From: a virus
IMG/VR virus record: IMGVR_UViG_3300009412_000013
Location: 1-35,363 of that record
Length of the DNA stretch: 35,363 nucleotides
Reading direction: 5' to 3' (one strand)
Made by a program: the position numbers and the translations under genes
The notes under the pieces: generated by a model
What the model was told of the DNA's origin: nothing
Database searches by the model: none
Seen by the model: the letters and a program-made list of their open reading frames with translations, nothing else
In this document: piece after piece, positions 1-35,363 of the stretch
Numbering within the stretch: position 1 is the first letter of the stretch
How the letters are laid out: every line of letters begins with the position of its first letter

Positions 1-5
1 CCCCA

Positions 6-302
6 GTGCAGTCCTCTCAGGGACTTTCTGTGGGTGAAGCTGCCTCGGTCTGGGCGGATTGCTACCACAGGGCTTTGAGGGTGCTGTTTCCTGATCCGAC
101 TGGGGATGCTGTGGGCACGGCTGAGATGGAGCAAGCCAGACAGGCGGCTACCAGCATCTTCATCGCTGTGACCAACGACAGATCCTCCCTCCCCAAGGGC
201 TTCCAACATGCACCTGACGCCGCTGTGCAGAAGGTGGTGGAAGCCGTAGATGGAGAGGTGATACCTGGAGAGATGCAGGAGGACGACCAACTGCCCTTCT
301 GA
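6..302 (+). CDS. Hypothetical protein with SSB-like acidic C-terminal tip (5' end probably outside window)
   Basis: The reading frame is open to the left edge of the window, so the GTG at 6 may be internal and the gene partial. About 98 residues are visible, largely helical and acidic. The last residues, MQEDDQLPF, resemble the acidic tip ending in DxxPF of bacterial and phage single-stranded DNA-binding proteins, which recruits replication and repair partners. I see no OB fold in the visible part, so this could be the C-terminal part of an SSB, an annealing protein or another replication accessory protein. The tail resemblance is what is seen; the function is inference. Confidence 0.55.
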   Translation: MQSSQGLSVGEAASVWADCYHRALRVLFPDPTGDAVGTAEMEQARQAATSIFIAVTNDRSSLPKGFQHAPDAAVQKVVEAVDGEVIPGEMQEDDQLPF

Positions 303-308
303 AAGTAC

Positions 309-400
309 AACCCTGATCTTGAAAGCCGGGGGAAAGCCCTCCGGTACTCGGGAGAGGAATCTTGATCAGGGGGGCGGGGAGAGGGGAGCTTTCCCCGCCC
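309..400 (+). other. Structured intergenic stretch with nested inverted repeats
   Basis: Part of the 201-base gap between the first gene and the HNH gene. CCCTGATC at 311-318 pairs perfectly with GATCAGGG at 364-371 and encloses a second stem in which CCGGGGG at 326-332 pairs with CCC and CCGG at 337-344 around an AAAG loop with one bulged T. A third stem follows: GGGCGGGGA at 372-380 with TCCCCGCCC at 392-400. The third stem has no T-run, so terminator activity is uncertain. The nested layout could be a structured RNA leader or a processing site. I could not match it to a known riboswitch or ribozyme. The remaining bases up to 495 show nothing clear. Confidence 0.4.
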
Positions 401-503
401 AATAAATTACTGGGGCCTCAACGTCGAGCCCAGAGAACCCTTGTTTCCCACGCAAGGACCTTATCCTCCGACTGCGAGGCCCCGCACTCCCCACCGAGGA
501 CAG

Positions 504-905
504 ATGGCTAAGAAGAGGATAAAAGCGGTAACCATCACCGGCATCTGGTCGAAGCTCGTGAGGGAGTTGGACAACTATACCTGTCAGGTGTGTCACAAGA
601 GCTTCAGAGATGATCCTGGGGTCCTTGACGCCTCACATCACATCCCCAGAGCACATGGGGCTACGAAGTGGGAGCTTGACAATGGCTCGTCCAAGTGCCG
701 GAAGTGCCACGGGGAGATGGATCGCCAGCCACTGGAACACGTCGAGTGGATCAAGAACAGGCTGGGGGAAGAGAGGTACGAAGCCCTTCGCATGAAGGGA
801 ACTCAGCCCATGAAGATGACCGACAAGGACAGAAGGGAACTCGCCGCATCACTCAGGAAACAACTCAAGGAAGCACAGGAGAGAAACCGTGATCTACACC
901 CGTGA
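504..905 (+). CDS. HNH endonuclease
   Basis: A 133-residue HNH-family nuclease. The zinc-binding and catalytic core is visible: C27-x2-C30, then SHHIPR at 44-49 with the catalytic His pair, then N60 and C65-x2-C68-H69. The C-terminal third (about 90-133) is a charged helix. The start at ATG 504 is chosen over an in-frame GTG-type start at 441 because GAGGA lies 4-8 bases upstream of it. The gene opens the plus-strand cluster and overlaps the endolysin gene by 17 bases. Phage HNH proteins act as homing nucleases, as packaging-associated nickases or in host DNA degradation. Its position away from the terminase does not decide between these. I see no intron around it. Confidence 0.85.
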   Translation: MAKKRIKAVTITGIWSKLVRELDNYTCQVCHKSFRDDPGVLDASHHIPRAHGATKWELDNGSSKCRKCHGEMDRQPLEHVEWIKNRLGEERYEALRMKGTQPMKMTDKDRRELAASLRKQLKEAQERNRDLHP

Positions 906-1302
906 AAACTGGCCTGAGGGAAGATGGCCGAGCTTCAGCTTTGACGAGGCGGCATGTCACGAGACGGGTATCTGTGACATGGACCCAGAGTTTATGGACA
1001 TGCTTCAGTTGTGCCGGGATGAGTTGGAGGCACCGATGTCGATGACCTCGATGTATCGTCACCACACGCACTCTATTGAGGTGGCGAAGGATAAGCCCGG
1101 TACGCACACCACAGGCAAGGCCGCTGACGTAGCCTGTCACGGTGTCCGAGCCCACAGGATACTGGAGATCCTCGCGCCCATATTCTACGGGATCGGCATC
1201 AAGCAGTCAGGTCCGATGAACAAGCGCTTTATTCACTTCGATCTCGTAGAGGCAGGGGAACTGTCTCATGTGTCGAGACCTTGGCTCTGGAGCTATTCGT
1301 GA
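889..1302 (+). CDS. Endolysin, M15-family peptidase (D-Ala-D-Ala carboxypeptidase/endopeptidase-like)
   Basis: A 137-residue single-domain peptidoglycan hydrolase. The zinc ligands of the peptidase M15 family can be seen as H73-x6-D80 within THTTGKAADV and H116 in RFIHFD, preceded by the family's YRHHTHS segment. It should cleave peptide cross-links of the cell wall at lysis. No signal peptide or cell-wall-binding domain is visible, so export would depend on a holin; candidate membrane proteins lie on the other strand at 10099-11400. GTG at 889 has AGGAGAG a few bases upstream. The stop overlaps the start of the next gene (GTGA), indicating translational coupling. Confidence 0.85.
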   Translation: MIYTRENWPEGRWPSFSFDEAACHETGICDMDPEFMDMLQLCRDELEAPMSMTSMYRHHTHSIEVAKDKPGTHTTGKAADVACHGVRAHRILEILAPIFYGIGIKQSGPMNKRFIHFDLVEAGELSHVSRPWLWSYS

Positions 1303-1553
1303 GAGCAAGCCAACCAGGAGATCCCCTTACGGCCAGACAAAAGCTCGTCTTCGACTTCGTCAAGTCTCGTATCCTGAAGGGACTCGCCCCTACCCTGAGG
1401 GAGGTCGGGGCGGGGTGCTTCTCGCACTGCAACGACGGGACACAGGTCACCTCATCCCTCAAGTGCTTGAACGCGATTGAGAGCAAGGGATATATCGAGA
1501 GGATCAACAACATTTCCAGAGGAATTTTCCTAACCGAACTGGGGAAGCAATGA
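1299..1553 (+). CDS. Stand-alone LexA-like winged-helix DNA-binding protein
   Basis: An 84-residue protein matching the N-terminal DNA-binding domain of LexA: LTARQKLVFDFV at 10-21, then APTLREV with the recognition-helix region, the helix LKCLNAIESKGYIE and the wing NISRGI. It lacks the C-terminal S24 autoprotease domain of full LexA, so it cannot be inactivated by RecA-driven self-cleavage. GTG at 1299 overlaps the endolysin stop and has GGAG 7 bases upstream; a TTG at 1281 is possible but less likely. It is probably a repressor of phage promoters, or a competitor for host SOS boxes. The family match is clear; the target is inference. Confidence 0.85.
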   Translation: MRASQPGDPLTARQKLVFDFVKSRILKGLAPTLREVGAGCFSHCNDGTQVTSSLKCLNAIESKGYIERINNISRGIFLTELGKQ

Positions 1554-1741
1554 GAGTCATCGTATGTGACGAGTGTGACGGAAGGATCACAGATCAGAAG
1601 CTGACCTTCGAGTCAGACAACGAAACTCCCCTTCCGCCCTATGAGGTGTCCTTGAGCGTCCGCACCATAGAGGGATCTACCAAGACCTCCGTAGACCTGT
1701 GCTGGGACTGCTTCGATCGGTTGCGTGAGCATGTGGTCTGA
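1550..1741 (+). CDS. Small protein with two CxxC pairs (zinc-ribbon type)
   Basis: A 63-residue protein with CDECDG at 6-11 and CWDC at about 51-54. The two cysteine pairs at the ends of a beta-rich middle suggest one zinc knuckle. ATG at 1550 overlaps the LexA-like stop by 4 bases. Many phages carry such small zinc proteins among regulators. No specific function can be assigned. Confidence 0.7.
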   Translation: MRVIVCDECDGRITDQKLTFESDNETPLPPYEVSLSVRTIEGSTKTSVDLCWDCFDRLREHVV

Positions 1742-1946
1742 AAAGCACACCCAAGGCATTGACAAGCTCTACGCCGAGCTAAAAACCGAGCTAGCTCAAG
1801 CCTCAAGCATGAAGGACAAGCTGGACGAAATGGGGTGGGCGTATGGCCCCCCTCCATCGAAGATCGCAGAGGACTCTCCTGCCAGCGTGGTACAACGAGC
1901 CCTGGCAAGGTGGGCCATAATAGAAATCACAAAGGCGAGACTATGA
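1731..1946 (+). CDS. Hypothetical small helical protein
   Basis: A 71-residue protein, mainly helical and charged, with a likely coiled-coil stretch (KLYAELKTELAQASSMKDKL). Either ATG 1731 or GTG 1725 could be the start, and neither has a strong ribosome-binding site. The gene overlaps the end of the upstream gene and its own stop overlaps the next ATG (ATGA). I do not recognise the family. Confidence 0.6.
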   Translation: MWSEKHTQGIDKLYAELKTELAQASSMKDKLDEMGWAYGPPPSKIAEDSPASVVQRALARWAIIEITKARL

Positions 1947-2389
1947 TCTGCACACTGTGTGACACAGAGAAACCAGAGGAAGACTTCTACGTAATTCGCT
2001 GTGGCAGCTACAGGAGACGCCGAGCCGAGTGCAAGAGCTGTTATCTAGAGAAGTGCCGAGCCAGAAGGAAGAACAAGGGTCCTGACGCCTATATCAAGCC
2101 GCGCCCCAATCAACATGGGTTCAACGGCTGGTCTGGACTCGCCATCGCCATGATCTACAGCGCGTTCAAAGCCCTAGACCACAAGAAAGAAACTGAGAGG
2201 GTGAACGCACGAGAGTTTCTTGAGACCCACAGGGGACCGTGGTGCGACGTGATGCGGGCTGACGAGGAAATCGTAGATCTATTCCTCAAGAGATATGACA
2301 ACGGGCAGACGATTGCCAAGAACCTCCCCCATCCTCATGCTGTGACAACGAGGATATACTCTGGGTCCAAGAGGGAGGGTGTGCTGTGA
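1943..2389 (+). CDS. Zinc-ribbon protein of unknown function
   Basis: A 148-residue protein. The N-terminus MICTLC, followed by CKSC near residue 33, forms a C-x2-C...C-x2-C zinc ribbon with an Arg-rich spacer. This head is common on small phage nucleases and DNA-binding proteins. The rest (about 60-148) is helical, and no HNH core is present. The start at ATG 1943 overlaps the preceding stop; an upstream in-frame start at 1835 would duplicate coding space. This is the last gene of the left plus-strand cluster. It ends 7 bases from the stop of the convergent terminase gene, and no terminator is seen between them. Confidence 0.7.
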   Translation: MICTLCDTEKPEEDFYVIRCGSYRRRRAECKSCYLEKCRARRKNKGPDAYIKPRPNQHGFNGWSGLAIAMIYSAFKALDHKKETERVNAREFLETHRGPWCDVMRADEEIVDLFLKRYDNGQTIAKNLPHPHAVTTRIYSGSKREGVL

Positions 2390-2396
2390 GAGTGGC

Positions 2397-3371
2397 TCAG
2401 ACGTGAATAGCGTCCATATGATTGACCAGCCCCCGCTCTCTCCCTCTGGCCATGGATCGGTCGATGACCTCCATCTCGATAAAGGCCTCGGTTCCAGAGG
2501 ACCACTCGTTCAGCCATAGGCGTCTGAACTCACCCTCACGTCCTTGTACAGACGGGTCTGTGCGAGCCTCTTCGAGCTTTTCAGGGGTTTGCCACGGCAT
2601 CCTCAGTTCATGGTCCCAGTAGACAATGGTCTTGCCGTTATCGCTTAGATAGACGGGAAGATCCTCCAGCCCCGGAACCCTCTGTCCCATCGCCTCGTTT
2701 GTGTGAGGATCTGGCTTGACGGAGTTCTCGTAGATCCTCCAGAGAAGGGCTGATTCGCCGTAGAACCCAGCGTACGTCGTCACGAACCGGATGGACGCCT
2801 CCAGGTTCCAGATAGGCTGGAACTCCGTCCAGAGACGCTCTCCGCGCTCTGACGAGATCCCCCAAAGCTCATCGAACACACACAGGGCGTTCATACTGCC
2901 CGCCTCACCAGCATAGTCCGAGGCAACATACCTCAAGCTGTGTGGGCCGAAGTTCTTCTGCTTGCCTTGGGCGAACAGGATCGTGTTGGAGAGAGCGATC
3001 CTCTCCCTGCGCCTCTTGTCGGCTGGCATGACCTCGTCGAAGGTCTTTGGGTCCTTGCTTCTCATCAGAGAAAGGGACTGGACCATCCGATCGTACATGC
3101 GGTTCTTCGCACCCTCTTCGTCGTTGGCAATGGAATACATCTCCCCGCCGTAGATCCGAGCGAATGCGTAGGTGACCGCTGCTGCTACCTCTGTCTTGCC
3201 TGATTTTTTGGGAGCGCTGTAGACCATCGTTGAGTAGGCGAGCTTGCCGTCCTCAATACGAAACATCTCGTTGAGAATGCGCTTCTGGTGGGGGAACAGC
3301 TTGATGCGCTTACCGGTGGAGGTAAGCCAGAACTCTTTCTCCATGGTCGTGACGACCTTGGAGTTGATCAC
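2397..3371 (-). CDS. Terminase large subunit, ATPase half (split TerL)
   Basis: A 324-residue protein covering only the N-terminal DNA-translocating ATPase of TerL. Walker A is SAPKKSGKT at 52-60, Walker B with catalytic acid is CVFDE at 164-168, and the coupling segment is VTTYAGF near 197. The protein stops in the linker, just after the usual LNEWSSGTEAFIEME stretch, with no RNase H-fold nuclease domain; intact TerL proteins are usually 450-600 residues. The missing nuclease is encoded separately at 29491-30081. The GTG start at 3371 overlaps the stop of the upstream gene (GTGA) with GAAGG nearby; an ATG at 3344 is an alternative. It is the last gene of the minus-strand operon. Confidence 0.9.
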   Translation of the reverse strand: MINSKVVTTMEKEFWLTSTGKRIKLFPHQKRILNEMFRIEDGKLAYSTMVYSAPKKSGKTEVAAAVTYAFARIYGGEMYSIANDEEGAKNRMYDRMVQSLSLMRSKDPKTFDEVMPADKRRRERIALSNTILFAQGKQKNFGPHSLRYVASDYAGEAGSMNALCVFDELWGISSERGERLWTEFQPIWNLEASIRFVTTYAGFYGESALLWRIYENSVKPDPHTNEAMGQRVPGLEDLPVYLSDNGKTIVYWDHELRMPWQTPEKLEEARTDPSVQGREGEFRRLWLNEWSSGTEAFIEMEVIDRSMARGRERGLVNHMDAIHV

Positions 3372-5443
3372 CTAATGCCTTCGGAAATCGAAGTTGCGTC
3401 TCCTGGTTCATCTTCATTCAATGTCGCTATAGTTTCCCTTGGGGCGCGGATCACCTGTCCAACCACAGGTGTTTTCGCCAAGGGCTTAAAGCCCCCGTTG
3501 GCGACCTTGATGTTGTGCTCCTCAGCGAGACGCTGGGCAGCTTGGAAGTAGGTCATCCCCGCCGTATCCCACCCCTTGGGGACCTTGCTGTGGATCTTAT
3601 TCAGAAGGTTCATAAAAACATCCTTCTGCCTAGACGTAAACCCCATAACGGGGATGATCCCCGCGCCCACTGCCTTTGGAGACACCAGAGGTGCTTGCAG
3701 CGCGAGCCAGAGGGGGTTCCACCCAAACTTATCCATCAAGGCCCCCCCCGTCACGAGGCCGAGGAGACCCGCAAGCTCGCTTCGGGAAATGAGTCCAGAC
3801 CCAACCCAGTTGTTGAACATAGCACCAGCGGCAGCGGGAAGAATGGGAACTCCCGTGGCTTCCGATAGCTGTTCGATGATTATCTTTGCACCTTGGTTGG
3901 CGGGGTCATCCTTCAAGGATCTGAGCAGGTTGCGGATTACGGAAACCCTTTCTCGACCCAACTGCTCCGGACCCATTTGCCTTGCCATCACACCAGTGGA
4001 GGCCTTAAAGTCGCCAATGAGTTTGCTGGTTTTTTCCCACTCGCCGAGCATGTCATCATAGCCACCCTTGATATTATCTACCAGCACATCGCGGATTCTA
4101 CCATACGCCCGCTCGACCATCTTCCGGCCCACAAGGTCGCGCTCTAACTTGCGAGAGACCTGCCATGTCGCCTTCCTGAGAGCATCAAAGGACGCTACGT
4201 CCAACACTCCGTTTCTGTTGTAGTATTCTGCGGGGTCCTCGATTACACTCAACCACTTCTTAACGAGTCCTATCTCTTCGTCAGCAAATATGCCGATGCG
4301 AGTGAAGTTGGCGCTGTTGAGGTCGGCCCCGTCGTCGTTGAAGTCCTCAAGAACATCCTTAACAGCAACCTTGATTCGCTTGTGAATACTGCTAGGATCG
4401 CGACGTAGACTCATAGTTGGAAAGAGCTTTTTCCAACTATTCGACCTGTCCTGCTGCACCTTACGCAGTGCCTCTGAAGCCATCGAGTGGAAGTTCAACA
4501 GGGAGTTGTGTCCGTTCACGTAATTGTAGAACGCCTCCCTTGTTTTAATGTCGGCAGACCGAACCGCTTTGTACGCCTCTGAGATGGCTTCGGGACCTCT
4601 TCCCGTCATAAGGCCCGTATATTCCCTGAAAAACCCCGAAGAAATATCCTTGGCTCCCTTTCCAAGACGCCCCCCTGCCCTCAGGGACATGATGGCAGGA
4701 TTTACCGCATTTATCAAGGATGACCACCTCGGCAGGGCTGCGGGAGTGGGAATCAGACCTGACGCCATGAGCATGTTGCCGCCAGGGTTGTTGATCCACT
4801 CTTCGGGATCAAGGAGCTTGTCCTGCATGTCCGTCATCATGGCAGATGCCATCTGCTCGGTTCCAGACCTCACGGGCCGGTTGTAACGAGCGGTGTTCTC
4901 CCACACACCACTGGTGCTCTCTGCGCTTGGAGCGAAAGAGAACTCAGGACCACCTGTCTGTCCTATGGCTCGGCCAAGAATCGAGTCGTCCCGCGTCCCA
5001 AGATTACGCACCACAGACCTGCCCATACCCTCGGCAGCACCCTTCATGCCCTCCCACGTTTCTCCAATCTTAGACGGACGAAGAGCGTCGTAGGTACTGA
5101 CGGCTTGGTCAATCAGAGAGCCCGGAAGTCGAAGAGCACCCTCTTGGATTCCAAGACTAATCTGCCCCATAAGGGGCTGGCGGGGGCGCATGGCAGCGAG
5201 ATCGTCGGCGATCCCACCAAATCCAGACATGCGAGTGAACCTGTTGCCAGCCGTGTCCCTGAACCCGCCCGCAATCTGCTCACCACGAGCGTCGTCTTTG
5301 ACGTTAATCCAGTAGTTAGGATTCTCTTCCAGAAAGTCGGTGGCCGCTTCGATGGCGGTCATACTGCCGTACTTTTCTGGGTCTCTTCGCTGTGCGTATG
5401 CGCCTATCTGAGATAGGGTGAACTTGATATTTTCAGGCATCAT
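3368..5443 (-). CDS. Large internal virion protein (candidate ejection protein)
   Basis: A 691-residue, mostly helical protein with Gly/Ala-rich hydrophobic stretches (about 235-265 and 555-620) near the middle and C-terminus. No enzyme motif was identified; in particular no lysozyme or transglycosylase catalytic set is obvious. The size, helical nature and position as the last of four large genes before the terminase ATPase fit the internal core or ejection proteins of podoviruses (the T7 gp15/gp16 role). The ATG at 5443 overlaps the previous stop. Function is inferred from context. Confidence 0.7.
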   Translation of the reverse strand: MMPENIKFTLSQIGAYAQRRDPEKYGSMTAIEAATDFLEENPNYWINVKDDARGEQIAGGFRDTAGNRFTRMSGFGGIADDLAAMRPRQPLMGQISLGIQEGALRLPGSLIDQAVSTYDALRPSKIGETWEGMKGAAEGMGRSVVRNLGTRDDSILGRAIGQTGGPEFSFAPSAESTSGVWENTARYNRPVRSGTEQMASAMMTDMQDKLLDPEEWINNPGGNMLMASGLIPTPAALPRWSSLINAVNPAIMSLRAGGRLGKGAKDISSGFFREYTGLMTGRGPEAISEAYKAVRSADIKTREAFYNYVNGHNSLLNFHSMASEALRKVQQDRSNSWKKLFPTMSLRRDPSSIHKRIKVAVKDVLEDFNDDGADLNSANFTRIGIFADEEIGLVKKWLSVIEDPAEYYNRNGVLDVASFDALRKATWQVSRKLERDLVGRKMVERAYGRIRDVLVDNIKGGYDDMLGEWEKTSKLIGDFKASTGVMARQMGPEQLGRERVSVIRNLLRSLKDDPANQGAKIIIEQLSEATGVPILPAAAGAMFNNWVGSGLISRSELAGLLGLVTGGALMDKFGWNPLWLALQAPLVSPKAVGAGIIPVMGFTSRQKDVFMNLLNKIHSKVPKGWDTAGMTYFQAAQRLAEEHNIKVANGGFKPLAKTPVVGQVIRAPRETIATLNEDEPGDATSISEGIR

Positions 5444-7062
5444 CCATCACCAGTCGTGTCAGCGGGCGCAGTGGCGCGTGTCGAAGTACCAGGAAATGCC
5501 CCCTCAAAGACTGAATCCATTAGTGCATCCTCCTGTGAGGAGGCCCCTTCCAGCCCCTGAAGGAGGCCCGCCGAACCGCCACCAGTCGTGTCAGCGGGCG
5601 CAGTGACGGTTGGTGTCCTCTTCGGAACACCAAATGGCACATTGCCCGTGCGTTCTTGTACTTCCGTCAGAATGTGCTCCATACCATACTGGCCTACATA
5701 GCTCGCCTCTACGATGCCTTCCTCCATGCGAATCATAGTCTGCATGAGGTCTTTCATATTCTGCCGTATGATCGCGGGGTCCGTTGAGATGCTACCGATG
5801 AGTCCTGAGTAGAAGATCACTTCATCTTCTGTGAGCGCAGCGCCTGACTGCAACCTCGATACAAGGTCCACCTCAATCTTCATCTCGTTTAACGTGGAGA
5901 TGATTTGCATTGCCTTCTCGCCACCGGCCTCAACGTCGTCGTCACCCAGCACCCATGGAGTCAGTTTTTCTCCCGGTGGAGTGTCAACCCAGTTTAACAA
6001 TCTCCTGTTAAACTCCATCTCTAAGCCTGCCAGACCACCGAATGCCTTTGCTATGTCTGGATCGGACATCTTTGCTAGAGAACTTGCGAGTGTGAACTTA
6101 ATGGCGTTGATGCGCCCCATGCGCGTCTGGTTTTCGCCTGAAATGTCAAGTCGTAGATCAGTAGCCTCCATCCTCTCCCAAACAACCAACGCCTCTTCTG
6201 GGGTCCTCCAGCCACCATGCTTCCGATTGATCTCCTCATTAAGGGTCTTCCACACAGGAAATGCCGTTTCTTTATCATCGGCAGCGGCCTTTATGGCGGC
6301 TGTAATCGCAGCCTCTCGTGCTTTTCGCCTCTCCGACAGGGTGCCAGCGGCATAATCTTCAAAAAGTTCCCGTGCTTTTTCCATAAGTTCGGGAGTTACG
6401 TAGTTGCCCATGGACACGACGTAATGCGTCATAGCTGCTTCCGCGCCAATGTCCATTGCGGTCTTCGCAAGCATCTTAGTCGTGGTATTGTGTCTGTCTT
6501 GAACAAACTTCTTCGACATGGATGAAATCATATCATCTACTGGCTTCTGCACAGACGGTGGATCTACTTGGGGCTCTTTAGGGGCGGGTGGCGCGGACAC
6601 GTCCAAGGTGAACTCGTCTTCTCCAAAACGCCTTTCTGGCTCTGAAATTAGACTTGGCGGGGGGGTCGCCATTATCTCGGCCACCGTTTTCTCCACTGTT
6701 TCCTCCCCCCACCGATCCAGCGTAAACTCGTTGAACCGAGCCGAAAGAGCGTTGTGCTGATTCCACTGCTCCCGAAGCATCTCCGGATCTGCCCCGGCCT
6801 CAAGATACATCTCAAGACCTTGCCGAGACTCTTGTACTTGGCTCAAGAGAAGCTCGTACTCCCCTTGTTGGGCGGACCTCGCAGCGTCTTCTTCGAGGCG
6901 GGCCTGCTCCCTCTCCCGCAAAGCATGAGTAGCGTCAAACTCCTCCTGCTGCTGGGCCAGACGAGCCTGTTCCGCCCTCCGTTGAGGCCAATTACGGGAA
7001 CCACGGGCGATCCCTGCGGAAGCGTCCCTGAGTCCTCTGGCTAATGCGCGACCAATTCCCAT
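5440..7062 (-). CDS. Internal virion protein with N-terminal coiled coil
   Basis: A 540-residue protein. Residues about 15-70 form a strongly charged, Gln/Glu/Arg-rich coiled coil (RRAEQARLAQQQEEFDA). A Pro-rich spacer near 130-170 precedes a helical body. The C-terminus carries two copies of the peptide APADTTGGG or APADTTGDG separated by about 35 residues, encoded by a 26-base direct repeat. It is probably part of the ejected internal core together with its neighbours. The stop overlaps the next ATG. No catalytic motif was seen. Confidence 0.7.
   Translation of the reverse strand: MGIGRALARGLRDASAGIARGSRNWPQRRAEQARLAQQQEEFDATHALREREQARLEEDAARSAQQGEYELLLSQVQESRQGLEMYLEAGADPEMLREQWNQHNALSARFNEFTLDRWGEETVEKTVAEIMATPPPSLISEPERRFGEDEFTLDVSAPPAPKEPQVDPPSVQKPVDDMISSMSKKFVQDRHNTTTKMLAKTAMDIGAEAAMTHYVVSMGNYVTPELMEKARELFEDYAAGTLSERRKAREAAITAAIKAAADDKETAFPVWKTLNEEINRKHGGWRTPEEALVVWERMEATDLRLDISGENQTRMGRINAIKFTLASSLAKMSDPDIAKAFGGLAGLEMEFNRRLLNWVDTPPGEKLTPWVLGDDDVEAGGEKAMQIISTLNEMKIEVDLVSRLQSGAALTEDEVIFYSGLIGSISTDPAIIRQNMKDLMQTMIRMEEGIVEASYVGQYGMEHILTEVQERTGNVPFGVPKRTPTVTAPADTTGGGSAGLLQGLEGASSQEDALMDSVFEGAFPGTSTRATAPADTTGDG
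5448..5605. repeat. 26-base direct repeat at the 3' end of an internal virion protein gene
   Basis: A 26-base sequence occurs at 5448-5473 and again at 5580-5605 in the same orientation. It encodes the repeated C-terminal peptide APADTTG. The upstream copy is followed by a Gly/Ser-rich linker, so this looks like an internal duplication of the protein tail. Confidence 0.85.
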
Positions 7063-8313
7063 TTAGTCGCCTCCTGGCCACCACTGCCAGTCGGCAGGAT
7101 CTTGGGCGTTCATATACGCCTCCAAGAGGTTGCTAAACATGCCTGGCTCGGCTCCCGGCACGTTATACCCACCAGCTCCACCGGCACCGACCGCGCCAGG
7201 AGCCAAGGCTCTCAAGAGCAGATCGAGGGACTGGTTCCTTGTCTGGTCCTGACGCCAGTCCAGATCAGACTGAAGTCGAGTGGTGTCGGACCACTGCTGA
7301 TACGCCCTCTCGTCAACCCCCATGTCCTGCTCGTAGACGGCGTTGATCGCGGCCTGCATCTGCGGACCCACTACTCCAAGAGCCTCAAGCCCAGTCCGTG
7401 CGTTGGCAGCAAGCTGCTGGGTGCTCAAGTTGGTGTAATCCACCCATCCCGGCGTAGAGTTCCTTATGCCCCTCATGGCTAACGATGCCGCGAGGTCATC
7501 CCTCTCCTGCTCTTGTCTTATATAGTCTCCTGCGAGGATCTTGGTTAAGAACGGCGAGACTGTCTCGCCGGTCAGAATGTCCCACAAGGTTTGTCTCTGT
7601 TCGGGAAGGTTGGCCAATCCCGGCGTGTCGGGGGGCTGGTATTGCAGGGCCGTGTCGGCATCTTGGAGGACTGGCACGGGAGCGTCATTGACGATTACGT
7701 TATCTGTGCCGTCGATTATGCCCGTGGTATCTGTTGATCCTCCCATAGTACCCTGCATCAGATCTGTTACCCCGGCGGTGGCCATGCGATCAGCCGCCGT
7801 AGCAGACTTGTTGACCTCGCCCAGAATATTTCCCATCCCATCTCGATAGACCCAAGAACCACCATTATCAAGACGGTCTACCGTGCCAGCGCGAACGCCA
7901 TCTTCCCACCCATATACATCATTCGGGCCTACGTAGTTCCCCACTGCACCCAAGGTTGCTTCGACTGTACCACTAGTTAGATCTGGGCTGAGTTTATATA
8001 GATGCTGAAACATTTCCCCTGCGCCTACAGCCCCTCCTCTACCGAAGGCACCCTCTAGAGCGTTAAGCTGAGCAGGACTATAGCCTTGCAACCCCGATCC
8101 TTGAGTTGCCGTCCACTGATCCCAAGTCTGCGGCCTCTCGGTGCCGTAATAATCCGATTGAGGGTACTTGAAGTCCCCCAGGCTACTACCAGGGCTCGTT
8201 GCACCACCACCCACACCTTGATATTGTCCAAGCCCAGCCTGAGTGGGAGCATCGCTCCACTCGAAAAATTCATCATAGTCGAAAGCACCAGTATCGTCCG
8301 TGTAGATCTGCAT
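7063..8313 (-). CDS. Internal virion protein, gp14-like by position
   Basis: A 416-residue protein. The N-terminal half is Gly/Asp/Thr-rich and probably poorly ordered. The C-terminal half (about 240-390) is helical and Gln/Asp-rich (YIRQEQERDDLAASLAMRG, then an Ala/Gln helix and WRQDQTRNQSLDLLLRALAPG), ending in a Gly/Ala stretch. That layout and the gene order resemble small internal core proteins of podoviruses. The ATG at 8313 lies 4 bases after the stop of the repeat protein. No motif gives a reaction; the role is inferred from context. Confidence 0.65.
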   Translation of the reverse strand: MQIYTDDTGAFDYDEFFEWSDAPTQAGLGQYQGVGGGATSPGSSLGDFKYPQSDYYGTERPQTWDQWTATQGSGLQGYSPAQLNALEGAFGRGGAVGAGEMFQHLYKLSPDLTSGTVEATLGAVGNYVGPNDVYGWEDGVRAGTVDRLDNGGSWVYRDGMGNILGEVNKSATAADRMATAGVTDLMQGTMGGSTDTTGIIDGTDNVIVNDAPVPVLQDADTALQYQPPDTPGLANLPEQRQTLWDILTGETVSPFLTKILAGDYIRQEQERDDLAASLAMRGIRNSTPGWVDYTNLSTQQLAANARTGLEALGVVGPQMQAAINAVYEQDMGVDERAYQQWSDTTRLQSDLDWRQDQTRNQSLDLLLRALAPGAVGAGGAGGYNVPGAEPGMFSNLLEAYMNAQDPADWQWWPGGD

Positions 8314-8317
8314 ATTT

Positions 8318-10066
8318 TTACATCCTCGGTATGTATGTTCCCTGACGGTTCATCGCATCTCTACCCATGGACATGGTGAGAATCTTCGCGTAGAGCCCCT
8401 TAGGCAGAGCACCAATCCATTCCGCCATCATAGTACTGGCCCTGGCGGCGTCACCGACTCGAAGATTGACGCCTCCACTAGTTGGCCGAATCACACCAAA
8501 CTCGGAGAAGCTAAACCCCTCGGGCATAGAAATTCTCTCCGACCGAATGGCTTCGAGAATCTCTGGATCATTCAGATATCTCAAATGTGCCAAGCCACGA
8601 TCGCCATGGATGTCAATGAAGTCTGTGAGCCATTCCTGCTGTGGGCGGGCAGTGCTGGTCCTTGGACCAAAGACTCTTTCTGCTCCTATAACAGCATTCA
8701 GATAGTCCTCCATTCCAGTAGCCGCGGGAGTCATAGATGCCATCATTGTTCGGAAGTCATCCATGCTTTCACCCTCGTCCCTAAATTCTCCCATGCGCCC
8801 CATAGCACGGATGTAGTCAGAGAAGTCCACAGGTGGTTCTTCCTCGAACTCTCTCATACCCTCCATAGCACGAACATAGGGAGAGAAGTCCACGTCCTCC
8901 TCCGTACGTGAGGTCAGACTAGGATCAAGTCCCATCCCACTAATAAACTCATAGGGATTAGGACCATCATCATCGAACTCTCTCATACCCCGCATAGTAC
9001 GTATGTAATCAGAGAAGTCCACGTCCTCCTCCGTACGTGAGGTCAGACTAGGATCAAGTCCCATCCCACTAATAAGCTCATAGGGATTAGGACCATCATC
9101 ATCGAACTCTCTCATGCCCCGCATAGCACGGATGTAATCAGAGAAGTCCACGCCCTCATAATCATCAAACTCCCTCACGTTCTGCATAGCACGGATATAA
9201 GCAGACCAATCATCATCCGTACGTGAGGTCAAATTAGGATTCAAACCCATAAAACCAATTTGTTCGTAGGGATTTTCATCCTCAAACTGCCCCATGCGCT
9301 CCATAGCACGGATGTAATCAGAGAAGTCCACGCCCTCATAATCATCAAACTGCTCCATGCGCTGCATGGCACGGATGTAATCAGACCAATCATCATCCGT
9401 ACGTGAGGTCAAATTAGGATTCAAACCCATCCCACTAATAAACTCATAGGGATTAGTTTCCTCCTCGAACACCCCCATGCCCCGCATAGCACGGATGTAC
9501 TCAGATAAGTCCACATCTCCATAATCCTCTTCGATCTTTGTCAGGGCAGGATTCCACCCCATAAGTCCAATCTGGGTGTACGGATTAACATCCAAAGCTG
9601 CTCCACCAGGACCTTCCAAACGTCTCCATGCATCCCAATCTACCCCACCCCAATCTGTCCCACCACTGGGAGCAGCACCGGCTCCCACGTCAGGCTGAGA
9701 AGGAGTGGGGTAATCGGCACCAAAGGTCTGTACATCCCGCATGGCACCGAAGGGATTGAAGGGGCGAGCTTGGATTCTGCCTCTGGATCGCCCTTCAACG
9801 TCTTGAGCTCTGCCCATGATCATGTTGAGGGCATCGACGCGGGGGCCGTAGAGATTGCCAAGAGCGTCTTCGCGGGGGCCGTAGAGAGCAAGCTCCCGCT
9901 CCCGAGCCTCACGTTCAAGCTCGGCACGATCCCCCGAAATGTCGAACATGCGATTCTGCGCTTCGGAGTATCCCCCGCCGTCATTATCGAACAGGGACGC
10001 TACGAACGACGCTATCCAAGGGACATATTTAAGACCTTCCTTGATCGCAGTTGCTTCAGTTGGCAT
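8318..10066 (-). CDS. Tandem-repeat internal virion protein
   Basis: A 582-residue protein with three parts. Residues 1-130 include a hydrophobic segment (YVPWIASFVASLF) and charged helices. Residues about 150-420 are a tandem repeat region. Residues 430-582 form a non-repeated C-terminal domain. The full repeat unit is 43 residues: DFSDYIRAMRGMREF, an acidic linker, NPYEFISGMGLDP, then SLTSRT. The YIRAM half occurs eight times and the NPY half five times, so some units are half-length. Two neighbouring units are nearly identical, suggesting recent expansion. The same two motifs occur in the product at 23201-23734. Probably a virion protein; the function of the repeats is unknown. Confidence 0.75.
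   Translation of the reverse strand: MPTEATAIKEGLKYVPWIASFVASLFDNDGGGYSEAQNRMFDISGDRAELEREARERELALYGPREDALGNLYGPRVDALNMIMGRAQDVEGRSRGRIQARPFNPFGAMRDVQTFGADYPTPSQPDVGAGAAPSGGTDWGGVDWDAWRRLEGPGGAALDVNPYTQIGLMGWNPALTKIEEDYGDVDLSEYIRAMRGMGVFEEETNPYEFISGMGLNPNLTSRTDDDWSDYIRAMQRMEQFDDYEGVDFSDYIRAMERMGQFEDENPYEQIGFMGLNPNLTSRTDDDWSAYIRAMQNVREFDDYEGVDFSDYIRAMRGMREFDDDGPNPYELISGMGLDPSLTSRTEEDVDFSDYIRTMRGMREFDDDGPNPYEFISGMGLDPSLTSRTEEDVDFSPYVRAMEGMREFEEEPPVDFSDYIRAMGRMGEFRDEGESMDDFRTMMASMTPAATGMEDYLNAVIGAERVFGPRTSTARPQQEWLTDFIDIHGDRGLAHLRYLNDPEILEAIRSERISMPEGFSFSEFGVIRPTSGGVNLRVGDAARASTMMAEWIGALPKGLYAKILTMSMGRDAMNRQGTYIPRM
8795..9590. repeat. Tandem coding repeat, 129-base unit and half-units
   Basis: Eight copies of a roughly 32-base block (core CATAGCACGGATGTAATCAG) start near 8795, 8862, 8992, 9120, 9183, 9300, 9364 and 9483. 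Copies starting near 8882 and 9011 are almost identical over the full 129-base unit, which equals 43 codons. The period and reading frame are kept throughout, so selection acts on the protein. Confidence 0.85.
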
Positions 10067-10098
10067 AATATTTCCTCACTGCGGTAAGATACTTAATA

Positions 10099-10326
10099 TC
10101 AACCGGTTCTGCTGCCCAGAGCACCCTTGATCTCCGCCAAGATTAAGTTACCGTCTTGTTGGGCCTCGATCATCTGATCCGTCTTGCCTTCCAGACGCTC
10201 AAATGAGCCTCCTCCGTCCTGTTTGCCGAAGAGACGGTATAGCGCATAGCCGACAATCCCTGTCCCGGCCCCGCCGCCACCTAACCCCATCATCAGGTCT
10301 GCCGTGCTTGTCGGATCAGTCGTCAT
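10099..10326 (-). CDS. Small putative membrane protein
   Basis: A 75-residue protein with one Gly-rich hydrophobic segment (MMGLGGGGAGTGIVGYALYRLF, about 12-33) followed by a charged helix. The ATG at 10326 overlaps the stop of the upstream gene. It is one of four small hydrophobic proteins in a row between the tail fibre and the internal proteins, where a holin or spanin would be expected. No family is recognised. Confidence 0.6.
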   Translation of the reverse strand: MTTDPTSTADLMMGLGGGGAGTGIVGYALYRLFGKQDGGGSFERLEGKTDQMIEAQQDGNLILAEIKGALGSRTG

Positions 10327-10691
10327 TTCTTACGACCACCAATCCAGACGAAAAATGAGGTGATCATCGCCATAATACCGGCATCAACGGGATCAAGGTG
10401 AATGAAATCGTATAGAAACGGGTCTTCATATCGAATGATTTCCCACAACCAGTCTAATACCTCTTTCGTTCCGCTTGCCGCAACGCCCAGCCCCGCAGCG
10501 CCGCCAACACCGGTCTTCGTTACTTTCGGGTTTGAGGCGGGTTTTTTGGCTGTTTGCTCAATCTCTCGGCACTTTTTCTGCGCGAGCGCGAGCTTCGCTT
10601 TGCCCCGAGCCACTTCCTGATGAAGTGCTCGAATCTCACGATCCAAGTCACCATTCGTACGTTCACTGCCTCGTTGTTTTCTATATGCCAC
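10323..10691 (-). CDS. Coiled-coil protein with C-terminal membrane segment
   Basis: A 122-residue protein. Residues 5-50 form a basic/acidic coiled coil (REIRALHQEVARGKAKLALAQ). A Gly/Ala segment lies near 60-75. Residues about 103-118 (AGIMAMITSFFVWIGG) are a likely transmembrane helix followed by RKK. The layout suits a spanin-like or holin-accessory protein. That role is inferred from topology and its neighbours. Confidence 0.6.
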   Translation of the reverse strand: MAYRKQRGSERTNGDLDREIRALHQEVARGKAKLALAQKKCREIEQTAKKPASNPKVTKTGVGGAAGLGVAASGTKEVLDWLWEIIRYEDPFLYDFIHLDPVDAGIMAMITSFFVWIGGRKK

Positions 10692-10724
10692 CTTGACCTC
10701 TGCTAATGATTTGGTGGCAATTGG

Positions 10725-10937
10725 TTATACTTTTACGGACCACCTGCTATCGACATAATATTTCCATCCGTCGAATGCAGCCTGAATAGCTGCGTAACCC
10801 AAGGCTGCATAGCCAGCTTCATGCTGACCACTTGCCGCCAATATGATTCCGGTGGCCCCTGCACCAACCTTCTTACTGATGACCGAGCTTATCCGTTCCT
10901 GTGCAAATTTACCGAACGTCCCAAGTAACGCACCCAT
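10725..10937 (-). CDS. Small hydrophobic protein, holin-like
   Basis: A 70-residue protein with a long Ala/Gly-rich hydrophobic middle (about 24-55) and charged ends, ending WSVKV. Its size and one or two amphipathic helices would fit a small holin. There is no family motif. It is flanked by two other small membrane-type genes. Confidence 0.6.
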   Translation of the reverse strand: MGALLGTFGKFAQERISSVISKKVGAGATGIILAASGQHEAGYAALGYAAIQAAFDGWKYYVDSRWSVKV

Positions 10938-10968
10938 AATGATTTATCTCCGTTTTTAGCTCTTACAC

Positions 10969-11400
10969 TTAATCATTATCGTCATGAGATAATTTATATG
11001 CCGTTGCAAACACGTAAGTGCTGATCCACATCATTATACCAAATATCGCCTCGTGATTCCACCATGCCATCCATCTATAACCACCTGGAAATCCTATAAC
11101 TTTCCATGTTTCATATAAAACAGTAACTGCCACCCCCGCCAGTCCACTCCACAGCCCTGCACTTTTTGCTTCATCGGCGGCTTTTTGCTTTTTGGTCAAC
11201 GTGACGGCAATCTCTTCAGCCGCCGCCGTTTTGGTGATGTTTTCCTCTAAAGTTTTCCGGTCGCCCCGGTGGCTTGTCCGTGCCATCCGCAGCGCGGCGC
11301 TGGTTTCATCCAGCTGTTTAACCAGTGTATCATAATGCCCACGTAACTCCCCAAAACTTGCTACCTCCGCAGCCCTGCGAGGTGTTCGTCGATTATTCAT
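10969..11400 (-). CDS. Two-span membrane protein, candidate holin
   Basis: A 143-residue protein. Residues 1-75 are a charged coiled coil. Two likely membrane helices follow, near 80-103 (WSGLAGVAVTVLYETWKVIGF) and 115-136 (AIFGIMMWISTYVFATAYKL), and the C-terminus is acidic (HDDND). Among the four small hydrophobic genes this has the best holin-like topology, although the long coiled-coil head is unusual for one. The ATG at 11400 overlaps the end of the upstream gene by 8 bases. Confidence 0.6.
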   Translation of the reverse strand: MNNRRTPRRAAEVASFGELRGHYDTLVKQLDETSAALRMARTSHRGDRKTLEENITKTAAAEEIAVTLTKKQKAADEAKSAGLWSGLAGVAVTVLYETWKVIGFPGGYRWMAWWNHEAIFGIMMWISTYVFATAYKLSHDDND

Positions 11401-11611
11401 CCCTTATCAATGTTAACTTGTCAGAATCAGTATCAATAGTGGGTTTTCCATTATTGCTATTGTCCAAATCAGCAGCACCTTGCACCTTCAAACCTTCCAT
11501 CTGTCCTATCAGACGCTGTGCTTGAGGATCGTTCGCCGATAGTAACTGAACACGCTGATTAAGGCGTTGTTCCAAAGCTGCCATCTGCTGTTTGATCTCT
11601 TCAGGATTCAT
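11393..11611 (-). CDS. Small coiled-coil protein
   Basis: A 72-residue protein. The N-terminal half is a Gln-rich amphipathic helix (EEIKQQMAALEQRLNQRVQLL); the C-terminal half is polar. The start overlaps the upstream stop by one base pair step (ATAA-type junction). It sits just downstream of the tail-fibre genes. The function is unknown; chaperone-like fibre assembly is only a guess from position. Confidence 0.6.
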   Translation of the reverse strand: MNPEEIKQQMAALEQRLNQRVQLLSANDPQAQRLIGQMEGLKVQGAADLDNSNNGKPTIDTDSDKLTLIRDE

Positions 11612-11931
11612 TATTCCTCTGCCCAGGTGATTGAAGCTGCGGTCAAGTCAGTCTTGAGTTTGGCATACAGTTGCTGATGGATGTTGGCAGCGATGTTTAC
11701 GCCGGTCGCCTTGACGCGGTCTACCTGTGGGCTGACCAACGTCTGGCCGATTAACCGCCCATCGGTCACTCTGGCGGCTTCAGCAGCATCTTTATATACC
11801 GCCAGATCAGCGCAGGCATAGAACGTACCGTCACTGCGGTTTTTCTTTATTACATCGACCGCGCTGATGCGGACATAGCACCCTGCGGCCACGAAATCCC
11901 CTTGCAGGGGTACACTTACAATGAGTGCCAT
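11611..11931 (-). CDS. Hypothetical beta-rich protein downstream of the tail fibre
   Basis: A 106-residue protein starting MALIVSVPLQGDF. The ATG at 11931 lies just past the tail-fibre stop at 11933-11935; an upstream in-frame start at 12036 would overlap the fibre gene by 100 bases and is rejected. The sequence alternates beta strands and has a C-terminal helix. Proteins of this size with a similar MALI.V start occur next to phage tail genes, but I cannot name a family. Possibly a fibre- or hub-associated structural protein. Confidence 0.6.
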   Translation of the reverse strand: MALIVSVPLQGDFVAAGCYVRISAVDVIKKNRSDGTFYACADLAVYKDAAEAARVTDGRLIGQTLVSPQVDRVKATGVNIAANIHQQLYAKLKTDLTAASITWAEE

Positions 11932-11932
11932 G

Positions 11933-14353
11933 TCAGTTCTCCAGCAGGTTCGTGACCTGCATTTCGAGTGCAGCAATACGTGATTCGTAAGCCTCTTTGA
12001 TCTCTTGGATCTCGACGTGATTCTGCCACGTTGCACCTACGAGCAAGCGGGTCGTGCCGCCGACGCTCACCATTGAATGGTGTCCCAGTGCGGCATCTTC
12101 TGGCGAGCAGTAAGACAACACCCCCGAAGCCATCAGATCATCGCGGTTGTAGCGAATCATATCGTCCCACTTTGACCGTCTGATGGTTTCTGTTTTTGAG
12201 TATTCCAGAGTATACGCTCTGAGTAGTTGGTTATCGTTTACTACGCCGCCGAGTTCTTCTCTCACGTCGAAGGCTCCACCATCAGAGCCGTCGTACTTAA
12301 TGTCCCCGTCCTCGTCTACGATGAATTTGGAGTGGATATTCCCGGCGTTATCCTTTCCACGAACGCCAAACATCACCCCATCTGCCGTCATATTCGACAG
12401 GCTCCCATCTGTAGCATGCTCCGATATAAACACATCAAAAAGAGCCGCCGCAGCAGTACTTTGCGTGTCAGATGCTTGTCCTCCGAAGGCACCCAAGAAA
12501 ACGACTTGCTGTGCATTTTCGTCTTCTCTATACCCATTGAGGACCATCCCCCCGTTAACGCCCGACTTTCGGACAATCATGTAGTCATCAGCTTCAGCGC
12601 CCCACCCACCCGGGTCACCGTTAAGGTTGATGTCAGAAGATTTGATCGAGAAAGCGATATTGTCAGACCCTCCCTGATTGATCGTCAGGCCGGTGGTCAT
12701 ACCGGTATGAACAGATTCTCGAATGCCAACCAATCCAGACCCCGTATGGAAAATATTGTCGCCACCACCCGCATTGAGAACCATATAACTGTTAGAGTGG
12801 TCGTATCGTATATGCGCTTGGTTGGTAGTGTTAGCAGTATCGGTGAAGTTCAATTCGCCTATGCCGCTGGTGCTTGTGGCGATAACTATTTCCGCCGTGG
12901 CATCACTCGTGTCACCCACAATAATTCCATGAACACTGTTGATATAGGAAGATGGCGCAGCGTTTCCTATCGCAAGGTCGGTTCCATCAAACGTCAGCTC
13001 CGCCTCGCCTTGGAAAGCATTCGAGCCTGTGACGGTAGTGACGGTGTTATTGGTGGAGCCGGTGAGGGTTGCACCACTTGTTTGCGCCACCCAATCTAAG
13101 TTTCCACTGCCATCCGTTTCCAAAACCTCACCGTCCGAGCCGTCAGCCACAGGCAACTCCCAAGCAACACCCCCAGATGCTATAGTGAGAGCAGTTCCAT
13201 TGGAAACCAGATACTCGCCGCCTTCGTCGTACAGATAAAATTTGCGATCATTGCCAAATCTGGCGACCTCATTGCCATCATCTTGCTGGATAACCAAATC
13301 CTTGCCATTGACCAGAGGCTTGAGGATAACATCACTGGACGAGTTGAAGATCCGGAGCATATCAGTACCGCCATCAGCATAGACGACTCCTTCTGTGGCA
13401 GTATCTGAATCAAGCGTGATGCTATCTACAGTATCTATAGTTACTGCTCCAGAATCGCTACTATCATCGGTGGTGGTGATGCTGTAGACACCAGCCGAAC
13501 TCACTGCATGTGTGACATACTCACCGCTGTCGTATTGAAGGATCAGCGGGGCAGTGGTATCGGTGACTGTAATGGGGTTGCTAATCGCGAACGCACCACC
13601 GCTGATTGTAGTAGCCCCACTGAAGGTCAGGCCGACATTTGTGCCGTCGTAGGACAGGCGCATCCGCTCCAGGGCCGTCTCGCTCTCAGCTACAGCAAAC
13701 ACAAGGTCCGTGTCGTTAAGGGTTGCACTGAAGGTGTCGTCAGCTTCGGCCCAAATAGATGCCGCAACTAAAAGAGCATCTGCACCTGTTTCAAGCGGAG
13801 CCTGGAAGTCAATGCGCCCAAGAACATTGCCATCAACAACTGTAGGCTCGGGTGTTAGAAGCGTCAGGGTGGCAGCGCCAGAATTGATATTCAGAGTGGC
13901 AATCTCGACAACTGTTCCGCCCGTCGCATGAGCCCCCCATGCAACATTGAAACCAAACTCCCCGTCTTCACTGCCCGCCGTATCAATTCGACAGATTGAG
14001 GTTAGTCGTGCAAAGACATCCTGATTGTCTGAACTATCGGGCATCTTGAAAGCAATGCCGACACCCGAACTGTTGTCCGTCATTTGAGCGTTGTCTGCGG
14101 GGTCCCACTCAATCGTTATGGCGTCTCCAACTGCCGCCGCAGCATTGTCGAGGTTGATGAACCTCGCGCCTACACGAGACTGGGTGAATCGGATGTCAAA
14201 CGCCGCATCTGTAGCGAGGTCTGTCTGAGTCGTGCCGTCAAGGATCTTTGAGACAATCTGAGGGTTCAGATCAACCGCAGCGCCGAGGATCGGCGTATTC
14301 GTATTATCGAGCGCTGAATGATCCGTCAAACTGTCGAATATTAAAGTTGCCAT
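11933..14353 (-). CDS. Tail fibre / receptor-binding protein
   Basis: An 806-residue, Thr/Ser/Asp/Gly-rich, beta-dominated protein with the low-complexity strands typical of phage fibres. Residues about 400-530 include DGEVLETDGSGNLDWVAQT and GATLTGSTNNTVTTVTG, segments common in environmental phage fibres. The C-terminal 60 residues contain a helix (EIQEIKEAYESRIAALEMQVT) after a conserved-looking cysteine/histidine stretch, resembling the end of fibres with a trimerising coiled coil. The N-terminus MATLIFDSLTDHSALDN probably docks to the tail hub encoded just upstream. GGAGAT lies 5-10 bases before ATG 14353. Host specificity is expected to reside here. Confidence 0.8.
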   Translation of the reverse strand: MATLIFDSLTDHSALDNTNTPILGAAVDLNPQIVSKILDGTTQTDLATDAAFDIRFTQSRVGARFINLDNAAAAVGDAITIEWDPADNAQMTDNSSGVGIAFKMPDSSDNQDVFARLTSICRIDTAGSEDGEFGFNVAWGAHATGGTVVEIATLNINSGAATLTLLTPEPTVVDGNVLGRIDFQAPLETGADALLVAASIWAEADDTFSATLNDTDLVFAVAESETALERMRLSYDGTNVGLTFSGATTISGGAFAISNPITVTDTTAPLILQYDSGEYVTHAVSSAGVYSITTTDDSSDSGAVTIDTVDSITLDSDTATEGVVYADGGTDMLRIFNSSSDVILKPLVNGKDLVIQQDDGNEVARFGNDRKFYLYDEGGEYLVSNGTALTIASGGVAWELPVADGSDGEVLETDGSGNLDWVAQTSGATLTGSTNNTVTTVTGSNAFQGEAELTFDGTDLAIGNAAPSSYINSVHGIIVGDTSDATAEIVIATSTSGIGELNFTDTANTTNQAHIRYDHSNSYMVLNAGGGDNIFHTGSGLVGIRESVHTGMTTGLTINQGGSDNIAFSIKSSDINLNGDPGGWGAEADDYMIVRKSGVNGGMVLNGYREDENAQQVVFLGAFGGQASDTQSTAAAALFDVFISEHATDGSLSNMTADGVMFGVRGKDNAGNIHSKFIVDEDGDIKYDGSDGGAFDVREELGGVVNDNQLLRAYTLEYSKTETIRRSKWDDMIRYNRDDLMASGVLSYCSPEDAALGHHSMVSVGGTTRLLVGATWQNHVEIQEIKEAYESRIAALEMQVTNLLEN

Positions 14354-14362
14354 TGGATCTCC

Positions 14363-15916
14363 CTATGCGGCCAGAATATACCGCCGCCTCACGTATTCAA
14401 TATCCAAGCCGTTCAACTTGAACCACTGATCAGCGGAAGTGCTTTGGATGCGGATCATTATATATGACCCCCTGCGAACACTGCCGATCCGGAACCAATT
14501 TCCACTCACCGTAGCACCACCCCACATAGCCACACCCCACTCACCGTCAGCCCAACCTGCCGCATCTCCAAATCCACCCGGAGAATTTGAGTTTCCACCC
14601 GGAATCGGCAAACCAGACCGACCCAACTGAGTATGCACCGTAAGTGAATACGTGCCCTCGGTTTCGGCATCCAGATAGATTCTCCCATACTTTTTCATGC
14701 TTCCACGGTAATTCTGCGAATAGGCGGCAGTGGTGATGCTGCCGGTATAAGAGGCCCCGTTACGATCGTCCCCACTATTCATCTTGAACACCGTCCCATT
14801 CGCATCCCCCATAATCTGAATCAATTCACCATCAACACGCACCATCGCCCCGGCGGTGCGATTCCTCAGATCATGCGTGGTCCATCGAGGGGCCGTATTC
14901 TTACCACCACCCGCGACATTACCGATCAATCCTTCATCTGGCTGGGCGTCATCGAGAGTGTATTGCCACCAGTATTCACCTCTGGAGGGGTTGTAGGTTG
15001 ACCAGTTCATGTCCTGATTCGTCTTGTCTCGGCGGTCTGAGATGGGCTTAACCCATTCCCCGGCGTTGCGGACGAAGAACCCGCCCGTAGCCAGCGTGGG
15101 AACCATCTCGTGTATCCCCTCGTCCGACTGAAACAGCAGAGAACCAGACCGGAATGACCCAGAGGTCTCTTGGATCGTGTGAGACGCCTGCGTACCGAGG
15201 GTGCCTGAAATCCTCTTGATCACAGCCGAGCTAAGAGTGTCCCCGCTGGAGAGCCGGAAGATGTGGTTCCTCTTGAAGATGATCAGGTTGCCCATGAACT
15301 CCCTGAGACCTGTAATCGACCCTGTGCCTCGATCAACCTGGAACGATCCTCCGCCAGAGAAGTTCTCCGCGTTGTCAGCGGCGGAGTAGAATATGGTATC
15401 ATCAACGGACATCCACATCCGTCCAAAGGCCGGGGTGGGGAATCTGCCCGCAGCCGGGGGAGAGCCGCCCAAAGCGCTTATACCGGCCCCTGAGGTGTAT
15501 TTCTGGGGTGCATCGCTGGTGTCGTTATTCGTCAGAATGAGCAGATTAGCCGTGGTGGTAGCCCCGTAGAACATGACCCCTTCCCACCGCTTGTTTGCTG
15601 TGGTAGTGAAGGTTCCCGCTGCGCCCCCTGAAACCGCACTCCAGTTTCCTGTGGTGCGCTTATAGATCCCGCCATCCTCTGACGTGGCGATCATCTCCGT
15701 GCCTTCAGAGTAGTCAAATAACCCTGAAACCGTCCCGTTTACATCGTCACCCAAAAGAGTATATCCGCGCATCTTCTCGGGTTCCTGAGAGGAACGGTCA
15801 TATACAATGTTGTTCGCAAACTGAAGAGCACCTTCGGGCCATTCGGGGTTATTCGCCCCTGACAGCCGATATATGCCTCTACCAAGAAGTTCGTGTGGAT
15901 CGTGGCGGTAGGGCAC
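14363..15916 (-). CDS. Tail hub / head-closure protein, beta-propeller type (T7 gp12 or P22 gp10-like)
   Basis: A 517-residue protein of repeated beta segments, with short motifs such as MIATSEDGGIYKRT, RMWMSVDDTIFYSAADN, LIIFKRNHIFRL and SLLFQSDEGIHEM spaced like propeller blades. This matches the nozzle or hub proteins that sit below the adaptor in podoviruses and close the tail after packaging. Gene order (adaptor, hub, fibre) agrees. The GTG start at 15916 overlaps the adaptor stop (TAGTG). The stop is TAG, 9 bases before the fibre ATG. Confidence 0.7.
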   Translation of the reverse strand: MPYRHDPHELLGRGIYRLSGANNPEWPEGALQFANNIVYDRSSQEPEKMRGYTLLGDDVNGTVSGLFDYSEGTEMIATSEDGGIYKRTTGNWSAVSGGAAGTFTTTANKRWEGVMFYGATTTANLLILTNNDTSDAPQKYTSGAGISALGGSPPAAGRFPTPAFGRMWMSVDDTIFYSAADNAENFSGGGSFQVDRGTGSITGLREFMGNLIIFKRNHIFRLSSGDTLSSAVIKRISGTLGTQASHTIQETSGSFRSGSLLFQSDEGIHEMVPTLATGGFFVRNAGEWVKPISDRRDKTNQDMNWSTYNPSRGEYWWQYTLDDAQPDEGLIGNVAGGGKNTAPRWTTHDLRNRTAGAMVRVDGELIQIMGDANGTVFKMNSGDDRNGASYTGSITTAAYSQNYRGSMKKYGRIYLDAETEGTYSLTVHTQLGRSGLPIPGGNSNSPGGFGDAAGWADGEWGVAMWGGATVSGNWFRIGSVRRGSYIMIRIQSTSADQWFKLNGLDIEYVRRRYILAA

Positions 15917-16803
15917 TATCTATGTCTCACAGTATCGAAGGCTCTTCCAGATCGAGCCGGATAGTTCACCCCATAGGAACGGCGGTAGGTCTCCACGCTG
16001 AAGCCGACGTTGATCTTCTCCCGGTTCTCCCTGCGGATGACGTTCATCATGGAGATTTCAGCTTCCTGCTCGGCCACCGAAGCCTGATCAAAGGCTTCGT
16101 CCCACTTATGGGCCGCAGCGACCACCTTGTGCTCGACATAGTCGTAAGCGCTCTCAGGAGCGTCCCCGCCGAACATATTCGTCCCAAACGTGGTGTTCTC
16201 CGTGAAGAACGCGATATACCACAGTTCGACCAGGAACTCTTCCGTAGGGAATGGCCAGAGCTTGAACTGTGGATTGTCCGACGAGTCCGCGATAACCGGA
16301 GCAATGAGAGTCGGTCGTCCAGAGGTGTCCCTGTGAGGATCTCCGCCAGATCTCCTGTAAAGCTCTGGCAGAGTGACGAGATCTAGGTGATTATCCTCCA
16401 GCAGGCCCGAAATCCCCGAGGACCATGTTCCTGAGTCCCCATAGGAGGCAATCGACAAGGCACCAAAATCGAAGTCAGAGTCTGATATGGCATAGTCATC
16501 TTGGAAGATCCTATACCCCTTCGCCGTAGAAGTGGCGTCTATATAGTTCGCCTCAATCGTGATCGTGTCGGGAGTCGATCCAAGGCTTACGCTGCTGATC
16601 TTGTAGGACTTCTGGGTTCCAGCGGCCCGGAAGAACATCCCTGCCACAGCACCAGTGAAGGAATCGGCGTTGTCTCCACTGGAATCGACTGAAGTGACGG
16701 TGGTGCTACCGTCAGTAACCGCTGCGGAGCCAGTGGTGATCTCGGCGGTGGTAACGAGAGTAGTGCGCTTGTAGAGCCAGTCGTAGTCCAGCCGATCCAC
16801 CAA
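15916..16803 (-). CDS. Tail adaptor / head-tail connector protein (T7 gp11 or P22 gp4-like), N-terminus interrupted by amber
   Basis: From TTG 16803 the product is 295 residues, with repeats of beta strands and a helical C-terminal region (AYDYVEHKVVAAAHKWDEAFDQASVAEQEAEI). The family's conserved N-terminal helix is not in this stretch but directly upstream in the same frame: GTVVNAGLKEIGEPEITSF is encoded at about 16915-16861. No ATG, GTG or TTG lies between that segment and an in-frame TAG at 16942-16944. The short annotated form would therefore lack the portal-facing N-terminal domain. The gene may use a non-standard start, read through the amber, or carry a mutation or sequencing error. 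Confidence 0.7.
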   Translation of the reverse strand: MVDRLDYDWLYKRTTLVTTAEITTGSAAVTDGSTTVTSVDSSGDNADSFTGAVAGMFFRAAGTQKSYKISSVSLGSTPDTITIEANYIDATSTAKGYRIFQDDYAISDSDFDFGALSIASYGDSGTWSSGISGLLEDNHLDLVTLPELYRRSGGDPHRDTSGRPTLIAPVIADSSDNPQFKLWPFPTEEFLVELWYIAFFTENTTFGTNMFGGDAPESAYDYVEHKVVAAAHKWDEAFDQASVAEQEAEISMMNVIRRENREKINVGFSVETYRRSYGVNYPARSGRAFDTVRHR

Positions 16804-16971
16804 CCCCCTGACGGCGTTGTTGGCTACCTCGATTAAGCGCTGCTGAAGGATGTTCGTACTGGTGAACGAAGTGATCTCCGGTTCACCGATCTCCTTCAGG
16901 CCCGCGTTGACAACTGTTCCCAGCGTCTTTGGGATCTTGGCCTAACCCTTCTTAGTGGGGAGTCGGATCAT
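16804..16971 (-). pseudogene. Upstream in-frame N-terminal segment of the tail adaptor, with amber at codon 10
   Basis: An ATG at 16969-16971 opens MIRLPTKKG, followed by TAG at 16942-16944, then 46 sense codons in frame into the adaptor gene. These encode the family-typical N-terminus ending in NILQQRLIEVANNAVRGL. AAGGG lies immediately before the TAG, so a lost ATG at that spot (TTATGGCC changed to TTAGGCC by one base) is a simple explanation. The preceding 133-residue gene also ends in TAG at 16993-16995, in the same frame. Confidence 0.6.
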
Positions 16972-16992
16972 CAATCCGTCGAGGGATTCCAC

Positions 16993-17394
16993 CTACGCAC
17001 AGGTCCCGATGACGACCACGCTGATCGCATCAGCAGCAGCAGCCGACAGAGTCGTCATTACGATATCTCCGGTATCTGGTGTGTCGTAGTCACGCTCTCT
17101 CTGTAAGCCGCCGATGTCTGAAAAATCCAGCACCACATTCCCGGTATTACCGAGTTGATGCTTGTAGATCAGATCATTAGACGACGCATCATGGAACTCC
17201 AACTGTGCAGAGATGCCAGCAGTCGCAGAGACGTGGACCTTGGAGATCCGCATGTTGTTGGTGTAATTGAGATCGGAAAGATTCACGATGATCGTATCCG
17301 TGAACTCGCCCGTGCCAGCCCAGGTTCCAGACCATGTGGCGACAAAGGCTTTTCCGTTATTGTAAAGTGCTGTTACTGGGGTAGGAACTGCCAT
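16993..17394 (-). CDS. Hypothetical virion protein, beta-rich
   Basis: A 133-residue protein with alternating hydrophobic strands and few charges (FVATWSGTWAGTGEFTDTIIVNLSDL, then a C-terminal SVVVIGTCA). The composition suits a small structural or decoration protein, and it lies between the beta-helix gene and the adaptor. ATG at 17394 has AAAGGA upstream. The TAG stop is in frame with the adaptor region that follows. No family is recognised. Confidence 0.6.
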   Translation of the reverse strand: MAVPTPVTALYNNGKAFVATWSGTWAGTGEFTDTIIVNLSDLNYTNNMRISKVHVSATAGISAQLEFHDASSNDLIYKHQLGNTGNVVLDFSDIGGLQRERDYDTPDTGDIVMTTLSAAAADAISVVVIGTCA

Positions 17395-17426
17395 GCTTGT
17401 ATCCTTTCAATTTGTTGTGCGTAGCA

Positions 17427-17458
17427 GGAGCGAGGACCATAGCAGTAGTCCCCGCTCC
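17427..17458. terminator. Hairpin between two structural genes
   Basis: GGAGCG and GGAC at 17427-17436 pair with GTCC and CGCTCC at 17448-17458 around one mismatch and a 10-base loop. No T-run follows on the minus strand, so this may be a weak terminator, a processing site or an mRNA-stabilising hairpin upstream of the 133-residue gene. Confidence 0.4.
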
Positions 17459-17464
17459 CGTCGA

Positions 17465-17620
17465 TTACTTCTTTGACTTGGCCTTTGCCTTCGGTTTAGA
17501 CTTTAAGACCGATTGAACATCATTCAAGGTGCATTCTCGATGAGTGTTATTAAGACGTTCATGGATCTCCTTGTCGGACAATCCCTGTTTTGATAACGCC
17601 TTAATTACATCATCATGCAT
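17465..17620 (-). CDS. Small basic protein (51 residues)
   Basis: A short gene whose ATG at 17620 overlaps the stop of the beta-helix gene (TAATG). The product has a helical head (DVIKALSKQGLSDKEIHERL, a possible helix-turn-helix-like pair of helices) and a C-terminal lysine-rich tail (KSKPKAKAKSKK). It resembles nucleic-acid-binding mini-proteins. Function is unknown; DNA or RNA binding is inferred from charge. Confidence 0.6.
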   Translation of the reverse strand: MHDDVIKALSKQGLSDKEIHERLNNTHRECTLNDVQSVLKSKPKAKAKSKK

Positions 17621-18669
17621 TAACTGCCGTCATCTGTGGAGTTCGAGAACACCGTGATGCCAGACGTGGCAGCAAATACGTTCTCGAAACCAGTGTCTGC
17701 GCTTGGAGTCGTATTGTCGGTGATGTAGTTCACGAAGTTCCCAGCCGCAGTCGCGGTCATGTGATTATTATGCGTCCGTTGCGTGGCAGTATTAGCCACG
17801 ATGATACACGCAGTATCAGCGCCCCATGCGGCAAGGTTGTTGTTGTTCGCAACCATGCGGGCCGCAGCAACGCCATTGTAAATACACCCACTCCCATCAG
17901 CACCGCTGGTCAGCATATCGCAGTATTCAATCGTGCAGGAAGTTGCCAGGACCTTGACGCCATTCAACGTTACGTCGGCAACATCGTAAATCTTGCAGTT
18001 CCGAACGGTGGAATGCTCGGAGCCAACATTGATCAGAATCGCATTACGACCTGCCTCGATGATCGTACAGCCTTCGACCAGCGCAGCCAGCGCACCATCA
18101 CTGGCGTCCGTACCCAGAGTAATACCATCCCGGTCTGAATCGGTCATACCGGCCTGATCAATCCAGCAATTCAGAATGCGAACACCAGAGAAATCTTCGC
18201 CAGTGTCCGACGTGTTCACGTCGATGGTCGCAGTTCCAGCCGTTGCCGCAGTGACGTTGTCATCGAACCTGATACTATCGACCGTCACATTGTTCGCATT
18301 GATCTCCAGCATACTGACATCAGTAGCAGTCGAGATTGTCACGTTCGGATACTGACGCGCACCAACGGGCTGTGCAGCCGTCAGAGTCATATCGTCTTTG
18401 CCGATTGTGATTGCCGCCGTAATGGCAATGCTCCCAGGAAGAAGAGCTACCGTGTCGCCGCGACCTGCCGTACAGTCGCCAATAGCAGACTGAATTGTAG
18501 ACAGAGGACGTTCTGGGGTTAAGCCATCGTTGTCGTTCGAGGCACTAAGCCCTGAACCTGTACGGCCTTTTGCAGCGACCGAGCCGCCACCAACGAAATA
18601 AACCCGTCCACCCGGCTTATCGAGATTGACCCACATACCGGATGTGGGATTGAAGATGAGATTTGCCAC
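17620..18669 (-). CDS. Right-handed beta-helix virion protein
   Basis: A 349-residue protein with the pattern of a pectate-lyase-like beta-helix: GDTVALLPGSIAITAAITI, MTLTAAQ, MLEINANNVTVDSIRF, VRILNCWIDQAG, ALVEGCTIIEAGRNAI, STVRNCKIYDV and TIEYCDMLTSG, with Asn/Cys ladders. Such folds occur in tailspikes, depolymerases and some capsid-surface proteins. It lies directly after the major capsid protein rather than with the fibre, which favours a head-decorating or head-fibre role. GTG at 18669 has GGAG 7 bases upstream. No catalytic residues are assigned. Confidence 0.75.
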   Translation of the reverse strand: MANLIFNPTSGMWVNLDKPGGRVYFVGGGSVAAKGRTGSGLSASNDNDGLTPERPLSTIQSAIGDCTAGRGDTVALLPGSIAITAAITIGKDDMTLTAAQPVGARQYPNVTISTATDVSMLEINANNVTVDSIRFDDNVTAATAGTATIDVNTSDTGEDFSGVRILNCWIDQAGMTDSDRDGITLGTDASDGALAALVEGCTIIEAGRNAILINVGSEHSTVRNCKIYDVADVTLNGVKVLATSCTIEYCDMLTSGADGSGCIYNGVAAARMVANNNNLAAWGADTACIIVANTATQRTHNNHMTATAAGNFVNYITDNTTPSADTGFENVFAATSGITVFSNSTDDGS

Positions 18670-18711
18670 GTTTGTTCTCCGTCCCTAAATGCCGCATCCG
18701 TGCGAAATTGA

Positions 18712-18766
18712 GCCAGCAACCTCCTGCGCTGGCGGAACGGGCGGGGAGGGCGGATTTGCCCTCCCC
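18712..18766. terminator. Two hairpins downstream of the major capsid gene
   Basis: In minus-strand order, GGGGAGGGC at 18766-18758 pairs perfectly with GCCCTCCCC at 18751-18743 around a 6-base loop, 11 bases after the capsid stop. It is followed by GCCAGC/GCTGGC at 18712-18733. The first stem is strong but has no U-tract. It could attenuate transcription or protect the 3' end of the abundant capsid mRNA. The gap 18670-18776 holds no gene. Confidence 0.5.
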
Positions 18767-18776
18767 TAACCCTATG

Positions 18777-19682
18777 CTACGCCTGACCAGAACAGAAGAA
18801 ACCCTTCGGATCAGTCCAACCCGAGGACTGGGCGAACATCAGAGTCACCTTGTAGTCCTTGGTATCGAAATCGTACTCGTAGTCCGTCCACGGCTCTTCT
18901 CTGGTATACAGAGTCAAACCATGGTCCTGCTTGTCGGACAGTACAAACCAACGATCCGTGTCGGTCAGGTAGTTCCACACGACCGGCTGGACAATACCCT
19001 TCACAGGGTTGACCGCGTTCGTGTTGTCATCCGGCGTCTGGCTCGACTGGAGCAGACGGTCGGCGTTGAAGCGCTCTTCCTTGGGAACGACCACGTACTG
19101 CGGCTGAATCTGAAGCCGCTTGCCGCCGCCGTCACGGAAGTCGGAGAAGTCGATCAGAGCCTGTTCCAGAGAGGTCTGGCTAAGATCAGCAGCCGAGGAC
19201 AACTCGTTTGAATAGGTCTCACCGTTCTCGCGCACATGAGCCGCTGACGACAGTTCTACGCCGTCTGCTCCAGCATAACTGGAGTTTGCTGCCCTGTTGA
19301 AGTGGTTCGCCAAGAGGGTCTCTTCTGAGGCGTCAGCCGACAGAGAGAGTTCCGTGGCGAGGTCTTCCATAAGACCATACAACTCGTCCCGGTACATACG
19401 TCGAGTGACTCGGAAGCCATTCGCGTAGTCCAGGTGAGTGAAGGTCTCAAGAAAACCCTCGTTGTTCGACAGGTAGGAGATCTGCTCGCCTTCGGCGACC
19501 TGCTGCATCACGCCTACTCCGCCAGCGGTCAGAGAGTGTTCGCGGTACTGGCTTGACTCTTTGACGTTGAAAAGCGTACGACCAACGCTGGGACGCTGAC
19601 GCCATTTGTGGAAAATGACGGTGTCGATCCCGCGAAGCGTTGTCGCGTTTGTCCAGTTGGCAGTCTGTTCAATTCCAGCCAT
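18777..19682 (-). CDS. Major capsid protein
   Basis: A 301-residue protein with features of HK97-fold capsid proteins of the group with a long spine helix: residues about 95-130 (RRMYRDELYGLMEDLATELSLSADASEE) and the late segment QYVVVPKEERFNADRLLQSSQTP, followed by NPVKGIVQPVVWNYLTDTDRWFVLSDK, characteristic of phage major head proteins. Its position after the scaffold and decoration genes agrees. The start ATG 19682 follows the decoration-protein stop by 3 bases. The stop is TAG, followed by a strong hairpin. Confidence 0.85.
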   Translation of the reverse strand: MAGIEQTANWTNATTLRGIDTVIFHKWRQRPSVGRTLFNVKESSQYREHSLTAGGVGVMQQVAEGEQISYLSNNEGFLETFTHLDYANGFRVTRRMYRDELYGLMEDLATELSLSADASEETLLANHFNRAANSSYAGADGVELSSAAHVRENGETYSNELSSAADLSQTSLEQALIDFSDFRDGGGKRLQIQPQYVVVPKEERFNADRLLQSSQTPDDNTNAVNPVKGIVQPVVWNYLTDTDRWFVLSDKQDHGLTLYTREEPWTDYEYDFDTKDYKVTLMFAQSSGWTDPKGFFCSGQA

Positions 19683-19685
19683 GAC

Positions 19686-20201
19686 CTAAACTCCTGCCGC
19701 TAACGTGAGAAGACCTTCGCCGACGTTCAACTGGAGAACCCAGTCGGCATTGGCAGCAGTTCCATCGTTGTCCATTCGCGGCACAAAACCGAGTCCAACA
19801 AATCCACCAGTGGACGTGCCACCATCAGAAATGTCCAACTCATGCTTCGAGATGAACGTAACGGTCGAACCAGTTGTTGCTAGATGATTAAACCCCTGGA
19901 ACAACTCCAACTGAGCGGCGGCTTGCGTGCCGTCGTCTTGAGCCTCATACAACTGATCCGGATGATCTGAAATCAGAACCGGATCAGCCGACGTAGCAGT
20001 TGCAGCAGATGCTGCATGATACGCAAGATTGGAACCCAGTATAACATTATCACCAGCCGCAGCAACATTGACGTTACCGTCAGCAGCCGCCGACATGACA
20101 TCGTTGATATACTGAATCTCCGCCCCGTCTGACGCATATGGACGGCACCGCATTAGGGCCGAATAAGGTACGAACCCGTGCGGGCGATCTACATTAGCCA
20201 T
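19686..20201 (-). CDS. Head decoration protein (capsid-associated)
   Basis: A 171-residue protein starting MANVDRPHGFVPY, a start typical of small structural proteins encoded beside phage major capsid genes. The remainder is beta-rich and Ala/Asp/Thr-rich, with a GFVGLGFVPRMDNDG stretch near residue 135. It probably binds the outside of the capsid or stabilises it. GGGGAGA lies just upstream of ATG 20201. The gap before it (20202-20277) contains an A-rich leader and no gene. Confidence 0.7.
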   Translation of the reverse strand: MANVDRPHGFVPYSALMRCRPYASDGAEIQYINDVMSAAADGNVNVAAAGDNVILGSNLAYHAASAATATSADPVLISDHPDQLYEAQDDGTQAAAQLELFQGFNHLATTGSTVTFISKHELDISDGGTSTGGFVGLGFVPRMDNDGTAANADWVLQLNVGEGLLTLAAGV

Positions 20202-20277
20202 GAGACGATCTCCCCTTCATTTTTTTAACGGGGCCGAATTGCCCGCGTCGGGTTCAGCACTTGGTACTGACCCTTAC

Positions 20278-21006
20278 TCAGCGGCGTTCGGTGACAGACG
20301 TTCCGTCACCATTGCCGCCTTCTCGATCGCGTCGTCCTGCCAAAGCCTTTGATACCTGATCTGCCTTGGAGTGATCCAGACCACGCTGTTTTCTCAGGTA
20401 ATCGTACGACTTCTGTTGGTACGCGTCCCTGGTCTTTTCTTGTTCTTCAGCCCGAGCCGCAAGCTGATCGTTTACTCTCTGATCCTTCTGTCTTCGCCGA
20501 CGCTCTGCCAGTTCGTGAGGGATCGTGACATGAGTCATCTCGTTGGTCCGCAAAGATCCATCTTCACTGGAGGGCTGGTGTTCACCAGCACCGCTCGTGA
20601 CAGTGGCTCCCTGTCCCTTGAAATGCTCAATCCTGTCTGCCCTGACCCACCGGCCTTGGGCACCATCCGACTCGATCTTGTCCTTGATCCTCTGTGGCAC
20701 AGCGAGGTAGTCGTGGCGGTCGAGGTCCTCAATGCGAGTGATACCAGCGGTGGAGAACAACTCGTCATCGTCGGTAGACGGAGTCGCAGGACTCAGATCG
20801 GAAATGTTCATCACCTGCCGATCAAACAAATCAACGATGGTGGAACGATGCTTACGGGTGATGTGTGCCCGCAGGCTTTGCTCCACATTGTGCATCCACG
20901 GCTTCCATCCACAGATGCCACATTCAGAATCATGGCTCTCCATCGACTCGGCCAAGGCCCAATCAACCGCTTGGCGAAACTTGGGTACAACCTTGTCTTC
21001 AACCAT
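20278..21006 (-). CDS. C2H2-type zinc-finger protein beside the scaffold gene
   Basis: A 242-residue protein. C29-G-I-C32, then 15 residues, H48, four residues and H53 form a C2H2-like finger (CGICGWKPW...LRAHITRKH). The C-terminal half is a highly charged coiled coil (LAERRRRQKDQRVNDQLAARAEEQEK) ending in a basic/Gly tail. ATG 21006 is chosen over an in-frame upstream start at 21150, which would overlap the scaffold gene by 150 bases. It overlaps the scaffold stop by 8 bases. A role in head assembly or in the DNA-filled head is possible; the finger may be structural rather than DNA-binding. Confidence 0.65.
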   Translation of the reverse strand: MVEDKVVPKFRQAVDWALAESMESHDSECGICGWKPWMHNVEQSLRAHITRKHRSTIVDLFDRQVMNISDLSPATPSTDDDELFSTAGITRIEDLDRHDYLAVPQRIKDKIESDGAQGRWVRADRIEHFKGQGATVTSGAGEHQPSSEDGSLRTNEMTHVTIPHELAERRRRQKDQRVNDQLAARAEEQEKTRDAYQQKSYDYLRKQRGLDHSKADQVSKALAGRRDREGGNGDGTSVTERR

Positions 21007-21847
21007 TTGCAGCCCCCGCGAAGTGCGAGCGAGAGGTGTTCGCGGCATCGTCCATCTGTTCCTGCGACATGGCGCGAACTGAAGCAAAAGGCGACTTCGA
21101 CGGATCGAGAGTCTCGTTCTTCGTGACAGCAGAAGGAGAACCGTTCCCACCAGAAGAAAACGGATTGGTAGGCTGTCTGGGTTTTGCCCCAGGCTTGATC
21201 TTCTTTCCCTTGATCAGATCATACACCACACCCTTGAGGATCATCTGAGCACCATGCGGGGTTGATGCCGCCTGTGCCATCTGAGGATCATCCAGACGAG
21301 CGGTGTATTCGGTCTCTACGATCCGTTTTTCAGACGCGGTGGAAATGACGCCCTCATCAACAAGGGACCTCAACTCGTTGGTGATTACCACACCGGACTG
21401 AACCTGACTTCGCACGTTACCCGCCGCCGCTCCCGCTGCCAATGCGGCTTCGTTCCGTACGTCTTGCATGGTGACTTGCTCGCCCGAGCCAATTCGCCTC
21501 GAAAGGTGTTTCTCGATCGTCTCGAACGTCTTCTGACCAACTTCATCGTCTGTGTAGTATCCTCGGATTTCCCTGGTCAATTCATCGAGTTCGGCGGCTT
21601 GATTAGCCGTCTGACTCTCGTTGTTCTGCTGTTGACGGGTCCATTCCTGCCACTGGTGGTCGCGCTGCTGGATGAGTCGCCGGACGTTCGCCTGCTGAGA
21701 GGTAGACAGTGCTCCACTCTCATTAGGGTCACGATCCGGCGTATCTACAGGAGTTTCCCTTGTAGACTCATCCACGGCCTGCGGATCATTTTCTGCGGCA
21801 CCGGCATCGACAGGCTCCGTCGATTCAGTGTTGGCGACTTCAGTCAT
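20999..21847 (-). CDS. Scaffolding protein
   Basis: A 282-residue acidic protein. The N-terminal 50 residues are disordered and Asp/Glu/Thr-rich, a central coiled coil (about 50-95, VRRLIQQRDHQWQEWTRQQQN) follows, and the C-terminus has NPFSS and a charged helical end. The composition, length and position between the portal region and the capsid genes match phage capsid scaffolds. The start ATG 21847 follows the preceding stop by one base. No protease is encoded nearby, so scaffold release rather than digestion is likely. Confidence 0.75.
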   Translation of the reverse strand: MTEVANTESTEPVDAGAAENDPQAVDESTRETPVDTPDRDPNESGALSTSQQANVRRLIQQRDHQWQEWTRQQQNNESQTANQAAELDELTREIRGYYTDDEVGQKTFETIEKHLSRRIGSGEQVTMQDVRNEAALAAGAAAGNVRSQVQSGVVITNELRSLVDEGVISTASEKRIVETEYTARLDDPQMAQAASTPHGAQMILKGVVYDLIKGKKIKPGAKPRQPTNPFSSGGNGSPSAVTKNETLDPSKSPFASVRAMSQEQMDDAANTSRSHFAGAANG

Positions 21848-21848
21848 C

Positions 21849-21974
21849 TCAGTAGCCTTTCCTCTTGTAATTTCTGTTGTTCGCCGTCTTGCCCGAGGAA
21901 CTCTTCCCAGAGGCCTTACGTAGTTTTCCTGGTGCCTTTTGGGCAGTCTTCGGGTGCTTCTTTATGTATGTCAC
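21849..21974 (-). CDS. Tiny lysine-rich protein (41 residues), copy 2
   Basis: Starting at GTG 21974, the product is 41 residues, very basic and Gly/Ser/Ala-rich (KKHPKTAQKAPGKLRKASGK, ending NYKRKGY). A longer form from 22061 is possible but would overlap the previous gene in another frame. The stop sits one base before the scaffold ATG. It looks like a histone-tail-like polycation and may bind DNA or an acidic partner such as the scaffold N-terminus; this is inference. Confidence 0.5.
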   Translation of the reverse strand: MTYIKKHPKTAQKAPGKLRKASGKSSSGKTANNRNYKRKGY

Positions 21975-21975
21975 C

Positions 21976-22101
21976 TCAGAACTGCTTTGCGGCCCGTTTC
22001 CCAGTCGGCACCTGGCCGCCCTTCGACTTGGCCTTGGGAGTTCCCTTCGGCTTTGCGCCACTCGCCATCTTCGGCGTTTTCACTCCGAGTCCGGACTTCA
22101 T
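21976..22101 (-). CDS. Tiny lysine-rich protein (41 residues), copy 1
   Basis: ATG at 22101 overlaps the stop of the 64-residue gene (ATGA). The product is 41 residues, beginning MKSGLGVKTPKMASGAKPKG and continuing with Lys/Pro/Ala-rich sequence to RAAKQF. It is followed directly by a second basic mini-gene of equal length. Codon phase and coupled overlaps support real translation. No family is recognised. Confidence 0.55.
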   Translation of the reverse strand: MKSGLGVKTPKMASGAKPKGTPKAKSKGGQVPTGKRAAKQF

Positions 22102-22292
22102 GTTGCGTTCTCCGCGTTAGACTTCATCGCTTGAAAGGCCGTAAGCCAATCAGCGTGGGTGAAGTTGCCGTGCTTTACGACAACCGGGGGTATTACATCC
22201 ATGTTCACGATCAGCCACTTATCCCCACTGAGGATGTTGCGGGAAATCGCGTTTTGCACGTTTTGCGGAACCTGATCAATAGCGCTCGTCAT
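22098..22292 (-). CDS. Hypothetical 64-residue protein
   Basis: A small protein with a helical N-terminus (DQVPQNVQNAISRNI) and a beta segment (KWLIVNMDVIPPVVVKHG). The start ATGACG follows a duplicated junction sequence shared with the tagged gene at 22345-22932, which places this gene at the edge of an inserted cassette. The stop overlaps the next ATG. Function unknown. Confidence 0.6.
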   Translation of the reverse strand: MTSAIDQVPQNVQNAISRNILSGDKWLIVNMDVIPPVVVKHGNFTHADWLTAFQAMKSNAENAT

Positions 22293-22341
22293 GGCCCGTC
22301 TTCGTCCGTGCGTTGGCTGGTAGCTCGGCTACGGCAGTCAT
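22276..22341 (-). pseudogene. Relic of the 3' end of the 96-residue gene (21 codons)
   Basis: After the stop of the tagged gene at 22345, a 21-codon frame beginning MTAVAELP carries the last codons of the 96-residue gene's 3' end (the NART-type segment), now read in another frame. There is no ribosome-binding site. I interpret it as the left-over junction copy created when the tagged gene was inserted, not as a functional gene. Confidence 0.45.
22286..22316. repeat. 31-base direct repeat, copy 1 (partner at 22926-22956)
   Basis: This 31-base sequence recurs 640 bases away at 22926-22956 with one mismatch. Each copy contains a stop/start junction (GGGCCATGAC on the minus strand). The two copies bracket the gene at 22345-22932 almost exactly. 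Confidence 0.85.
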
Positions 22342-22344
22342 GAT

Positions 22345-22932
22345 TTATCGCATATCAGTATAGAAATCATCTGATATATCTGGTCCACCCTCTCTTGGTG
22401 TAGGCCCCTTGGTTCGATTCGGCAAGTCTCTTCGACTTGTTTGCCTTGCCGCGAATCTGGATAGAGCCTTGATCAGGCTTTTCACGTCCTGAAGATTTGC
22501 TCCCGAGGAAATGAGTCCATTTGCTATCTCGCCTATTTCCTGTCCATTTACAGCCGACCCCAACCTCTCAACACTTCTTTCTGCAAAGTGCCTATGGAGA
22601 ACTGGTCTACCTTCTTTGAAGGTGATCGGATAGGATTCCTTGGACTGCCTAAGGAAGTCGTCAATGAACTGCATTGCTCTTTTTGATCCAGCACCAGTGC
22701 CAATCTTTATTCCGCTCTTAATCGACCCCCCCACATCGAAAGGCATCTCATCACCTCTGAATAGTCTCTCCATGTACGGAAGGTCTTCGAGAGACATTAG
22801 ACTGGCAGGCATTGGGGGTGTGGGTCGGGTGTCCTGGCTCGGCATTCCAATGGGACCTTGAGACGTACCCGTAGACATAGCAGACGCAATCGCTTGCAGC
22901 ATCTGTGGATCTATGTTGGGCATCATCGTCAT
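22345..22932 (-). CDS. Tagged accessory protein A1 (conserved N-terminal tag, unique C-terminus)
   Basis: A 195-residue protein. Residues 1-67 form a tag shared with the gene at 26860-27495: MTMMPNIDPQ, a short helix ending AMSTG, a Pro-rich spacer, then LMSLEDLPYMERLFRGDEM and PFDV. After the tag the two proteins have nothing visible in common; here residues 75-175 are helical with a basic patch (RPVLHRHFAERSVERLG). The gene lies between the portal and the scaffold. The tag may target proteins to the procapsid or portal, while the C-terminal parts do different jobs; this is inference. Start overlaps the upstream stop (ATGA). Confidence 0.65.
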   Translation of the reverse strand: MTMMPNIDPQMLQAIASAMSTGTSQGPIGMPSQDTRPTPPMPASLMSLEDLPYMERLFRGDEMPFDVGGSIKSGIKIGTGAGSKRAMQFIDDFLRQSKESYPITFKEGRPVLHRHFAERSVERLGSAVNGQEIGEIANGLISSGANLQDVKSLIKALSRFAARQTSRRDLPNRTKGPTPREGGPDISDDFYTDMR

Positions 22933-22956
22933 GGCCCATCTTCGTCCGTGCGTTGG
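22926..22956. repeat. 31-base direct repeat, copy 2 (partner at 22286-22316)
   Basis: Second copy of the junction repeat. It holds the last nine codons of the 96-residue gene and the first bases of the tagged gene, with a single A/G difference from the other copy. Confidence 0.85.
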
Positions 22957-23219
22957 TCCGTGTGGAAGTCCTCCAATGCATTCTCTCGGTAATTCCCCAA
23001 TCTCGCCTGAACTCGCCTGATCCCTTCCAGCACTCCAGCCTGGAAGTTGACCTTCTCAAGGTCTTTCCCTCTGGCGTCTCCGGTGAGGATCACGGTTTCC
23101 TTGCGAATCATCTCATCAATGACTTGAGACACGTCAGAAAAGGCCGGGTTTGTTACCAGATCTCTTCTGCTCCGCACGTCCACCCAAGCGGTTCCGTTCA
23201 TCAGCGACGACGCCTCCAT
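22929..23219 (-). CDS. Hypothetical 96-residue protein
   Basis: A mostly helical small protein (VSQVIDEMIRKETVILTGDA, then EKVNFQAGVLEGIRRVQARLG) with an acidic C-terminus. Proteins of this kind beside the portal are sometimes head-assembly accessory proteins. It overlaps the end of tagged gene B1 by 19 bases and its stop overlaps the ATG of A1. An 18-base sequence in its 5' part (23162-23179) recurs at 23233-23250 inside the end of B1, a further sign of local duplication. Confidence 0.6.
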   Translation of the reverse strand: MEASSLMNGTAWVDVRSRRDLVTNPAFSDVSQVIDEMIRKETVILTGDARGKDLEKVNFQAGVLEGIRRVQARLGNYRENALEDFHTDQRTDEDGP

Positions 23220-23734
23220 CTTTTCGATGGTGCTCTTCTGCTCCGCACGTAAGAATATGGGGCCAGGTCTGGTGGATATGGGGCTAGGTCTGGCTCGAAC
23301 TCTCTCATGCCCTGCATACCTCTTATATAAGCAGGGAAGTCACGCTCCGAACCCTGACTAAATCCTGGGTCGCTATAGGGATTGCGGCCCCGAGGCGGCG
23401 TGCGCTGACTAAATCCTGGCTGACTATTATCCCTATAGCCAGTTTCCACAGCCGGATACTTGAAACCGTACTGACTATAGGGATTGCCGCGCCGTGGATC
23501 CTCATTGACGCGCCCGAACGCCTGCATCTCAGGAGGCACCCTTCGTTGACCGTTACCGCCCATAGTCGCACTCATTATCGCTTCCAACATGGCCAGCATT
23601 TCTGGGTCGGCATTTGCAATTGGATCTTGCAGGAGTGGGGTTCTTCCAAGGGCTCCCATATTCGGCCCTGCGTTCTGACTATAGGCAGGGTTGCGGTTTT
23701 GACCATATGGGTTCATATACTCGGGTCTAGGCAT
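23201..23734 (-). CDS. Tagged accessory protein B1 with NPY and YIR motifs
   Basis: A 177-residue, Pro/Arg/Gln/Tyr-rich protein. It starts MPRPEYMNPYGQ and shares LLQDPI-ANADPE-AMLE-IM-TMG with its neighbour B2. The middle repeats NPYSQYGF and NPYSDPGFSQG. It then carries FPAYIRGMQGMREFE, the same motif as the repeats of the 582-residue virion protein, and DLAPYPPDLAPY. The last 12 residues are strongly basic (RWRRRR), where the frame overlaps the next gene. AAGGAG precedes ATG 23734. It is probably a largely unstructured virion or assembly protein that shares partners with the repeat protein. Confidence 0.6.
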   Translation of the reverse strand: MPRPEYMNPYGQNRNPAYSQNAGPNMGALGRTPLLQDPIANADPEMLAMLEAIMSATMGGNGQRRVPPEMQAFGRVNEDPRRGNPYSQYGFKYPAVETGYRDNSQPGFSQRTPPRGRNPYSDPGFSQGSERDFPAYIRGMQGMREFEPDLAPYPPDLAPYSYVRSRRAPSKRWRRRR

Positions 23735-23763
23735 GTCGTACTCCTTGGTTGTGGTCTCTTTTG

Positions 23764-23799
23764 CTACGTACGTCCACCCGTGTAGTTCCGTTCAATCAT
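23764..23799 (-). other. Tiny ORF (11 codons) overlapping the B2 stop
   Basis: ATGA at the B2 stop opens the frame MIERNYTGGRT, ending in TAG 29 bases before the B1 start. There is no separate ribosome-binding site; translation would be by coupling from B2. It could be a bridge or leader peptide, or a relic. It is not in frame with B1. Confidence 0.35.
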
Positions 23800-24461
23800 T
23801 GATTATCCCAATAGCTCCCCATCTGATCGGCACCTTTGTCATAGAAATTGCTCCGTTGCCTTGGGGGAGGTAAGGGCGAGTCAATCATCCCATACCGGTC
23901 ATTTCGTAGCAGTCGTAAAGCTGCCTCTGCAATCTCGGGTGAGATATCTAGATTCTGATTGGCGTAGATACCGGAACGAGCTGCAAATCTCAGCTCATCG
24001 ACACTATACCTCTGAGCAGCATCTAGAGCCTTTGAGTCGAAGTAAGGCTGGAGGTCGGGGGCGAGGGATGGTCCGAAGCGTCCGAATTGGGAAACTCCAG
24101 AGGGGGTCTGATATTCACTTGGCCTGTTTGCGCGTTCAGGATTCCATCCCGTTGACATTATGTCGTTCATATAGTGGAAATCCGCTCCCGTCTGCGGCCC
24201 CATCAGACCACGTGGCAAAAGGGCTTCGGTATCACGTATTGGCGTAGCCGACTTTCCTGCTGGACGCGGTCGCGTCGGACCCTGACTAAATCCTGGGTCA
24301 CTATAGGGATTGCGGCCCCCCCTGCCCATAGTCTTGGCCATTATCTGCTCCAGCATGGCTATCGCTTCTGGATCGGCATTATTAATGGGATCTTGCAAGA
24401 GAGGAAGGCGTGGCCTTCGACTTGATTGACCGTATGGGTTGTAATACTCGGGTCTAGGCAT
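23796..24461 (-). CDS. Tagged accessory protein B2 with NPY motifs
   Basis: A 221-residue protein. The N-terminal tag (MPRPEYYNPYGQ, then LLQDPINNADPE, AMLEQIM-KTMG) and a NPYSDPGFSQG motif at about 51-61 are shared with B1. The remainder differs: a helical region about 140-190 (ALDAAQRYSVDELRFAARSG and ISPEIAEAALRLL) and a polar C-terminus. AAGGGATAC lies before ATG 24461, and the leader sequence resembles that of B1 over about 25 bases. B1 and B2 look like a tandem duplication with replaced C-termini. Confidence 0.6.
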   Translation of the reverse strand: MPRPEYYNPYGQSSRRPRLPLLQDPINNADPEAIAMLEQIMAKTMGRGGRNPYSDPGFSQGPTRPRPAGKSATPIRDTEALLPRGLMGPQTGADFHYMNDIMSTGWNPERANRPSEYQTPSGVSQFGRFGPSLAPDLQPYFDSKALDAAQRYSVDELRFAARSGIYANQNLDISPEIAEAALRLLRNDRYGMIDSPLPPPRQRSNFYDKGADQMGSYWDNQ

Positions 24462-24482
24462 TTTGTATCCCTTGACTGTGGT

Positions 24483-24512
24483 CTACCATGCTGTGTTCGA
24501 CATCATCGTCAT
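24483..24512 (-). pseudogene. Relic A-type start (MTMMSNTAW, then TAG) at the portal stop
   Basis: ATGACGATGATG overlaps the portal stop exactly as at the start of tagged gene A1, but after nine codons it meets TAG. The first five codons match the A-type tag start MTMMPN. The frame would continue through the amber into B2 in phase. Most likely it is the left-over head of a deleted A-type gene; a leader peptide is possible. Confidence 0.5.
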
Positions 24513-26863
24513 ACCGGAGACCCCGGTTGCGGCCCGCCTGCGGCCCCATTAGCGCTAGGAACGGCTGGAGATGCGTTGACATCGCCCATACCGCCCTGCT
24601 GCTCAACTCCTTGTAGTGAGGCCACATTACGTGCGTTGGGCTGCTGCTGTTGACCAGGTTGTCCTTGCTGCTGGTTTTGTGCTGCTATGAGCCTTTGCTG
24701 TTCAGCCATCTGCTGCTTGCGCTGTATCGCGGATTGAGTGGCCTGAATGTGGCTCATGTGGCCTTGGATATTGGGCCTGCCCAAGGCGAGGTATTGAGAC
24801 GAATTGACGTGTTCCATGTGGAACCTGAGATGCTCGGCGTCGTTGTCGTTGGGATGAACGGGAGCAGCGGTCCCGGTGCCATACAGCATCTGATCCATCT
24901 CGCCATTCTCTTCGCTGGCGTCCTTCTGGGGAGCAACCCCCGTGGCCGACTTGGGTCCGATAAAGCGGTGTGGATCGGGAATCCCGCCAGACTCGATGAT
25001 GAAGCTCTCCGCTTCCCACCGTCTGCCCAGATCCTGATTCATAAAGGGACTGACCTGCAACAGCCCCTGTAGAACCTGCGCCTGCTGCTGCTTGAGCATG
25101 GTCGAATACATGCCATGGTTGGACCCGAGGCTGAAGTCATACTCACCTCTGAACCAGAGTTGATCCCTAGTCAACTTCTGGGTCAAGGGACCCTCTCGGC
25201 CTTGCAGGCGCATTATCCTCTCATCTGGACCGAACTGAATCTCAGACTCGTATACGAGATGGCAGAGGCTGGAAAACTCGGTTGCGTCCCCGGAGATGAC
25301 CTCGGAGGTTCGAGCAAGAGCCTCCTGCTGTGTACCCACAAAGCCCGTGGCATGACGGGCCGCAGCCCCACGGGTGGGGGACACGCCCAAAAAGAGGTCA
25401 GTAACCCCGAGGACGCGTTCCACCAGCGAATACAGGAGTTGCTCTTCCTGGTAGTAGAACGAGGTGACGCTTTGTAGTTGGGGAAACTGAACATCCCTCA
25501 CGTCATCGACAGGAATACCCTTGCCGGGGCGTAAAGTGATTCGTTCGGGCTGTATAGTGGAGGTGGCTCGGTAGAAGAAGAACGGCATGTTGGTGGCGAA
25601 TCCAACGTCGATTCGCATGTTGTGGATCGTATCAAGCTCGGCTGAAAGGTGCTGGACGATCTCACAAATCCCCATCGAGTCGCGACGAGTGCCGATGGTC
25701 TGGAAATTCAACTCAACGAGGGGTCTCTTGTTCTTCCACTGGATGTCGGACAGGCGGAAGGCTCCAAGGATCTTCTCGGGATTGGTCATAAAGAAGAAAA
25801 CGCACTCAGCCTCTTCCTCTTCGCCTGCCTCGTTCTCCAGAACCCAAGGCATGAACCATGTGAGGATCTCAAACTCTGGATTCTGCCTTGCAGAAGGATG
25901 TCGCTTGTGGCTGGCCTGACTGCGGTTCTTGCCGGTGACGTGATCCTCAAGCCTGACCCGTTCCTGTGATCCAGACGAACCAGATTCCGAACGGTCTTGA
26001 GAGGGGGCAAGATCGACCCACTTCTCGCGCTCCTTGAGGTTTTCGTCTTCATCTATATAGGGGTAGGACAGATTGCGCTTTTTCCAGATCAGACTGAGAG
26101 GCTCCCACTGGCGTATACCACAGTAATCAGCACCAAGGGGATTGGCTGGAGTCACAGGCTGGAGGTTAATCCCGTCCAGAGGGTCTATCACGTCATCCCA
26201 TGCCACGGGAATCAATAATGGCCCGTTCATCCTCGTCGCCCTCTTCAGAACCGGCTTAAACTCTTCCTCGATCGCATCGCCGTTCTCGTCTTCGAGGATC
26301 TCATCGGCCTCGTTGCGCTTAAACTCCCTCTCGCCTCGGACTCGGTAGGTGTATTCGTCCTTCACCCAAGGAACAATCCCCACGCCTCGTCCGTGAATAC
26401 AGCGGGACTTGGAAATACGGCTCCAAGCGCTCCGTGCGTTCATCCGCTTGGCCTCAAAATGCCATTGAACGAGACCAGCGGCGTTTTTTGCCACCTCGTC
26501 GTCCGCGTCTTCTTGGGGTTTGCCTATTACAAGGGGGGCCTGATCAAAAACACCCGACACGAGCCGAGTATTGTAGGCGTCACACAGCCAGTAGGGCATC
26601 TGTACGTGAAGATTTGAGGAATTTGGCCATGGACCTTGTCGATTTGCGTCCATAGTGCCACGGAACATCAAATCATAGTCCAAATGACGCTTGCTCCACG
26701 ACTGACGTGCCTGTATGCCTTCGCGGATAAGGGTGCTGATCGTATCTGCGATCTCTTTCCGCTCGTCCTCGTCCAATTTCAAAGGTTCAGGATCGGGAAA
26801 ACGTGGAGCTTCCCCCGGAGGACCGTCTATGCCGCTCAGGGCGTCAATAATGAGTTCAGTCAT
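24509..26863 (-). CDS. Portal protein
   Basis: A 784-residue protein matching large podovirus-type portals. Recognisable parts are DLMFRGTMDANRQGPWPNSSNLHVQ near residues 63-88, the stem and wing segments CIHGRGVGIVPW and VAWDDVIDPLDGINLQPV, the long-helix region LSAELDTIHNMRIDVGFATNMPFF, and YQEEQLLYSLVERVLGVTDLFLG followed by GAAARHATGF. The last 100 residues are a Gln-rich coiled or disordered tail (EQQRLIAAQNQQQGQPGQQQQ). It forms the dodecameric DNA channel and packaging-motor dock. ATG 26863 overlaps the stop of A2. Confidence 0.88.
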   Translation of the reverse strand: MTELIIDALSGIDGPPGEAPRFPDPEPLKLDEDERKEIADTISTLIREGIQARQSWSKRHLDYDLMFRGTMDANRQGPWPNSSNLHVQMPYWLCDAYNTRLVSGVFDQAPLVIGKPQEDADDEVAKNAAGLVQWHFEAKRMNARSAWSRISKSRCIHGRGVGIVPWVKDEYTYRVRGEREFKRNEADEILEDENGDAIEEEFKPVLKRATRMNGPLLIPVAWDDVIDPLDGINLQPVTPANPLGADYCGIRQWEPLSLIWKKRNLSYPYIDEDENLKEREKWVDLAPSQDRSESGSSGSQERVRLEDHVTGKNRSQASHKRHPSARQNPEFEILTWFMPWVLENEAGEEEEAECVFFFMTNPEKILGAFRLSDIQWKNKRPLVELNFQTIGTRRDSMGICEIVQHLSAELDTIHNMRIDVGFATNMPFFFYRATSTIQPERITLRPGKGIPVDDVRDVQFPQLQSVTSFYYQEEQLLYSLVERVLGVTDLFLGVSPTRGAAARHATGFVGTQQEALARTSEVISGDATEFSSLCHLVYESEIQFGPDERIMRLQGREGPLTQKLTRDQLWFRGEYDFSLGSNHGMYSTMLKQQQAQVLQGLLQVSPFMNQDLGRRWEAESFIIESGGIPDPHRFIGPKSATGVAPQKDASEENGEMDQMLYGTGTAAPVHPNDNDAEHLRFHMEHVNSSQYLALGRPNIQGHMSHIQATQSAIQRKQQMAEQQRLIAAQNQQQGQPGQQQQPNARNVASLQGVEQQGGMGDVNASPAVPSANGAAGGPQPGSPV

Positions 26864-27495
26864 AGACCAATCCCGCCCATAACAAGGTCTACAGCCTTTT
26901 TCAAGACTTGATAATCAGCCTCTGCGGCAATGGTAAAACTAGGAGGAACAGAAAGGTTAAAGTCTAACTTCCCTGGCTTATAGTACATCTTCAACGCTCT
27001 CAACTGATCCATGGTCAAACCAAGGGGCTTGATCACATCCACTAGTCCCTTAATCTCATCTGCCTCTGAGATCATCGACGTAAAAGTAAACCCCTCGGGC
27101 GAGGTTTCGGCGAGAGCGTCATAGTCGTCAATTGCCTGGACGGCTTTTTCTAAGCTCTTGGGAACATCTTTCTCAAGGCGTCCGGAAGATTTTCCCGCCT
27201 TGAGGACAGATTCAAGGCTGGGTTTAGACAAGGCCGACATATTTGCCCTCGGCAACATTCTGCCGACGTATTTGCTCGTAATACCTGCCGGTACATCAAA
27301 CGGCATCTCCTCGCCACGGAACAACCGCTCCGTGTACGGAAGGTCTTCCGGAGACATCAGTTGCGCCTGAGATGACGGAGGTCCAGGCGCAGGCGGCGGG
27401 GTGGGCATACGAGAGGGGCCTGTTCCCGCTCCAGTTGACATGGCCGTTGCTATCATCCGCAGAAGCTGCGGATCAACATTAGGCATCATAGTCAT
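26860..27495 (-). CDS. Tagged accessory protein A2 (conserved N-terminal tag, unique C-terminus)
   Basis: A 211-residue protein upstream of the portal. Residues 1-68 repeat the A-type tag: MTMMPNVDPQ, AMSTG, Pro-rich spacer, LMSPEDLPYTERLFRGEEM, PFDV. The C-terminal region (about 70-211) is unrelated to A1 and is helical with KAVQAIDDYDALAE and a closing ADYQVLKKAVDLVMGG. The stop overlaps the portal ATG, so it should be made in step with the portal. No enzymatic motif is seen. A common partner for A1 and A2, such as portal or scaffold, is inferred. Confidence 0.65.
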   Translation of the reverse strand: MTMMPNVDPQLLRMIATAMSTGAGTGPSRMPTPPPAPGPPSSQAQLMSPEDLPYTERLFRGEEMPFDVPAGITSKYVGRMLPRANMSALSKPSLESVLKAGKSSGRLEKDVPKSLEKAVQAIDDYDALAETSPEGFTFTSMISEADEIKGLVDVIKPLGLTMDQLRALKMYYKPGKLDFNLSVPPSFTIAAEADYQVLKKAVDLVMGGIGL

Positions 27496-27498
27496 AGA

Positions 27499-27553
27499 AA
27501 TTCCACGACATATAGAGGCTCACTGCCGCAAACCTACAATATACCGTGGAATT
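27499..27553. promoter_or_regulatory. Inverted repeat in the GroES-A2 gap
   Basis: AATTCCACG at 27499-27507 and CGTGGAATT at 27545-27553 form a perfect 9-base inverted repeat with a 37-base spacer, filling the 72-base gap between the GroES gene and A2. It could be an RNA stem or a regulator site. No convincing promoter is seen. Confidence 0.35.
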
Positions 27554-27559
27554 AGGCAA

Positions 27560-27571
27560 CTACATTGTCAT
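27560..27571 (-). other. Relic start (ATG ACA ATG TAG) at the GroES stop
   Basis: The GroES stop overlaps an ATG that reads MTM and then TAG. It resembles the first three codons of the A-type genes. It is not in frame with A2. Probably a vestigial or decoy start like the one at 24483-24512. Confidence 0.3.
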
Positions 27572-27879
27572 TCTACACGGGCGAGGATGTCTTTCTCCCT
27601 GACTACGAGGTAGGTGAGCCCACCAGCCTCGATCTCGGTCCCGGCATGTCTGTTTATGAGCACAGTATCACCCACAGACACGTCCATGGGATCTCGCTCT
27701 CCAGGCTTGCCTCCGATGGGTTCTCCCGGCCCAACAGCCATGACCTCGGCAGCATCGCCAATCTCCTGGGCGTTATCGGGTATGATAATGCCCCCTGCGG
27801 TTGTTTCGCTCTCCGTGTCCATTCTCCTGAGAAGGACCCTATCTGCGGTAGGGGTCAGGTCTTCAATCTGCGAAGCCAT
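27568..27879 (-). CDS. groES: Co-chaperonin GroES (Cpn10)
   Basis: A 103-residue GroES-family protein covering the whole fold: LTPTADRVLLRRMDTESETT at the first strand and mobile loop, AGGIIIPDNAQ, then AEVMAVGPGEP, VSVGDTVLINRHAGTEIE and the closing YLVVREKDILARVE. The mobile loop GGIIIP segment needed for GroEL contact is present. The start MASQIE at 27879 has AAAGG upstream and is preferred to 27960, which would add an unrelated N-terminus. Phage-encoded co-chaperonins such as T4 gp31 redirect host GroEL to fold the capsid protein; its place in the head operon fits this. Confidence 0.92.
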   Translation of the reverse strand: MASQIEDLTPTADRVLLRRMDTESETTAGGIIIPDNAQEIGDAAEVMAVGPGEPIGGKPGERDPMDVSVGDTVLINRHAGTEIEAGGLTYLVVREKDILARVE

Positions 27880-28193
27880 GCTTTGCCTTTCTGTAGTAGA
27901 GTAAGCTCGACGGGGTCGAGTAAGTCGTTGCGTATGAGATAGTCCACAACCTGTTGCCACACGCCTGCGTTATGAAGCGCAGCCCTTGCGGATTCGGACT
28001 TCTCCTTGGTCCAGTCTTCGGCCTGGTCTCCGACGATCTGTTCAGGGAGGCTATATAATAGAAGGGTGAGCCTCCAGTTCCTGGCGAACTCGGGATCTGC
28101 CTTCCAGTCGGTCTCGTTCTTTTCCTGCCAGTTCTCCAGTGCGGCTTCTGAGCCGGACCAGTCGAGGGTGTTATACAGATCAGCGAGGGTCAT
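27855..28193 (-). CDS. Hypothetical helical protein
   Basis: A 112-residue protein that is Trp/Glu/Leu-rich and helical (ALENWQEKNETDWKADPEF, then EKSESARAALHNAGVWQQVVDYLI). It overlaps the GroES start by 25 bases and follows the 260-residue gene by 15 bases. I do not recognise a family. Confidence 0.65.
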   Translation of the reverse strand: MTLADLYNTLDWSGSEAALENWQEKNETDWKADPEFARNWRLTLLLYSLPEQIVGDQAEDWTKEKSESARAALHNAGVWQQVVDYLIRNDLLDPVELTLLQKGKAWLRRLKT

Positions 28194-28208
28194 GCGACGA
28201 AACCCATA

Positions 28209-28991
28209 TCAATACCCCGTGATGGTGTTGCCGACACCCTTCTCCAGATGCTCTTCTGAATCGTGACTCACTCGAACAGAAGTAGATCCGAGACCTTTGA
28301 CTGCATTCCAAAGAGCCAGCGATCCAGCAAGATTACCAGTACGTACAGACTGTAGGGTTCTAAGCATAGGCATGTCGTCCAAAAACAATAACTTCGGGAT
28401 CGCATCGCCATCGTTGCCTCGCATGGAGTTCTGTGTCTTGGGGTCTACAGCCTCGGCTTGAAGCATGTCGTTGACTTCGGAAGTAAGAGTTTCCTTCGAG
28501 GGGATCTCTCTTAGCGTCACGCCCGGTACAAGATCGAAGTCGGTAAAGCTGGGCCACCGTTGACGTGCAACCTGGTCTATGTGGGGCTCGGGATAGAACG
28601 TCAGTCCGTCAGTCCGGCGTAGTGTCTCTGAAAGGGACCCAGGCTGAGTGGGAGCGAAGATGTGCGAGACGCGGTACTTGTCTTTGAGTTCGATCGACTG
28701 ACGAAAGACATCTGCGGTGACGGTGGTGTCGATGATCTCATCAAGGATAACGAAGACGGACTCGACCCGATCTTCAAACTCGAACCACCTCTCGCCCACG
28801 ACACAGACGAACATCGGCTCGAAGCACATCCCCATGACAATCCTTCTGAAAGGAAGTTCGAGCTTCCTGTTCTTCGGCAGGGGAGTGCCGTGCATCTCGT
28901 GCGCCATCTCATCCACAGGCGCAACCTGGGTGGTGAGCCACATCACCGACACGCCTTTAGACGTGGGGTAGGTGGCGAGATGGTCGTTCAC
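28209..28991 (-). CDS. Hypothetical protein (260 residues)
   Basis: A mixed alpha/beta protein with a central hydrophobic strand ESVFVILDEIIDTTVTADVF (about 77-96) followed by KYRVSHIFAPTQPGSL, suggesting a Rossmann or RNase H-like core, but no catalytic set can be assigned. Its GTG start at 28991 overlaps the methyltransferase stop, and its first codons lie in the 19-base junction repeat. Before the methyltransferase gene entered, it probably followed the terminase nuclease gene directly. Function unknown; a packaging or head-gene-cluster role is possible. Confidence 0.6.
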   Translation of the reverse strand: MNDHLATYPTSKGVSVMWLTTQVAPVDEMAHEMHGTPLPKNRKLELPFRRIVMGMCFEPMFVCVVGERWFEFEDRVESVFVILDEIIDTTVTADVFRQSIELKDKYRVSHIFAPTQPGSLSETLRRTDGLTFYPEPHIDQVARQRWPSFTDFDLVPGVTLREIPSKETLTSEVNDMLQAEAVDPKTQNSMRGNDGDAIPKLLFLDDMPMLRTLQSVRTGNLAGSLALWNAVKGLGSTSVRVSHDSEEHLEKGVGNTITGY

Positions 28992-29000
28992 GCCGCGAAC
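28982..29000. repeat. 19-base junction repeat, copy 1
   Basis: GGTCGTTCACGCCGCGAAC, identical to 29485-29503. In minus-strand sense it encodes the last residues FAA, the stop and the first codons VND. It marks the 3' boundary of the methyltransferase gene. Confidence 0.9.
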
Positions 29001-29494
29001 TTTCTTTCCACTGATATAAAGTAAGGACGGATCTCTCCGAATGGATTAACTACGTAGAGACTTTCAACCTCCATACCCCTACCCTTACCAAAGTTAGATA
29101 TCTCATGCCCCAATCCTACGATTTTCCCACCGGGGTTCAGGCACTGGACGATGGAGTCTTTCATCTTGGTATACTTCCCCACCCTTCTGCCCTCGTAAAA
29201 CTCCTTGGACTTGCGCTCGTTAAAGGGAGGGTCATACACCATGCAGTCCCACTTATCGTTTCCGGCGTCCTTGAGAAAGCCCATAGCGTCACCGCAGTGG
29301 TCTGGCTCAAACTCATCAGAGAGGTCAACGCGAAACTCGTCTTCCACGTCGAGCCTGTGCTTCCCTGCGAAGAGGTTTAGAACCTCTGAGTTGAACTCTC
29401 GACATTCTTCCTCCACGACAGCCTTCACTTTGGCCTCTTGGAAGGTGTATTTATATAGCCCCCCCTCAATGTAGAACAGGTTTGGGTCGTTCAC
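28988..29494 (-). CDS. DNA methyltransferase (N6-adenine or N4-cytosine type)
   Basis: A 168-residue protein with SAM-binding motif I as VLNLFAGKHRL at 38-48 and catalytic motif IV as DPPF at 88-91, the arrangement of N6-adenine/N4-cytosine amino-methyltransferases. It is short for the class, and no separate target-recognition domain is obvious. The GTG at 29494 overlaps the terminase-nuclease stop (GTGA); a longer upstream start at 29593 would overlap that gene and is rejected. No partner restriction nuclease is nearby, so it is probably solitary: protection from host restriction or marking of DNA for packaging. Exact 19-base repeats flank it. Confidence 0.8.
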   Translation of the reverse strand: MNDPNLFYIEGGLYKYTFQEAKVKAVVEEECREFNSEVLNLFAGKHRLDVEDEFRVDLSDEFEPDHCGDAMGFLKDAGNDKWDCMVYDPPFNERKSKEFYEGRRVGKYTKMKDSIVQCLNPGGKIVGLGHEISNFGKGRGMEVESLYVVNPFGEIRPYFISVERKFAA

Positions 29495-29503
29495 GCCGCG
29501 AAC
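29485..29503. repeat. 19-base junction repeat, copy 2
   Basis: Identical to 28982-29000. It covers the terminase-nuclease stop and the methyltransferase start, so the methyltransferase gene sits exactly between two copies of one gene junction, offset 503 bases. Confidence 0.9.
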
Positions 29504-30081
29504 CCCTCCATAACAAACGGACTGCGTACATGCTTGGACGAGGACCACGCTGGATACGTGCCGTGTCCGTGTTCCTGGTTGGCACCAAAGCACGTCATGG
29601 ATAAAGCCACGGGATAGTCAACGGGCTTGGTGGGGTTCTGCTTGACGATTCTGTAGCCTCGATCAGATCGTCTGGCCGAGGTCCATGAGAAGTAGGCTCT
29701 TGTCTCTTCTGACTCGATCAGATCAAGTCTATCCTCAACCAGCAGGTCGTGAAGAGTGTTGGCCGCACCGATCATCTGCGCCCCGGCCTGACCTACCTCA
29801 ACGAGTTGGTACCCGTAGCCCCTGGCCTTCAGCCTCTGAATCAGGGTGATTGCCTGAAAGGGGTCGTACCACAACCCCGCTACACGGAAGTTGGTGAAGA
29901 TGTGATCCATAAACGGCTGGACCTGTGTCACCAGATTCACCGGAGGAGCCCAGACCTTATAGCCCCACTCGATGTAGGTCTCAAACTCATCGTCAGGCGT
30001 GATGGCAGTGAGCGCACAGGTATCTCGCTTGGTGGCTACATCCAGCCCCAGATAGAGCACAGGATCAAGTTTGTCGTTCAT
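29491..30081 (-). CDS. Terminase large subunit, nuclease half (split TerL)
   Basis: A 196-residue protein equal to the C-terminal RNase H-fold nuclease of TerL. The first strand YLGLDVATKRDTCALTAI carries D14, the second acidic site is D72 in LWYDPFQA, and the third is D154 in KPVDYPVALSM; these form the two-metal cleavage centre that cuts concatemers. The ATG at 30081 has GAGGA upstream, so it is an independent gene, not a fragment. The ATPase half lies at 2397-3371. The two products would have to associate on the portal. The gene occupies the usual terL position near the start of the head operon. Confidence 0.88.
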   Translation of the reverse strand: MNDKLDPVLYLGLDVATKRDTCALTAITPDDEFETYIEWGYKVWAPPVNLVTQVQPFMDHIFTNFRVAGLWYDPFQAITLIQRLKARGYGYQLVEVGQAGAQMIGAANTLHDLLVEDRLDLIESEETRAYFSWTSARRSDRGYRIVKQNPTKPVDYPVALSMTCFGANQEHGHGTYPAWSSSKHVRSPFVMEGFAA

Positions 30082-30442
30082 CTATCCTCGTCTGCTCAAT
30101 GTAGTCACCGTAAGCCCTGCCTTTACCTAGCACCTGCCTCACCCGAGGTGGGGCGATCTTCTCCAGATGAAAGTCATGCCTGCCAGTTGTAGTACCTATG
30201 GAGACGTTGTGACAAAGCACCTGATGGGTGGGGTTCTTCCCAGAATACCACTTGCCCCCGATCCAGACCCTCCACCACAGAGTACCGTTGAGAACCCTGG
30301 TTCCATTGGTGGTGGAAGTGCCCAGAGACTCCAGCCTGAATACCTGGGCGGGAATCATCTCCAGCCCTTCAGCCTGACCGGTTAGCTCGTAGACCGCCCC
30401 GATCTCAAGCTGGCCCTCAGAAGTAGGAGTGACCCTGTCCAC
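30065..30442 (-). CDS. Hypothetical beta-rich protein
   Basis: A 125-residue protein with strands (QLEIGAVYELTGQ, IPAQVFRLESLG, TLWWRVWIGGKWYSG) and a basic C-terminus. GTG at 30442 is preceded by AAAGG. It overlaps the start of the terminase nuclease by 17 bases. It occupies the place where a small terminase subunit might be expected, but it does not look like a helical TerS. Unknown. Confidence 0.6.
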   Translation of the reverse strand: MDRVTPTSEGQLEIGAVYELTGQAEGLEMIPAQVFRLESLGTSTTNGTRVLNGTLWWRVWIGGKWYSGKNPTHQVLCHNVSIGTTTGRHDFHLEKIAPPRVRQVLGKGRAYGDYIEQTRIDERQT

Positions 30443-30465
30443 TCTGCCTTTCCTTGCCCGGTGTC

Positions 30466-30708
30466 CTACGGCGGAGGTGGAAGAGGCTTGTTGCTGGGTA
30501 CGGAGAAATCAGCCTGGACCGCGAAGACTTCGTCCTCCAAGGCATCCAGCCTACCCAGAATCCTCGCATAAGGATCGTCCTCCTTACCACCCACCTCACG
30601 CTCCATCAACCCCCGAACCCAAACACTAACCCCAAGACCCATAGACTTACAGTGCTGGCTGACAGCGGCAGACAGCTTGTCAGACATCCTCACAGTTATC
30701 CTCTCCAT
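30466..30708 (-). CDS. Ribbon-helix-helix protein with coiled-coil tail
   Basis: An 80-residue protein starting MERITVRMSDKLSAAVSQHC, the beta strand and first helix of a ribbon-helix-helix (Arc/CopG-type) DNA-binding domain, followed by GLGVSVWVRGLMEREV as the second helix. Residues 45-65 form a helix (YARILGRLDALEDEVF) and the end is Pro-rich. It is the first gene of the minus-strand operon. It may repress the operon or act as a small terminase-like DNA recogniser. The start at ATG 30708 fits the domain; a TTG at 30756 would add 16 residues. Confidence 0.7.
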   Translation of the reverse strand: MERITVRMSDKLSAAVSQHCKSMGLGVSVWVRGLMEREVGGKEDDPYARILGRLDALEDEVFAVQADFSVPSNKPLPPPP

Positions 30709-30730
30709 GGGACCCAATATGCCATGGCAG

Positions 30731-30751
30731 ACACCGGCAGTCAAGGTGTCA
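30731..30751. promoter_or_regulatory. Inverted repeat upstream of the RHH gene
   Basis: GACACC and GGTGTC form a perfect 6-base inverted repeat with a 9-base centre, 23-43 bases upstream of the RHH start; GCCATGGC, a perfect palindrome, lies at 30721-30728. They are plausible operator half-sites for the RHH protein (autoregulation). No clear promoter hexamers were found. Confidence 0.35.
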
Positions 30752-30793
30752 GACAACGGAAACTCAAGGATACCATACCCGCCACATTCTAGG

Positions 30794-30827
30794 CATACTC
30801 GCCAGTCCCCACAGGCTGGCGAGTATG
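30794..30827. promoter_or_regulatory. Perfect 12-base inverted repeat between HTH and RHH genes
   Basis: CATACTCGCCAG at 30794-30805 pairs with CTGGCGAGTATG at 30816-30827 around a 10-base loop, and GCGAGTATGG is repeated once more directly after it. It lies 15 bases past the stop of the HTH gene. Without a T-run it may be an operator for a dimeric regulator or a transcript-end hairpin. Confidence 0.5.
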
Positions 30828-30842
30828 GGCGAGTATGGCAAA

Positions 30843-31328
30843 CTACTGCTGTTGAGGGCCGCCGTCATGACGATACCTGTTACCCCCCGTAGTAAATCCC
30901 CTGCCGCTCTCATTCACCTTCCTGCGACGCCTCCTTAACCAACGCAACTTCAGCCTGTCTACCTGATCCGCAGGTACCCGCCAGACCCCCTCAACCAGCA
31001 TACCTATGTTTGAAGCCTCCTTCCTTAACCACGCTAAGTCTATGCCAGACCTATTACTTACCTCACGAAGGGTTAGGGCCTCAGGCAAGTCCGGATTAGA
31101 GTCTCCACTTTCAATTCTTTTGAGTCGAGCCCCCACCCCTGTGGGGGGAGGCACGGCCTGAGGACAGGCCTCCCCTGAGGCCTGAGGCCTCAGGCCTGAG
31201 GCCTGAGGCCTCAGGCCTGAGGCCTCCGATCCGGAGGCCTGAGGCCTCAGGCCTGAGGCCTCAGGCAAGGCCTGGGACAGGTCGGTACGGCGAGGCGAGG
31301 CAAGGTGGAGGTCTCTCGTAGTAGGCAA
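30843..31328 (-). CDS. Helix-turn-helix (excisionase/MerR-like) DNA-binding protein with repeat-encoded N-terminus
   Basis: A 161-residue protein. Residues about 84-125 (EALTLREVSNRSGIDLAWLR, then VWRVPADQVDRLK) form a helix-turn-helix with wing like those of excisionase/MerR-type heads, followed by a basic LRWLRRRRRK stretch. Residues 22-58 repeat SGLRPQA and derive from a CCTSAGG palindrome array. The start is TTG 31328 with AGAGGTGA upstream; a start after the array (for example GTG near 31130) would give just the DNA-binding part. It lies in the divergent control region and probably regulates both operons. Confidence 0.6.
   Translation of the reverse strand: MPTTRDLHLASPRRTDLSQALPEASGLRPQASGSEASGLRPQASGLRPQASGEACPQAVPPPTGVGARLKRIESGDSNPDLPEALTLREVSNRSGIDLAWLRKEASNIGMLVEGVWRVPADQVDRLKLRWLRRRRRKVNESGRGFTTGGNRYRHDGGPQQQ
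31157..31265. repeat. Palindromic CCTSAGG heptamer array
   Basis: Twelve copies of CCTGAGG or CCTCAGG lie within 109 bases: one at 31157, seven back to back at 31174-31222 and four back to back at 31238-31265. The two runs are separated by the palindrome GGCCTCCGATCCGGAGGCC. Because the two heptamers are reverse complements, the array is a set of nested palindromes. It is inside the HTH gene. Confidence 0.9.
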
Positions 31329-31841
31329 GGGCTCACCTCTCTAGGTTTAGCGGTGATGTTGGCTCGGTTAGGCACACCTGAACATAAGTATAGGCCTGCC
31401 CATCTGGCCACCTGTAGGCGTTTGGTATTACTTAGCACCCTAGACTAGGGACGTATAACAATCCCAACAAACAGACATTTAGCCTCGACTAAATACGTGC
31501 CCTAACTTCAATAAAAACAACGCCGGAAAATACTTCCTTTTTCTCCTATCCCTACCTCCCCCGTGTCTCAACCCGTCCTGACCCGTTAAGGCCTTAGGCG
31601 GCGGCTCTGGCGATTCTAGCGGTGTGCCCCTTTGTGCAGGTGTTTGGGACTTATTCTGTCAACCTTATGGGCTCGGCGGCGGGTCCTCTTCTATACCTGC
31701 TCAAGTGTATATCGGTGCTCATTTATACTTTATTTCTTTGCCTTATACCTATATTTCGCTTGACACGTCCTCGCCCTATACCGTTATTCCCTATACCGTC
31801 ACTTCCGACGGTGCTCAACTATCCTCTGAGGGAGGCATAGT
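31329..31841. promoter_or_regulatory. Divergent control region without genes, with operator-like palindromes
   Basis: No convincing gene is present in these 513 bases. Palindromes: CCCTAG-A-CTAGGG at 31438-31450, ATTTAG-N6-CTAAAT at 31477-31494, and TAAGGCCTTA at 31587-31596. The stretch 31480-31560 is AT- and pyrimidine-rich. This layout between divergent operons suggests repressor sites and possibly an origin. Confidence 0.5.
31760..31799 (+). promoter_or_regulatory. Candidate promoter for the MoxR/VWA operon
   Basis: TTGACA at 31760-31765 is a perfect -35 box; TTATTC at 31784-31789 is a moderate -10 box with 18-base spacing. CCCTATACCGT is repeated at 31774-31784 and 31789-31799, overlapping the -10 region, as a possible activator or repressor site. 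The first gene starts 42 bases later. Confidence 0.5.
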
Positions 31842-32033
31842 ATGTCGCACAATCTCCAGTGGTACCGCAAGCTCGTATACGGTCAAGAGACCGCGTACCT
31901 CGTGGACTCGGGTCAGGCCGCAGCGGTCAGGACCTTGACAGGCCGCAAGAGCTTGACACGCACCGACAGAGCCGCGCTTGAGGCTCTCGGGTTCACGTTC
32001 ACCGAGGTCTCGGCGTTCACGGTGGCGTCATGA
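31842..32033 (+). CDS. Hypothetical small protein leading the ATPase operon
   Basis: A 63-residue protein beginning MSHNLQWYRKLVYGQETAYLV. It ends with a helix and strand (TRTDRAALEALGFTFTEVS). GGGAGG lies 8 bases before ATG 31842. Its stop overlaps the ATPase ATG (ATGA). Unknown family; by coupling it belongs to the ATPase module. Confidence 0.65.
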   Translation: MSHNLQWYRKLVYGQETAYLVDSGQAAAVRTLTGRKSLTRTDRAALEALGFTFTEVSAFTVAS

Positions 32034-33064
32034 CACTCAACCCTCAACAGCTACTGACGTTTCTAGCCACCTCGATTGCGGCTCGGCTCCCGATCCTGAT
32101 CACAGGTGCCCCCGGTATCGGCAAGAGCGACGTTGTCGCTCAAGCCGCCGCCGCCGCTGGCGCGGACCTGATCATCTCCCATCCCGCCGTCGCAGATCCG
32201 ACAGATGCCAAAGGGCTCCCGTGGCCGGTGGCGGGAGAAAAGAGCGCTACCTTCCTGCCCTTTGGGGAGCTTGCTCAAGCTCTTGCGGCGACCGAGCCCA
32301 CCGTGTGGTTTCTCGACGACCTCGGACAAGCCTCGCCCGCCGTCCAAGCCTCATATATGCAACTGCTGCTGGCTCGGCGCGTGAACGGGCACGTGCTCCC
32401 CGATTGCGTCACGTTCGTCGCCGCTACCAACCGCCGCACCGATCGAGCGGGCGTCACTGGCATTCTGGAGCCTGTCAAGAGTCGGTTTGCCTCAATCGTC
32501 GAGCTTGAGGCTGACGTTGACCAGTGGAGCCGCTGGGCTCTCGACCATGGCGTGGACGCTATGACAGTGGCGTTCATCCGGTTTCGGCCTGAGTTACTCT
32601 CAGCTTTCGAGGCCTCGGCTGACCTGACTCAATCGCCCTCCCCTCGCACATGGTCGCATGCCAGCAAGCTCTTCGCCCTCGACCTCCCGCAGAACATTCT
32701 AGCGGTGGCGCTCGCTGGCGCGGTAGGAGAGGGAGCCGCCGCCGAGAGGATCGGTTTCGAGCGCCTGTACACGTCCCTCCCGGCTCTCGACGCTATCCTT
32801 ACCGATCCGGACTCGGCCACCATTCCGAGCGACCCAGCGGCCCTGTACGCGGTCTCTACCATGTTGGGGAACGCGGCCACTCCGGAAAATTTCGGCAACA
32901 TCCGCAAGTACTGCCAACGGCTCATGGACACACAGCACGGCGAGTTTGCCGCGCTGACCCTACGTGACAGTACCCATAAGAATCCCGCCGTATGTCATAC
33001 GGCGGATTTCGTCGCCCTCGTTTCCTCGCCCCTCGGCTCCCTCATGTCAGGAGAATTATCGTGA
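32030..33064 (+). CDS. MoxR-type AAA+ ATPase
   Basis: A 344-residue AAA+ protein of the MoxR/AAA_5 type. Walker A is GAPGIGKS at 26-33, Walker B is WFLDDLGQA at 93-101 (Asp-Asp instead of the usual Asp-Glu), sensor 1 is FVAATNRRTDRAGV near 131-144, and the arginine-finger region is EPVKSRFASIVEL near 152. The C-terminal third has a helical lid domain. MoxR ATPases act as chaperones that remodel or insert metal into partners together with VWA proteins. The stop overlaps the next start (GTGA). Confidence 0.88.
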   Translation: MTLNPQQLLTFLATSIAARLPILITGAPGIGKSDVVAQAAAAAGADLIISHPAVADPTDAKGLPWPVAGEKSATFLPFGELAQALAATEPTVWFLDDLGQASPAVQASYMQLLLARRVNGHVLPDCVTFVAATNRRTDRAGVTGILEPVKSRFASIVELEADVDQWSRWALDHGVDAMTVAFIRFRPELLSAFEASADLTQSPSPRTWSHASKLFALDLPQNILAVALAGAVGEGAAAERIGFERLYTSLPALDAILTDPDSATIPSDPAALYAVSTMLGNAATPENFGNIRKYCQRLMDTQHGEFAALTLRDSTHKNPAVCHTADFVALVSSPLGSLMSGELS

Positions 33065-33924
33065 CACTCGCCTCGATTCACACCAGCGCCATGCTGGTCA
33101 AGTTGTCAATCTCAACCTGGACTGCTCGCCGCTTCGACAAAATGGTAACCGACGAGGTCAACGCCGCTCGGGGCGCGGCCTCTGACGCGGGACGCTATAA
33201 CAAGCACCTCCTGTCAGGCGATACGTTCCGAGCGGTCAGCAAGGTCGCCTCAGACACACGCACACAGCACTATGCAAACACCCTCGCATGGACTGATGAA
33301 GGCTGGCGCTTGCTCCCCACAGCTAACTGGGACGCGTACACGGCGTTGATGCGGGACCTCCGGACACAGTTCACCGCCGCGCTCGCCGCTTTCGTTTCTG
33401 ACTATCCCACTCTCAAAGAGCTAGCCCGCCAGCGGCTCAACGGCATGTTCCGCGACGCGGACTATCCCGCGCCCCATGAGATGGCGGACAAGTTCAAGTT
33501 TAGCGTTGACTTTTCCCCTGTCCCCGCCTCAGGGGATTTTCGCCTCAACCTCCCTCAGGCTCAGCTAGACGCGGTCGAGGCCTCGGTTGAGTCCCGCGTA
33601 CAGGTTGCGACCTCCGAGGCGATGCGCGAGGTATGGGGACGGCTCTACGGCACGGTCAAAGCGATGCGGGACCGCCTGTCAGATCCTAAGGCGATTTTCC
33701 GTGACTCCCTCGTGAACAACGCGCGGGACCTGACCGAGCTTCTGACGCGCTTGAATGTGACCGGGGACCCTGACCTGGAGCGTATGCGCGTGGCGGTCAG
33801 GGACGGCCTGACAGGCCTTGACGCGCAGTCCCTGAGGACTGACACGGGTGCCCGCGCCCAGACCGCGCAGAAGGCCTCTGAGATCCTCTCAGCTATGTCC
33901 GCCGCCTTTCCGGTGAAGTCATGA
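33061..33924 (+). CDS. DUF3150-like middle protein of the MoxR-VWA module
   Basis: A 287-residue, mostly helical protein (SISTWTARRFDKMVTDEVN, then long Ala/Arg helices). I place it in the DUF3150 type by the conserved start, size and position between a MoxR ATPase and a VWA/metallopeptidase; this is from memory of such operons, not from a search. GTG 33061 is coupled to the ATPase stop, while an upstream frame start at 32992 would overlap it by 70 bases. It may link the ATPase and the VWA protein. Confidence 0.6.
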   Translation: MTLASIHTSAMLVKLSISTWTARRFDKMVTDEVNAARGAASDAGRYNKHLLSGDTFRAVSKVASDTRTQHYANTLAWTDEGWRLLPTANWDAYTALMRDLRTQFTAALAAFVSDYPTLKELARQRLNGMFRDADYPAPHEMADKFKFSVDFSPVPASGDFRLNLPQAQLDAVEASVESRVQVATSEAMREVWGRLYGTVKAMRDRLSDPKAIFRDSLVNNARDLTELLTRLNVTGDPDLERMRVAVRDGLTGLDAQSLRTDTGARAQTAQKASEILSAMSAAFPVKS

Positions 33925-35126
33925 CCGCCGAGACTAAACTGACCGCCGCCCGTACGACGCTCGTACTCGGCTCGCCCTTTTTCGGGGCGCTCGCCCTGCG
34001 GCTCAAGCTCGTGTCAGATCCCTCATGTGACACGGCGTGGACTGACGGCGTGTCTATCGGTTACAATCCCGCCTTCATCGACTCGCTGACTCAGCCAGAG
34101 TTGACCGGCCTCCTCGCTCACGAGGTGCTACACGTTGCCAACGGTCACTGCTGGCGGCGGGACGGGAGGGACTCGCGTCAGTGGAACGTGGCGGCGGACT
34201 ATGCCATAAACGGGCCACTCGTGGACTCTGACTTCGCCATCCCTGAGGGAGCCCTGCTCGACGCGCAGTACACAGGCAAGAGCGCTGAGTGGATCTATGC
34301 GCGGCTCCCTCAGGACCCGCCGCCGCCTGAGTCCCCCGAGGGCGAGGACGAGGACGAGGGCGAGGGCGAGGGCGAGGACGCGCCTCAGGACTCGCCTGAG
34401 GGCGAGGACGCGCCTCAGGACTCGCCTGAGGGCGAGGACGCGCCTCAGGACGGCTCTCAGGACGCGCCTCAGGCGGGCGAGGTTCGCGACGCGCCTCAGG
34501 GCGAGGACGCGCCCTCCGAGGCCGAGTGGCAGCAGGCGGTGCGTGAGGCCTCACAGCTTGCTGGCTCTATGGGCGGGGACCTGGAGCGCCACATTGAGGC
34601 CGCAACCGCCGCCCGCGTTGACTGGCGGTCGATCCTGCGGCGGTTCGTATCAGAGACCGCCCGCGCTGACTATACGTGGACGCGGCCTAACTCCCGCTAC
34701 CTCGCCGCCGGGATGTACCTCCCCGCGCTACACTCCGAGGCTCTCCCGCCTGTTGTGTTTGGGATCGACACGAGCGGCTCTATCGATAAGGTCGCCCTGT
34801 CCCAGTTCGCCGCTGAACTGGACGCGGCCATCTCGGAGGCTCAACCGAGCCGCGTACACGTTATGTACTGTGATACGGCAGTCAGATCCTCTGACACTTT
34901 CGAGCAGGGCGAGCCACTGACCGTGACTCCTAAGGGCGGCGGCGGTACTGACTTCCGGCCTCTATTCGAGGCGGTCGAGGACCTCCCTGAGCCGCCCTGC
35001 TGTGTGATCTATTTCACGGACCTCTACGGACCCTTTCCGACTGAAGAGCCGCCGTATCCCGTCCTGTGGGCGGCGACCTCGGACAAGGTCGCACCTTTCG
35101 GCGAGACCGTTCGACTGGAGCGGTGA
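33921..35126 (+). CDS. DUF2201-type putative metallopeptidase with VWA-like domain
   Basis: A 401-residue protein in three parts. Residues 1-125 hold a zinc-peptidase-like motif HEVLH at 67-71 with H76, followed by WNVAADYAINGPL. Residues about 131-200 are an acidic, disordered linker built from copies of SPEGEDAPQD. Residues 270-401 form a VWA-like domain with MIDAS motif DTSGS at 283-287, the Thr of GGGGTDFRP at 343, and an Asp in YFTDLYG. Such proteins partner MoxR ATPases. The ATG overlaps the previous stop (ATGA). Confidence 0.85.
   Translation: MTAETKLTAARTTLVLGSPFFGALALRLKLVSDPSCDTAWTDGVSIGYNPAFIDSLTQPELTGLLAHEVLHVANGHCWRRDGRDSRQWNVAADYAINGPLVDSDFAIPEGALLDAQYTGKSAEWIYARLPQDPPPPESPEGEDEDEGEGEGEDAPQDSPEGEDAPQDSPEGEDAPQDGSQDAPQAGEVRDAPQGEDAPSEAEWQQAVREASQLAGSMGGDLERHIEAATAARVDWRSILRRFVSETARADYTWTRPNSRYLAAGMYLPALHSEALPPVVFGIDTSGSIDKVALSQFAAELDAAISEAQPSRVHVMYCDTAVRSSDTFEQGEPLTVTPKGGGGTDFRPLFEAVEDLPEPPCCVIYFTDLYGPFPTEEPPYPVLWAATSDKVAPFGETVRLER
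34371..34460. repeat. 30-base tandem repeat in the VWA linker
   Basis: A 30-base unit beginning GGCGAGGACGCGCCTCAGGA occurs at 34371-34400 and 34401-34430 and again in part from 34431. It encodes GEDAPQDSPE and keeps frame, so the linker length may vary by slippage. Confidence 0.85.
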
Positions 35127-35132
35127 ACCCAC

Positions 35133-35158
35133 GGGCTCCCGCCTCAGGGCGGGAGCCC
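35133..35158 (+). terminator. Strong hairpin after the VWA gene
   Basis: GGGCTCCCGCC at 35133-35143 pairs perfectly with GGCGGGAGCCC at 35148-35158 around a TCAG loop, 7 bases past the stop. The following bases are A-rich, not T-rich, so it may be a partial terminator or an mRNA-stabilising hairpin before the next tiny gene. Confidence 0.6.
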
Positions 35159-35181
35159 TCAAACAAAGCAAGGGAGACCCC

Positions 35182-35301
35182 ATGCGTTTCTTTTCCGGCT
35201 GGCTCGGCTGGCTATTCTGTGAGCTAGCGTTCCGACTGTTCGACCGTGGCATCGACCGCGGCTGGCTCTATCGGCGCGGTAGCTACTTCTATTCGCTCTG
35301 A
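35182..35301 (+). CDS. Tiny hydrophobic/aromatic protein (39 residues)
   Basis: ATG 35182 has AAGGGAGA 5-8 bases upstream, a very good ribosome-binding site. The product begins MRFFSGWLGWLFCELAFRLF, one amphipathic or membrane-active helix, followed by an Arg/Gly/Tyr tail. It could be a small membrane peptide or a host-inhibitory peptide. Unknown family. Confidence 0.55.
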   Translation: MRFFSGWLGWLFCELAFRLFDRGIDRGWLYRRGSYFYSL

Positions 35302-35320
35302 GGCTCTCAGAGCGAGCCTC
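35300..35320. terminator. Short hairpin after the tiny hydrophobic ORF
   Basis: GAGGCTC at 35300-35306 pairs with GAGCCTC at 35314-35320 around a 7-base loop, overlapping the stop codon. No T-run. The last 43 bases of the window hold nothing else recognisable. Confidence 0.35.
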
Positions 35321-35363
35321 ACGGCCTAAGGGGAGGTGGGGTATCTACTGACCCCTGCACATA

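What the first reader, a model, noticed from the sequence alone, without database searches (positions are those of the whole stretch)
2397..30081. Large terminase split into two genes 26 kb apart and in reverse order
The product at 2397-3371 has only the TerL ATPase (Walker A SAPKKSGKT, Walker B CVFDE) and ends in the linker. The product at 29491-30081 has only the RNase H-fold nuclease with acidic residues D14, D72 and D154. Each has its own start, ribosome-binding site and coupled overlaps, so this is not a frameshift or an intein scar. The nuclease sits where terL normally lies, and the ATPase has moved to the far end of the operon. A motor assembled from two chains must hold the nuclease by protein contact, which may relax or add control over cutting. 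I cannot tell whether this arrangement has been described.
Basis: partly seen in the sequence, partly recalled or inferred. Interest (0 to 1): 0.85.

Follow-up and report, generated by a model that had tools for sequence, protein, structure and literature searches.

The report
Phage packaging motor split into two genes
In a whole group of uncultured phages, the DNA-packaging motor protein, normally one chain holding an engine and a DNA cutter, is made as two separate proteins from two genes, which makes it possible to test whether the engine needs the cutter physically attached.

Summary
The window (an IMG/VR virus contig) encodes an ATPase-only TerL half (2397-3371, -) and a nuclease-only TerL half (29491-30081, -). 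They match complementary parts of the same one-chain TerL profile (phrog_9 196-470 and 481-670), with the break at the inter-domain linker. No second TerL was found.

It is not a peculiarity of one contig. Portal and capsid profiles pulled out a clade of uncultured phages with 31 distinct nuclease-only and 17 distinct ATPase-only genes, none fused; the same search found dozens of one-chain TerLs outside the clade. Both trees put the split halves in one clade among one-chain relatives, so one ancient fission is likely. The nuclease catalytic residues (D14, D73, D155, K147) are invariant in 21 aligned members. One circular relative has each half once and no other TerL match.

'Reverse order' is partly an effect of where the contig was opened (circularly permuted, ~42 kb). 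Three arrangements exist: ATPase at the far end of the late operon (window), ATPase just upstream of the nuclease, nuclease just upstream of the ATPase.

I found no description of this. Cutting T4 gp17 at the linker abolishes translocation, so these phages must have solved that. Function is inferred, not shown.

The parts
2397..3371 (-). TerL ATPase half (324 aa): Q motif, Walker A, Walker B DE, coupling motif, lid, then a short tail that ends in the linker
29491..30081 (-). TerL nuclease half (196 aa), RNase H-like; D14, D73, D155 and K147 match HK97 TerL D302, D388, D471 and K463
   Evidence: PMC9410871
30065..30442 (-). small conserved gene of unknown function ('EVGA'), upstream of the nuclease in nearly all clade members; lies between ATPase and nuclease in contigs of arrangement 2
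28209..28991 (-). 260-aa conserved protein of unknown function ('P260'), downstream of the nuclease in all members with sequence there
27855..28193 (-). 112-aa conserved protein of unknown function ('P112'), usually upstream of and close to the portal
24509..26863 (-). portal protein (784 aa), used as the bait for the clade
18777..19682 (-). major capsid protein, Mu gpT-like
3368..5443 (-). 691-aa protein directly upstream of the ATPase gene, an adjacency shared by G001, G006 and G027

Best explanation
This is an HK97-type large terminase that split once, by gene fission at the inter-domain linker, in the ancestor of a clade of uncultured phages. Both halves were kept. The ATPase protein most likely forms the packaging ring at the portal and translocates DNA (inferred). 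The nuclease protein is a separate subunit that must be brought to the ring, portal or TerS by protein contact to make the initiating and terminating cuts (inferred). Shown: the two genes, the break at the linker, intact catalytic residues, purifying selection, co-inheritance, one clade in each tree, and absence of another TerL. Not shown: that the proteins bind each other, that they package DNA, or how cutting is timed.
For: Complementary matches to one TerL profile. 31 distinct nuclease-only genes and 17 ATPase-only genes, none fused, with one-chain TerLs recovered by the same procedure as controls. Split halves form one clade in the ATPase tree (100/99; 200 of 200 bootstrap trees) and in the nuclease tree (SH-aLRT 93). 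ATPase and nuclease distances agree over 14 genomes (rho 0.62, 0 of 5000 permutations). D14, D20, D73, D155 and K147 invariant in 21 nucleases. Purifying selection on both. Circular relative G019 (123-bp end repeat) has one copy of each half and no other phrog_9 or phrog_2 match. Conserved setting EVGA-nuclease-P260-P112-portal.
Against: T4 gp17 cut at the linker loses translocation though each half keeps its activity (PMC3012670), so trans assembly needs contacts not yet seen. AlphaFold models from two-sequence alignments were useless (pLDDT 36-38), so no interface was predicted. TerS was not identified. No virion or expression data exist.
Confidence: 0.8

Rival explanations
1. The ATPase is the whole motor and the nuclease never joins it: it acts as a free endonuclease, for example cutting concatemers or host DNA, and the packaging cut is timed some other way.
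For: Gene order between the halves is loose (three arrangements), the nuclease stem branch is long (1.14, against 0.32-0.35 for the ATPase), and its C-terminal tail differs from one-chain TerLs.
Against: Catalytic residues are invariant and match HK97 TerL including K463. The nuclease sits in the packaging block upstream of the portal, and the two halves are co-inherited.
Confidence: 0.14
2. The halves are rejoined by a split intein or by trans-splicing, so the working protein is one chain.
For: Inteins probably occur in one-chain relatives (LAGLIDADG insertions in L229 and L234).
Against: The ATPase ends 9-30 residues after the matched domain and the nuclease starts within 4-10 residues of its first strand in most members; there is no room for intein halves. 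The insertions seen in one-chain relatives lie inside the ATPase domain, not at the linker.
Confidence: 0.02
3. Assembly error, contig chimera or decayed terL, with an intact copy missed.
For: The window is a linear contig without end repeats, so some 6-7 kb of its genome is probably missing.
Against: The missing part is present in G001 and holds no TerL. Many assemblies agree, one circular. Both genes are under purifying selection.
Confidence: 0.01

Closest known systems
HK97-type large terminase (HK97 TerL, PDB 6z6d; phrog_9; Pfam PF20441)
   Same: Same ATPase and RNase H-like nuclease domains, same catalytic residues
   Different: Two genes and two proteins here; one chain with a short linker in HK97
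T4 gp17 artificially cut at the linker (reviewed in PMC3012670)
   Same: Same cut point and same two products
   Different: The T4 halves keep ATPase and nuclease activity but lose translocation; here the split is natural and conserved
phi29 packaging ATPase gp16
   Same: Translocation without an active nuclease in the motor is possible there
   Different: phi29 keeps a vestigial C-terminal domain in the same chain and packages unit-length DNA; here an apparently active nuclease is retained as its own gene
One-chain relatives in IMG/VR and GTDB contigs (L210-L230, L245-L259)
   Same: Nearest TerL sequences in both trees
   Different: One chain, mostly about 480-640 aa, some longer because of probable inteins
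Caudoviricetes sp. ct7ZZ929 (MW202601)
   Same: Distantly homologous portal (24%) and capsid protein (29%), similar genome layout, GroES, M15 peptidase
   Different: One-chain TerL of another family (phrog_2) directly before the portal

Membership tests
HK97-type large terminase (TerL) | ATPase domain with Walker A, Walker B plus catalytic Glu, coupling motif and lid | tested here: met
   Sequence and alignment of six split ATPases; phrog_9 match; hhalign to one-chain TerL
HK97-type large terminase (TerL) | RNase H-like nuclease domain with three acidic catalytic residues | tested here: met
   PF20441 above cut-off, phrog_9, HK97 TerL match E=8.5e-4 by profile; D14, D73, D155 invariant in 21
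HK97-type large terminase (TerL) | Both domains in one polypeptide joined by a linker | tested here: not met
   31 distinct nuclease-only and 17 ATPase-only genes, none fused
HK97-type large terminase (TerL) | Common descent with one-chain TerLs | tested here: met
   Both halves fall next to one-chain TerLs in trees, each as one clade
HK97-type large terminase (TerL) | ATP-driven DNA translocation and DNA cutting | not testable with these tools
   No experiment possible
Split intein / trans-spliced protein | Intein halves at the break | tested here: not met
   Tail and head sequences too short for intein halves; no Pfam intein match to the window halves
phi29-type packaging ATPase | Nuclease domain catalytically dead or absent | tested here: not met
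   A separate nuclease with invariant catalytic residues is kept

The most novel reading that the evidence does not exclude
A packaging motor in which the translocating ring has no covalently attached nuclease domain, and cutting is done by a dissociable subunit with its own gene and own regulation, kept stable over a whole phage clade after one ancient gene fission.
Probability: 0.65. Interest if true: 0.87.

Novelty: new variant of a known kind. Interest (0 to 1): 0.8.

Why it matters
TerL is treated as a two-domain single chain; one review of jumbo phages calls the associated C-terminal nuclease domain a universal feature of tailed phages (PMC7824862). One model has the nuclease domain pulling DNA in concert with the ATPase (T4); another has the ATPase and lid doing the work (Sf6; both described in PMC5727402). 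In T4, cutting the linker kills translocation (PMC3012670). A clade that lives with the linker cut lets one ask directly whether covalent linkage matters and how cutting is timed. It also warns that annotation and phage taxonomy by full-length TerL may miss or mis-score such genomes.

Tried and rejected
Direct tblastn of the window halves against isolate phages: no hits. First genome-contig scan with the portal: none confirmed; the second, with the ATPase, returned relatives that were one-chain where complete (L260 and L261 were broken or partial). Idea that the 260-aa neighbour is a second TerL-like nuclease: hhalign against the nuclease and a one-chain TerL gave nothing. Isolate phages with half-length TerL matches (Arthrobacter, Microbacterium, Streptococcus) and the one isolate phage matching the nuclease (KLEA5) were checked for a split: the six inspected, and Trustiboi, carry one-chain genes of about 490-630 aa. 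Papers that mention 'two separate genes' with terminase concerned lysis genes or capsid and protease, not TerL. PMC5513430 reports two TerL-related genes in Arthrobacter cluster AT phages, which I did not resolve.

Full report
Observation. The window is a whole IMG/VR virus record of 35,363 bases without end repeats. ORF 2397-3371 (-) is an ATPase-only protein and ORF 29491-30081 (-) a nuclease-only protein. Both match the TerL family phrog_9 in complementary parts: ATPase 196-330 and 421-470, nuclease 481-670. The nuclease also passes the Pfam cut-off for PF20441, TerL nuclease. Against three one-chain TerLs, hhalign places the ATPase at columns 26-296 and the nuclease at 310-497. Their summed length (520 aa) is that of a one-chain TerL.

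Not chance, not an artefact. Relative G001 (IMGVR_UViG_3300028925_010766, 38,115 bp) has both halves as separate genes, 82% and 70% identical, with dN/dS 0.12 and 0.10. G001 is collinear with the window as a circular permutation: it holds the ~6.5 kb that the window lacks and lacks a tail region that the window holds. From this I infer a circularly permuted genome of about 42 kb; the pooled map holds no second TerL. On that circle the ATPase lies 26 kb downstream of the nuclease along the late operon, or 14-16 kb upstream across the early region. 'Reverse order' is therefore partly an effect of where the contig was opened; that the nuclease stands at the start and the ATPase at the end of the late operon is real.

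A clade-wide trait. Alignments of portal and capsid proteins, including a distant annotated relative (MW202601), found 80 loci with related portals (22-100% identity) and 61 with related capsid proteins. Iterated profiles over all six-frame ORFs found nuclease-only ORFs upstream of the portal, ATPase-only ORFs, and no fused form within the portal clade. After removal of duplicates there are 31 distinct full nuclease-only sequences and 17 ATPase-only sequences; an 18th row, L231, was cut by its contig end and was left out of the second tree. The same profiles found one-chain TerLs in dozens of other contigs (L210-L244 in IMG/VR, L245-L259 in GTDB genomes), so the method detects fusion where it exists. 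In all but one nuclease sequence the reading frame upstream of the nuclease domain is at most 58 codons, too short for an ATPase; the exception, G031, has 168 codons without an ATPase match.

One origin. In the ATPase tree the 17 split rows form one clade (100/99; all 200 bootstrap trees), and in the nuclease tree 23 split rows form one clade (SH-aLRT 93), both beside one-chain TerLs. The simplest history is one fission; the root is not inferred by the method, but the wide spread of one-chain forms makes the reverse, many fusions, an unlikely alternative. ATPase and nuclease distances agree over 14 genomes (Spearman 0.62, 0 of 5000 permutations), so the halves were inherited together.

Anatomy of the break. 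In the one-chain relatives nearest to the clade 9-22 residues link the lid (ENRWV...E.FI..EWWD) to the first nuclease strand. In split forms the ATPase runs on to a short tail with a recurring G...GL.N.M pattern, 9-30 residues beyond the matched domain, and the nuclease usually begins 4-10 residues before its first strand. There is no room for an intein half. The nuclease ends in a recurring H.RS...LP tail that one-chain forms lack; in the D6E TerL the C-terminal arm lies near the ATPase site and may touch the portal (PMC5727402). Either tail could be a docking element; this is inference.

Activity. In 21 nucleases, 32-70% identical to the window's, D14, D20, D73, D155 and K147 are invariant. 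The profile aligns to HK97 TerL (6z6d; E=8.5e-4), where the catalytic residues are D302, D388 and D471 and an active-site lysine is K463 (PMC9410871); the spacing K147 to D155 equals K463 to D471. The six aligned ATPases share PKKSGKT, the Walker B DE pair and TYAG.

Genome arrangement. Three arrangements occur among split contigs. (1) ATPase far from the nuclease: window, G001, G006, G009, G012, G013, G019, G027, G031 (G012 is cut before the nuclease but has portal and ATPase 19 kb apart). (2) ATPase, EVGA gene, nuclease, with 0.8-2.5 kb between the halves: L049, L052, L057, L199, L202, L203, L204, L205, L208 (the EVGA gene was not checked in L203). (3) Nuclease, P260, ATPase, with 2.2 kb between: G020, G029. 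G019 has a 123-bp direct end repeat, so it is probably closed; it holds each half once and no other match to phrog_9 or phrog_2. Three unknown genes, EVGA, P260 and P112, go with the nuclease and portal through the clade and have no convincing match (PDB for EVGA and P260, Pfam for P260, PHROGs for all three). They are candidates for TerS or adaptors. TerS itself was not identified.

Mechanism. Most likely the ATPase ring packages DNA and the nuclease joins by contact to cut. Support from other systems: the isolated D6E ATPase domain is an active, faster, ATPase (PMC5727402), and T4 nuclease mutants still package linear DNA (PMC3012670). The main difficulty is that T4 gp17 cut at the linker keeps both activities but loses translocation (PMC3012670). 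Either these phages evolved contacts that replace the linker, or their ATPase translocates alone. Both readings are testable.

Novelty. Ten paper searches of an open-access library found no natural split TerL. The library lacks most subscription papers. From memory, SEA-PHAGES annotation has used separate 'ATPase domain' and 'nuclease domain' names for some terminases; I could not verify this, and the seven isolate phages inspected were one-chain. PHROGs also holds short 'terminase large subunit' families (phrog_4914, 213 positions; phrog_2699, 315 positions) whose members I could not examine. I therefore call it a new variant of a known kind.

Noticed in passing
L229:4531-7131, L234:1895-4552 (also L235:5740-7833): One-chain relatives carry long insertions inside the ATPase domain; L229 and L234 hold LAGLIDADG matches there, so these are probably inteins.
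   Followed up: partly
window 27568-27960 (-): A phage-encoded GroES co-chaperonin (Pfam Cpn10, E=4.6e-23), found before the portal in several clade members and before the nuclease in others.
   Followed up: partly
window 32030-35126 (+): A three-gene set: AAA/MoxR-like ATPase, weakly DUF3150-like protein, and DUF2201 metallopeptidase/VWA protein, also in G001 and L013.
   Followed up: no
window 27855-28193, 28209-28991, 30065-30442 (-): Three unknown proteins co-conserved with the split terminase through the clade.
   Followed up: partly
window 28988-29593 (-): A DNA methyltransferase-like gene (phrog_11619, E=4.5e-21) sits between nuclease and P260 in the window, L013 and L044 but not in G001, so the downstream overlap of the nuclease gene is not conserved.
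   Followed up: partly
window 31097-31266: The end of contig G002 repeats this stretch in inverted orientation (171 bp, 95%), which looks like an assembly fold-back at that contig's end.
   Followed up: no
window 8318-10066 and 22286-24484 (-): Repeated peptide motifs (such as DFSDYIRAM and NPYSDPGFSQ) and shared start segments (MTMMPN.DPQ, MPRPEY.NPYGQ) in several neighbouring genes, with matching DNA repeats.
   Followed up: no
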